From the NCBI RefSeq assembly GCF_016097555.1, contig NC_054704.1:76243081-76307080 (forward strand): a stretch of 64,000 nucleotides of DNA, in the 5' to 3' direction. The stretch comes from Gigantopelta aegis. Taxonomy: Eukaryota; Mollusca; Gastropoda; Neomphalida; Peltospiridae. Position numbers and translations under genes: made by a program. Below the pieces are notes generated by a model. The model saw nothing but the letters and a program-made list of their open reading frames with translations, was not told the DNA's origin and did no database searches. Each line of letters starts with the position of its first letter. Position 1 is the first letter of the stretch. This document shows positions 1 to 64,000 of the stretch, one piece after another.

Positions 1-558
1 ATTTATTTTTTTAAATGGCGTTAGTCGCCCAAATAATATTATATTCTTTAGAGCTACAACATATGAGCCACTATTAATATTTGTATTCCACATTAAAATC
101 TTGCTCCTGGTTTGCTTAACATAATTTGCCAATATGCATTATTATTTTTTGGGCCACGATATTTTTTGGCAAGTTTTGAACCCTGAAAATCAGCCACGGC
201 TACCTCTGGCCACTCATCAATTGCTAACATTAAAAACAAATTTCATTCTAATTTGATGAAATAATTTCTTAATAATTGCACATTTTGTAACAAGGTAGAG
301 CTCAACGACATTTTACATGTATTTATATCATACGTATAATTTATTCAATTAATTTTTTTTGTTTTCATTTTATTTATTTGTGTTGTTTTGTTGTTGCTGT
401 CATTTTACTAAATATGTCTCTATCATAGTGAAGAACCTACAACGGCGACATTTGTTAATGATATGAATTTAATATGTAGTAACTAGTAAAGAACATTCAT
501 GACCATCTGATGATCCTCTATTGAGCTCACTTCTAGGTAGGTGGCACCTTCAAGTTGA
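1..558. other. No gene seen
   Basis: AT-rich sequence without an ORF, repeat or motif I can support. Confidence 0.5.
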
Positions 559-835
559 AGCTTGTCTTACGACACCATTAGAGCACATTATTTAATTAAT
601 CATCGCCTATTGGATGTCAAACATTTACTATGATTTAGTACTTATGACATGTAATATTAGAGGAAACCTGCTAAATTTTTACTAATACAGCAAGGGTACT
701 TTTACATGCACTTTCCCACAGACAGGAAAGCACATACCATAGCCGCGAGCCTTTGACCAGTTATGGTGCACTGGCTGGAACGAGAAAAAAAAACAATCAG
801 TTCAGTGGATCCACTGTGGTGGTTTGATCATCTAG
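559..835 (-). repeat. SINE, tRNA head H1 / tail T1, diverged
   Basis: Minus-strand copy. Tail at the left (GACACCATTAGAGCACATT, GGATGTCAAACATTT), body (CCCACAGACAGGAAAGCACATACC), head remnants at the right. Confidence 0.75.
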
Positions 836-921
836 TCCGGAGAGACGTAGTAAGAAAAGTTAAGAAAGTATTGACTTGACACACCCCGTGCACTAGGTTC
901 AATCATGTGAGGCAAGGGAAT

Positions 922-1015
922 GACTTTCCTTTGGCACTGTCACTAACTCTAACTGTAACTATTTATGATAAGTATTTATAATGTTCTTTATACGTGACAG
1001 TGCCAAAGGAAAGTC
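922..1015. repeat. Perfect 22-bp inverted repeat with a 50-base loop
   Basis: 922-943 (GACTTTCCTTTGGCACTG...) is an exact reverse complement of 994-1015 (GTGACAGTGCCAAAGG...). The loop is AT-rich and unstructured by eye. Confidence 0.8.
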
Positions 1016-1454
1016 CTACCTATTAAAAACATTATAACTCTGTGGTTTTAAATTAATCATATACCCTAGCAAGGCCTCTAAAGATTGAAAAACGACATCT
1101 GAAATAAAATAACTTATGTTATACAAAGTGTTGCAACCTATAATGTTTCACGGGTCTACGTCTATCGGGAATGGTTCCAATGCCTGTCCACACAAGTTCA
1201 TTTTCACTGGGGCTTGGAAAATGTTTTGATACAGGCATTTCTTAGAACTTCTACCGATCGCACATGTGTTTTGTTGTCACTTTATTAGCGCCCTCTAGAT
1301 TCCGCGCCAAACTTTCGTAAACGTCCGGAATATCCACGGAAAAGATCGAAAAATATATTGATGTCGATGAGGAAAACTAAATATTTTAAAAGTTTTCTCA
1401 ACATAGAGTTTCTGGTTTTATCTGTATCGAACTAAATTCGCCATTGACAGAGAG

Positions 1455-1464
1455 TCTGTGTGTG

Positions 1465-1496
<32 letters not shown>

Positions 1497-1508
1497 TGCG
1501 TGCGTGTT

Positions 1509-1547
<39 letters not shown>

Positions 1548-1802
1548 GAGGGATAGACAGATAGAGAGAGGAGAGGGGATGAAGAAGATGGAGGATACAA
1601 AGACATACATACAGACAGACCGACAGAGAGAGAGAGAGAGAGGGGGGGGGGGGGGGGGGGAGGTGTGTTATATGGCGTACTCAACGGTTAAGGGCCACAC
1701 AAATAATGAGAGAAAACTTGCTGCCGCCACTCCATGCTATACTCTCCAACTGACAGTAGGCCGTATATTACATACCACGGCATCTATTACACCACATGTG
1801 GA

Positions 1803-1867
<65 letters not shown>

Positions 1868-1870
1868 AGA
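1455..1870. repeat. Cluster of simple repeats
   Basis: (TG)n/(TGCG)n at 1457-1542, (GA)n plus G18 at 1624-1660, (GA)n plus G10 at 1806-1866. ORFs here are translations of the repeats. Confidence 0.9.
1663..1800 (-). repeat. SINE fragment between two (GA)n tracts
   Basis: GTTATATGGCGTACTCAACGG and ACATACCACGGCATCTATTA are the T2 tail and body on the minus strand. Confidence 0.6.
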
Positions 1871-2950
1871 GGTAGTGACTGTTTCTGTAGAGTTGGTAGT
1901 GTTTGACACTTTGTATTTCTGTAGTTGTATTTGTGATAGTCTTTTCTTAATAGTTTGTGTACTTTTATATATTGCTGTATTATTGTATTATTATCGTTCA
2001 ACTCTTGGTTTTTTTTCAATCTGTACAAAAGGAGACATAAATAAATAATTTGTCTGCCTGTATGTATTTGTCTAGATTCGTTCATAAAAAAGTTTAGTGT
2101 GCAAACAAATGCCTACTAACAACAAAGTCAGGATCAACAAAAAGAAAAACCACAAGCGCAAAAGTATCGCTTATTGCGTAACTGATAGTGCTATACAGTA
2201 CACATACATCATTATGCATGACATCTTTAACTGATTAACGCAGAGAGTATGTCTTGATGTTTATATAGATTGAAATATGGAGGCTATGTTTGTTTTAAGT
2301 AGTAGCTATTATAGGGTTAAATACGGTACTTGTCATATTGCTTTATAAACACAAAAAAAATAAAATAAAAATAAAGCAAAACAAAACTACACAAAAAAAG
2401 TATCTTCCACCCAATTATAACAGGCTTTTTATTCCCATCAGCATAAAGGTGTATGGGTTTAACCTTTTTATATGGGAAATAGCCAGCACACATCCTTGCT
2501 TGGAAGAATCGAATGCAAGATATGTTTAAATAACGACACCTCCGAACGTTTAAAACTATGGCTATTTGGTGTTTAACATAAATATATAATATTGTTGTTA
2601 TACAATATATTGATACTTGGTCTAGACTCGCTGCCGCTGTTCACACATACCAAACAGCAGCAAGGATTTTGTTATACCCTTTCTAACAGCCAACTACGAC
2701 TTTTTATATACCAATCTAATACGTGCGGAATATGATGGTGAGTGAATACAGATCTAAATACTTACATTTTAAATTTGAGTTTATTTTCTCTTGGTTTTTT
2801 TTTTTTGTTGGTTTTTTTTGTTCTTCTTCTTGTTTGTGCTTGTACGTCCACTAAAGGACAAATTAATTTTAAACTGTGTCCATTCTGAAATTGTTATTTC
2901 ACTTTTCTAGTGGTTTCTAACCTATTACTACATCTTTTACTAATTGGTAT
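1870..2950. other. No gene seen
   Basis: AT-rich, short A- and T-runs; only small unsupported ORFs. Confidence 0.5.
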
Positions 2951-3266
2951 AGACGCGTTTATCTGATGTCGCTGTCTTCTTTCGTTCTAGGATCGATCCC
3001 CGTCGGTAGACCCATTGGGTTATTTCTCGTTCCAACCAGTGCTCCACAACTGGTGTAATAAAGGCCGTGGTATGTACTAACTTGTCTTTGGGGTGGTGCA
3101 TATAAAAGATCCCTTGCTGCTAATCGAAAAGAGTAGCCCATGAAATGGCGACGGCGGGTTTTCTCTCAATATCTGTGTGGTCCATAATCGTATGTCTGAC
3201 GCCATATAACCTAAAATAAAATGTGTTGAGTGCGTCGTTAAATAAAACATTTCCTTCCTTTCATTC
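2950..3266 (+). repeat. SINE, head H1 / tail T2
   Basis: GGATCGATCCCCGTCGG (B-box region), GGTGCATATAAAAGATCCC body, GCGTCGTTAAATAAAACATT tail with a TTCC-rich end. Confidence 0.85.
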
Positions 3267-3454
3267 CTGCCTGTAAGCAATTTTTTGGCAAATAAATGAA
3301 ATGAATTGAATTGCAGAAGTGAACATATAGGCATAAACAGCTGTTAAAATTGGAACTGGGTTGGACCCAGCACCCGCTAACCGTAACCACTAATTATAAA
3401 CCAACGAGGCCGATCTGTAACGCTTTATTTAGCTACAGTGGGAGAGGTTAAAAG

Positions 3455-3539
3455 TTAAAAGTTTGTTTAGTTAACAGTTAAAGTTTGTTTAGTTTACAGT
3501 TAAAGTTTGTTTAGTTTACAGTTAAAGTTTGTTTCGTTT
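3455..3539 (+). repeat. 22-bp tandem repeat built from a SINE tail
   Basis: Three units of ACAGTTAAAGTTTGTTTAGT(TT) at 3474, 3496 and 3518, preceded by a partial unit and running into the SINE at 3525-3798. Confidence 0.8.
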
Positions 3540-3798
3540 AACGACTAGAGCACATTGATTTATTAACCATTGGTTATTGGATGTCTGACATTTGGCAATT
3601 CCAACATATAGTCTTAGAGAGGAAACACGTTACATTGTTCCATTAGTAGCAAGGGATCTTTTATATGGACCATTCCACAGACAGGTGAGTACATATCACG
3701 GCCTTTGATATACCAGTCGTGGTGCATTGCTCCTATTAGGCTAAGGCCGACCGCGCATCAGCCGAGTGCTTTACCACTGGGCAAAGTCACGACCCTTA
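3525..3798 (-). repeat. SINE, head H1 / tail T1
   Basis: Minus-strand copy from GTTTCGTTTAACGAC to the head at CTTTACCACTGGGCAAAGTC. Confidence 0.85.
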
Positions 3799-3844
3799 GT
3801 TTAATGGCATCAAGTGAGTGCAATGATTTATTAATGTATCTGTA

Positions 3845-4041
<197 letters not shown>

Positions 4042-4423
4042 GTGTAGGCTTGGGGTTCGAGGAGTTACTGTTTGTGTGATCCTTTTTTATTTTTCATCAG
4101 TATATATTATATGATTGTTACCTGATTGTATAGTCATAAAAGTCTACTCGACATGTGTTAAATATGACGAGATTCGGTGAATCACAACGCTTTTAACTAG
4201 TAAGAGCTGTTTAAAATGAGGGCACGCCAAGTGGGCTGGGTGTGAGCTGTGGGTAGGGAGCATATGCGGGGGGGGGGGGGGGGGGGGGGTCTTGATTGTG
4301 GTGAGCGAAACGTTACGGTTGTGATCCCCCGAAAAAGATTCTGTTGATGCAAGGGTTTAACGGGTGGGGTGGGTGGAAGGTGCAGGTGAGAGACCCACCA
4401 GTAAAACCTTATACCAAATATAG

Positions 4424-4708
4424 GGGAGGGACGAAGCTCAGTGGTAAAGCGTTCGCTTGCTGCGCGGTCGGTGGGCCCATTGGGCTATTTCTCGTTCCAG
4501 CCAATGCACCACGACTGGTATATCAAAGGCTGTGGTATGTGCTATCCTGTCTGTGGAATGGTGCATATAAAACATCCTTTGGTACTAATGAAAAAATGTA
4601 GCCGGTTTCCTCTCTAAGACTATATGTAAAAATTACCAAATGTTTGACATCCAATTGCCGATGAATAATAAATCAATGTGCTCTAGTGGTGTCGTTAAAC
4701 AAAATAAA
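4424..4708 (+). repeat. SINE, head H1 / tail T1
   Basis: Head GCTCAGTGGTAAAGCGTTCG, body GGTGCATATAAAACATCC, tail CTAGTGGTGTCGTTAAAC. Confidence 0.88.
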
Positions 4709-5121
4709 GTAACTTTTTTAAACAACAAACATGAAAGTCATCCATTAATGGATTCAAGAAATAAAGGCAATTAGAGAAATTTGAAAGAAATGGTACAAAG
4801 TTCTAAATGACCTTGACAGTGTCAAAATGCAAAATTAATCTGATGAATGTTCACCGGTGTTTAACATCTGTATGCGGTAAAACGGAAGTTGCGTGTTTCT
4901 TTCTTTTTTTTCTTTTTTTTTTCCTAAGAGTCCAAAAATCCATCTGTCTACACTTACAAGAGTTCGTACTTGATTAATATTAAAGGAAAGACATTAGGGA
5001 AATATACAATTAAATTGGGTCGCCTTTATGACTGATATAAGGCTGATTACGGATACTACAGATTTTAAAACTGGATACTTGCAATTTCCAGTTGCCGATA
5101 ATAACAAACTACGTCTAGTTC

Positions 5122-5255
5122 TAGGTAATAGCGAAAATGGACACCCGGTCGAATAAACACATCAGTTATCACCGACTGAGAGAAAAACAGCCTCATCTCT
5201 GAATAACATCTTCACGCCTATATTTAGCTGTTCGGTTATTTGTATTATCAGGTGT
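5122..5255 (+). repeat. Unclassified repeat shared with 27705-27835
   Basis: TCGAATAAACACATCAGTTA and ATCTTCACGCCTATATTTAG occur in both, same orientation. Confidence 0.75.
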
Positions 5256-5404
5256 ATGAAGAACAAATAAACGCCAATCTAAATACGAAGAAAATGTTGG
5301 GGAAAACAGGAAATACCTTATAGCTAGTGTACATGTCTCTGTATCTGTATTTAGATGTTTCCCTCCCCATCATCTGCTAGCTTTCGCTCTTCCCTCCTCC
5401 ATAC

Positions 5405-5545
<141 letters not shown>

Positions 5546-6176
5546 TTTCCATCGCTACCCCTCTATACTATTATTATCTATATCGACATTTCAAAACGTA
5601 GTCTAGTATCAAAAGCCGTGGTATATGGGTTTTTTTTCTCTATGTAGTGAAGTGCATACACGTATTTTAAAATACCTACTATATACTACTGTTATGCTAA
5701 ACACCATGGCCTATAAGGACGGACGATCCCTTACAAATAGATAAATAGTTAAAATCTACAGACTTAATTTACTACAGTTACAGTTTTACAGTTTGGACGT
5801 GAAAGTTTTATATACGCCCGGAATCAGTGGTTTTTTCCCCCCGAAAAGTAATAGAATACGTTTCGCGTAGATAGTAGACTCTTGCGGCAGATTTCCTTTA
5901 GAAAGAAAACGTTTAGTTCACTGGCAGTTATGTAATTATTTTTTATTAATTTTTTTTCATAAAACTTGTTACAAGGATAGACACTCAGTTATCTTGTAGC
6001 ATGTTTCGGCTTTCTCTTCAGTTATTTATTATCTTCAAGCTGCGCTCGCATCTCTGTTTAATCTACAGTGCACGTGTTCATACTCTTCAGAATTCAGTAC
6101 CAATTTCAGAATTCAGCTGCAGCAGTTTTTATATTTGTTCATTAGACAGGATAATACATTAGTTTTCCCCATTTTG

Positions 6177-6412
6177 GAGCGGGATGTGGCCCAGTGGTGT
6201 AGCGTTCGCCTGATGCGCGGTCGGTCTAGGATCGATCTTCGTCAGTGAGACCATTGGACTATTTCTCGTTCCAGCCAGTGTACCACGATTGGAATATCAA
6301 AGGCCATGGTAATGTGCTATTCTGTTTGTAGGATGATGCATATAAAATATCTCTTGCTAATTGAAAAATGTGGCAGGTTTTCTCTTGGTGTCGTTAAACA
6401 ACACAAACTTAA
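6177..6412 (+). repeat. SINE, head H1 / tail T1, internally deleted
   Basis: Head GGCCCAGTGGTGTAGCGTTC; the TTGACATCC part of the tail is missing between TTTCTC and TTGGTGTCGTTAAAC. Confidence 0.85.
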
Positions 6413-6568
6413 ACAATTTTTTTAAACATTTCTCCGCGATCATTGAAAAATAATATAAAATTAATAAATACGTTTTTAGTTTAGAAGTGTAAATTTGTAT
6501 AACTGGAAACCATCTTATATCTAATACATGTACTGATGTTTTAGCATTAACAGTCATTCTGTGTCTAC

Positions 6569-8114
6569 ATATATACTGGACAAAAAAAGAAACTTCCGAT
6601 TTGTACATATAGTATTTGTTGTGTTAAAGAATTCATTGTGTAATGAAATTATATAGGTAGTATTAGCCTTGAGCTGTATTATCAGGATTCATGAATTTTA
6701 TCGATTATTTTTGCACTGTTAATCGTCGACAACATGAAATTCAATTTGCACGTGCATGCATGGTTCGACATGTCCCGTGTAGTATTCGGTCAATTTGTTT
6801 TACTTGTCTTACTGACATTGTTGTCAAGTGAACGAAAACGCTTCAAAATTTCTAAAAAAAATAACGTTTTTTACATTGTAGCATTTTTAGTATGCCAAGA
6901 ATACCCAATAATTTACGCGAACGGGCGATTGGCATGCTTGATGCTGGCATGTCGACAGAAGACGTTGCAAGCATGTTGGGAGTTCTAGTCGAGCGATACG
7001 AAATCTTCGCGTAAGATTTCGAACGACAGGAAGCACCAACGACTTGCCACGTCGTGGACGTCCGCGTGTTACAACGCGTTGTCAAGACTGCTATATCATG
7101 AACACGCATTTGCGCAATCGATTCCAAACTGCCGCTGCTACTGCTGCTAACACACCTGGGCTTCATAATAACCGAATCAGTGGGCAAACTGTTCGTAATC
7201 GTCTGCGGGAGAACGGTTTACATGCACGACGTCCTTACGTCGGATGCGTTTTAACGCAACGTCATCGTCTAAATCGTCTTAATTGGGCACGTGTACACAC
7301 TCGTTGGATACGGCGACGCTGGAATACCGTTCTTTTTTCGGATGAATCCAGATTTTGGTGTGGTGATGGCAGGGTGCGCGTCTACCGTAGGAGAAATGAA
7401 CGCTATGCAGACTGTTGTGTTCTTGAACGAGATCGTTTCGGGGGTGGGGGTTGTGTCATGGTCTGGGCAGCCATTGCCCATGGTTATCGTTCACCACTAT
7501 TCGTCATTGATGGCAATTTAAATGCTCAACGTTACCGCGATGACATTCTCGCTCATCACGTCATTCCTCTGTTCCATAACAACGCCAACATCTCGATTTT
7601 TCAGCATGATAATGCTACCTCTAATACAGCTAGAGACACTGTAAATTTTCTTAGGACAAATACATTGATTTCATTGATGACTGGCCTGCTAAAAGTCCTG
7701 ATCTCAACCCCATCGAGCATGTCTGGGATAGTCTGGACAGACGATTGAGGCGTCGTCCCAACCCACCCGTTAACGTCAACGAACTTCGTCAAGCGCTCAT
7801 TCAGGAATGGAACAATATTCCACAGGCAGAAATCAACACTTTAGTCAATTCTATGCGCCTGCGATGCACTGCAGTGGTCAATTCAAGAGGTGGTCATACC
7901 CGTTATTAAGTGGGTGGGGTTTTTTTTAACCCCTACCACACTTGGTAAAAATTTCTCCCAGTTTCTGTTAACCTATGGCCATGATGTTTGCACCAAACGA
8001 TGCATCACGGAACACTCTTTAAACGCATATATAATAATTATTCCCCCGGTTTGTTTTCATCAAGTTATGGTCAAGCAAAGTTAGCGGAAGTTTCTTATTT
8101 TGTTCAGTATATAT
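6569..8114 (+). mobile_element. Tc1/mariner-type element with terminal inverted repeats
   Basis: About 1.55 kb. The left end (ATATATACTGGACAAAA, followed by GAAACTTCCG) is matched in inverse at the right end (CGGAAGTTTC...TTTTGTTCAGTATATAT), about 30 bases with a few mismatches. TA-rich ends are consistent with TA target duplication. It carries the decayed transposase at 6893-7909. Confidence 0.85.
6893..7909 (+). pseudogene. Tc1-like (DD34E-type) transposase relic
   Basis: The start at 6893 gives the N-terminal helix-turn-helix region of a Tc1 transposase (MPRIPNNLRERAIGMLDAGM). Downstream are LPRRGRPR, VLFSDESRFW (first catalytic Asp), the GGGCVMVWAAI block, DGNLNAQRYRDDIL, FQHDNA (second Asp), and then in another frame DWPAKSPDLNPIEHVWD (catalytic Glu). 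The C terminus is SRGGHTRY, stop at 7907-7909. The reading frame shifts at least twice, once near 6990 and once near 7660, so no full product can be made. It sits inside the terminal inverted repeats at about 6569 and 8114, so the element was inserted whole and then decayed. No host role. Confidence 0.88.
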
Positions 8115-8391
8115 GCTATACTGCACTAAAACGGAGTCATTGTTTTAAAATTGTATTTCCTCGGGTTGTTTGCTCTTGAGGCATTCAGCGATTTTTGTCT
8201 TTGCCCCAGCACAATTTAGACTTCGACCCTAATTTTTTTTTTTTTTTTTTTTTTTGGTTTTGTTTGTTTTTTGTGGTGTGTGTGTGTGTGTTGGGAGGGG
8301 GCTTGTTTTTGGGGTTGCTGGGAGGGGAGCGTACAGCCCCCCCTTTATTTTAGGTTAACTACGGTCTACCTCGAGTACTTTGACCGTAAGA

Positions 8392-8699
8392 GTTAAAGTT
8401 TAACGACACCACTAGACCACATTGATTTATTAATCATAGGCGCAATTAGATGTCAAACATTTGGTAATTTTGACATATAGTCTTAGAAAGGAAACCCGCT
8501 ACATTTTTCCATTAGTAGGAAGGGATCTTTTATATGCACCATCCCACAGACAGGATAGCACATACCACGGTCTTTGATATACCAGTTGTAGTACACTGGA
8601 TGGAACTATAAAAAGCCCAATGGGACCACCGACGGGGATTGATCCCAGACCAACCGTGCATCAAGCGAACGCTTTACCACTGGGCTACGTCCCGCCCCC
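8392..8699 (-). repeat. SINE, head H1 / tail T1
   Basis: Nearly full copy on the minus strand, ending in GCTTTACCACTGGGCTACGT. Confidence 0.9.
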
Positions 8700-9307
8700 T
8701 GACCGTTAAGAGAGCAAGACGGCTATTTGGACAATTGTAATGCTTTCCTCACTTACTCTGTTCTACCGGATTTTCCCCCCATTTCTTTCTCCCCTCACAT
8801 TTATTGATTTAAAAATAAGTCTTTTCCCCCACGTACTTTGGTTGGAAATATCTTTATGTGAGGTAAGAACGATGAAACGTTTCTCGGATTTCATAACACA
8901 CCTTCGAGTTACAAACTTACCGAGTTATTGACATGGGCAATTTTCCAGACAGGCTATCACAAAGCAAACAATAAAGAACTCATTCTAGTCTTTGATCTGA
9001 GAACATATATAATATTATATGAAATAGTGACAGATCAATGGGGTGCTACTGGGACGGTACGGGTAAGACGTGTCTCCAATAGACTGTAGTACGCGCCATA
9101 TCGATTCGATCATCGATAAATCAAAACACACAGGTTCTGCATAAAATGTCATATAATGTATTATTAATTCGCCTTGTAGCATGTGTAAAGGTGTATTATA
9201 TTCAGATGTTTATATATCCAGCACATATACACAAGTTTACCAATGTTACACATCGTGAACAAATACATTTAAAAAGCGTTGCATTTATCAGCATTTGTAA
9301 TGAAGAA

Positions 9308-9598
9308 GTTTGTTTTGTTTAACGACACCACTAAAGCACAGCTAATGGATGTCAAACATTTGGTAATTTTGACACATAGTCTTAGAGAGGAAACCCGCTG
9401 CATTTGTTTTCCATTAGGAGCAAGGGATCTTTTATATGCACCATCCCACAGACAGGATAGCACATACCACGGCCTTTGATATATCAGTCGTGGTGTACTG
9501 GCTGGAACGAGAAATAGACCAATGGGCCCACCGACGGGGATCGATCCCAAACCGCATCATGCTCAAGCGAGCGCTTTACAACTGGGCTACGTTCCGCT
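9308..9598 (-). repeat. SINE, head H1 / tail T1
   Basis: Minus-strand copy with a small deletion in the tail (ACTAAAGCACAGCTAATGG). Confidence 0.9.
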
Positions 9599-9800
9599 CT
9601 CATTTGTAATGAGACATTTTACTTGTAGAATGCAGAGAATTGCATTTCAGAAGATCTGGAATGCCACTGAACGCCCAGCCTACCAAACCCCTCACCCACC
9701 CGAAACTCAGGCACATTGCGCCATTGATCTCAGTCAGCTAATTTCTACTTGCGCACTGCTTACATGTGCCTGACCATGTCTAAGCTTTATTATGTAAAAA

Positions 9801-10196
9801 AGTAAAGTTTGTTTTATTTAACGACGCCACTAGAGCACATTGATTTTTCATCTTATATATTGGCTATTGAACGTCAAACATATGGTCATTCAGACACTGG
9901 TTTTTTTAGAGGAAACCCGCTGTCGCCACATAGGCTACTCTTTTACGACAGGCAGCAAGGGATCTTTTATTTGCGCTTCCCACAGGCAGGATAGCACAAA
10001 GCATGGCCTTTGTTGAACCAGTTATGGATCACTGGTCGATGCAAGTGGTTTACACCTACCCACTGAGCCTTGCGGAGCACATACTCAGGGTTTGGAGTCG
10101 GTATCTGGATTAAAAATCCCATGCCTCGACTGGGATCCGAACCCAGTACCTACCAGCCTGTAGACCGATGGCCTAACCACGACGTCACCGAGGCCA
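9801..10196 (-). repeat. SINE, head H2 / tail T3
   Basis: Different tRNA-like head (inverse of ...GGGTTCGGATCCCAG...), with tail AACGACGCCACTAGAGCACA and a shared central body. Confidence 0.9.
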
Positions 10197-10376
10197 GTAA
10201 GCTTTATTATGTGCTAACATAACTTGCCCGTCTCTGAAAAAAATGTCCATGACGAGTTAGGAAGAACTTGTTGTCACTGAGGGTCTTGCCGCAAAGCACG
10301 AAATATTTAAGGAAATGCTTAGCTTAGTCCAAGCGAACTTATTGCTACTATACCTCGTCCTAGCCTACATTAAATG

Positions 10377-10525
10377 TGTGAGTGTGTGTGTGTGTGTGCG
10401 CGTGCGTATGTGTTTGTGTGTGTGTCTGTGTGTCTGTGTGTGTGTGTGTGTGTGTGCATGTGTGTCTGGTGTATGTGTGTGTGGTGTATATATGTGTGTA
10501 TGTGTGTGTGTGTGTTGTGTGTGTG

Positions 10526-10597
<72 letters not shown>

Positions 10598-10748
10598 TTG
10601 GTGTATGTGTGTGTGTGTGTGTGTGGTGTATATGTGTGTGTGTCTGTGTATGTGTGTGTGGTGTATGTGTGTGGTGTGTATATGTGTGTGTCTGTGTATG
10701 TGTGTGTGTGTGTGTCTGTGTGTGTGTGTCTGTGTTTGTGAGTGTGTC

Positions 10749-10792
<44 letters not shown>
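10377..10792. repeat. 415-bp compound (TG)n/(TA)n microsatellite
   Basis: (TG)n with GGTGTATG interruptions, and a pure (TA)n core at about 10528-10570. Open in several frames because of its period. Confidence 0.95.
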
Positions 10793-10793
<1 letters not shown>

Positions 10794-10982
10794 ACGAAAT
10801 GCATTTTAGTTATACGGAATGGTACCTTGGCTTGAGAAGATGGAGGGGTGTTTTTGTTTTGTTTTGTTTGTGGGTATTTTGGGTTTAAAAAAAAAAAAAA
10901 AAAAAAGTTTTGGGGGTAGACAACCTTGTCTGGTGCGAGTACTTTGTTTCTGGTGTAGTATACTACACAGCTTCGTATTCAG

Positions 10983-10988
10983 CGATAG

Positions 10989-11033
<45 letters not shown>

Positions 11034-11072
11034 GATGTGTGCGTGTGTATGTGTGTGTGTGTGGGGGGGGTG
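10983..11072. repeat. (TG)n tract with poly-G end
   Basis: Pure and interrupted (TG)n, ending GGGGGGGG. Confidence 0.9.
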
Positions 11073-11249
11073 CATATATATTGTTGGGTTGTTCTGTTGT
11101 TTGAGGTTTTGTTTTGTTTTTTTGGACGGGGGGGAAAGGGGAGGTAAACCTGCTCTACAATAATTTAAAGAGTGATGAGTAAGTTAAAAGTAGGAGCCAC
11201 AGCCACGTCAGTCTCAGGCGCTCGACCAAAAACAAAGCGCGTGCGCTGG

Positions 11250-11425
11250 GGTGGGTTTTGGGGGGTCAAAACCCCTCCCTGCTCAGGAAAATTGTTTTCT
11301 TCTTTTTTTCTTTTTTTTCAATACATTTTTGGGGGAGCATGTCTCGACCCCTCCTCCATAACGTCACTCGCCAGTCAAGACCCCTCCCTGCTAAAATTCC
11401 TGCACACGCGTCTGAGCCCCTGGAT
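11250..11425 (+). repeat. GGAGCATG/CACACGCG interspersed repeat
   Basis: GGGTCAAAACCCCTCCCTGC, GGGGGAGCATGTCTCGACCC, AAATTCCTGCACACGCGTCT. Further copies, some inverse: 19245-19400, 20430-20560, 31070-31205, 41145-41300, 47140-47295, 55815-55985 and 60360-60500. Class unknown. Confidence 0.7.
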
Positions 11426-11460
11426 GCAAATACAAATTATCCTAACACTTTGGTTCTACG

Positions 11461-11470
11461 TATATAAATA
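11461..11470 (+). promoter_or_regulatory. Possible TATA box of array gene 1
   Basis: TATATAAATA about 320 bases before the ATG. Gene 1 lacks the shared upstream block and may use this instead; a leader of that length is plausible but unproven. Confidence 0.3.
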
Positions 11471-11781
11471 CTACTTGCTAAAACACCAACTCGACGATAT
11501 CTTTGTTACTTAGCTGGCAAATATCGCGTGCCATCTCCCGCTCTAGGAGTACCACCTTTCAAATGTTTTCTAAACTTAGATATTTCTCGATTCGCTCAAC
11601 CCGAAATAGCTCCAGCGCTGCAGAAGATAATGAGATGACAAATTTCTCTCCGGCTGGGAAATTTCCATTGGTCGAAATTTTAATCGCGTTACTCCGGTAA
11701 ACTTCGTGCTGTATTTATTGTTCTGACGCTTCAGTTTGCTCAGTGTGTTCAGGTAACTCTGTCCCCGACAATTTAAACGCT

Positions 11782-12453
11782 ATGGCGCAAAGACCACAGA
11801 TAGAAGACTACTATCTTGGGGCCCAGGAGAACTTTAGAGATTATGGGCTTTCGTGTGACAGCCATAAGAAAGAAGAATTTTCTGTACCCGAGAACGAATG
11901 CGAAATAAGGCTGAAATCTACGAAGGATGTCAAAATAACCACGCAGTTACTCGATTGCCGTGACGAATCGAAAAACCTTGCCGATTATGTTTTCACGCAG
12001 AGGAAGGGTGACACCATCTTCTTCATCATCAACTTCCCCGAATCTGGCTACTACAAGTTTCAGATATTTGCTCTTCTCGCATCCGACGAAAGTAAGTCCC
12101 TGCCTAACGTTTACAATTATTTGATCAAAGTGGATCGAGCGCTAAAAGCTGTACACGCCTTCCCCAAGCAGTATGCTCAGTGGAAAGACGGCTGCTACCT
12201 GTACGAACCGATCGTCCTCAACTCTTCATCTCGCCTCCACAAGGTCAACTTCAAGGTCCACATCCCCAAAGCGAAAGCGGCGGCGATCGTTGTCGACGGA
12301 AAGGACTGGCACCATTTGGAATTAAAGGGAGAGAATTTCGAGGGCTCGGTTGCGCTGGATCATTGCCGAAACAAGGGTGTCAAGGTCACGTTAAATGCTA
12401 ATTATGGAGGGGAGAGCACCACGTATCCCACGCTCCTGGAGTACAAGATTTAA
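11782..12453 (+). CDS. Array gene 1: one-module KY-type Ig-like repeat protein
   Basis: Encodes 223 aa, the minimal unit of the family. Domain A (about residues 10-117) carries the INFPESGYYKF strand (83-93) and LPNVYNYLI (107-115). Domain B (about 125-223) carries FPKQYAQW (127-134), GCYLYEP (137-143), WHHLELKGENFEG (176-188) and the terminal LLEYKI. The spacing and motifs resemble the C-terminal Ig-like repeats of kyphoscoliosis peptidase/hillarin proteins, but no transglutaminase-like Cys-His-Asp core is present, so I infer a non-enzymatic binding or scaffold role. No signal peptide or membrane segment is visible, which suggests a cytosolic protein. The ATG was chosen because the AATTTAAACGC-ATGGCG context is conserved in the paralogs; the frame is open for 39 bases upstream. 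An AATAAA lies at 12497-12502. It is the only array gene without the shared upstream regulatory block. The family assignment rests on motif memory, not a search. Confidence 0.8.
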   Translation: MAQRPQIEDYYLGAQENFRDYGLSCDSHKKEEFSVPENECEIRLKSTKDVKITTQLLDCRDESKNLADYVFTQRKGDTIFFIINFPESGYYKFQIFALLASDESKSLPNVYNYLIKVDRALKAVHAFPKQYAQWKDGCYLYEPIVLNSSSRLHKVNFKVHIPKAKAAAIVVDGKDWHHLELKGENFEGSVALDHCRNKGVKVTLNANYGGESTTYPTLLEYKI

Positions 12454-12720
12454 AGATCGACACTCTATTTTTTGTTTAAAACAAAAAAATGTTAAAAATA
12501 AAGGAACAAAAATCATCGCATAAACTTTTGCATACGTACTGTTGTACTGTTTCAGAACAATATCTTGTTACATTTTTTATTTACGTTAACTTTCTACTAA
12601 CATTATTTTATAATTATTGTGTTTATCAAGTATTCGGCTTCGCAAGGAATTTCTGAGACTCGCCATAATTGTAAAGGTAAGAAATATATATTTTATTATG
12701 TTATGCTAAGTGAAAGTTAA
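12454..12720 (+). other. 3' flank of array gene 1
   Basis: Family-conserved sequence: AATAAA (12497), CGCATAAAC, TTTACGTTAAC, CTAACATTATTTTATAATTA, AAGTATTCGGCTT, GAGACTCGCCAT and AAAGGTAAGAAA near 12675. The last resembles a splice donor. Confidence 0.6.
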
Positions 12721-13960
12721 TTTATGTCTATAATAGTAAATTGTTGATAATAACCATGAGATGAAAAAAATATACAGATTATTGAAATACAAGTTTAAAT
12801 GTAAAATACATTTGAACACTGGGGTTCATTACTTTCCCACTTCAATTTTTCCCCACTCTAGTTTTTAAAAATTTAAATGATTCAAAACATCGTCTTAATT
12901 CTGAATACAAAAGATTACAAGCGCGTGTGTAGGAAATTTTGCAGGGGTGTTTAGTGGCGAGCGTAGCTTTTAGTGTGGTGCGTGTGAATGTCATACTAGT
13001 GTAACGAGCACGCACGCACGCACTACTACTACTACCACCACCACCAATTCACCCTGCACACGCTCCTGCTTTATACATGTAGTTTGTTATTTTGTTTTCT
13101 TTTGGGAGTTTTAACCTAGATATTTTTAACAAAGTTATATCAGTGAATGCATTTTAAAATAAGTTGAAAAAACTATTAACATTTTGTCGTGAGCAGGGAA
13201 GTCAAGACGACACCCCCCCCCCCCCCCCCCGACCCCACTCTGGATCTGCGCCTCCTTGGATTGTAAAATATCGCAGTTTTATTTACGGTTATAAGACGTC
13301 GGCACGTTTTCAATTGTGTGACAGCTGAGTCATTCTTGTACTGTGCATTTGCATCAAGCTGAATTCACAATTGCAGGTGTGCAGTAATAAAGTACGCATA
13401 TTCAGGTATTAATTTTGTGTTTGCCGTGAGGTAGTGTATGTTACGCAGATATTGTGAAGAATAATATGTAGACTTATTAATATTATTTTTAGAAAGATAT
13501 GTCATATGTTCATTTTTATTAGTTGCCTTTAGATTTGGGTCAGTCTTCCCTTACCATGTCCTAAAATAGAGCTATAGGTAGTGGCACGGGCGTACGAAGG
13601 TGCCAAAAAGTGGGGGAGGGGGGGGGGGCGCACACACACACATGCACATAATTATATGTATATTTTTTTTATATAAATCATCACTGCTGCTACAAAGTGG
13701 GGAAGGCACATGCCTCCTGCCCCCTGCCCCATGCCCCTTCCCCCCGCTTCCTACGCCAGTGGTAGTGGAGTGGCAACTAATAAAAATGAACATATGACAT
13801 ATCTTTCTAAAAGAAAAATAAGTCAGACTTGTGAATATGTAATTTAAGTCACTGGGCCGCCGTTTAAATAGGACGTTGTTCAAGTTACGTGGTCCTAGGT
13901 GCTCATAAAATGATAGGACAAGGTAAGGGAAGACTTTGGCTCAAGTCTAAAGGCGACGCC
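12720..13960. other. Intergenic sequence after array gene 1
   Basis: Degenerate CACACGCG-type repeat traces (12910-13075, 13195-13260), poly-C at 13206 and poly-G at 13612. No coding sequence recognised. Confidence 0.5.
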
Positions 13961-14011
13961 TCACAATACGAGTGCCTCTCTCTCACACTCACTCTCTCTC
14001 ACGCAGTCTTT

Positions 14012-14078
<67 letters not shown>

Positions 14079-14098
14079 CCCCCCCCCCCCCCCCCCCT
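14012..14098. repeat. (CT)n followed by poly-C
   Basis: About 60 bases of (CT)n then about 22 C. Confidence 0.95.
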
Positions 14099-14237
14099 CC
14101 GCCATATCGATGCTATGAACATCGTGTTTGTACGTTTTCGTTTACATAGCCCAATGTACAAAACACTAATTGTGTTAATTGACTACCTGTTGTAACAATA
14201 TCCACTATATCAAATAATCAAGGTTCTGAATTAAACG

Positions 14238-14471
14238 ATTTCTCGCTCCAGTCAGTGCACCACGACTGGTGTAAGAAAGGCCGTGGTATGTGCTATCTTG
14301 TCTATGGGATGGTGCATATAAAAGATCCCTTGTTGCTAATCGAAAAGAGTAGCCGATGAAGTGGCGACAGCGGGTTTCCTCTCTCAATATGTGTGGTCCT
14401 TAACCATATATCCGATGCCATATAACCGTAAATAAAATGTGCTGAGTGCGTCGTTAAATAAAAAAATTCCT
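14238..14471 (+). repeat. SINE, 5'-truncated, tail T2
   Basis: Begins inside the body (TTCTCGCTCCAGTCAGTGCA) and ends GAGTGCGTCGTTAAATAAA. Confidence 0.88.
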
Positions 14472-14545
14472 TATTTCCTGAATGGAATGTTTAAGACGTG
14501 ATCCTACATAGCAAAGATTCGAACACTATACGTCTTTCCACTAAG

Positions 14546-14876
14546 GGGGCGGGATTTAGTTCAGTCGGTTGAGTGCTCTCTTACGGTGCTTGCGTCGCAG
14601 GATCGAAACACTTCGGTAGATCCATTCGACTGATTGGGGGGTTTTTCTCGTTCCAACCAGTGCACAACAACTGGTCAAAGGCCATGGTATGTGCTTTCCT
14701 GTCTGTGGGAAAGTGCATGTATGAAAGATCCCTTGCTGCATTAGGAAAAATGTAGCGGGTTTCCTCTGATGACTGCGAGTCAAAATTACCATTTTTTTTA
14801 CATAAAATACTTGAATAGCTGATGATTAATTAATCAATGTGCTCTAGTGGTGCCGTTAAACAAAACAAACAAACAA
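14546..14876 (+). repeat. SINE, variant head / tail T1
   Basis: The head GGCGGGATTTAGTTCAGTCG differs from H1 and is shared with the copy at 18483. The tail ends GGTGCCGTTAAACAAAACAA. Confidence 0.85.
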
Positions 14877-15062
14877 ACTGTCTTTCCATCAACTATTTTA
14901 ACGTGTCTTCTTATGCTTCTTATACCATCCACACCCTCAATAATTCTAGTTTGGCTTGACATGAAAAGAAAAGGAAAATTGTTTTTGAAACAATAAACAA
15001 TCTACATAATATATAATACGGTCATAGTAGGAATGTCGTCTGCTCATGAAGTTTGAAATTAC

Positions 15063-15392
15063 AGGGGGCGGGACGTAGCCCCGTGGTAAAGCGCTCGCTC
15101 GATGCGCGGTTGGTCTGGGATCGATCCCCGTCGGTGGGCCCATTGGGCTATTTCTCGTTCCAGCCAATGCACTACGACTGGTATATTAAAGGCCGTGGTA
15201 TGTACTACCCTATCTGTGGGATGGTGCATATAGAAGAACCCTTGCTGCTAATCGAAAAGAGTAGTCCATGAAGTGGCGACAGCGGGTTTTCTCTATATTT
15301 GTGTGGACCTTAACCATATGTCTGACGCCATATAACCATAAATAAAATTTGTTGAGGGCGTCGTTAAATAAAACATTTCTTTATTTCTTTTT
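15063..15392 (+). repeat. SINE, head H1 / tail T2
   Basis: GGGGGCGGGACGTAGCCCCG head through GGGCGTCGTTAAATAAAACA tail. Confidence 0.9.
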
Positions 15393-15675
15393 TGAAATTA
15401 TATTTTCTTGGTTAGTTTAATTTCTATATTTGATTATAAACATGAACGATTTTTATTTCCAAAACACTATTTCCTTTTCTTGTTACCTCAAGCAAAACTG
15501 GAATTGACCGAAAAACAAAACAAAACAACACGCAAAAATAATAATAATAATAATAATAATAATATAATAAAATATAATATAATAGGTCATATTGTTTGCT
15601 AAAACAACAATTGCTACTCGCCGATCCCTTAATTTGTTAGCTGGCAAGTGTGGCATACAAACTCCAGCTCTTTGA

Positions 15676-16206
15676 AAAAGTTTGTTTTGTTTAACGACAC
15701 CACTAGAGAACATTGATTTATTAAGCCTAATCATTGACTATTGGATGTCACACATTTGATATTTCTGACATAGTCTCAAAGGAAGGAAGGAAAATATTTT
15801 ATTTAACGACGCACTGAACACATTTTTATTTACGGTTATATGGCGTCGGACATATGATTAAGGACCACACAGATATTGAGAGAGGAAACCCGCTGTCGCC
15901 ACTTCATGGGCTACTCTTTTCGATTAGCAGCAAGGGATCTTTTTTATGCACCATCCCACAAACAGGATAATACATACCACGGCCTTTGTTACACCAGTTG
16001 TGGAGCACTGGCTGGGACGAGAAATAGCCTTGTCTCAAAGGAGATCTGCGGCATTTTTTCCATTAGAGACAAGGGATGTTTTATATGCACAGACAGGACA
16101 GAACATACCACGGCATTTGATATACCAGTCATGGTTCACGGGTTGAGGAGGGAAACTAAATCAGAGAATGGGCCACGGTCTATACAGAGGGGGTTCGATC
16201 TAACCC
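15676..16206 (-). repeat. SINE (H1/T1) split by a younger SINE
   Basis: Tail at 15676-15783 and head part at 16032-16206, interrupted by 15784-16031. The target duplication GTCTCAAAGGA is at 15773-15783 and 16032-16042. It lies in the upstream region of array gene 2. Confidence 0.88.
15784..16031 (-). repeat. SINE with tail T2 nested in another SINE
   Basis: From AGGAAAATATTTTATTTAAC to GGGACGAGAAATAGCC; 5'-truncated at the head. Bounded by the 11-bp duplication noted for the host SINE. Confidence 0.88.
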
Positions 16207-16624
16207 TGCTCTAGGAGTAGCACTTTTCAAAATTAATATTTTCTCGATTCTTTCAACCCAAATTGCATAAAGACAAGGCGGTTTTCTCTTTCTTGTTGTA
16301 TATGCTATAACTGATACCAGTTTGGGTTAGGGGTGGACACGTGGCTTAGGCCTAACTTCCATATTGATTTCATTCTGAGAGTGCAGTATTTATTGTGCGT
16401 GCAGTGCGGATTCTGTATTTTCCACTACCATGCACAAAATGCAGATCTACTGAAAATCTACATTTAATTTCAGTGCCAGACAGTTCAATTTAATAATTAG
16501 CACATTAAAAAATAAAAATAATAATAAATAAAAAACTTAATTTATGTCCACGGTGTCACGGTCAGCGCAAAACTGACGTCGCCGACTGGCCAGTGACGTA
16601 AAGAATGGCAATTTCGTGCGGAAA

Positions 16625-16678
16625 TGACTGCGCATGTGCATGGCTGTCAAAAGATAATGTGAGGGGCGTGGTTTCCTG
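16625..16678 (+). promoter_or_regulatory. Shared upstream block of array gene 2
   Basis: TGACTGCGCATGTGC (NRF1-like), GATAATG (GATA) and GGGGCGTGG (KLF/Sp-like), with TGACGTAA (CRE/ATF-like) about 30 bases before. It ends 174 bases upstream of the ATG. Conserved in array genes 3-6, in the same order and spacing. No TATA box nearby. The motif-to-factor link is inference. Confidence 0.65.
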
Positions 16679-16851
16679 TAGTTAACTGGCTACAGTGACT
16701 ATTATTATGTTGTTCAAGACCTGAAGTGAGATGACAAATTCTAGTCGGGTTCATTGGTTGAAAATTTAATCCCGCAATTTCGGTAACTTCGTGCTGAGTT
16801 GGGTTTGTTTTGTTGTTGTTGTTGTTTTGACGCCTGAACAATTTAAACGCG

Positions 16852-18207
16852 ATGGGGGATAAGAACCCAACGCCAAAGATAGAAGACCATTACCTTGGAC
16901 CCCTTCCGTATTTTGAATCATTAGGGCTTTCATGTGTCAGTCATAACCGACATAAATTTACTATACTAGAAAATGAAATTGAAATCAAGTTGAAAGCGAA
17001 GAAGCCAGTCAAGATTACCACGCAAATGATCAATGTCAGCGACGACGGGAAAAACGTGTCCGAATACATTTTCACGCAAAGGAAAGGTGAAATCATCTAC
17101 TTCATGATTAACTTCCCCGAATGTGGCATTTACAAGTTTGAGGTATATGCTCTGAGCGCAAACGACAAACACAAAGCAATGCATAATGTGTTTGGCTATC
17201 TGATCACAGTGGACCAGGCAACAAAAACTGTTCATGAGTTCCCCAAGCAGTACACTCAGTGGGACGACGGCTGCTTCTTGTACAAACCACTCGTCCTCGA
17301 CTCAACCTCTTATCTCGAAAATGTCGACTTCAAGGTCTACATCCCCAATGCGAAACAGGTGGCGGTCGTTGTTAACTGCAACGAATGGCACCCTTTGGAA
17401 TTAAAGGGAGAGAACTTCGAGGGCTCGGTTACTCTGAGAAGCACAGACGACAATGTGAGGATAAGTGCTAATTACGATGAGAGTACCACATATGCAACTC
17501 TCTTGGAGTACATAATTTCTGATGCGGAAAAGACGGATGACCCATGGCCACTGGTAGAAGGCAACTATCTTGGGTCCCTGGGAAACTTTACTAAATTCGG
17601 GTTTGTAACCGACAGTCATAAGACAGAGAAATTTTCTACATCCAAGAATGAATGCGAAATCAAGATGAAAACGAAGAAGGATGTCAGAACCAAAGCGCTG
17701 TTAATCGATTGCGCTGACCAATCGAAAGAAATGTCCCATTGCGTTTTCACGCAAAGGAAGGATGACACCATTTTCTACAACATCATCTTCCCCAAATCTG
17801 GCTTCTACAAGTTTGAAATATTTGCTCTGCCCGCATCCGATGAAAGTAAGTCTTTGATAAACGTTTTTAATTATTTGATCAAAGCTACCGGAGAGACAAA
17901 AGAGGGATATGGCTACCCCAAGCAGTACACCCAGTGGGAAGGCGGCTGCTACCTGTACGAACCACTCGTCCTCAACTCGTCCTCTGATCTCAAAAACGTC
18001 AGCTTCAAGGTTCATATCCCCAAAGCGAAAGCGGTGGCGATCATTGTTGACGGCAAAGAATGGCACTATTTGGAATTAAAGGGAGAGAACTTTGAGGGCA
18101 CGGTTGATCTGGAAGCCTGCCGACACAAAGGGGTCGGGGTCATGTTAGATGCTAACTTTGGAGAAGAGAGTGACACGTATCAAAGGCTCCTGGAGTACAA
18201 GATTTAA
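16852..18207 (+). CDS. Array gene 2: two-module KY-type Ig-like repeat protein
   Basis: Encodes 451 aa in one exon-like ORF. Module 1 (about residues 10-222) is the most diverged in the array: GCFLYKP replaces GCYLYEP and NVFGYLI replaces NVFNYLI. Module 2 (about 237-451) has the canonical FPKSGFYKF, NVFNYLI, YPKQYTQW, GCYLYEP and WHYLELKGENFEG. The linker (SDAEKTDDPWPLVEG) is shorter than in the other multi-module genes and has no Met at the fossil-start position. The start has the conserved AATTTAAACGCG-ATGG context, 174 bases below the shared upstream block (16625-16678). The 3' flank keeps the family sequence (GGCATAAACG, TTTACGTTAAC, ACTCGCCAT). No AATAAA is evident directly after the stop. 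No catalytic residues, signal peptide or membrane helix are seen. The KY-like assignment is by motif pattern. Confidence 0.8.
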   Translation: MGDKNPTPKIEDHYLGPLPYFESLGLSCVSHNRHKFTILENEIEIKLKAKKPVKITTQMINVSDDGKNVSEYIFTQRKGEIIYFMINFPECGIYKFEVYALSANDKHKAMHNVFGYLITVDQATKTVHEFPKQYTQWDDGCFLYKPLVLDSTSYLENVDFKVYIPNAKQVAVVVNCNEWHPLELKGENFEGSVTLRSTDDNVRISANYDESTTYATLLEYIISDAEKTDDPWPLVEGNYLGSLGNFTKFGFVTDSHKTEKFSTSKNECEIKMKTKKDVRTKALLIDCADQSKEMSHCVFTQRKDDTIFYNIIFPKSGFYKFEIFALPASDESKSLINVFNYLIKATGETKEGYGYPKQYTQWEGGCYLYEPLVLNSSSDLKNVSFKVHIPKAKAVAIIVDGKEWHYLELKGENFEGTVDLEACRHKGVGVMLDANFGEESDTYQRLLEYKI

Positions 18208-18401
18208 AGATCGATGCTGCCTTTTGTTTAAAAAGAAAAAGGAAAAAAAAAAAACATTCGTGGCATAAACGTTTGCATACAGCTGTTATATTTTTATTTA
18301 CGTTAACTTTCTAACTTTTTTTTAATTACTTTTTTTTATCAAGTATTCGGCCTTGTTAGGAATTTCTGAGACTCGCCATATTTGTAATTGTAAGAAATAT
18401 A

Positions 18402-18435
<34 letters not shown>

Positions 18436-18482
18436 GTTTTAAATAGCAATAAGTATATCTTATAGTTTTCATTACTCGTTGA

Positions 18483-18670
18483 GGGGCGGGATCTAGTTTA
18501 GTCGGCAGAGTGCTTGCTTTAGGAACTTGTATTGTGGGATATATCATTGTCTGACTGGGTGCTTGCGTCCTAATCAGTACTGGTATATCAAAGTCCGTGG
18601 CATGTGGGAAAGTGCATATAAACGATCTGATGCTGCTAAGGGGCAAATGTAGCGGGATTTCCTTTAAAGT
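18483..18670 (+). repeat. SINE fragment, variant head
   Basis: GGGCGGGATCTAGTTTAGTC head as at 14546; the tail is lost after CGGGATTTCC. Confidence 0.75.
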
Positions 18671-19132
18671 TTAACAGTCTCTGGTTACCATATTATAACA
18701 TCATGTACAAATATGAAATACAAGCTCAAACGCACTTTTAAAAAAACGTGTGTCTTCGCTATCAACGGATATCGTCAAAAGTATACGCTCGATTCGTCGC
18801 ATGTGCCGCCATTTCTCGGCTAAGCACAAACAACAGCCTGTTGTTAGTTTCAGTTAACACGTGCCTTTGCGGATTTGAAATTGTAGGGGTCGTCTCAAAA
18901 AATGAAATGAGAAATCTTGCGCTGTACGAAGAACGTTCGGTTCAGGATACGGTACTAGAGTCTTTCGTTAAAACTGGTTTGATCTTGACAACGTATAATA
19001 CTATTATCGACAATCGTACCTTCCTATTTCAGAATTAATATTTTATAAAGTGTTAGAACTTTCAAAGTTTAGTTTGTATAACACATTGAGCGTGTATATT
19101 CAAATAAATATTCTTTCGTATGGAAAGGGTAA

Positions 19133-19565
19133 AGTTAGTTTGTTTTGTTTAACGATATCAATGTTAGAGCATATTGATTTATTAATCATCGGCTATTGGA
19201 AGTCAAATATTTGGTAATTTTGAAATAAAATCTTAGAGAGGAAACGGGTATATGTGAAGGGGGAGGGTATTGGGGGTCAAAACACTTATTTGCCCAAGGT
19301 AAACAAAATTGAAATATATTTTCTGGGAGAGCATGACGCCATATAAACTTCGCTCAATACAGTCTGTAACCCTCATTCCCGCTAAAATCACACGCGCCTT
19401 GGAAACCCGCTACAGTTTTTTAGCAAGGGATCGTTTATATGCACCATCCCACAGACAGGATATCACATACCATGGCCTTTTATATACCAGTCATGGCGCA
19501 CTGGCTGGAACGAGCCCGCCGATGGGGATCGATCCTAGACCGACCGCGCAATTAAAACAAAACCC
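19133..19565 (-). repeat. SINE (H1/T1) interrupted by another short repeat
   Basis: Tail 19133-19245 and body/head 19400-19565. The intervening 150 bases (GGGGTCAAAACAC ... CACGCGCC) belong to the GGAGCATG/CACACGCG repeat family seen elsewhere in the window. Confidence 0.82.
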
Positions 19566-21641
19566 CACCTTTTTAGGTCTAAATAATGAATAGAAATAAC
19601 ATATAGTCTTGATAAATGATACGTAAATCGAATACACCGACATCTTCCTCTCCCCTTAGAGCACATAACTACTGACACTTCCTTAGATGTAACGCGTATG
19701 CCAACCTATGACCACTGTTAAAATTTCAAGGCAAATCCCCCACCGACCTCTGGCTATAAATATGTTTTGGAGATATGAGACGACCCCTCAATCAAGACAG
19801 TTAAATTTGTTCAAAATCACGTGAGAAGCTCAGCGCCTGCGCAAATCACGTAAAGTTCCAGTTCTACTGGCGTCCCGCAAATTGAAGAAAAACAAAGCTG
19901 GCCATTGCGTTTGTAGTTGATCTAGATATTGTAGATAAGCGAGCATTACCAATCTATAGCGATGTGGTGGACCTTATATGTACCAAACAGAACTGGATCA
20001 TCCATTCTAAATGCTTAAATAATACAAAAATATTCCAGGGACTGCAGCTTTAAGACTTAGAAATTACTCAAAATATGTTTTACTCAAAATATGTTTGACA
20101 TTCAGTAGCCGATGATTAATACATCAATGTGCTCTAGCTGCATCGTTAAACAAACACACAAAAACAGTTTTTTGTTCGTTGTTTCTATACAACAGGGTGT
20201 TGCATCTGTACGGCTTAAAAATAACGCTACTACTAACTATTTTATTTTGTTTCTCAAGTGTAGTTAAGTTCAGTTGACAACATTTCCAAACCTTCATCTA
20301 TACATCATTAGGCCGCCATATAAATAGGAAGAACTGGCGCGGGTCCAGGGGGAGGGGGTGGTCGATTTTTAAAATTCCCATGGCTCAAGCCTACCAAACA
20401 GCTATCATCACAGGCAGGGGTGTGTGTGGGTCGAAACACTTCGCTGCTCAAGAAACATTTCATTTTTCTTAATATATTTTCTGGGGAGGGACCGTGACTC
20501 GACTCTCTTATAAACTTCAGTTGACATAATCTAGACCCCTTCCTGCTAGTGTGTCTATTAATATTTATTGATTTCAAAGGTAAGACATATCGAGGGGTTA
20601 GTGCCAGAACCACTTGTCTCCTTTCCACTTCAATCTGAGAAAACTGCACTGAAAACTTTGGAATGCACTTAAAAATCGGAAACTTAACTTTTGTTAAATA
20701 TTTTGCTTTTAGATGCTAGCAGTTATTTGTTTTAGTATAAACCTTAAAAGTTTTGTCTGCTAATAATAATAAATCATGATGTAATTAGATGAAGAACTAT
20801 TTAATTTATTCTGGCTCCTGGAACTTGAACACAAACAGCTCCAACCAGCATGCCAGAGCAATCTATTTTATAAACAGTTTTTCTTACAGTCCAGCATATG
20901 TGACAAATTGTGTGAAATCTCAAGTCAATAATAATGTTATCTTGCAGTGAGTCCACGTGGCATACAGTAAAAGTTTAATTTCGCAGCAGCTCTGAGACAC
21001 CTAATTGGGTCTGTGTTGTTAATACTTTGAAAATGTATTGGAGGCAGGAAGTAATTGTAAACAATAACAAATTATATTTGGATGGCAGACACTGGGAAGG
21101 GTCATGGGTGTTTCCAGCTGTGTTTACAGTAACCTTATCCTACACTGAGATGGTGAATCGGGCTCCCTGATATTGTAGCAGGTTGCTAGAAGCTCTTAAC
21201 AACTTTAGAAAAACTATTTGTCAAACAAAGCAAAGCCTTAAAACCAGTTATAACAGATATATTTGTTATACTAATTATTACATGAAATGTAAGCTATCAT
21301 ACCAGTTATAACAGATATATTTATTACACTAATTAAACACAAAATGTAAGCTATCAGAGTAAACTGCACCATTTACTGTTGAGCTACTGACTGAATTAAT
21401 AATCAACCGTTAAGATAAGTTAATACGTTTAATGATTTTTAATACATAATAATTTAACGAAACAAAATGAATACAGGGCCAGTAACTATATTCGGCATTT
21501 TTCCTTAAAAAGTTTTCACTCGTTTTAAAATGTCTACGTTTTGACATGTTCTAAAACAAATGTTCTTCAACTTAGCAGTAACCACTTTGTTATAATGACC
21601 AGAGATCCCTCATCATTGGAACATCTGAAATGTTACAATTA
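19566..21641. other. Intergenic sequence between array genes 2 and 3
   Basis: AT-rich; contains a SINE tail (20085) and a GGAGCATG-type repeat (20430-20560). ATAACAGATATATTT occurs twice at 21250 and 21310 as a short local duplication. No gene seen. Confidence 0.5.
20085..20163 (+). repeat. SINE T1 tail fragment
   Basis: TGTTTGACATTCAGTAGCCG ... GTTAAACAAACAC only. Confidence 0.75.
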
Positions 21642-22022
21642 GACCGGCCTCGGTGGCGTCGTGGCAGGCCATCGGTCTACAGGCTGGTAGGTACTGGGTT
21701 CGGATCCCAGTCGAGGCATGGGATTTTTAATCCAGATACCGACTCCAAACCTGAGTGAGTGCTCCGCAAGGCTCAATGGGTAGGTGTAAACCACTTGCAC
21801 CGACCAGTGATCCATAACTGGTTCAACAAAGGCCATGGTTTGTGCTATCCTGCCTGTGGGAAGCGCAAATAAAAGATCCCTTGCTGCCAATCGGAAGAGT
21901 AGCCCATGTAATGGCGACAGCGGGTTTCCTCTCAAAATCTGTGTGGTCCTTAACCATATGTCTGACGCCATATAACCGTAAATAAAAATGTGTCGAGTGC
22001 GTTATAAAACATTTCTTTCTTT
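21642..22022 (+). repeat. SINE, head H2 / tail T2, with target duplication
   Basis: GACCGGCCTCGGTGGCGTCG head with B-box GGGTTCGGATCCC; the tail ends in TTTCTT. TGTTACAATTA flanks both ends (21631-21641, 22023-22033). Confidence 0.93.
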
Positions 22023-22361
22023 TGTTACAATTATTCCAGTTAATGTAGTAATATCTAGATATTTTAGCCCAGAAAATATGAATGTGCATATATTTCAACT
22101 ACTACAATGAACTATATGTATTATTAGTATGCATATTTATTTTATTTCATTTATATAAAGGGGTCGCTTCTTCTAACCAATTATTATAATATGAACTACC
22201 ATGAAGGGACTCTGATTTAAAGAAAAATACTTGACCTTTATCTACTAATTCATGTTCAACTATATGTCAAATATTATATAATCTATAAAATATACAATGA
22301 CTAGAAAAGTTACAATCCTGTGATGATGCCTTTAAAATATATAAACTAATTTCCCTCTATG

Positions 22362-22754
22362 ACCGGCCTCGGTGGCGTCGTGGTTAGGCCATCGGGCAAC
22401 AGGCTGGTAGGTACTGGGTTCCGATCCCAGTCAAGGCATGGGATTTTTAATCCAGATACTGACTCCAAACCCTGAGTGTGTGCTCCGCAAGGCTCAATGG
22501 GTAGGTGTAAACCACTTGCACCGACCAGTGATCCATAACTGGTTCAACAAAAGCCATGGTTTGTGCTATTCTGCCTGTGGAAAACGCAAATAAAAGATCG
22601 CTTGCTGCTAATCGAAAAGAGTAGCCCATGAAGTGGCGACAGCGGGTTTCCTCTCAAAATCTGTGTGGTCCTTAACCATATGTCTGACGCCATATAACCG
22701 TAAATAAAATGTGTTGAGTGCGTCGTTAAATAAAACATTCTTTCTTTCTTTTTG
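22362..22754 (+). repeat. SINE, head H2 / tail T2, with target duplication
   Basis: Same type as the copy 720 bases upstream. TCCCTCTATG flanks both ends (22352-22361, 22755-22764). Confidence 0.93.
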
Positions 22755-22997
22755 TCCCTCTATGCTAAGTAAATTAAAATATTTTATTGCGTATGGTCAT
22801 AAAACATTTATCATCTTTGGGCCGGCATCCTTATTACAATAAACAATTCCCAGGCATTTTTATTTTAAATTGCAACCTAAATTTATTTTTTACATAATAT
22901 TCAAATTGTCTACAAAATACAGACATAGCTAAATCATAATTTTTAACTAAGGTTGTTGCATATGGGAGCCATGTTTAAAAAAAAAAAAAAAAAAAAA

Positions 22998-23302
22998 AAA
23001 GGAATTTTATATTTAATGACACACTCAACTCAACTACAGGTATGAGGTGTCAGACACGTGGTTAATGACCACAAATATATTTTAGAGAGGAAACTATGGG
23101 CAACTATTTTTTTTATTAGCACCAAGGGATCTTTAATATATGCATCATCCCACAGATAGGATAGTACATATCATGGTCTGTAACACAGTTGTGAAGCACT
23201 GGCTGGAACGAGAAATAGTCCAATGATTCCACTAACAGGGATCGATCCTAGACTGACCGTACACCAAGCCAGCACTTTACTACTGGGCTGCGTCCTGACC
23301 CT
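22998..23302 (-). repeat. SINE, head H1 / tail T2, diverged
   Basis: TTTAATGACACACTCAACTC tail, body ACAGATAGGATAGTACATA, head CTTTACTACTGGGCTGCGT. Confidence 0.82.
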
Positions 23303-23483
23303 GACAAATTAATTTAATTATATTTTTTTTCTCTAATACACATAGTAACAACTTTCCTATTTAACTAGTTTCTCTGTCTCTGTTCAGTTAATATTTTCTT
23401 AACTGCGTGTTTCTTCTGTAGAACTAAATGAACTCTGCAATCACTTGTGATTAAACTATTTACATAACCGGCATTTATTCACC

Positions 23484-23725
23484 AACTATTATCCTGTTCA
23501 ATTATTTAGACCCAAAGTTTTTTGCAAATGTTACGTTTATTTCCTATTCGATATAGGTTTTCTTTGCATTTACATGAAAACAAACCCAAACCCCGACAGG
23601 TTTTATATACAAATCATCATATAAAATGCACGAAGTTGACTTAATGCCACGTTTTAAAAATCTCTGTATCTTTTGAATGCACGTTATTTCTCCTATAAAC
23701 AACTACGGTCATTTGCATATCAAAA
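23484..23725 (+). repeat. Left arm of a 242-bp inverted repeat
   Basis: Reverse complement of 27352-27593 with only scattered mismatches (AACTATTATCCTGTTC ... CATTTGCATATCAAAA). Weaker similarity continues about 40 bases inward. Confidence 0.85.
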
Positions 23726-24159
23726 CATTGGGATCTGAGGCTACGTGAAGGCCATTATAGCGTGTTTCACTAAATCAAGGTTATTATTGTTTTGCAGTGT
23801 GTAACAGCATTGTCTAATCTTTCCGTTAAACATAGATGTAAACAAACAGAACATGTAACCCTTTCTTGTAGGTGCATTATATTTAATAAATTTAGCTAAT
23901 GTATTATGTATTTTTATTTTATTATATCAATTATATATTAGCATACCATACCTAACCTAACACAACTGAGGTGTAGCACAGTAATAAACACAAATCACCT
24001 CACACACCACAGGAATGTGCTTTCCAAATTTATAAATAAATTTAATGCAGGGCCGGACCCAGAAGACCAGGGGGGGGGGGGGGGAGAGATAAAATGTCAA
24101 AGGCCACCAACATCAAATAATAATAAAAATGTTATTTAATTTGCCTCTAAATTGTGAAC

Positions 24160-24160
24160 T

Positions 24161-24212
<52 letters not shown>
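24160..24212. repeat. (TA)n microsatellite
   Basis: About 48 bases of (TA)n. A poly-G run lies 90 bases upstream (24071-24084). Confidence 0.9.
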
Positions 24213-24219
<7 letters not shown>

Positions 24220-24513
24220 GGTATTTAGGGTGGTGCTAGGGGCTGGGGTTTGGGGGTTGGGTGTTACATTTGTAATGCGAAAAACCAAAGGGCTATTGTT
24301 CGGACTCGTATGGGTTCAACCACTTTTTCATCCCGCGGACACAGCCCTGAATGTTCAAAATACGATAGCATTGCTTGGTCAATAACATCATTATTTCGAT
24401 CTATGACTGCACGTGCTATTGTAGCAATGTGTAAAATACAAGTTAGGTAGGGTATATAAATTCATTGAAACTGTATTAGTCGACATTCTTGTTATTGTTA
24501 TTTGAGGAAAAAT

Positions 24514-26465
24514 ATGGGTAAATCGAAAAACACTTCAGTTGATGTAAAATCGTGTATTAAGAACGTTTTCGATTATTTTGAAGATGAATATCAGCGCGGT
24601 AGACCTAGGTATGCAATCTAATTAAAATTAGCTCCACTATTACATGTGGATCTAAAAACAGCCAGTTGGAGCTCATGTCCACCAATCAAAACCTTACTTG
24701 CAGAATCCTGCCAGTGATTTAAAACTAACAACACTGCGTAGTCCCCAATGTCCAGGTAACATTTCGTCTGTAAATAATAATTTAAATATTGACCAATCAT
24801 ACTTCGCCTTTTATAACGTTATTTGGGAGCATACAAATTCTAAAAATATCGGGCGAGTCTATTTTAGTGGCCGCAGTACAGCGAACCATACCAATACGTA
24901 CGGGGTGGGTTATCAGTTTTCAATTTTACATTAAAAATTATTTATTTATTTATAAAATTAAAAAAAAAAAATCAGTCTTCAGTTTTACATTACAAATTAT
25001 TTATTTTATAAAATAAAACATGTTTTAAGGCATTCGTAATTCACACGAACCATGTCGTATACCCTCAGGATAATTCGGAATGTTTTCAAATTATTTTTAA
25101 ATCACTGGCAGGATTCTGCAAGTAAGGTTTTGATTGGTGGACATGAGCTCCAACTGGCTGTCTTTAGATCCACATGTAATAGTGGAGCTAATTTTAATTA
25201 GATTGCCTAGGTATGCTTCTTATCGAATTGTCGATCGAGTTGCCGCTGCACTTAAAGTTTCGGTTTCAACAGTAAAAAGAACTGTGAAAAATCTAAGCTC
25301 TACGAATCCAAGCACAGAAATCACTGTTAAAAAACCCAACCGAGAACTCATCGATTTATTTGATAACGATGTTATTAGACGACGAGTATACAGATTTTAT
25401 AGAGAGGGCGAATTACCTACATTACATAAGATTAACGTGGCTTTAAGGGAGGAATGTGGAATCAACATATCCATATCAACTTTACGAAGAACACTCCATG
25501 ACCTCGATTTTAAATACCAACATATGTCTACAACCGGAAAAGTGATTTTTGAGGACGCCAATATATCAGACAGGAGACTGTCCTATCTCCATGAAATATC
25601 CAGTTTACGAGAACAGGGGTATTTAATAGTGTATCAAGATGAGACCTGGGTGGATGTCAACCACACAACATCCCACCACTGGACAGATATCCACCCGGGC
25701 ATAAGTACCGCCAATCACCTGCCGAAATCAGACGCTGTTGATCGAGTTCCTAAACTCTGTTCGGTGACTGGGAAGGGAAAAAGACTTATTATTTGTCATG
25801 CTGGCTGTGATAAATATGGATTGATAGATGGCTGTGAATTGATCTTTGAGGCTAAAAAAACAGACGGAGACTATCATGGTGAGATGAATCATGAAAATTT
25901 CATCAAATGGTTTGAAGAACAACTTATGCCTTCTCTACCAGAACCTTCTGTTATCGTTATGGATAACGCAAGCTACCACAACAAATTAACTGAGAATACA
26001 CGATGTCCTGCACTAAACGCTAAAAAGGAAGAAATTCAGTCGTGGTTACGAAACAAAAATATACCTTTTGAGAGTAACATGACAAAGCCAGTTCTTTATG
26101 AACTTGTGAAAAGTAACAAATGTGCAAAGTAATTTGTTACTGATGATATTGCTGAACGCCATGGGCACTTGTGTCTAAGACTGCCGCCAAGACATTCTGA
26201 ACTCAATCCGATAGAACTGATCTGGAGTCAAGTCAAAGGGCACATAGCTCGTCATAATGATGGTAAAATGACCACGGTGCGGAGAGAACTTGCACATGCA
26301 TCGAACTCTGTCACACCTACACACTTCTCTGACGCAGTTAAACATGTAATAAAGATCGAAGAAGATTTTAGAAAACAAAATAGTTTTATAAGAAATAAAA
26401 TACCCCCTGTGATAGTCCCCGTTAACGAAGATAGTGATGAAGAAATGAGTTCGTCGACTGATTAA
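24514..26465 (+). pseudogene. IS630-Tc1-mariner transposase, DD82E (Sailor)-like, split by a MITE
   Basis: The N terminus begins at 24514 (MGKSKNTSVDVKSCIKNVF) and is cut after RGRPRY by the insertion at 24614-25205. Coding resumes at the second copy of the target duplication (PRYASYRIVDRVAAALKVS, a helix-turn-helix). The DDE catalytic domain shows YQDETW, VMDNASYH and LNPIELIW. I count 83 positions between the second Asp and the Glu, including a stop codon at 26130-26132; this wide gap is the hallmark of the DD82E/Sailor family. After the stop the same frame continues to 26465 (DEEMSSSTD). An apparent ORF starting at 25134 has an N terminus translated from MITE sequence and is not a real start. 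Two lesions, the MITE and the nonsense codon, make it non-autonomous. Terminal repeats of the element were not identified. Confidence 0.82.
24614..25205. mobile_element. Mutator-like MITE with 111-bp terminal inverted repeats
   Basis: 592 bp. The left arm 24614-24724 and right arm 25095-25205 are reverse complements over 111 bp with one mismatch, starting CAATCTAATTAAAATTAGC. The flanks carry a 10-bp target duplication, CCTAGGTATG (24604-24613 and 25206-25215). Long TIRs with a 9-11 bp duplication point to the Mutator/MULE superfamily (or a foldback element). It has no coding capacity. It interrupts the Sailor-like transposase, so it is younger than that element. Confidence 0.88.
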
Positions 26466-26621
26466 GTTATTTCTCCATACCCATCAGGAGTATTACTTTA
26501 ATGTATGCATGAACTCTTTAACACCAAAAACAATTTATTTCCATATCATTCACTATCAAACAACCTAACAACCTATAAACTAATCGACTAGAAATGCATA
26601 TAGACTACACATACATACGAG

Positions 26622-26946
26622 ACAAATGTTTATTTAACGACACACTCAACGCATTTGATATACGTTTATGTGGCGTCAGACAAAACGGTTAAGGAGCATT
26701 ATGACAGTGAGAAAGAAACTCGCTACCGCCACATGGGCCACTGTTTCCGATAAGCAATTTTGATAAGCAATAAGGGACGTTTTATATGCACCATCCCATA
26801 GACAGGATAGCACATACCACAGCCTTTATACATCAGTTGTGGTGCACAGGCTGGAACTAGACACAACCCAATGGGTCCACCATGTGGGATCGATCAGTCG
26901 ACCTACCATGAGCGAACGCTTTACCTCTGAGCTACGTCCCGCTCCA
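26622..26946 (-). repeat. SINE, head H1 / tail T2
   Basis: TTTATTTAACGACACACTCA tail through CTGAGCTACGTCCCGCTCC head. Sits just 3' of the Sailor-like transposase. Confidence 0.88.
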
Positions 26947-27091
26947 TATACAAAAGAAGCCTTAAGTGGGGTTGGGGTTGTGCAGAGGGTCACACCTCCA
27001 CCAATCGCATGCATACCATATTCTTCTCTCTCTCTCCCTATAACCATATAACCATATATTAAAATATGTTGAGTGCGTCGTTACATAAATG

Positions 27092-27093
27092 AC

Positions 27094-27145
<52 letters not shown>
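27092..27145. repeat. (CT)n tract
   Basis: (CT)n running into GCGCGCGC. Confidence 0.9.
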
Positions 27146-27351
27146 GCGCGCGCTTGTGTATTCCACAATATAATTATAATATTTGATACATATTTTTTTT
27201 TCAAACTGAGGTTTTGTCACTTGAACTCCCCACCTGAATCCGCGTCTGCTTCATGTTTACAGATATTTTCTTAAATATAGGTCATACTACGATTTGTGCG
27301 GATAGGACGATAGAACCGAACATTAGTTTGAAACGCACTATAGAATGATGC

Positions 27352-27593
27352 TTTTGATATGCAAATGACCTTAGTTATTTATAGGAGAAATAACGTGCAT
27401 TCAAAAGACACAGAGATTTTTAAAAAGTGGAATTAAGTCAACTTCGTGCATTTTATATGATGATTTGTATATAAAAACTGTCGGGATTTGGGTTTGTTTT
27501 CATGTAAATGCAAAGAAAACAAATATCGAATAGGAAATAAACGTAACATTTGCAAAAAACTTTGGGTCTAAATAATTGAACAGGATAATAGTT
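27352..27593 (-). repeat. Right arm of a 242-bp inverted repeat
   Basis: Inverse partner of 23484-23725. The 3.6 kb between the arms holds the split Sailor-like transposase, the MITE and a SINE. No target duplication is evident outside the arms. Confidence 0.85.
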
Positions 27594-27642
27594 AACAACA
27601 CACACATTTTACTACATTCCAGATGTCTAAGAACTAAACACT

Positions 27643-27643
<1 letters not shown>

Positions 27644-27679
<36 letters not shown>
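27644..27679. repeat. Poly-C run of about 35
   Basis: Longest C homopolymer in the window; its length may be an assembly approximation. Confidence 0.85.
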
Positions 27680-27681
<2 letters not shown>

Positions 27682-27704
27682 AATTACATTGTAATATAGT
27701 TGTA

Positions 27705-27835
27705 AGGTGTCATTGAAAATGGACATCAAGTCGAATAAACACATCAGTTACCACCGACTGTGAGGAAAACCGCTTCGACTCTGAATATCATCTTCACGCC
27801 TATATTTAGCTGCTCGGTTATGTGTATCCGATAAC
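27705..27835 (+). repeat. Unclassified repeat shared with 5122-5255
   Basis: Second copy; ends immediately before the SINE at 27838. Confidence 0.75.
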
Positions 27836-27837
27836 AG

Positions 27838-28110
27838 ACCGGCCTCGGTGGTATCGAGGTTAACCCATCGGACATAAGGCTGGTAGGTACAGGGTTCGGT
27901 ACCGGCTCCAATCCAGAGCGAGTTTTAACGACTCAATGGGTAGATGTAAGACCACTACACCCTCTTTTCTTTCACTAATCATTAACAACTAACCCACTGT
28001 CCTGGACAGACAGCCCGTATAGCCGAGGTGTGTGCCCAGAACAGCGTGCTTGAACCTTGATTGGATATGAGCACAAAGACCGTGGTATGTGCTATTTTGT
28101 CTGGGAATGA
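27838..28110 (+). repeat. SINE, head H2 with a different tail (T4)
   Basis: GACCGGCCTCGGTGG head, then CTAACCCACTGTCCTGGACA and GTGTGTGCCCAGAACAGCGT, a tail not seen elsewhere in the window. Confidence 0.75.
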
Positions 28111-28700
28111 AAAGAACACACGCAAATCTACTTTTTAAGGGTATTTACCCGTGCCATTGTCAGAAAACCTTGTTTCATTACATTGTAACTTTATACAAAT
28201 GTGTTACAGATTTGTATATTAACGAAACGTAGTTTCCATTTTCACGGGTTGAAACAGGTCTGCGACTTTAGGTCTCACTACACAGATCACTTCCGGGTGA
28301 GAGTTCATTGATCACGTCCACTATAGTTCCTAATTGTGACAAGTTATGGTTCACATATTCACTTCTAGGAAATGGTGACTAATTAAAACAATATGTATGT
28401 ATAATGGTAAGCCTTCTGGCTGTATTTTGCCCATGCTATTTTGTAATATTGTGCATTGACCTTTTGGGACATGAGTGTATATAGTAAGAGACAGCCGGAG
28501 TGAATCGGTTAATGAACCACCTGTTCGGACCGGTATTACAGCCAGATGCGGTCATATAGCAAAAAACTGAGACGGAAATGTTCTCAATTTTGGAGTGAAA
28601 ATAAATGCTTATATAATGTATGTTCGCAATGGTGTATGTAGAACCCGTTCTATTGGCAATCTTCATTTGAAGTTGGGCAAGTTAACATGGGTTTCAATGG
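28111..28700. other. No gene seen
   Basis: Unassigned sequence between the T4-tailed SINE and the homologous upstream region of array gene 3, which starts near 28710. Confidence 0.45.
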
Positions 28701-28980
28701 CAGATGACATCTGTGTAGTAAGGCCTTAAATTCATATTATTCATTGTACGTGCAAAGCGGGTTCTGTATTTCTGTACTATCGTCAGCACAAAGTGCAGAT
28801 CGAACGAAATTTTAAATTCAAATTCTGGGACAGGTGGTTCAGTTTAATCATTTAGCAGTCATATTCCATACACATTAAAGGGGGGTGGGGGGTTACTGAA
28901 TCCATGTCTGACGTCGGGATCAGCGAACAACTGACTAAGTCGACTGTAGAGTGACGTAATGAAGGACTATTGCGTGAATA

Positions 28981-29034
28981 TGACTGCGCATGTGCGTGGA
29001 TGTCAATGGATAATGCGAGGGGCGTGGTTTCTTG
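28981..29034 (+). promoter_or_regulatory. Shared upstream block of array gene 3
   Basis: TGACTGCGCATGTGCG, GATAATG and GGGGCGTGG in the family order, with TGACGTAA just upstream near 28952. Ends 199 bases before the ATG. Homology with gene 2 extends several hundred bases further upstream (GCGGATTCTGTATTT-like sequence near 28760). Confidence 0.65.
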
Positions 29035-29232
29035 ACAGGTGTGGGTGTGGGTGTGTAAGTGTCAGTCGTGGTACAAAGCGGTTGACTCACGAAAATCATG
29101 GCTCAGGCTAAGGAATATCCCTTGGTTGAACATTTAATCGGGTAACTCCTGGAAACTTCGTGTTCTATTTATTGTTCTGAGTTTCATTTTCAACAGTGTG
29201 CTCAGGTAACTGCACTTAATAATTTAAACGTG

Positions 29233-30654
29233 ATGGCGCTTAGCTCGTGGGTTGCGCTAGAAAACGAAAGGACTGCGTTGCCTTATAACAGATCTCTACG
29301 GATAGACGACTTCGATCTTGGAGCCCTTGAAAACTTTAGTAAATTCGGGCTTTCTTGTTACAGCCATATGCATGAGAAATTTTGTATACCCGAAAATGAA
29401 TGCATAATCAAGTTGAAAACGACGGAGGATGTAAGAATTACTACACAGTTAACCAATTACAATGATCGACTGAAAAACCTGTCCGAATATGTTTTCATGC
29501 AGAGGGATGATGACATCATCTCCTTCATTATTAACTTCCCGGCTTCTGGCTATTACAAGTTTGAGATATATGCTCTGCCGGCAGACGCCGAACATAAGAC
29601 CCTGCCAAACGTTTTTAATTATTTCATCAAAGTGGACCATGCGACAACAGCTGCACACGTCTACCCCAAGCAATATGCTCATTGGCAAGGCGGCTGCTAT
29701 CTGTACGAACCACTCGTCCTCGACTCGACCTCTGATCTTCAAAATGCCAATTTCAAGGTCCACATCCCCAATGCTACAAAGGCGGCGATCGTTGTTGAAC
29801 ATAATGGAAAGGTTTGGCACCATTTGCAGTTAAAGGGACGGGACTTTGGGGGCTCGGTTGCTCTGGATCATTATGGAAATGAAGACGTCAAGGTGATGTT
29901 AAATGCTAATTATGGGGAGAGTGACACATATGCAACGCTCCTGGAGTACACGATTTTTAATACATCACCAATAGAAGACGAAAAGAAAGTTGTGGCGTAT
30001 GACTCATGGCCACGGATAGAAGGCCACTATATTGGAGCCCTTGAAAACTTTAGTAAATTCGGGCTTTCGTGTGACAGCCATCAGCAAGAGCTATTTTCTG
30101 TACCCGACAATGAATGCGAAATCAGTCTGAAAACGATGGAGGATGTTAAAGTTACCGTGCAGTTAATCGATTGCAATGACCAATCGAAAAACCTGTCCGA
30201 TTACGTTTTCACACAGAGGAAGGGTGACACCATCTCCTTTATCATCAACTTTCCCGAACCTGGCTTCTTCCAGTTTGAAATATTTGCTCTGCCCGCATCC
30301 GATGAAGAGAAGACGCTGCTTAACGTTTTTAATTATTTGATCAAAGTGGACCAGGCGACAAAAGCAGCAAATATCTTCCCCAAGCAGTATGCTCAGTGGA
30401 AAGGTTGCTGCTACCTGTACGAACCACTCGTCCTCGACTCATCCTCTAATCTCCAAAACGTCAATTTCAAGGTCAACATCCCCAAAGCTAAAAAGGCGGC
30501 GATCGTTGTTGACGGCACGAATTGGCGCCATTTAGAATTAAGGGAAGAGAACTTCGAGGGCTCTGTTGATCTGGAAAAGGGTGTCACGGTCACGTTAAAT
30601 GCTAATTACGGGGTCACTGACGCTTATGCACCTCTACTGGAGTACACGATTTAA
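29233..30654 (+). CDS. Array gene 3: two-module KY-type Ig-like repeat protein
   Basis: Encodes 473 aa. I chose the ATG at 29233 (context AATTTAAACGTG-ATGGCG) over the GTG one codon upstream. There is an extra N-terminal segment of about 20 residues before module 1 (20-241). Module 2 spans about 265-473. Both modules show GALENFSKFGLSC, NFP..G(Y/F)(Y/F)(K/Q)FEI, LPNVFNYFI or LLNVFNYLI, (Y/F)PKQYA.W and a CYLYEPLVLDS core (GCYLYEP in module 1, CCYLYEP in module 2). The linker has VVAYDSW, which aligns with the MA..SW start region of the paralogs, so an old start codon appears to have been absorbed. The shared upstream block lies at 28981-29034, and AATAAA at 30770-30775. The nearest upstream array gene is 11 kb away because transposons and SINEs fill the gap. 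Likely a cytosolic structural or binding protein; its actual function is unknown. Confidence 0.82.
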   Translation: MALSSWVALENERTALPYNRSLRIDDFDLGALENFSKFGLSCYSHMHEKFCIPENECIIKLKTTEDVRITTQLTNYNDRLKNLSEYVFMQRDDDIISFIINFPASGYYKFEIYALPADAEHKTLPNVFNYFIKVDHATTAAHVYPKQYAHWQGGCYLYEPLVLDSTSDLQNANFKVHIPNATKAAIVVEHNGKVWHHLQLKGRDFGGSVALDHYGNEDVKVMLNANYGESDTYATLLEYTIFNTSPIEDEKKVVAYDSWPRIEGHYIGALENFSKFGLSCDSHQQELFSVPDNECEISLKTMEDVKVTVQLIDCNDQSKNLSDYVFTQRKGDTISFIINFPEPGFFQFEIFALPASDEEKTLLNVFNYLIKVDQATKAANIFPKQYAQWKGCCYLYEPLVLDSSSNLQNVNFKVNIPKAKKAAIVVDGTNWRHLELREENFEGSVDLEKGVTVTLNANYGVTDAYAPLLEYTI

Positions 30655-31599
30655 AGCTTGGCCCGTTTTGTTTTTGGTTTTCTTTTTTGTTGTTTGTTTG
30701 TTGTTGTTGTTTCTTGGGGGGGGGGGTTGGGGGGAGGGTTCTTTTTTGTTATTGTTTGGGTTTTGTTTTAATAAAACGAAAATAAAACAAATCGTAGGAA
30801 CGTTTGCATACTATTGTATTGTTTTTGAACAAAACATTTTTAACGATAATTGTCTACTAACATTATTTTATAGTTATTGTGTCTATTAAGTATTCGGCTT
30901 TACAAGTAAAGGTAAGAAATTTGTATTTGATTATTTTTGGCTAATCCTGGGGGGGGGGGGGGGGTGGGGGGAGAAGAGGTATTCGGGTTTTAAAAATGTT
31001 TTGTCTTTTTAAAAAATGTCTGTTGTTTTTGTTTCTGTGTTTTGACAGAACCACCGTAAACAGAACCACTGCAGGCTTGCGTGCAGGAATTTTAGCGGGG
31101 AGGTGGGTGACTGAAGCGATCAAAAGTTTATATGGAGTCGAGACATGCTACTCCGGAAAATGTATCGTTAAAAAACCCCAGAAAAGTAAATTTGCTTTAG
31201 CACGAGTTTGAGCACGCGCTAGCACCGCCAGCAGAACATTGTCGTTTTTGCTTAATGCACAATAAATCGAAAATGAAGCCATGTTTATCCGTTTACTAGT
31301 ACGTAGCTCGAGTAACCTCTAGCCCTCCCCTTGTTGATATTGTGTATGAGGCTTCTAGTACTTTGATAATACAATGTCGTGTCAATGAAATTTAAGTCCT
31401 AGTAGTTCCCAGACCTCATTAATTTACATCTAATTTACAACGTAAAAATACCGCTTGTGCCCTCTCCTTAAGAGAAAGTGCCCCATCCACCCACCTTTCG
31501 CTCCAACAGGTCTGTGATATTTATCCAATAAAGTCGTAACACTTTATAAAGCCTGTTTATGTCTTACATGCGTGTAAGACATAAATTTAAGGGTCAGAC

Positions 31600-33130
31600 G
31601 ATATTTTCGACATTATTTTCTGAATGTCAATTATATTAGCTAGACCATAATGTCACGCATGGTATTGTTCCATTTTGACGAAAGTGGGTCTAAGCAACCC
31701 ATAAATGAATTAAAATCCACTGTCATTGACACTGTCGACTAGTTCTAATGGCGAAAACATGCTTACATTTGCACGTAAATTAGGGCGAAAGCGAAAGGTC
31801 TGCTAAGTGCCCATAATTTGCTTTTTCACAAAGCGCTTCATTTGCACGCTTTGCATGTGTATTCCATGTTCCCAATGCTGAATTTCCGTATAATTGGAGC
31901 TTGTGTTCGTGTACGGTGCATACTCCAAATTCGACAATGGTACAACGTCAACTGACTATCGAAGATCGAGGAAGGGCTATTGCTTGGCTTCAGGATGGCA
32001 ATACGCAAAGAAATGTTGCTCTGAGACTTGGTGTCAGTCAGAGTGTCGTTGGCCGACTGTGGCAACGGTACCAAGCAACGAATTCTGTTCGAAATCGTCC
32101 ACGTTCGGGAAGACCCCGAAGCACTACAAATAGAGAGGACCGCTACATCACCAATATGGCTCTACTTTAACGCACAACCACTGCACGCCGATTACGTGAC
32201 AATCTGCGGACTGCGACTGGAACTCGAGTGTCTGATCAAACCATACGCAATCGTCTGAGAGCCAATAATCTACGCTGCCGTCGCCAGGCTGTTCGACCAC
32301 CACTCCTACCACGTCACAGAACGGCCAGACGTCACTGGTGCACGCTTCATCTGCGGTGGCAACGTGTTCAGTGGGGTCGAGTGATGTCCAGGTTTAGTCT
32401 CCAGTTCAACGACGGTCGGGTTCGTGTCTACAGACGTCCTGGGGAGCGCTTCGCTGACGTTAACGTTAGACAACGTCACCGGTTCGGTGGTGGCAGCGTC
32501 ATGGTGTGGGGCGGCATCTCTATCCACTACAGGACCCCCCTCTATGTGGTGGATGGCAATCTGAATGGAATCCGCTATCTGAATGAGATTATCCGGCCGT
32601 TGGTTCTCCCAGGCCTTCAGCAGATTGGCGTCGGGGCAGTTCTGCAGGATGACAATGCCAGACCCCACCGCGCAGGGTGGTAACGGACTTTCTCAGACAA
32701 CAAGGTATCGCCAGGATGGATTGGCCAGCATATTCGCTTGACTTGGCCCCAATAGAGAACGCCTGGGACGAATTAGGCAGGAGAGTTCGGGATAACCATA
32801 CCCCTCCGGCCAACCTTCATGATCTGGGTCAACTTCTTATGGCAGAGTGGCAGGCCATTCCCCAAGAGTTCTTCAGACGTCTGATCAACAGCATGAGACA
32901 ACGATGTATCGAGTGTATTCGCGCCAGGGGTGGATTCACACACTATTAAACGAATGTTCTAATGTGTAAAATCCATGTTTGACAACCTTCAACTTTGACA
33001 GCATGTCATGTGACTTTCTTGTATACAGTGACGTTTATTTGTGTTTTTTTGTAAATATGGAACAATAAATTAAATTTTTGGTGTAGTTTACATCATCAAT
33101 CTAATACACTCATATTCTTTTGAGTAGTAT
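31600..33130 (+). mobile_element. Tc1-like element body around the 31937 transposase
   Basis: The right part after the stop is typical Tc1 noncoding sequence running to about 33130 (ATTCTTTTGAGTAGTATAT). On the left only weak similarity to the inverse of that end is seen near 31600-31660, so the left boundary is a guess and the element may be 5'-truncated. Confidence 0.45.
31937..32949 (+). pseudogene. Tc1-like transposase relic lacking the first catalytic motif
   Basis: The start (MVQRQLTIEDRGRAIAWLQD) leads into paired helix-turn-helix DNA-binding regions, with GVSQSVVGRLWQRY and the RPRSGRPR linker. In-frame TAA at about 32168 precedes RTTTARRLRDNL. The catalytic domain retains GGGSVMVWGGIS, VDGNLNGIRY, LQDDNARPHRA (second Asp) and, after a one-base insertion near 32681, DWPAYSLDLAPIENAWDEL (Glu; 34 residues between, so DD34E). 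The LFSDE-type motif carrying the first Asp is deleted near 32383 (GRVMSRFSLQ is read instead). It ends ARGGFTHY, stop at 32947-32949. Dead on three counts. Lies in the spacer between array genes 3 and 4. Confidence 0.88.
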
Positions 33131-33558
33131 ATATTTACAATGCTTAAATACATGCGTATAAAAAAAAAAAAAAACAGGCTTCGTAAATTAGTCCCTTAAT
33201 ATGGTCGCATCGTTCTTATTTGTGCAGGCTTCTGCGAACCATCTTTGGATATAGGCACGTCCGTTACATACTCCTACATTCATTCCGATCAGCCAATATT
33301 GCACCTTAGAAGTCGTTAATGGGTCCTACAACTATTCAGTGATTAAACATCAGGACAAGATTTCTAATACGTAGAGAAATAAATTGTAGTCGGCCGGGGG
33401 CCTCACCGATGGCACTTTTTGGGTAACAAAAACATTATTAGAGGGGTAAATATTAGAGGGGGACCCGGGAGTGGTCTTAGCGTTACTGGTAAAAATATAT
33501 ATAAATAAAATTCAAGGTTTTTTGCCCCTTACATTTTTGCTATGCATATAGTCAGCCA

Positions 33559-33865
33559 GGACCGGGACGTAGCCCAGTGATAAAGCGTTCGCTTGATGCG
33601 CGGTAGGTCTGGGATCAATCCTCGTTGGTGGGCCTATTGGGATATTTCTCGCTCCAGCCAGTGCACCACAACTGATACATCAAAGGTCGTGGTATGTGCT
33701 ATAATGTCTATGGGATGGTGCATATAAAATATTCCTTGCTACTAATAAAAAAATGTAGCGGGTTTCCTTTCTAAGACTATGTCAAATTACCAAATGTTTG
33801 ACATCCAATAGCCAATGATTAATAAATCAATGTGCTCTAGCGGTGTCGTTAAACAAAACAAACTT
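33559..33865 (+). repeat. SINE, head H1 / tail T1, with target duplication
   Basis: Flanked by TATAGTCAGCCA on both sides (33547-33558, 33866-33877). Occupies the same site as the SINE at 38409-39124. Confidence 0.92.
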
Positions 33866-34020
33866 TATAGTCAGCCATCGTTAGTGGAGGCTATATACAC
33901 GGGCATTGTATAGATAGCCATTTTGTATATATAAACATCAAGCCATCCTAAGCCAGATGTATGGCATATTTGGCATAATAATGAATTTGACAGGCATGCT
34001 ATGCCTACTATACCCTAGCC

Positions 34021-34336
34021 CGAGGACGTAGCCCAGTGGTAAAGCGCTCGCTCGATGCGCGGTCGGTCTGGGATCGATCCCCGTCGGTGGGCCCATTGGG
34101 CTATTTCTCGTTCCAGCCAGTGCACGACGACTGGCGTATCAAAGGCCGTGGTGTGTGCTACCCTGTCTGTGGGATGGTGCATATAAAAGATCCCTTGCTG
34201 CTAATTGAAAAGAATAGCCCGTGAAGTGGCAACAGCGGGTTTCCTTTCTCAGTCTGTGTGGTCCTTAACCATATGTCTGACGCCATATAACCGTAATTAA
34301 AATGTGTTCAGTGCGTCGTTAAATAAAACATTTCTT
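34021..34336 (+). repeat. SINE, head H1 / tail T2
   Basis: Well-preserved copy: GTAGCCCAGTGGTAAAGCGC head, GCGTCGTTAAATAAAACATT tail. Confidence 0.92.
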
Positions 34337-34532
34337 TCTTCGTATAACCGTCCAAATATCCAAATTGTTTTGACACAGGCCCTGGTAGAAGCAGTTATTT
34401 GTGAATCTTCAGCTGAGGTTTATGCATGGTTAGCCCCTGGCATCCTAAATAAACCCTTATGGTTTAAAAATAAAGAAAGGTACGGGTATTTTTCGTCTCA
34501 AGGAAATTACAAAAAGGGTCATAATTTTAAAG

Positions 34533-35069
34533 CAATGTAATTAAAATTAGCTCCACTATTACATGTGGATCTAACAGTATCCCGTTGGATCTCATGTCCA
34601 GTTGACCTTTCATTCGACCAATCAAAACCTTACTTGCAAAATCATGCCAGTGATTTGAAAAGAATTTAAAAACATTCGGGATTATGCCGACGGTGTACGA
34701 AATGATTCGAGTGATTTACTAAGTATGCCGGAAACTAATTTCAATATAAAATTTTATATAAAATTCTTTTCAAGACAAAAAAAAAGCCGTGATGGTATAG
34801 TCATAAAATCTGTTTATACTAGTATACAATTCACTGCACTTTTTCCCTTTTTTTAATGTTGTAATAGACCAACAAGTTCGCCTACTGCATAAATTGTCGA
34901 CCGATATTTTTAGAATTTATATGCTCCTGAATAACGTTATAAAAGGCGAAGTGTAATTTGTCGATATTTAAATTGTTATTTATAGATGAAATGTCACCTT
35001 TTCATGGGAGTCCACGCTATGCTGTTAGATCTACTGGCGAGACCAGTAGAGCTAATTTTAATCAAATTG
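34533..35069. mobile_element. Second, diverged Mutator-like MITE copy
   Basis: 537 bp with ends CAATGTAATTAAAATTAGCT and inverse ...AGCTAATTTTAATCAAATTG, flanked by a 9-bp duplication ATTTTAAAG (34524-34532 and 35070-35078). Internal sequence (TTCGCCTTTTATAACGTTAT region, in opposite orientation) matches the copy at 24614-25205. The paralogous spacer at 39792-39800 preserves the empty site. Confidence 0.85.
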
Positions 35070-35366
35070 ATTTTAAAGAAGATTCATTTTAAATATTTTG
35101 AGTTCAATTGTTGGGTTACATTCCAAAATGTGTCCCCAAAACTGTATGATTTTGTGTGCATATTTGACAATGTTCACACCCATACAAACCACACCCAAGC
35201 GGGACATACTCCTCCGGAAAACGTAAATTTGATCAAGCGGGGGAGGGGGGGGGGGGGGGGTGTTGTCAAGCACATTTAAATAATAATAATAATAAATTCT
35301 TCTAAATATCTATGAAGTTTTAGTCAGCACACAACTGACGTAAAGTGAGCCGATTTCGTGTTGTAG

Positions 35367-35420
35367 TGACTGCGCATGTGCGTCGCTGTCAAGCGATAAT
35401 GCAAGGGGCGTGGTTTCCTG
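35367..35420 (+). promoter_or_regulatory. Shared upstream block of array gene 4
   Basis: TGACTGCGCATGTGCG, GCGATAATG and GGGGCGTGGTTTCCTG; TGACGTAAAG lies at about 35335. Ends 221 bases before the ATG. Confidence 0.65.
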
Positions 35421-35640
35421 TTAGACGTGCGTGTCAGTCATAGTACAAAGTAATTAACTCACCAAAGCCACGATGCAACTAGACTTACTGGTATTACATA
35501 GCTCAAGACCTCAGGAGATGACAAATTTCATGAAGTCTAACAAATGTCAACTGTTTGAACATCTAATCACGCAACTCCGGTAAACGTTATGCTGTGTTAT
35601 TGTTTTGACGCTTCAGTTTCCACTGAACAATTTTAACGCG

Positions 35641-37020
35641 ATGGCGCGTAGATCATGGGAACACGTAGATAGCCACTATATTGGAGCCCTTGAAAACTTT
35701 AGTAAATTCGGGCTTTCGTGTGACAGCCATAAGCATGAGAAATTTTTTTTAATGAGGAATCAATGTCAAATCAGATTAAAAGCAACGAAAAATGTCAAAA
35801 TTGCTGCCAAATTAATCGGTTACCGCGATGAATCGAAACACCTGTCCGAATATGTTTTCACGCACAGGAAGGGTGACACCATTTTTTTCATGATCAACTT
35901 CCCTGAAACTGACTTGTACAAGTTTGAGATATTTGCTCTGCCGGCATCCTCCGAAAGTAAGACACTGGTTAACGTTTTTAATTATTTGATCACAGTGGAG
36001 CATGCGACAAAAACTGCACACGTCTTCCCCAAGCAGAATGCTGACTGGCAAGGCCACTGCTACTTGTACGAACCACTCTTCCTCGACTCAACCTGTGATC
36101 TCAAAAACGTCTACTTCAAGGTCCACATCCCCAACGCGAAAAAGGCGGCGATCGTTGTTGAACATCATGGCAAGGACTGGAACCATTTGGAATTAAAGGG
36201 AAAGGACTTTGAGGGCTCGGTTGCTCTTGATCATTACGGAAACAAAGACGTTACGGTGATGTTAGATGCTAATTATGAGGAGAATGACACATATGTAACG
36301 CTTCTGGAGTACACGCTTTTCAATAAAGACGAAAGGAACGCGTTGGCACATGAGTCATGGTCACGGATAGAAGGCCACTATCTTGGAGCCCTTGAAAACT
36401 TCAGTAAATTCGGACTTTCATGTGACAACCATAAGCAAGAGAGATTTTCTGTACCCGATAATAAATGCGAAATCAGGATAAAAACGACGGAGGATGTCAA
36501 AATTGAGACGCATTTAATAGATTGCCGTGACCAATCGAAAAAGCTTACCAATTACGTTTTCTTTCAAAGGAAGGGTGGCATCATCTTCTTTATGATCAAT
36601 TTTCCTTCTTCTGGCATCTTTCAGTTTGAAATATTTGCTTTGCCCGCATCCAGTGAAGATAAGACACTGCTTAACGTTTTTAATTATTTGATCAGAGTGG
36701 ACCAGGCGACAAATGCTGCACATGCCTTCCCAAAGCAGTATAATCTTTGGAAAGACAGCGGCTGCTACTTGTACAAACCACTCACCCTCGACTCATCCTC
36801 TGATCTCAGAAGCGTCATCTTCAAGGTTCACGTTCCTAATGCTACGAAGGCGGCGATCATTGTTGACGGCAATATAATGCAGCATTTAGAATTTAGAGGG
36901 GAGAACTTCGAGGGCTTGCTTCTTCTGGATTCCCACATAAAAAAAAGTGGAAAGATCTTGTTAAGTGCTAATTACGGGGACAGTAGCAAATATACAACAC
37001 TATTGGAGTACACGATATAA
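35641..37020 (+). CDS. Array gene 4: two-module KY-type Ig-like repeat protein
   Basis: Encodes 459 aa from the conserved AACGCG-ATGGCG start. The frame stays open 36 bases upstream but only with a TTG start, so the ATG is preferred. Module 1 (about residues 8-226) has NFPETDLYKFEI, LVNVFNYLI, FPKQNADW and HCYLYEP. Module 2 (about 245-459) has NFPSSGIFQFEI, LLNVFNYLI and GCYLYKP, and ends in LLEYTI. The inter-module linker (KDERNALAHESW) aligns with the N terminus of the family. It is the closest relative of array gene 5: same length, most residues the same, and matching 5' and 3' flanks. The shared upstream block is at 35367-35420. AATAAA at 37035-37040 begins only 14 bases after the stop, implying a very short 3' UTR if it is used. 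No enzyme motif, signal peptide or membrane segment. Confidence 0.82.
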   Translation: MARRSWEHVDSHYIGALENFSKFGLSCDSHKHEKFFLMRNQCQIRLKATKNVKIAAKLIGYRDESKHLSEYVFTHRKGDTIFFMINFPETDLYKFEIFALPASSESKTLVNVFNYLITVEHATKTAHVFPKQNADWQGHCYLYEPLFLDSTCDLKNVYFKVHIPNAKKAAIVVEHHGKDWNHLELKGKDFEGSVALDHYGNKDVTVMLDANYEENDTYVTLLEYTLFNKDERNALAHESWSRIEGHYLGALENFSKFGLSCDNHKQERFSVPDNKCEIRIKTTEDVKIETHLIDCRDQSKKLTNYVFFQRKGGIIFFMINFPSSGIFQFEIFALPASSEDKTLLNVFNYLIRVDQATNAAHAFPKQYNLWKDSGCYLYKPLTLDSSSDLRSVIFKVHVPNATKAAIIVDGNIMQHLEFRGENFEGLLLLDSHIKKSGKILLSANYGDSSKYTTLLEYTI

Positions 37021-37194
37021 GGTACATGCTTCAAAATAAAACGCACAGAAAAAAAACAATCACATAAATGTTTGGAATCCGTTATACTATTTTAGAATAA
37101 AACATTATTTGTTGCCTTTTTATTAACGTTAATTGCTTACTAACATTATTTTATAATGTTATCGAAGTCGTTAATTGGCATTATCCTACAACGC

Positions 37195-37253
37195 TAATGC
37201 CATATAACCGTAAATAAAATGTGCTGAGTGCATCGTTAAATAAAACATTTCCT
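37195..37253 (+). repeat. SINE T2 tail fragment
   Basis: GCCATATAACCGTAAATAAA through TAAATAAAACATTTCC. Lies where the 3' flank of array gene 4 breaks off. Confidence 0.8.
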
Positions 37254-37411
37254 ATCCTACAACTGTTCAGTGAATAAACATCTGGACAAGATTTCTAATA
37301 CATAGGAAAATGCATTGTAGTCGGCCGGGGACTGCACCGATGGCACATTTGGTAAGAAAAACATTACGTAAATATTAGAGGGGGCCCGAGAGTGGTCTTA
37401 GCGTTACTTGT

Positions 37412-37445
<34 letters not shown>

Positions 37446-37799
37446 CATAAGCAGGATCAAAATTGCCATCGGTGAAAAATTCTTGAAGTTCGAGCCCTCT
37501 TAGTTTGTGTACTGTCCGTAGTCAGTGTGTATTTAAATTTTCTTTCAGCTAATCTGTCTCAGCAGCAGTTTTTGTGTGTTGTAGGGGGTTTTCAGTACTG
37601 CATGGGCAATATTACGCTTTTCATATAGATGTCCATGGAAAATGTACACGAAAGGGTCCGATAGATAGATATTCAATCAACCATAACCCCCCTCCCCAAC
37701 CCGTTCAGACCACGCTACGGTAAAGCCATTATATCAGGCCTCGGACCACAATTAATTTCGCTATATGTTTCTATATAGCCTTAGTGGCTATAACATTTT

Positions 37800-38190
37800 T
37801 ATTAATATCAGCAGGCCCATGAAGTTTTGTATGTACCTTTGCCTGCATGGGAGACACATACCCTGAAAAGGACAACCCCTGTTGTCCAGCTCTTTCTCAC
37901 AGCATTTTGGTTTAAACAGACACACCCTCTAAAACAAGCCGGAGTACACCCATTTTACACAAAAAGTACTACTTTTGCATGGGCCGGAATTACCACAAAC
38001 AAGTCTTCAATGTCGACAAGTTACACATGTTTACAAACTACATGCTATTCCCTGCCACTTCAGTCAAACAGTTGCCACTTCATAGCTGTCTGCCATGAAA
38101 TAATCACAGTCAAACAGCAGACTACTTGCGCGGTCAAATTTCCGGATTTTGGACAACCAAATGGGAAGATAACTGTAATCTGAGGCCACG
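37800..38190 (+). repeat. Interspersed repeat, inverse of 43590-43950
   Basis: AAAAGGACAACCCCTGTTGT, CCCATTTTACACAAAAAGTA, AAATTTCCGGATTTTGG match the inverse of the second copy with moderate divergence. An ORF of 118 codons here has no independent support. Confidence 0.75.
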
Positions 38191-38408
38191 TCCCTGTACT
38201 GATCATACTTAATATGTATTCCTCCTGTTCCAGATGGTTCGGTATATCGGTAATGTCAATGGATCAATCAAATACTTTACCGCATATATACAGTGGACTC
38301 TGTCCAAACCGGCATTCTGTGTAAACCGGCACAGTTTAAAAGTCCCGTCCAGCTTCCCTTAATTGATTAGGAATAAAATTGTCTACACCGGATGTATATA
38401 GTCAGCCA

Positions 38409-39124
38409 GGGGCAGGACGTAGTCCAGTGATGAAGCATTCACTTGATGCGCGGTCGGTCTGGGATCGATCCCCGTCGGTGGGTCCATTGGGATATTTCTT
38501 GCTCCAGCTAGTGCACCAAAGTAAAGTTTGTTTTATTTAACGACGCCGCTAGAGCGCATTGATTTTTTATCTTATCATCGGCTATTGGACGTCAAAGATA
38601 TGGTCATTCTGACGCTGTTTTTTAGAGGAAACCCGCTGTCGCCACATAGGCTACTCTTTTACGACAGGCAGCAAGGGATCTTTTATTTGCGCTTCCCACA
38701 GGCAGGATAGCACAAACCATGGCCTTTGCTGAACCAGTTATGGATCACTGGTCGGTGCAAGTGGTTTACACCTATCCATTAAGCCTTGCGAAGCACTCAC
38801 TCAGGGTTTGGAGTCGGTATCTGGATTAAAAATCCCATGCCTCGACTGGGATCCGAACCCAGTACCTACCAGCCTGTAGACCGATGGCCTGCCACGACGC
38901 CACCGAGGCCGGTAGCTAGTGCACCACGACTGGAACATCAAAGGCCGTTGTATGTGTTGTCCTGTCTATGGGATGGTGCATATAAAAGATCCCTTGCTAA
39001 TAATGGAAAACTAGCGGGTTTCCTCTCTAAGACTTTATATCCAAATTACCAAATGTTTGACATCCAATAGCCCATGATTAATAAATCAATGTGCTCTAGT
39101 GGTGTCGTTAAACAAAACAAACTT
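38409..39124 (+). repeat. SINE (H1/T1) split by a nested SINE
   Basis: 5' part 38409-38518, 3' part 38914-39124. Outer flanks TATAGTCAGCCA (38397-38408) and TATAGTCGGCTA (39125-39136) match the site of the SINE at 33559, so it was present before the spacer duplicated. Confidence 0.92.
38519..38913 (-). repeat. SINE, head H2 / tail T3, nested
   Basis: Inserted into the SINE at 38409-39124 with the 13-bp duplication AGCTAGTGCACCA (38506-38518, 38914-38926). Confidence 0.95.
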
Positions 39125-39631
39125 TATAGTCGGCTATCATTAGTGGAGCCTATATACATCGACATCGTATACATAGCCACTTCGTATGTTATAAACATCT
39201 TACTAGTTCACAGTAGGCTATTTTTCAAAAATGTAACAATTCATATCCTAAGCCACATGTAATAACCCATGGGAATATGGCATTTTTGGCATAATACTAA
39301 ATTTTACAGGCATGCTATACATACTATACTTTAGCCCAAGACGTCTGTCGATATAACCGTCCAAATATCCGTCTAGCTCTCGAACGGTAGAGTAACCATA
39401 TCCCGATGTTTAGGTTTTTCCGCGTACGATTAACCGTAAGTTTACCTGTACATGTAAAGGCCTAACTAGTCGGAATTGTCGCCGTTTAGAATGCTTCTGT
39501 TACTAAAATAAATTAATGTATAAGCTTATTATCGTTCAGTTTTAATTTAAAAAAATTTAATAACTTATTTTCATTGTCTTTGTTTCGGTTTACTCTAGGC
39601 CTACTTCGCAGAGGATGATCAAGCGTTGTCA

Positions 39632-39935
39632 TATCGTTTTGACACAGGTCCTGGTAGAAGCAGTTATTTGTGAATTTTCAGCCGAGATTTATGCATGCCA
39701 TCCACTGGCATCCTAAATAACCCCTTATGGTTTAAAAATAAAGAAAGATACAGGTATTTTTCGTCTCAAGGAAATTACAAAAAGGGTCATAATCTTAAAG
39801 AAGACTCATTTTAATTATTTTGAGTTAAATTGTTGGGTTACATTTCAAAATGTGTCCCAAAAACTGCATGATTTTGTGTGCATATATGACAATGTTCACA
39901 CCCATACAAACCGCACCCAAGCGGGAGTTGGCGGA
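39632..39935 (+). repeat. Spacer duplicate of 34345-35220
   Basis: CACAGG[C/T]CCTGGTAGAAGCAG through CACCCATACAAACC in both copies; the 34-kb copy contains the MITE, this one does not. Confidence 0.85.
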
Positions 39936-40439
39936 TATGACTCATGTATTTATGAAAACTTTGTTCGTCAAACCTTACAACAAAAAGCTAATTTGAATAA
40001 AGGTTTAGCTATTCAACTTTTCACAAACTCAGCTTGTTTGAAAATGACCCAAACTGGTCGCGCCCGACTTTTGACACAAGTGAAACACGGTGCATGAATA
40101 CCGAGCCTCATTACAGCCAAACAGTTCAAATGTACTCCTGGTAAAAAAAAAAAAAAAATTAGTGGAATTTTATAAAATAAATCCTTGGCTATCACTAAGC
40201 TTAAGAATATACAATGTACTTCATATTACAAATAATTAGCATTCAAACATGGGTCTAAGCAAAAACAACAAGTGAACACTTCGCGACGGGTACACAAGAG
40301 AGCTAACTGTATACTACTACCACAGCAGTTATTCAGGAATTGCCCGTCACGTGATTCAAATATAATACGTCACACGTCTGCTGTAAATCCCCTTTATTTT
40401 ATTCGGATCTATGGACTGTCGCCATAATTAAATTGGAAT

Positions 40440-40657
40440 ATTTTTTCATTCTAGCCAGTACACCACGTCTGGTATATCAAAGGCCGTGGTACGTGCTATC
40501 CTGTCTGGAATGGTGTATATAAAAGATCCATTGCTACTAATGGAACAAATGTAGCGGGTTTCATCGCCAAGACCGTATATCAAAAATACCAAAATAGCCG
40601 ATGATTAATAAATAAATGTGATAGAGTGGTGTCGTTAAACAAAGCAAACTAACTTTT
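40440..40657 (+). repeat. SINE, 5'-truncated, tail T1
   Basis: Starts at the body (ATTCTAGCCAGTACACCACG) and ends GGTGTCGTTAAACAAAGCAA. Confidence 0.85.
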
Positions 40658-40837
40658 TTGTTCGATCATTAATTAGGTCAACGATGCGTGTTTGAATGCC
40701 TTTAAGGAGAACCGACAGTAAGCCCGATTTTATAAAAAGATCATTTTGAATGCTTCATAGCACTTTCAAACATGAAATAAATGATTTTAATGTTTAATAT
40801 GTTTATCAGAAGCGATTGATACTGAAACACTCGTTTA

Positions 40838-41025
40838 TGGGCTCAACCAGTGCCCCAGGACTGGTGTACTTAATGTCGTGGAATGTGTTGTCGTGCTGCT
40901 AATTAAAACATTCAGTGAGTTTTTTCTGAAGATTACCCGTCACATTTACCAAATGTTTGACATCCGATAGCCGATGATTAATTAATCGATGTGCTATAGT
41001 GGTGTCGTTCAACAAAACAAAATTT
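40838..41025 (+). repeat. Old SINE remnant (T1), paralogous to 46738-47065
   Basis: CAACCAGTGCCCCAGGACTG ... GGTGTCGTTCAACAAAAC. The flanks on both sides match those of the later copy. Confidence 0.75.
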
Positions 41026-41401
41026 ATCTTTAAAACATTGCTTGAAATTTTTCTCGTTGAATTCTGAATTGTCAGATATTAATATCAGTGTCTCTGGGGC
41101 ATGTTTTTTTAACTACTAGTATGTCACAATGTGGCAGTATTGTTGTAGGCGCGTGTGCAGGATTTTTAGTAGTTGACGGGGGGTAGGTGGTGGGTCTAGA
41201 CTGGCGTCGCTGAGAAACGTTTTAATTGGGGTCGAGATATGCTCCTCCGGAAAATGCAATGAAAAAACGCAAATGTGATTAAGCAGGAGGTGTTGTCAAG
41301 CACATTTAAATAAAAACAAAAAGAAATTCTTCTAAATGTCTTAGAACTTTCAGTCAGCAAACAACAATACTGACGTAAAGTGGCGCGATTTCGCGTTGTA
41401 G

Positions 41402-41455
41402 AGACTGCGCATGTGCGTCGTTGTCAAGCGATAATGCGAGGGGCGTGGTTTCCTG
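41402..41455 (+). promoter_or_regulatory. Shared upstream block of array gene 5
   Basis: AGACTGCGCATGTGCG, GCGATAATG and GGGGCGTGGTTTCCTG, with CTGACGTAAAG about 30 bases upstream. Closest to the ATG of all copies (83 bases) because part of the leader is deleted. Confidence 0.65.
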
Positions 41456-41537
41456 TTAGACATACGTGTCAGTCATAGTACAAAGTAATGTAGTATTTGT
41501 TTTGACGCTTCAGTTTGCACTGAACAATTTTAACGCG

Positions 41538-42917
41538 ATGGCGAGTAGCTCATGGCAACACGTAGAAGTCCACAATATTGGAGCCCTTGAAAACTTTAGT
41601 AAATTCGGGTTTTCGTGTGACAGCCATAAGCATGAGAAATTTTCTTTAATTAAGAATGAATGCCAAATCAGGCTGAAAGCAACGAAGAATGTCAAAATTG
41701 CTGCAAAATTAATCGGTTACCGTGACGAATCGAAACAACTGTCCAAATATGTTTTCACACAGAGGAAGGATGACACCATTTTCTTCATGATCAACTTCCC
41801 TGAAACTGACCTATACAAGTTAGAGATATTTGCTCTGCCGGCATCCTCCGAAAATAAGACACTGGTTAACGTTTTTAATTATTTGATCAAAGTTGAGCAT
41901 GCGACAAAAACTGCACACGTCTTTCCCAAGCAGTATGCTGATTGGCAAGGCGACTGCTACTTGTACGAACCACTCGTCCTCGACTCAACCTGTAATCTCA
42001 AAAAGGTCCACTTCAAGGTAAACATTCCCAACGCGAAAAAGGCGGCGATCGTTGTTGAACACCAGGGCAAGGACTGGCACCATTTGGAATTAAAGGGAAA
42101 GGACTTTGAGGGTTCGGTTGCTCTTGATCATTACGGAAGCAAAGACGTGAAGGTGATGTTAGATGCTAATTATGAGGAGAATGACACATATGTAACGCTT
42201 CTGGAGTATACGCTTTTCAATAAAGGCGAAAGGAACGAGTTGGCGCATGAGTCATGGCCACGGATAGAAGGCCACTATATTGGAGCTCTTGAAAACTTCA
42301 GTAAATTCGGACTTTCATGTGACAGCCATAAGCAAGAGAGATTTTCTGTACCCGATAATAAATGTGAAATCAGGATAAAAACAACGGAGGATGTCAAAAT
42401 TGGGACGCATTTAATCGATTGCCGTGACCAATCGAAAAAGCTTTCCAATTACGTTTTATTTCAGAGGAAAGGTGACACCATTTTCTTTAAGATCAACTTT
42501 CCTGCATCTGGCTTCTTCCAGTTTGAAATATTTGCTTTGCCCGCATCCAATGAAGATAAGACACTGCTTAATGTTTTTAATTATTTGATCAAAGTGGACC
42601 AGGCGACAAATCCTGCACATGCCTTCCCCAAACAGTACAGTCTTTGGAACGAAAGCGGCTGCTACCTGTACGAACCACTCATCCTCAACGCATCCTCTGA
42701 CCTCAGAAGCGTCATCTTCAAGGTTCACATTCCTAATGCTACGAAGGCGGCGGTCATTGTTGACGGCAATATAATGCACCATTTAGAATTAAGAGGGGAG
42801 AACTTCGAGGGCTTGCTTCATCTGGATTCCCACAGAAACGAAGATGGAAAGATCTCGTTAAGTGCTAATTATGGGGACAGTAGCAAATATTCAACACTAC
42901 TGGAGTACAGGATATAA
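41538..42917 (+). CDS. Array gene 5: two-module KY-type Ig-like repeat protein
   Basis: Encodes 459 aa from the conserved AACGCG-ATGGCG start; in-frame sequence upstream is open but has no ATG. Module 1 is about residues 8-226 and module 2 about 245-459, with the canonical NFP, VFNYLIKV, FPKQY, GCYLYEP and HHLEL motifs. It is a recent duplicate of array gene 4, with which it shares length, linker (GERNELAHESW) and flanks. The 5' leader is shortened: the shared block (41402-41455) ends 83 bases before the ATG, against 174-228 in the other genes, because the AACTCCGG-containing segment is missing. AATAAA lies at 42932-42937, directly after the stop. The 3' flank keeps the family sequence as far as an AAGGTAAGAAAT motif near 43100. 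Its function is not determined by sequence; KY-like non-enzymatic repeat protein is the best call. Confidence 0.82.
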   Translation: MASSSWQHVEVHNIGALENFSKFGFSCDSHKHEKFSLIKNECQIRLKATKNVKIAAKLIGYRDESKQLSKYVFTQRKDDTIFFMINFPETDLYKLEIFALPASSENKTLVNVFNYLIKVEHATKTAHVFPKQYADWQGDCYLYEPLVLDSTCNLKKVHFKVNIPNAKKAAIVVEHQGKDWHHLELKGKDFEGSVALDHYGSKDVKVMLDANYEENDTYVTLLEYTLFNKGERNELAHESWPRIEGHYIGALENFSKFGLSCDSHKQERFSVPDNKCEIRIKTTEDVKIGTHLIDCRDQSKKLSNYVLFQRKGDTIFFKINFPASGFFQFEIFALPASNEDKTLLNVFNYLIKVDQATNPAHAFPKQYSLWNESGCYLYEPLILNASSDLRSVIFKVHIPNATKAAVIVDGNIMHHLELRGENFEGLLHLDSHRNEDGKISLSANYGDSSKYSTLLEYRI

Positions 42918-43589
42918 GGTACATGCTTCAAAATAAAACGCACAGAAAAAAGAATCGCATAAACGTTTGCAAACCGTTATACCATTTCAGGTCCAAACAA
43001 TTGTTGTCTTTTTATTAACGTTAATTGTTTGCTGGAACTATTTTATAATGTTATCAAGTATTCTGCTTTGCGAGGAATTTAAAAAACTCGAAGTAACTGT
43101 TAAGGTAAGAAATGTGTGTTTTATTGTGCTTTGCTAAGTGAGAAAGTTAATATGCATGTGAAGGGTTCATGGGAATAACCTGTGATGTTACATTTTTGGT
43201 AAGGCAATATTTTTTAAACTTTAAAGTTATAACTGTGCAATCGTAGAATATTTATACCTAAGAAAGCATAATTTAACAACTTTTAATGGCCTACCATAAT
43301 AATTGTAAGTTTTTAATTTAATATAATTGTCATCTTGACATACACGACCATTACTGAGTATCTGTTTGGACATCATAACTTATTCACTTGGACCCTTCAT
43401 GTATTTAGCATCAGTAAATATTCAAATAATGAAAAAATATAGATCAAAATTAAATATGCCTCGGAGCCCCATTTCCAAGACTAGTTTTAAAACGACTGAA
43501 AATCTAATTTAAAATGTCCCAGGCAGGGTTCCACCTAGTGTCCGGCAAATGGAAGCCATCATGTCTCGCATTGGTTTAATTTGGGAGTC

Positions 43590-44520
43590 TGCCTCAGATC
43601 AGTTATCTTTCCATTTGGTTGACCAAAATCCGGAAATTTATCCGCACATGTAGTCAGCTGTTTGACCGATTATTTCATTGCAGACAGCTTTGAACTGACA
43701 ACTGTTAGACAAGTGACAACTGTAGTTTGTAAACATGTGTAACATGTTGACATAGAAGACTTTTTTGTGGTAATTCCGGCTCATGCAAAAATAGTTATTT
43801 TTGTGTAAAATGGGTGTACTCTGGCCAGGTTTAGTATGTGTTTTTGTTTAAGTCAATATCCTAGAAGAAAGACCTGGAGAACAAGGGTTGTCCTTTTTAG
43901 GGTATGTTGCCCTCAGGCAGGCAGTGGTGCATAAAAAAAAATCCATGGGCCTACTGATATTATTTTTTATACACCCGTTTATGATGGGTTGTATTATGGT
44001 ATGGCGTTGTACGTCCGTACGTCTGTCCGTCCGCCGTCAGTCTGTTAACTTTTTCTTGTCCGGACCATATCTTGCATAAAGATGCATACAGGACCATCAA
44101 ACCTCGCATATAGAAACAACTTGGGATGACGATGTGTCGCGTACTATTACTAGGTCATTGTGACCTACGTTTCACGGTCTACTGCACATAATAGTAAATC
44201 CTTGTCTGGACCATATCTTGCATACAGATGCATACAGGACCATTAAACCTCACATGTAGGAACAACTTCGAATGGCGGTGTGTCACATATAATTACTAGA
44301 TCACTGTGATACAAATAAATCAAATAATTTGTCTGTATTCACATAATTAGAATTGAATCATACCCGTAACATATTCATTAATATCTGTGGTTTTCCATCA
44401 AACTCCTGACGGGCGTATCGTGTACCTCACCGGTACTCTTGTTTTTTAATGTTATAGCCATTAAAACTATATAGAAACATATAGTGTAAATAATGGTGGT
44501 CTGTGGCCAGTCATACATTC
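43590..44520 (-). repeat. Interspersed repeat copy carrying a 470-bp insertion
   Basis: 43590-43965 and 44443-44520 together match the inverse of 37740-38190. Between them lies a separate element (ATACACCCGTTTATGATGGG ... GGGCGTATCGTG) that includes two copies of a 147-bp unit starting near 44054 and 44201 (TTGTC[C/T]GGACCATATCTTGC). Confidence 0.7.
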
Positions 44521-44836
44521 AAAAATGAGAGTCATCTTAGATAATGTTGTAAAATCACATAAATATTACATTATACAGCCATTAGTAAATGGATTGGGTT
44601 TTTTCTCTTTTAGCCTACACAAATATCATTGGTGGATCCCGTGACACCCCCTCCCCCAATTTGAAATGCCATTTTTAATTACTTTAAAATATATATATTC
44701 ATCATCACAATATACCCAAATGCCATGAAAACATGTCTCTAAGCATTTTTATTTTAGAAATTCCAAAGAGCATGCCCGAGAGAGACCCTCTCCCACCCAC
44801 TCGTGCTCATTAGCATTCAACTTGCTCGAAGACGAA

Positions 44837-45400
44837 GAAGTTTGTTTTGTTTAGTGACACCACCAGAGCACATTGATTAATTAATCATCGATTATTGGAT
44901 GTCAAACATTTCGTAATTAAAGTTAAAAGTAAAGTTTGTTTTATTTAACGACCCCACTAGAGCACATTGATTTTTTATCTTATCATCGACTATTGGACGT
45001 CAAACATATGGTCATTCTGACACTGTTTTTAGAGGAAACCCGCTGTCGCCACATAGGCTACTCTTTTACGACAAGCAGCAAGGGATCTTTTATTTGGGCT
45101 TCCCACAGGCAGGATAGCACAAACCATGACCTTTGTTGAACCAGTTATGGATCACTGGTCGGTGCAAGTGGTTTACACCTACCCATTGAGCCTTACGGAA
45201 CACTCACTCAGGGTTTGGAGTCGGTATATGGATTAAAAATCCCATGCCTCGACTGGGATCCGAACCCAATACCTACCAGCCTGTAGACCGATGGCCTAAC
45301 CACGACGCCACCAAGGCCGGTGATTTCGTAATTATGACTCGAAGTCATCAGATGAAAGCCGCTACATTTTTCCTAATGCAGCAAGGGATTCAACTTACTC
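44837..45400 (-). repeat. SINE (T1) split by a nested SINE
   Basis: Tail 44837-44919 and body 45323-45400, separated by the insertion at 44920-45322. Confidence 0.88.
44920..45322 (-). repeat. SINE, head H2 / tail T3, nested
   Basis: Flanked by the 12-bp duplication ATTTCGTAATTA (44908-44919, 45323-45334) inside the older SINE. Confidence 0.94.
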
Positions 45401-45769
45401 GAATTGCCCTTTTTAGAATTTGTTTTAACCACATTTACAAAATCGTAGAACCGCCCCTGAATATGGCATGCCATACGCATTATTGTTTTGGGGTTTTTGG
45501 TTGGGTTGTTGTTTTGGTTTATTTAGGCTGTTGTTGTTGTTGGGGGGTTTTGGGGGGGTTAGTGGGGGGTGTCGGGTTTGTTTGGGGTTTTTTTTGGGTT
45601 TTTTTTGTAGTCGCTTCCAAATTGTTTGGTTGCAAATCTCAGCCAACTTTTTAGAGCACCATGGCAACTGCGTCGAACTGAATACTCGCGACTGGTTAAC
45701 TATTAGCAAATATGTGTTTTCGGTATTGTCGTGGTGATCTAAATTATTTAAAATATTCTATTTTTAATT

Positions 45770-46310
45770 TCAGTGATGGACAGTTTTGTTTACTAATAAG
45801 CATCATATTCCATACTGTAAGCAATCAGAACTATATACTAGTCAGGCACATTTAAATTTTTAAAAATAATAATAATAATAATAATTAAAAAACTACTCCG
45901 TCCATATCTACGACGTCACGGTCAGCACACATCTGCCCCAAGTTCGGCCAGCAAATGTTTTGCTAACGTTCGCGAACTATTTGATTGGTTCCCGAAGTGG
46001 TAATTCGGTTTTCTGTGCAGCGTAAAAATCAGACTGGCGACCGTTAGCGACAGGTGGTTGACTAAATTTACGCCAGATGTAAAGAGGGTCGATTTCGCGC
46101 CTTTGTGACTGCGCATGGGGACGAGACGTTGTTGGTTTTTTGGGGGTCATTTGTTTTTGTGTTTTTGTTTGTTTTGTTTTTTTATAGGTTTTTTATTATT
46201 ATTATTATTATCTAAATATAAAATGAAGAGAAAAAAACTCGCATAAAAGTTTGCAAACCGTTATACTATTTTATTAACGTTAATTGTCTACTAACATTAT
46301 TTTATGAAGT
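45770..46310 (+). pseudogene. Array unit lacking a coding region (gene ghost)
   Basis: Sequence from 45770 (TTTCAGTGATGGACAGTT) to 46120 matches the upstream region of array genes 2 and 6, including GTCACGGTCAGC, a CGATTTCGCG stretch and the beginning of the shared block (TGTGACTGCGCATG at about 46105). After about 100 bases of T/G-rich sequence comes family 3' flank (CTCGCATAAAAGTTTGCAAA, ATTAACGTTAATTG, TCTACTAACATTATTTTAT). No module coding sequence lies between, so the whole CDS is gone. A segment of about 130 bases near 45930-46060 has no counterpart in the intact copies. Confidence 0.7.
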
Positions 46311-46737
46311 GTGAAACAGTGAAACATTTGGTAGTTTAAAATATTTAATGAATGTTTTTTTATTAGCAGGTGCAACCCTCATTTTTGAGTATATAGCATA
46401 ACAACTCTGTAACAAATAAAATTGTATTTATTTATTTATTAGCAATGGATAATAATATTTGCATAAATAATTAATGTCACATATTACTGCCAATGAGAGT
46501 CACGGCTAGTTTTACACCATAAATATTTGCACCTTGAACTTTGACACGGAACTTTCTTCGTTGGTACATTGCAACCTTAAGGAGTATCGACAGTAAACAC
46601 AATTTTAAAACAAAAAGAAGAGCATTTTGAATGGTTAAGGATTATACTTAATTATAGGCCTAACACTATCAAACGTGAAATAAATTCTTGATTTTAATGT
46701 TTGTCAGAAGCGACTGATATTGAAACAATCGTTTCTC

Positions 46738-47065
46738 GTTCAAATCAGTGCCCCAGTACTGGTATATTTAAGATCATGGCATGTGTTATCTTGCATATAA
46801 AATATTTTTTGCTGCTAATGAAAACGTTTAGCGAGTGTCTTCTGATGTGATAAATATTTTAAAATAAAATCTCTCTACAATACCTACATAAAGGGGGAAA
46901 AAATTAGCATTTCCAATCAAATCCAGTCCATTTTGTGCAAAATTGTCCAAATTATTTTAAGCCAAATAAAGCTGGAATCAGATAAAACGCTAAAATCACA
47001 TCCCTGCCTGAAGATTACGTGTCACAATTAATTAGTGTACTTTAGTGGTGTCGTTCAGCAAAATA
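46738..47065 (+). repeat. Old SINE remnant (T1), paralogous to 40838-41025
   Basis: AAATCAGTGCCCCAGTACTG ... GTGTCGTTCAGCAAAAT. Here about 130 bases of other sequence (46845-46995) interrupt it. Confidence 0.72.
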
Positions 47066-47516
47066 ACAGTTACCTTTGGCACACTGCCTGAACTTTCTCG
47101 TTGGATTCCGAACTGACAGTTATTGATATTAGTGTCGCTAGGTCATTTACAGGGGGTGTACATTGTGGCGAGAGAAGTTTATAGGGGGTTGAGACATGCT
47201 CCCTCGAAAAATGTATTGGGGAAAAAAAAGCAAATTTGATTGAGAAGGGGTTCAATCCCCGAACATTTCCCACCCATCCCCCTGCACACGCGTCTGTGTT
47301 GTCCAGGTCATTTTTGTATTATGCATTTTCATATGCGTGTTTTTCTCTTTCATATTGGAAGTGCTATAATTGATAGCTGTTTGGAAAATATTTATAGTGA
47401 AATATAACAGACTAGTCAACACATATTTAAAACAAAAAATATATATACTAAATCAATGTCTGCAAAGTCATTGTCAGCACACAACTCACGTAAAGAGGGG
47501 CGATTTCGCGCGACTA

Positions 47517-47570
47517 TGACTGCGCATGTGCGTGGCTGTCAAGAGATAATGTGAAGGGCGTGGTTTCCTG
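47517..47570 (+). promoter_or_regulatory. Shared upstream block of array gene 6
   Basis: TGACTGCGCATGTGCG, GAGATAATG and AGGGCGTGGTTTCCTG. The CRE-like element is changed (CACGTAAAG near 47487). Ends 228 bases before the ATG. Confidence 0.62.
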
Positions 47571-47797
47571 ACAGATGTGACGTGTGAGTCATGGTTCAAA
47601 GTAGTCAACTCACAAAAACTATGATGGAACTAGACCTACTGGTATTACATATCTGAAGACCTCAGTAGATGACAGACTTCACAAAGGCTAAGAAATGCCA
47701 ACTGTTTGAATATTCAATCGTCCAACTCCGGTAAATTTAGTGCTGTAGCCTATTTATTGTTTTGACGCTTCAGATTGCATTGACAATTTTAAACACG

Positions 47798-50647
47798 ATG
47801 GCGCATAGCTCACGGCTACCGATAGAAGACCTTGATCTTGGAGCCCTTGAAAACTTTAGTGAATTCGGGCTTTCGTGTGACAGTCATAAGCATCATAAAT
47901 TTTCTATACCCGATAATGAATGCGAAATCAGACTGAAAGCGACTAAGGATGTCAAAATTAGCGCGCAATTAATAAGTTGCAGTGACGAATCGAAAAAACT
48001 GTCCGATTACGTTTTCACGCAGAGGAAGGGTAACACCATCTCCTTCGTCATCAGCTTCCCCGAATCTGGCTATTACAAGTTTGAGATATATGCTTTGCCC
48101 TCAAACTACGAAAATAAGATCCTGCCTAACGTTTTTAATTATTTGATCATAGTGGACCGGGCGACAAAAGTTGCACATGTCTTCCCCAAACAGTACGCTC
48201 AGTGGCAAGGCGTCTGCTACTTGTACGAACCACTCTTCCTCGACTCGTCCTCTGGTCTCCAAAACATCTACTTCAAGGTGCACATCCCCAATGCTGCAAA
48301 GGCGGCGATCGTTGTTGACGGCAAGGACTGGCATCATTTGCAATTAACGGGAGAGAACTTCGAGAGTACGATTGCTCTGGGTCACAGTAGAAACAAAAAC
48401 TTAAAGCTTACGCTAAATGCTAATTACGTGGCGGGTGGTACAAATTATACAACGCTACTAGAGTACACTATTGTGAATACGCAAAGGTCGTTGTCACTGG
48501 TAGACGATGAAAGGAACGCGATGGCTTCTGGCTCATGGCCAGGGACAGAAGCAAATTATCTAGGAGCCCATGAAAACTTTAGTAGATTCGGGCTGTCGAC
48601 TGACAGTCATAAGAAAAATAAATTTTCTGTACCCGATAATGAATGCGAAATCAGGCTGAAAACGACGAATGATGTCAAAATTATTTCGAAATTAATCGAT
48701 TGCAGTAACCAATCGAAAAACCTGTCCGATTACGTTTTTAAGCAGAAGAAAGGTGATACCATTTTCTTCTTAATCAACTTCCCCAAGTCTGGCTATTACA
48801 AGTTTGAGATATTTGCTCTGCCCTCAAACCACGAAAAGGAGACCCTGCCTAACGTTTTTAATTATATGATTAAAGTGAACCGGGCATCAAAATCTGCACA
48901 TGTCTTCCCCAAGCAGTATACTCAGTTTGAAGACGGAGGCTGTTACTTGTACGAACCGATCGTCCTTAGTTCGTCCTCTGGTCTCCGAAATGTCAACTTC
49001 AAGGTCCACATCCCCAATGCTACAAAGGCGGCGATCGTTGTCGACGGCATGGACTGGCGTCATTTGGAATTAAGGGGAGAGAACTTCGAGGGCGCGTTTG
49101 CTCTAGATCGCTATGGAAACAAAGACGTCAAGTTGGCGTTAAATGCTAATTACGGGACGAGTAACACACATTATACAACGCTCCTGGAGTACACGATTGT
49201 TAATACGCAAAGCTCGTGGTCACCGGTAGAAAAAGAAACGAATGTGATGGCTTCTGGCTCATGGCCTCCGGTAGAAGATCACTATCTTGGAGCCCTTGAA
49301 AACTTTAGTAGATTCGGGCTTTCGACTGACAGTCCTAAGCAACATAAATTTTCTGTACCCGATAATGAATGCGAAATCAGGCTGAAATCGACGAAGGATG
49401 TCAAAATTATTACGAATTTAATCGATTGCAGTGACCAATCGAAAAAGCTGTCCGATTACGTTTTCACGCAGAAGAAGGGCAACACCATTTTCTTCATGAT
49501 CAGCTTCCCCAAATCTGGCTATTACAAGTTTGAGATATTTGCCCTGCCCTCAAACTACGAAAATGAGACCCTGCCTAACGTTTTTAATTATATGATCAAA
49601 GTGAACCGGGCATCAAAATCTGCACATGTCTTCCCCAAGAAGTATACTCAGTTTGAAGACGGAGGCTGCTACTTGTACGAACCAATCGTCCTTAGTTCGT
49701 CCTCTGGTCTCCAAAATGTCAACTTCAAGATCCACATCCCCAATGCTACAAAGGCGGCGATCGTTGTCGATGGCAAGGACTGGCGTCATTTGGAATTAAG
49801 GGGAGAGAACTTTGAGGGCGCGGTTGCTCTGGATCGCTATGGAAACAAAGACGTCACGGTGACGTTAAATGCTACTTACGGGACGAGTAACACACGTTAT
49901 ACAACGCTCTTGGAGTACACAATTGTTAATACGCAAAGCTCGTGGTCACCGGTAGAAGAAGAAAAGAACGTGATGGCTTCTGGCTCATGGCCTCGGGTAG
50001 AAGACCACTATCTTGGAGCCCTTGAAAACTTTAGTAGATTCGGGCTCTCGACTGACAGTCATAAGCAACAGAAATTTTCTATACCCGATAATGAATGCGA
50101 AATCAGGTTGAAATCGACGAAGGATGTCAAAATTACCATGCAATTAATCGATTGCCATGATCAATCGAAAAACCTGTCCGATTACGTTTTCACGCAGAGG
50201 AAAGATAACACCATCTTCTTCATCATTAACTTCCCCAGATCAGGCTACTTCCAGTTCGAAATATATGCTCTTCCCGCATCAGACACCAGCAAGACCCTTC
50301 TTAACGTTTTTAATTATTTGATTAAAGTGGACCGGGCGACAAAAGCTGCACGCGCCTTCCCCAAGCTGTTTGCTGAGTGGAAAAATGACTGCTACCTGTA
50401 CGAACCGATCGTCCTCGACTCGTCCTGTCCCCTTCATAACGTCAACTTCAAGGTCCACATTCCCCATGCGAGAGAGGCAGTGGTCGTTGTTGATGGCATT
50501 CACTGGAACCATTTACAGTTAAGGGGAGATAACTTTGAGGGCACGGTTGCTCTAGATCGCTTCAGAAACAAGGGTGTCAAGGTCACGTTGAATGCCAATT
50601 ACGGGGCGTCTAACACATACGTAACGTTACTGGAGTACAGGATTTAA
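47798..50647 (+). CDS. Array gene 6: four-module KY-type Ig-like repeat protein
   Basis: Encodes 949 aa, the largest member and the last in the array. Four modules span about residues 7-225, 249-467, 491-709 and 733-949. Each has the A domain (LGA.ENFS.FGLS, NFP or SFP strand, PNVFNY(L/M)I) and the B domain (FPK.Y, CYLYEP, HIPNA..AAIVVDG, HLEL.GENFE, LLEY.I). Modules 2 and 3 are almost the same, sharing unusual features (FEDGGCYLYEPIVLSSSSGL, NYMIKVNRASKSAHV), so they reflect a recent internal duplication. All three linkers keep an in-frame ATG (48521, 49247, 49973) in a context like the true starts. The start is the conserved ACACG-ATGGCG; the shared upstream block lies at 47517-47570. No clear AATAAA is seen after the stop. 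No catalytic core, signal peptide or membrane helix. Confidence 0.83.
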   Translation: MAHSSRLPIEDLDLGALENFSEFGLSCDSHKHHKFSIPDNECEIRLKATKDVKISAQLISCSDESKKLSDYVFTQRKGNTISFVISFPESGYYKFEIYALPSNYENKILPNVFNYLIIVDRATKVAHVFPKQYAQWQGVCYLYEPLFLDSSSGLQNIYFKVHIPNAAKAAIVVDGKDWHHLQLTGENFESTIALGHSRNKNLKLTLNANYVAGGTNYTTLLEYTIVNTQRSLSLVDDERNAMASGSWPGTEANYLGAHENFSRFGLSTDSHKKNKFSVPDNECEIRLKTTNDVKIISKLIDCSNQSKNLSDYVFKQKKGDTIFFLINFPKSGYYKFEIFALPSNHEKETLPNVFNYMIKVNRASKSAHVFPKQYTQFEDGGCYLYEPIVLSSSSGLRNVNFKVHIPNATKAAIVVDGMDWRHLELRGENFEGAFALDRYGNKDVKLALNANYGTSNTHYTTLLEYTIVNTQSSWSPVEKETNVMASGSWPPVEDHYLGALENFSRFGLSTDSPKQHKFSVPDNECEIRLKSTKDVKIITNLIDCSDQSKKLSDYVFTQKKGNTIFFMISFPKSGYYKFEIFALPSNYENETLPNVFNYMIKVNRASKSAHVFPKKYTQFEDGGCYLYEPIVLSSSSGLQNVNFKIHIPNATKAAIVVDGKDWRHLELRGENFEGAVALDRYGNKDVTVTLNATYGTSNTRYTTLLEYTIVNTQSSWSPVEEEKNVMASGSWPRVEDHYLGALENFSRFGLSTDSHKQQKFSIPDNECEIRLKSTKDVKITMQLIDCHDQSKNLSDYVFTQRKDNTIFFIINFPRSGYFQFEIYALPASDTSKTLLNVFNYLIKVDRATKAARAFPKLFAEWKNDCYLYEPIVLDSSCPLHNVNFKVHIPHAREAVVVVDGIHWNHLQLRGDNFEGTVALDRFRNKGVKVTLNANYGASNTYVTLLEYRI

Positions 50648-50940
50648 GTACATGCTTTAAAGATTGACACTATTTTCTTTTTTCTTTTCTTTTTTGGTTT
50701 GTTTGAAAACAAAACAAACAAAAACGATCGCTTAATCTTTTGCATACTGCTGTACTATTTCAGAACAAAACTTTTTTTTTTTTTTTGGATCTTTTTATTA
50801 ACGTTAATTTTCGACTTACATTATTTCACAATGATTGTGTCTGTTCGACTTTGCGATGAAGTTTTGACATCATTGTAAAGGTAAGAAACCTGTATTTTAT
50901 GTTTTGATAAGTGTGAAAGTTAATATATTTAGCATAAGTA
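50648..50940 (+). other. 3' flank of array gene 6
   Basis: Carries the same ordered motifs as the other paralogs (TTATTAACGTTAATT, TTATTTCACAATGATTGTG, AAAGGTAAGAAA near 50877, GTGAAAGTTAATAT). Similar flanks follow genes 2 (18208-18400), 3 (30655-30925), 4 (37021-37165, truncated by other sequence) and 5 (42918-43155). Confidence 0.6.
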
Positions 50941-51436
50941 TATATTTAAAGGCGCTCAGTCTCGGATGATTGACCTAATTATTGACCCAACAAAGTATTA
51001 TATGACAATATATAAATATGATTTGTACCTAAAAGTACTTTATTGAACCATCTACATAACCACCATATCCTACTTATTATTGATATTTTGTAAAAATATT
51101 AGAATTATGTCGACGGTCCATAATTCAGAGAAAAATAACGGCTATTTGGAGAGCAGAGGTGTGATGATGATGATGATGATAACTAGTTTAACGTGCCCAT
51201 ATACCTCTAGGGTTTCGAACACGCCCATCTCGAATATTTATATAATTTGGAGCATTTTAGAAGGACAGTCCAAAATTAAATAAGAGAAAGAAGAGAGGAT
51301 CGGACTATTTAATAATATTTAAAAAAAAAAAAAAAGTAATTTCGACATAAAATTTTGAACGCAGATCTAAAAGTTTAAAGTCCGATCGATATGTCCACGC
51401 GAGTGGCCTCGTTAAGGCCGTTTGGGTGCACAGCTT

Positions 51437-52138
51437 CTACGGGGAGGTGATGATGTTCCTCTCCTCAAAGTGAGGCACAAGTCTCCTGTAGCTGTGGGTG
51501 CTAAGGCAGTGGACTATCTGTGGGTACTGGGCGCCGGTGACGATCTTCATGATTCTGTGGATGGTGTTGTTATCCATGTCATGGCTGAGGAATCCCTGTC
51601 GGTAAAGATCATCCCGGCGCGACGTCACTACAATAGCTTCCACTCCCCGTAGTTTGATCGTGTGGATGGCGACCTGGTGGCCATCGGGAAACGTCTTGAA
51701 GTTTTCCTCGTAGACCCCGCCTGGCAGTCTGTCGGGGTCCGTGACGACTCCCACCAAGTACTTAAAGTACTGACCTTTGATCTTCCGCGCTACCACTCTC
51801 CAGTCACCCGAAGAGGAAGTAGAAGGCCGCGTCTTGGCTGGTTGGTCCTCCTGGGGGGTCACGGACTTCCTCTTGACAGCCCCAACATCCAGAGTCGCCG
51901 TCGCGGAGTCCCCCGTGGGTGGGGGTCTCGACGCAGACGAACGCCGAGAGGGAACAGGTGACGCTGGTCGCGGTGCACTGGTTGGCTGCTCCACTTCCCG
52001 CATCTGCACAGTCGGTGCGGCTGGTTGGCGAGTCGCCTCCTGTCGCTCCGTCCGGATTGGTCGTGGTGGGGGCGGCGACGCAGACGGGACCGCCGCTGGC
52101 ATCCCCCCGAATAACCGCGTGTTAAAACGATTGACCAA
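51437..52138 (-). CDS. Unrecognised proline-rich protein with a conserved-looking C-terminal domain
   Basis: An open frame of 233 codons on the minus strand. Residues 1 to about 105 are low-complexity, rich in Pro, Ser, Ala, Thr and Arg, with a basic AVKRKS patch near 90. Residues about 110-233 look globular (motifs GDWRVVARK, FKYLVGVV, GVEAIVVTSRRDDLYRQG, HRIMKIV, PHFEERN). There is no ATG at the 5' end of the ORF; the first Met is residue 13, and the frame remains open and protein-like upstream to about 52186, so a 5' exon or different start is likely. The GC content and codon use are clearly higher in GC than the surroundings, and the ORF stops matching where an inverted duplicate of array spacer begins. 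I do not recognise the family. A host gene fragment, or a gene carried in by a virus or large transposon, are all possible. Confidence 0.5.
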   Translation of the reverse strand: MVNRFNTRLFGGMPAAVPSASPPPPRPIRTERQEATRQPAAPTVQMREVEQPTSAPRPASPVPSRRSSASRPPPTGDSATATLDVGAVKRKSVTPQEDQPAKTRPSTSSSGDWRVVARKIKGQYFKYLVGVVTDPDRLPGGVYEENFKTFPDGHQVAIHTIKLRGVEAIVVTSRRDDLYRQGFLSHDMDNNTIHRIMKIVTGAQYPQIVHCLSTHSYRRLVPHFEERNIITSP

Positions 52139-52185
52139 GCTCGTGTAATGACAACGCTTGACCGTTATGTCCTTTGCGACGTTGG

Positions 52186-52824
52186 GTAAATAATAATTTA
52201 AAAAAAAATGAAAATAAGTTATTAAAAATGAATAAAAACATGTACTGAATGATAATAAGCTTATACATTAATTTATTGTAGTAACAGAAGCACGTTAAAC
52301 GTCGACAATCCCGACTAGTTAGGCCTTTGCATCTAATGGTAAATTTATCGTTAGTCGTACGCGAAAAACTCTAAACATCTGGATCACAAACACCTTCATT
52401 TTCCACCTTTGTCAAATTCATTATTATGCAAAATATGCCATAACAGCTGACTTGGGATAGGAATTGTTACATTTTTAAAGAATACTCTGAACTAGACGGT
52501 GTTTATATACGATGACCGTGTATATAGCCTCCGCTAACGAGGGCTGGCTATATGCACAGCAAAAAAATGTATATCTAGACGATAAATAAGTATTTGATTG
52601 ATCCTTATTACCGAACCATCTGGAACAGGAGGAATACATACTAAGTACTATACGAACAATGCGTTTTCTGAACAGGGGAGATGGGGGGGGGGGGGGGGGG
52701 GGTATATGAATATATCGGACCCTTTGTGTACGTTTTCCATAGACATATGAATAGCGTAATATTGCCCCTACAGTACTAACAAAAAAAATTATAATAATAA
52801 ATAAATTAATAATAAAAAATAAAC

Positions 52825-52873
<49 letters not shown>

Positions 52874-53170
52874 AAAATTACAAATTATCAGCTGCTGAGG
52901 TAGATTATCTGAAAGAGAAACTAACAACGGACAGTACACAAACTAACAGGGCTTGAACTTTCTTCACTGACTGCAATTTTGAGGCTGCTTACGTAAATTA
53001 AACAAACATTAATTTTACCGCAAATCAATATGAATAAAAGGTTATTTTTTTGTATTTAGTCATATTTCAAATGCGCAAAATTGCAAGGGGCAATAAAACT
53101 CAAAATACATATTTTTATACCAGTAACGCTGAGACCACTCCCGGGTCCCCCTCTAAATTTATGTAATGTT
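52186..53170 (-). repeat. Inverted copy of array spacer sequence
   Basis: On the minus strand this follows the order of 37300-37720, 38206-38290 and 39120-39600 (GTGGTCTCAGCGTTAC, TATTCCTCCTGTTCCAGATG, GAATGCTTCTGTTAC-like blocks), without the repeats and SINEs that sit in the 37-39 kb copy. Confidence 0.8.
52680..52880. repeat. Poly-G run and (TAA)n tract
   Basis: G about 20 at 52684-52702; (TAA)n at about 52825-52875. Confidence 0.9.
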
Positions 53171-54322
53171 TCTGTAACAACCGCCCCACCCACACCACCG
53201 CGACGTGATTTTACCAACATTATAATACATGTAGTAATAATAATAATAATACACAATTAGTAGTAGTAGTAGTAGTAGTAGTAGAATTATTCTACTAATA
53301 CCTTTTTGGGGTGGAGGGGGTGGTGTTTTATCTGGGGATTTTTTGGCTATTAAAATGCAAGATTAACGTGCGTGCACACACGAACAAACGGCAGGCTGAA
53401 TTTGTCCCTGCACGTAGAACTGGATTCATATGGGTAAAGTAATAGTTAAGCTAATCTTTGGGCGGCAAAACATGCGACAGTATACTGTTTTTTACGCTAT
53501 ACATTAAACCGAATGAACACTTTGCGAATTAGTCAAAATAATTTGCAAACCTTTAACGAAAAACCACTGGCTGGTCGTAGTGGTGACGCTAGAAAACGTG
53601 TTATCCGTTTGCGAACCAAGCACTATAGCGTAACCGTCTAGACTCTCTACCCTGCTAAAGTCCATGTACACGCGCCTGATGATAATAATAATAATAATAA
53701 TAATAAATGGTGAGTTCGTGTTCCGACTGTTTATTATTTTATTTCAGCGTATTCGCAGTTATTTTCGTCATGAAATAATATATTTTTTATTATTTGCTAT
53801 GTATATAACCGGCCCTCATTTGCCAAGTCTCTATACACGACGGTCGTTTATATAAAATTCAAAACTACATTATACGGTTGTCGTATATATAGCCTCATCA
53901 CTACGAGTCTGTGTTGCCGTATTTTTTATTACTTTTCACAAGAAGAGTTCCATTTGTTTTTTAAATGAAGCATGTCACGGAATTCCCTCGATCGTAGTAC
54001 AATTGAAATGTTTTGAATCATACAATAACTAGGTTTGGTATTCCAAATGAATGTAATTTCCATTTATAATCCATATTTAGAGAAATAAGGCCCACTATAT
54101 CCGTGACCGAGTGCCTATATATTCAATTTAAATATCCTGAGGCCCCTTTTTCAACTAGGTTTAAAATGACTGAAAATCTCATTTAAAACTTGAATTGATC
54201 ACCTCAAGCGACTACCATGAAACATTCTTCCCTTCCTTTCTAATAGACCCGTGGTTATTAATGGTGGTGGCAGTGGGGTGCCATTGTTTTGGCGTAGGCA
54301 CAGACACAGACACACACAAACG

Positions 54323-54402
54323 AAATGTTTGACATTCGATAGCCGATAATTAATAAATCAATATGCTCCAGTGGTGTCGTTAGACAAAACAAACTTTAAA
54401 AA
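54323..54402 (+). repeat. SINE T1 tail fragment
   Basis: AATGTTTGACATTCGATAGC through GTTAGACAAAACAAAC, next to a (CT)n tract. Confidence 0.8.
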
Positions 54403-54426
54403 ACATTCTTTGGTCTCTTTCTCACC

Positions 54427-54427
<1 letters not shown>

Positions 54428-54495
<68 letters not shown>
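54428..54495. repeat. (CT)n tract
   Basis: About 66 bases, adjacent to the SINE tail at 54323. Confidence 0.92.
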
Positions 54496-54498
<3 letters not shown>

Positions 54499-55106
54499 GT
54501 GCTTTTGTTTCCATCTATCTATCCTACAAACTAATATCATCGAAAATCTTCGTTAGACGGTATCCATGTTAATACCACATATGTCTTCGAGGAGTGTTTA
54601 TAACGACTAGACTTAATATTTATAACATACTTCTTTATGACTCATTTATGTGTACATTATTTGCCACTCTAAGCTCCCGGGCGTCAAATTGGCTATGATG
54701 GTGCTATGATGGTGCGACGTAAACTAATGATAATAAGTGTAGGCCTACTTCAGATGGCTTTGATTTTTTCTTATGCCATTTCTGTCTTCAGCAACGCCCA
54801 ACATTTGAAGAGCAAATAAAAAAACATTTATGTCTCAGTTTTGGCGAAGAGAAACTTCATGATTAAGTGCAGTTTGAAAATTGTTTCTAGGTAGCAATAT
54901 ACCAAATAGCATTTCACTAGGTCAAAGTTCAAAGCGCACATAATTTGAATGCCGCGTTAAATACGGCCATGTCTGCGATTCAAATGTCTGTTGTCATAAA
55001 ATGTTTATTCTGCTCAGTAAATTCCTATAATTTAACGAGCATCAGTGTATCGTCTATACTGTTATGCTTGAAACGCGTGGGGTCCTACTAATATTAGGAT
55101 TACAGT

Positions 55107-55109
<3 letters not shown>

Positions 55110-55162
<53 letters not shown>
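55110..55162. repeat. (GA)n tract
   Basis: About 52 bases, directly abutting the SINE at 55160. Confidence 0.92.
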
Positions 55163-55165
<3 letters not shown>

Positions 55166-55526
55166 GTTTTATTTAACGACGGACTCAAAACATTTTATTT
55201 ATGGTTATATGGTGTCAGACATATGGTTAAGGACCACACAGATTTTGAGAGGAAACCTGCTGTCGCCACTACATGGGCTACTCTTCCGATTAGCAGCAAG
55301 GATCTTTTATTTGCGCAGGATAGCACAAACCATGGCCTTTGTTGAACCAGTTATGGATTACTGGTCGGTGCAAGTGGTTTACACCTACTCATTAAGCCTT
55401 GCGGAGCACTCACTCAGGGTTTGGAGTCGGTATCTGGATTAAAAATCCCATGCCTCGACTGGGATCCGAACCCAGTACCTACCAGCCTGTAGACCGATGG
55501 CCTACCACGACGCCACCAAGGCCAGT
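55160..55526 (-). repeat. SINE, head H2 / tail T2
   Basis: The tail abuts a (GA)n tract at 55110-55162; the head ends CGCCACCAAGGCCAGT. A short deletion in the body (TTATTTGCGCAGGATAGC). Confidence 0.9.
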
Positions 55527-55708
55527 AGAGAGAGAGACAGAGACGGAGAGACGGACTTGACGTGAGAGCTTATCCCACCCCCATCGATGGTGTAAATTGA
55601 AACGCGTACTGTAGCAGTTTTGGCTGCATAATATATGTTACGGTGCATCTTTAGGGATTTGATTTGGTGGTATACACCTTGTAAACTACGAAATAAATTA
55701 CACCCCTT

Positions 55709-55753
<45 letters not shown>

Positions 55754-56263
55754 GTGACAGATTGTTTTGAGTGGTGTTGAAGGGGTGATTAGGGATCAAT
55801 GTTCTCTTTTTTTCACGGGAAAGCAGGCGTTGAAGTAAATTTGTTTTTTGTTGGGGTTTTTTCCAATATATTTTTCGGAGGAGCATGACCCAAACTCCAA
55901 CCCAACCCTCCAGCCCTATAAACTGCGCTCGCTACTATTTAGACACAGACACACCCCGATAAAATTCCTACACACGCGCCTGGGAAATCTGTTGACGAGT
56001 CATAGCTTCGTACTAGAGTTGGTATACTTGAACGTAATAACCTTTTTATCTCCTCTCCTGTCCCACAATTAGTACAATGGGTGCCTCTTACAGGATACGT
56101 GCTGCAATGCTAAAATACCTTTATACCCGTCTTTATACCCGTGTTTGCAGTTCCTACACTTTCTGTCAAACATGCCACATTGGGATCAATATACACTTCA
56201 TGTTATATCGCCTGTTCTAGGCTCTTCTAGATATAATAGATCGACACAAACTAGGGCCGTACA

Positions 56264-56721
56264 CGGGATTTAACTCCTTCGCTCAGTGGAGTGTTTGCTT
56301 GGGGTGTTTGCATTTAAGGATCGAATTACCTCAGTGGACCTAATCTCTCACCGTTTTGTTTTGGGGTTTTTTGGTTTTGTTTTGGTTTTGGTTTTTAAAT
56401 TTCTATTGGCCCAAAAATGTTGATAATGTTAGGGATGGGGCTCTGAATCACTATCTTTCTTTCTTTTTTTCGCCCCAACCAGTGCACCACCACTGTTATA
56501 CCAAAACTTGCAAAAGCCGTAGTATGTGGTGTCCTGTCTGTGGGATGGTGTATATAAAGATCTCTAGCTATTGAAGTGAAAATGCTGCGAGTTTCCTCTT
56601 TAAAACTATAATTATATCAAAATTACCAAATGTCTGACATCCAATAGCCGATAATCCAATAGCCGATGATAAATAAATCAATGTGCTCTAGTGGTGTCGT
56701 TAAACATAACAAATTTAAAAC
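56264..56721 (+). repeat. SINE, variant head / tail T1, with a T/G-rich insertion
   Basis: Head CTCGCTCAGTGG-like sequence at 56275, body CCAACCAGTGCACCACCACT, tail to 56721. Confidence 0.75.
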
Positions 56722-56829
56722 ATATCAAAATTACCAAATGTCTGACATCCAATAGCCGATAATCCAATAGCCGATGATAAATAAATCAATGTGCTCTAGT
56801 GGTGTCGTTAAACATAACAAATTTAAAAC
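56614..56829 (+). repeat. Tandem duplication of a SINE tail, 108-bp period
   Basis: 56614-56721 and 56722-56829 read the same base for base by eye (ATATCAAAATTACC ... AAATTTAAAAC). Recent duplication. Confidence 0.9.
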
Positions 56830-57251
56830 TTTATCGAAGTTGAATAGTACGAACGACACCGATTAAAATAGATACTTCTGCCACTCCGCATTATTCTGTG
56901 AAGATAAGTTCTTTTAAAAAAAGAAAAAAAGAAAGGTAGACCGGGAAAGAGGGCAAGGCGATGACTGGAATTGATTATTTAACTGCTAAATACCATGGGT
57001 GATTCATTACTTGAAAGTCTCAGCATTTACCTGTCGTACCATGGTAAATAGCACCGTGGTACAAAACAAACAGCTCCAGGTAGCATGTTTAGTGAAGGTG
57101 GAAGCGTACGTAAATTAGGTAGAACTATTTTTACACACGGCTATTTAAAAATACCCCATGTGAGTGTGTCGTGAGGACTAATTCACTGTGGAGTCTTCTG
57201 GTTTCTTCTCTTTCTTGAAACAAAAACAAACAAAAAACCGAGAAAAAAGTG

Positions 57252-57304
57252 AGATTCTCGTGGGGGGGGGGGGCAGCCCCCCCCCCCCCCCCCCCCAGAA
57301 TCTA
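57252..57304. repeat. Poly-G / poly-C foldback
   Basis: G12, CAG, then about C20, with GATTCT on the left and AGAATC on the right, so the whole block is a near-palindrome. Confidence 0.85.
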
Positions 57305-57764
57305 ACTTTTTTTCTCTCTTTTTGTTGTTGTTGTTGTTTTTTACTCCAGATATAGCATACACATCCCAGGTTTAATTTGTATAGTGTTTCATTTGTTTAT
57401 AAAAAAAAAAGTAGTGCACCCACCCACCCACCCACCCCCCACCCCCCTCCCCTAGGATTTTGATCAGGGTACAGCCCTGCATACACAAGTCAAGTACATA
57501 TATAAGCCATATATAAGTGTGTTTCCTGGGATCAGGTGTTCATTTATTCTTTTGGCTTTAAGCTGTACGCTTAAAGTGCGAGCCGTCATATATGTTGGTT
57601 TTTTCCCTCTTAAAATAATTGCTTTTCCAAATCTTCCAGGAGTATAGACAGGGCTGCTTGCCAAGTTGTTTTAAATTCCGCATGATGCAATCCTAGGCAC
57701 GAGTATATTAACCCAGGAGTATAACAGAACAGCAATGAATTGATAATACTATTACCACCACCCC

Positions 57765-57795
<31 letters not shown>

Positions 57796-57929
57796 AAGAA
57801 AGAAAGAAAATGGCAACATTTCCGTTATAGGCGAAAATGTGTTCTGGAAGATTTTGCATTTGAAATACTAGTATTATGATTTTAAAATTGTTATAACAAT
57901 TCATCAGAATTTAGTTCTTGAATGACTAC

Positions 57930-57993
57930 TTGTCAGAATTACTAAATGTTTGACATCCAATAACTAGTGGTCTCGTTAAACAAAACAAACTTT
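57930..57993 (+). repeat. SINE T1 tail fragment
   Basis: AAATGTTTGACATCCAATAA then GTGGTCTCGTTAAACAAAAC, with the middle deleted. Confidence 0.75.
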
Positions 57994-58488
57994 TATCTAT
58001 CCATTTTAAAACCTGAGAAGCCGGCTGCAAGTCACTTTTTTAAATAATATATATATATTTTTGTTTTGCAAGGAAACAAATGTGCTTTTTTCTCACATAC
58101 ATAGTCTTTAATTCAAGATGAAACTGAAATCAGTATTAACAGATTTTAGAGTTTATTGTTGTAGGTGTAATAAATTGTGCAAATTCTTTGGAAAACAAAA
58201 ACTGAGACCGGTTCGCTGTAGTAGTTCATTGATTGAAGACATTTTATTGTGCAAAGAAAAAAGGAATTGGGCACGTGTTTGACAACTTCATTAGTTCATT
58301 AAGGTCATTGTATTTCATTGCGCTTTGAGACGCTGTATCGTGCTATCATCTTCTCATTCAATGTCACGTAGAATCGTGTTTAATTGTACGGCCCCTTACA
58401 ACTGTGACATAGTTAAAACAACACATTTGAGAGTGGTTCATTGACGTGCAGTAAAGTGTGATGGACATAATCGTTTGTTTGGCGATTT

Positions 58489-58781
58489 GGGGCGGGACGT
58501 AGCCAAGTGGTAAAGCGCTCGCTTCATGCGCGTTCGGTCTAGGCTCGATCACCGTCGGTGGGACCATTGGGCTATTTTTCGTTCCAGCCAGTGCACATCG
58601 ACGGGTATTCCAAGGTCGTAGTATGTGGTATCCTGTCTGTGGGATGGTGCATATAACATGGAAAAATGTAGCGGGTTTCCTCTCTAAGACTATATGTTAA
58701 AATTACCAAATGTTTGACATCCAATATCCGATGATTAATAAATCAATGTGCTCTAGTGGTGTCGTTAAATAAAACAACCTC
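58489..58781 (+). repeat. SINE, head H1 / tail T1
   Basis: GGGGCGGGACGTAGCCAAGT head; tail GGTGTCGTTAAATAAAAC. Confidence 0.9.
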
Positions 58782-60360
58782 TCCATTTGTAATTAAAACA
58801 ACATATCTGAGAGTGGTTCATTGACCACAGTCAAGTGTGAAGGACAAACGTTTGAAGATTTTATCTTCTACTTTTGTTTTTACTACTAACTACTGCTTTG
58901 TTTTTCGCGTGGTTGTTTACTTGGTACACTTGTTGGGTTTGGTTCTAATAAATCCTAATTTGTGTTATCGTTAAATTTACGATACCATCGAAACATCCGG
59001 GGCGTTCGCTAGCAAAAAAAAAAAAAGAGGAAAAAAGTGTAAGTAGCGAGCGCGAAGACTGATGGGATATCACCGACGACTGACTGTCTTTGATTGCTAT
59101 TTATCGCATCAAAAAACACGTGCGCGTAGCATTTGCGTTCCCGTGTAAAATAACACATGACGGGGAAACTCTCGATTTAGAAACAAACTCTGCCTCCCTT
59201 TCAAAAAAGCAATTCATTTCAGATTTATCTACTGCAAGATGTCTCGAGTACATTTGTTCCCCGTGGCAAACATATTGACTCATCTCTAATTACGTTCCTT
59301 CAAGTTGAAGAAACAGTTACCGGCGGGGGTTTCCAAATCGAGGTCCTAGCCATGTGCTTTTGAGAATAAGCTTCGTACTCAAGTCTGCTGGCAATGCAAT
59401 ATTCCTTGATTTATTTGTTATGTATTTTTGAACCTAGTCATTGTAAAGTGTTCTTGAGAGCCATGGCTCTATCTCACACACACACACACACACACACCCC
59501 CACCCCTCCCCGCACCAACACTCGCACCTTGGATACGCTAGTGGTCCCAATTACACAAAACGTCGTAAGCCTAGTTTTGCACGTAAACGTAAATCTACGA
59601 CTAAACCACAATTCTTATTATTGTTATTATAGTACAAGAAATATAGTTTGAAGTACACATATTTAATTTTCTTTTTATTCTTAAAATGCTCCATCTTCCG
59701 TAATGATTTAATTTGATGCGTGAAATAGATGTCAAACACGTGTAAATGAATGACCGGTATAACTGCTAGTTGCAGACGTAAACTTGCGATGTATTTTTTA
59801 AATAGGCCCAAGAAGTGTAATACTGCATCATTTGTATTGGGGTTGTGTATTGTTATTGTTTTTGTTGGGGGGTTTTTTTGGGGTTTTTTTGGGGGGGGGG
59901 GGGTGTTTGTTGTTTTTTTGGTGTGTGTTTTTTTTGGGGGGGAGTCATGATTCGACATTCTTCGATTTTTGTTATTTGTTAACTAAATTATGTTTTCGCC
60001 AAATCGACGCTCTGATGGCGGATCACATTGTACATTGTATTAAATAAATATCCCCTGAATTCCGTAGATAGTGGTACGAAACTCGTTTGTTAAGTGGTTG
60101 TTTCTGTTTTGCATTAGTAAAATGCATTTCAGCGATACTGTGGCTTTAAACAGCATGTATACTGCTAGTATTCTTTACATTCACTGAATGCTGGAACACA
60201 GTCATTAGCCGCATATGGCACATTTGTGGCGTTCATTTGGTCAGATCGCGGAGCCAGTCATCATAAACGTTACACCTGCTACCGCATTCCAGCATTAAAC
60301 GCATAGCCAGCTGGTGGCGCTTCAGTAGTACAGACGAAACGGTTACAAAGTTCCCTAGGG
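58782..60360. other. No gene seen
   Basis: Contains (CA)n at 59477 and T/G-rich homopolymer stretches at 59850-59945; small ORFs lack support. Confidence 0.5.
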
Positions 60361-60587
60361 CAGACCCATGTCTAGGAGGGAGTGGGTGGGAGTCGAAACC
60401 TGATTACACCCCACCCCCACCCCCCAAAAAGGAAGTTTTTAATGCATTTTCCGGTGGAGTATGCCCACCCACCCCCACCCCACCTACCCCCGTAATACAC
60501 CACTATTATTCGGCACTGAAACAAACGCACATTCTTCTGTAAATCCTGGTTGCCATAATGTATGTATCACGCCTTCTGCAGACCGAC

Positions 60588-60976
60588 CGGCCTCGGTGGC
60601 GTCGTGGCAGGTCATCGGTCTACAGGCTGGTAGGTGCTGGGTTCGGATCCCAGTCGAGGCATGGGATTTTCAATCCAGATACCGACTCCAAACCCTGAGT
60701 AAGTGCTCCGCAAGGCTCAATGGGTAGGTGTAAACCACTTGCACCGACCAGTGATCCATAACTGGTTCAACAAAGGCCATGGTTTGTGTTATCCTGCCTG
60801 TGGGAAGCGCAAATAAAAGATCCCTTGCTGCTAATCGGAAGAGTAGCCCATGTAGTGGCGACAGCGGGTTTCCTCTCAAAATCTGTGTGGTCCTTAACCA
60901 TATGTCTGACGCCATATAACCGTAAATAAAATGTGTTGAGTGCGTCGTTAAATAAAACATTTCTTTCTTTCTTTCT
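60588..60976 (+). repeat. SINE, head H2 / tail T2, with 14-bp target duplication
   Basis: TTCTGCAGACCGAC flanks both ends (60574-60587, 60977-60990). The 3' end is (CTTT)n. Among the best preserved copies, hence young. Confidence 0.95.
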
Positions 60977-60990
60977 TTCTGCAGACCGAC

Positions 60991-63943
60991 GTAGATTGTA
61001 GCAACCGAGCGACATTTTTTAATGAGAAAATATTCGCCTAACGGTTTGATACCTGCGACTGTCTGTGTTGTATTAGATATTTTATGGAGACTAGGCGTAC
61101 TAATACTGACGGATTGTCGATTCCGACTTGCCCACGTGAAGTGAATCTTTTAACTCTTCACAAAGTAGTATTGTAAGCGAAATACTTGTTATGAAAATCG
61201 ACAGTTTTGTCATATCTCTCTGTTTACTTGTGAGAGTATGATATGCAGTTTATTTCCTTACAGCTTATCGGCGCATACCAAAAAATAATCTCAAGTATTG
61301 CATAGCCATTGAAATGATCATGGATGAGTCACATGCTAATACTTGTCTTATCTTAATATATTACATTCAGAGGAACATCAAGTCTTCACAGGGTGCTCAC
61401 GGTAGCTATACCATTACCATTTCTCATCTAATTACACATATTTTATGTCCTATAAAAATTGCTTGTTTATGCCAAAGCGTGCACTTCTAATTTAGCTTGT
61501 TAGAATATATCAAATATGGTAGGATTTTCGTGCCGCTTGAGTAATGAAAGCACTTCTTTCATTCTCGCGAGTCTGATAAGACTTATCTGTGTTGGAAATT
61601 CTACCACTTGGCATATTCTCCCTCCATCATTTAGCGCCGCTGATAAATGATAACAAATCAGCTGAATGTCGTTCCTGTGTGATATACATGTATTCGCTAG
61701 ATCTACGTCGTAATATGTCAGCCATTTAAACAGCTGTGTTTTGATAATGCTCCTGTTGCCAGTTGATTATTAAAGTGTTCAGTCTACACCCTTGGTTTGG
61801 ACAAGTTTGATATTAAACTCTATAAACAGATTTGTATTTAGGACATTCCTGAAATTATTACATGGGGTTAGGGGCGGGGGTGTCATGTCATTATGTTTTG
61901 GTAAAGCTGGTGGTAAACTTTGTTCATATTGAAGCAGATCTTTAAAAATGTTCAAAAATGTATAGTTTATAATATATACCTTGCATAATTGCATCACACC
62001 AGTTTTCATGGATGGCGGGTGTTATATACGTGTTGATGATGGTTTAATATTATTTTATTTTGTTCTTTCTTTTGGTGAATAGTCGAAACAATACCTTGCG
62101 CACCCCAGCCCATTTTATATTTCCTTGAGTATTCCGCAAGTGTATGTTGTTGTGCCGAGGCCCCCTGCCCCCCCCCCCCCCCCCCCCCAACATCTCACAT
62201 GTCGCTGTTTAGAAGTAGAATGTGATAATGTGCGGGGATTTGTTTTCATTTGTTTTTAGGATGGGCTTTGTTTTGGCGGTTGTGGGCATTCAGTGTTTCT
62301 TTAGATGATTGTGTATATCTTGTAACGGCAGTAGACATGAAAGTAAATGTTAAAATCCCTCAGATCATTTGTCACGTAAACGTGGTATCCATAGGGTGTA
62401 GATCTAACTAAAGATTAAGTTATCTTCGAACGTTGGTGGTGCGGACTCGAGCCAGTGTATGTGTCTAAAACAAAAAACACAGATAACTGATCATAAATTC
62501 AAGGCCGTTACTTACTAACTAGGTGAGGGCAGGACTAGTTTTCTTGTGGCGTTAGTGGGTAGGATGGGGAGTTGTCCTAACAAGTTAAAAAGTGCCATGT
62601 CATTTCTTCTAGCTGGAATGGATACTATAATACTTTGACCCAATTTTTACTGCCCTCCCCCACCCCCTCCAATTTAAACTAGGTACGACCCTAAAATTTT
62701 ATATAAGAAAGAAAAATAGAAAGATTTTTAGTCGTTTAATAATAGAAAACAACCACAAACAGTAAAAACTAAATAATGGTGCCCATTTGTTTAACATAAA
62801 TGGGACTGAAAATGAGCAACCCGTTGATATCTCGTAAAATTAACTAATTTAGAGCAATGACTGATAACTCTGGTATGCATCCGATGTTAATAAGTAGACC
62901 TGTCTATTAACGTACAGGCCGGATGTTTGATGGAAATCATTAGTTTCACTGTAGTGGTCCTAGATGATGAATACAGAACATTTAAGAGTGAAATCCGCCT
63001 TTAAAAAGCAAACATAATGGCGTACATTTGTTTAACAGAAACAGGACTAGAAATGAGCAACACGTTATATAATTAGCTAATTTAGAACTGCCAGCTCTGG
63101 TATGTATCCCACGGTAAAAAGGTATCTCCTATCCTTTAAACGTGCTTGTTGGAAATCATTAGTTCCATTGCAGTGGTCAAACATGATAAACGGAGAACAC
63201 GTGGAGAGTGGAAATAGATCTAATCCGCTCATTACACACAACGCAATGCAAGATCAAACTCCTTGTCAGTAGAAATAAATGTTAACTTTGAACTCAGTAA
63301 ACTCAGTAAACTTGTAAACTGTTGTTTACACCGCGTTCGCCGCAGCCTAATGCGTTTGCTATTTATGGTTGGCTTTGTGTGGCCTCGTCTGTGCTCAAGA
63401 TGTAACCAATACTGTTATAACATGCAGGCAAACAACACAATCTAAACGGAGGGGTTTTGCTCAATGCCGGTAATTACTTTCACATTAGCATTCAAAGGGA
63501 AACGAAAGGTTGTTCATGTGCTTTGTTGTGTTAGGAGAATTCTTTGATGGTTGTACCAGAACTGATCGTATGATGGTGGTAGTGGTGGTGGTGGTTGCGT
63601 GGAGGGTCACAGGTGGGGTGGAAAGGGGGGGGGGGGGGTCGGCTATTACCATGAGTATTCGTATATGCATTTGAGAATTGATGCAAACACTTTTGTAATG
63701 GTTGTATTAAAACTGATTGTATGTTTATGGGGTGGGGTTATTAGTGCGAGTAGTGGGTTGCGTCTGAATGATAGAAATGCTATTTAAAGTGACAGGCCAT
63801 AGTTTTTAAACACTACAGCGCATGTTTCACTGTTTAAGCTGGTTTTTTATCATTTAAATCAGACATTACTTACATGTTATTGTTTAGAATATCCATTTTC
63901 ATACATCCGAATTGTTTATAGTCATCCTAGTGTTGTAAAAAAC
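60991..63943. other. Longest stretch with almost no repeats, no gene recognised
   Basis: Nearly 3 kb without SINEs. Poly-C at 62164-62188 and poly-G at 63628-63640. Two related segments near 62765-62960 and 63010-63180 share AACATAAATGGGACTGAAAA- and GGAAATCATTAGTT-like sequence, a degenerate local duplication of about 240 bases. It may be intronic or regulatory DNA of a neighbouring gene. Confidence 0.45.
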
Positions 63944-64000
63944 AAAGAAAGAAATGTTTTATTTAACGACGCACTCAACACATTTTATTTACGGTTATAT
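63944..64000 (-). repeat. SINE T2 tail, cut by the window end
   Basis: AAAGAAAGAAATGTTTTATTTAACGACGCAC-type start of a minus-strand copy; the rest lies beyond 64000. Confidence 0.85.

Follow-up and report, generated by a model that had tools for sequence, protein, structure and literature searches.

KY and hillarin have filamin and septin as their reported partners, and FAP246 forms part of the ciliary central pair. TG-type KY/hillarin proteins of the Gigantopelta aegis genome (1.149 Gb), such as L009 and L017, carry a transglutaminase-like (TG) tail and a further Ig-like_KY copy ahead of an end unit, which consists of an Ig-like_KY domain and then an E-set-like domain. Hillarin is said to influence cytokinesis through septins (PMC3081291), and human myopathy has been linked to a deficiency of KY, with the role of KY described as unsettled (PMC6078408). 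Reports place KY-annotated mollusc genes in haemocytes, tentacle, larvae, and skin mucus, and a hillarin in chiton radular teeth; as far as these accounts go, the TG status of the genes is unstated.

Here, we describe a locus in which the end unit occurs by itself, repeated one to four times per gene. It lies within a 64,000-base stretch of contig C6 (76,243,081-76,307,080), hereafter the window. In the array, the known KY tail unit stands apart from the rest of the protein, has been copied several times, and is maintained by mild selection. We give roughly even chances to the reading that these stand-alone KY-tail genes form a tandem family encoding non-catalytic cytosolic adaptors, with module number setting the number of partner sites. 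Among titles and abstract openings, which are no proof of absence, we found no published description of TG-less KY-tail tandem genes or of a FAP246-KY link; a literature search on hillarin with transglutaminase returned no paper.

A two-domain module in six tandem genes

The array comprises six intact genes on the forward strand, detected as open reading frames and by Pfam. Counting from the ATG to the end of the stop codon, gene 1 (11782..12453, 223 amino acids) has one module (11791-12450; Ig-like_KY, PF23265, E = 2.4e-22). Four genes have two modules each: gene 2 (16852..18207, 451 amino acids; modules at 16870-17517 and 17545-18204), gene 3 (29233..30654, 473 amino acids; 29293-29955 and 30007-30651), gene 4 (35641..37020, 459 amino acids; 35656-36318 and 36358-37017), and gene 5 (41538..42917, 459 amino acids; 41553-42215 and 42255-42914). 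Gene 6 (47798..50647, 949 amino acids) has four (47813-48472, 48536-49198, 49262-49924, and 49988-50644). The original prediction of six intact same-strand genes with 1, 2, 2, 2, 2, and 4 modules in 5' to 3' order, 13 in all, agrees with these coordinates, strands, and counts. The modules are 215-221 residues long and share 50-88% protein identity. All six genes start with ATGG, five of them with ATGGCG, and a poly(A) signal motif occurs no more than 400 bases past the stop in four genes, with none there in genes 2 and 6.

A DNA profile of the modules recovers all 13 in the window and no degraded extra copy there, and a protein profile gives one match beyond the 13 in the window and 10 kb of each flank (E = 0.75). 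In a neutral simulation starting from one module (2000 draws), the share of draws without a stop was 24% at 0.05 substitutions per site and 1.35% at 0.2. Chance thus does not account for 13 intact modules.

The window also holds remnants of Tc1/mariner-type transposases at 6942-7745, 25134-26462, and 31817-32946. HTH_Tnp_Tc3_2 scores above its cut-off in the first and third, and the second has only below-cut-off HTH and DDE_3 matches; the second and third are interrupted by stop codons or shifts of frame. Around the array, a dispersed repeat some 400 bases long occurs in both orientations, in copies approximately 84-96% identical (9798-10198, 38518-38914, 44925-45321, 21642-22022, 22361-22747, 55140-55535, and 60585-60974). 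Elsewhere in the genome, the molluscan haemocyanin domain has five matches on two small contigs (C2783 and C5121; L035-L038), one of them with an internal TGA. Among the haemocyanin sequences in the PDB, 14 distinct ones align with L035, including KLH1, keyhole limpet haemocyanin. As both contigs are small, these matches make a molluscan source probable rather than certain.

The modules belong to the KY family. In a genome search with Pfam, Ig-like_KY exceeds its curated cut-off in 13 of 13 modules, as it does in all six proteins; at least 56 matches above the cut-off occur genome-wide, 13 of them inside the window. This confirms the KY-type assignment for which a profile check had been proposed. 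Each module of about 220 amino acids is an Ig-like_KY domain followed by a domain that structure models predict to be an E-set (early-set, CBM48-like) beta-sandwich. Alignment and models place this second domain after the last Ig-like_KY domain, as in L009 and L017. The module is therefore no new arrangement, being the Ig and E-set pair that closes TG-type KY proteins. Other databases added little: NCBIfam gave only matches far under its cut-offs, a single-sequence search of the PDB with the dispersed single-module gene L013 gave one chance-level match (E = 0.62), and a 16-row module alignment run against prokaryote genomes and viral contigs yielded 15 and 46 pattern matches, respectively, with no relative among them.

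The modeled fold of the module matches the Ig and E-set pair of Chlamydomonas FAP246, a protein of the central pair C1b arm (PDB 7n6g and 7sqc), at only 13% sequence identity. The modules might thus act in motile cilia as in FAP246, with the array encoding axonemal or sperm-flagellum proteins. We consider this unlikely. A common fold shows no function, and because no other listed chain fits both domains well, FAP246 could top the fold ranking whatever the modules do. A single-sequence search with the gene 3 protein also gave no PDB chain at E values of up to 5. FAP246 is described as carrying leucine-rich repeats, a transglutaminase core, and EF-hands (PMC7999657), whereas the array proteins lack its leucine-rich and TG parts: no leucine-rich repeat family of the kind found at the N terminus of FAP246 or LRGUK is detected in the six proteins (Pfam, up to E = 1).

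The second domain also has a putative likeness to the CBM48/E-set domains of sugar enzymes, with which it shares a similar beta-sandwich. Were it to bind glycogen or another glucan as CBM48 does, the proteins could gather glycogen or glycogen enzymes. The CBM_48 score is weak for single modules (10 of 22 match at E ≤ 0.1, best 0.0025). Among whole proteins, those of genes 2, 3, and 6 pass the cut-off through summed copies, and those of genes 1, 4, and 5 stay below it. PDB profile searches returned only isoamylase-domain and branching-enzyme entries, at E = 0.15-0.68. We regard glucan binding as quite improbable.

Selection and a shared upstream block

The modules evolve under mild purifying selection. 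Across 78 pairs of the 13 modules, Nei-Gojobori dN/dS has a median of 0.57 (range 0.30-0.89), and the median pairwise dS is 0.44. A codon model gives an omega of 0.666 (2 delta lnL = 24.5 against omega = 1), and fixing omega at 1 costs at least 12.2 log units over the five kappa values tried. In stretches of 20 codons, pN/pS never exceeds 0.79. The original prediction had taken intact frames with diverged sequence as a sign of selection; purifying selection is confirmed and an omega of 1 rejected, although its strength is only mild. For a core structural protein, constraint at the level of omega = 0.67 is weak, which counts against the adaptor reading.

These values bear on two further alternatives. 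The array could be an immune-type family under diversification, for instance in haemocytes, in which module variation is the point. Copy number does vary between genes, and KY-annotated genes have been reported in mollusc haemocytes (PMC12064177, PMC11250055), but these reports, as far as they go, are silent on whether the genes have a TG part. Furthermore, pN/pS rises above 1 in no 20-codon stretch, and no signal sequence is evident in the six proteins (from visual inspection of the N-termini rather than a predictor), leaving an immune role a slim prospect. A decaying or neutral array held open by recent duplication is less probable still: omega reaches 0.67 and genes 4 and 5 closely resemble each other as copies, but neutrality is rejected by the codon model, no stretch exceeds the pN/pS ceiling given above, every module is intact with no decayed copy in the window, and the median pairwise dS stands at 0.44.

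Genes 2-6 share an upstream block. It lies on the forward strand at 16624..16677 (about 225 bases 5' of the ATG of gene 2), 28980..29033 (about 250 bases, gene 3), 35366..35419 (about 272 bases, gene 4), 41401..41454 (about 134 bases, gene 5), and 47516..47569 (about 279 bases, gene 6). Identity over its 54 bases is 85-94% among the 10 gene pairs, compared with 68-81% at 4-fold sites of modules 1 and 2 in nine of the ten pairs, an excess that is biased upward because the block was picked for being conserved. In the remaining pair, genes 4 and 5, the block is 94.4% identical vs. 92.6% at 4-fold sites. When a 101-base version was searched against the genome, with very common words skipped, the five matches were the five array blocks, a result that favors a shared promoter element over a transposon. 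The block was not found at gene 1 or at the dispersed single-module genes L013, L020, and L023. Judged by sequence, it is a promoter-like element of genes 2-6, and these five genes would be co-expressed.

The transglutaminase-like part and the origin of the array

No TG-like domain is found in the array. In this genome, the Ig-domain exon of most TG-type KY genes begins with the transglutaminase tail. Transglut_core (PF01841) has one match genome-wide, on C2 (L034), but does not match the window. Because the evident KY TG parts of the genome escape this model, we set it aside as sole proof of absence and used a profile of KY tails from the genome itself. The profile was built from 16 KY genes (L009, L011, L014-L019, L021, L022, L024, L026, and L028-L031) and spans the tail of the domain only. 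Searched against all open stretches of at least 15 residues in the window and its 10-kb flanks, it found nothing (best E = 0.78). As a positive control, it found four of four held-out KY loci (L010, L012, L025, and L027), although the last two are closely related to sequences used in training; the 16 training sequences themselves necessarily match. The profile misses L034, which indicates that it sees KY-type tails only. The original prediction that the array has no TG-like domain is thus supported, and we class the array as KY-tail-derived rather than as full KY/hillarin genes.

The genes appear to be single-exon-like. An in-frame TGA stands 5' of the gene 2 ATG without any AG in between, so an in-frame 5' coding exon joined by an ordinary GT-AG intron is impossible for this gene. 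For genes 1 and 3-6, such an exon is conceivable from sequence, yet no KY-type TG tail is present there to be spliced, and a non-coding 5' exon is possible for all six. The single-exon-like structure that had been proposed is supported by the gene 2 TGA and by the blocks 5' of genes 2-6, short of proof. It is extremely improbable that these are ordinary full KY genes with missed TG exons: KY genes are split into exons, Transglut_core misses most TG parts here, and our own profile spans the domain tail only, but that profile found every held-out locus and nothing in the window or within 10 kb of it, gene 2 cannot take an in-frame 5' coding exon through a GT-AG intron, and each of genes 2-6 has its own upstream block.

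Many TG-type relatives may themselves lack activity. At the putative catalytic histidine position, which we take to be two residues before the conserved Trp, only two of the 16 inspected TG tails have His (L028 and L031); L025, outside this set, reads NHAW. Judged at this position, most TG-type KY paralogues of this genome look like candidate pseudoenzymes.

Dispersed genes elsewhere in the genome have the same TG-free layout. A genome search with L013 gave 25 matches at E ≤ 0.01, recovering two further dispersed single-module genes and the 13 array modules, with TG-type ends at no more than 28% identity. The solo genes L013 (C10), L020 (C3), and L023 (C8) resemble the array in having one Ig-like_KY and E-set module each and no TG tail, as searched with the tail profile in the 6.5-8 kb fetched around each. 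Unlike the array, they are dispersed and single, and they are 31-47% identical to its modules. Because these genes share the TG-free layout, the TG part was likely gone before the array arose, and the array itself is probably not the site of its loss.

A tree groups the array modules together (support 90/98), and the grouping of array and solo genes has support of only 85/91. The gene 1 module is the first branch within the array, and its terminal branch is short (0.085). The modules of genes 4 and 5 pair one to one; several inner forks are unsettled. Gene 4 is a close tandem duplicate of gene 5: their DNA is 91.6% identical across an alignment of 1569 columns. Within gene 6, modules 2 and 3 are the most similar (86% identity) and are also paired in the tree. 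The simplest history that we infer is that a stand-alone TG-free gene gave rise to a local copy, that its module doubled before genes 3-5 split, and that gene 6 then grew.

Ig-like_KY genes also cluster locally, in twos or threes, at C2:38.33-38.40 Mb, C6:2.64-2.82 Mb, C15:45.29-45.31 Mb, C6:91.45-91.52 Mb, and C3:54.91-54.96 Mb. Bases 1 to about 3400 of L018, 5' of the KY gene at C15:45.28 Mb, read N, a possible gap.

Proposed adaptors of graded valence

The array proteins would most likely be cytosolic non-catalytic adaptors, a reading that follows from the lack of both an enzyme-like part and an evident signal sequence. Module count (1, 2, or 4) would then set how many partner sites one molecule ties together. 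By analogy with KY/hillarin and FAP246, the modules may bind cytoskeletal proteins. More tentatively, the detached two-domain KY tail, with a fold also found in FAP246, could have become a set of co-regulated adaptors with a valence of 1, 2, or 4 tuned by module duplication, alongside TG-type paralogues that mostly lack the catalytic His.

If the adaptor reading is true, the KY tail works as a unit without the enzyme-like part. The array would offer small proteins for finding the partner of the KY tail, and the fold match to FAP246 would tie the muscle and neuron KY family to a ciliary protein of known place.
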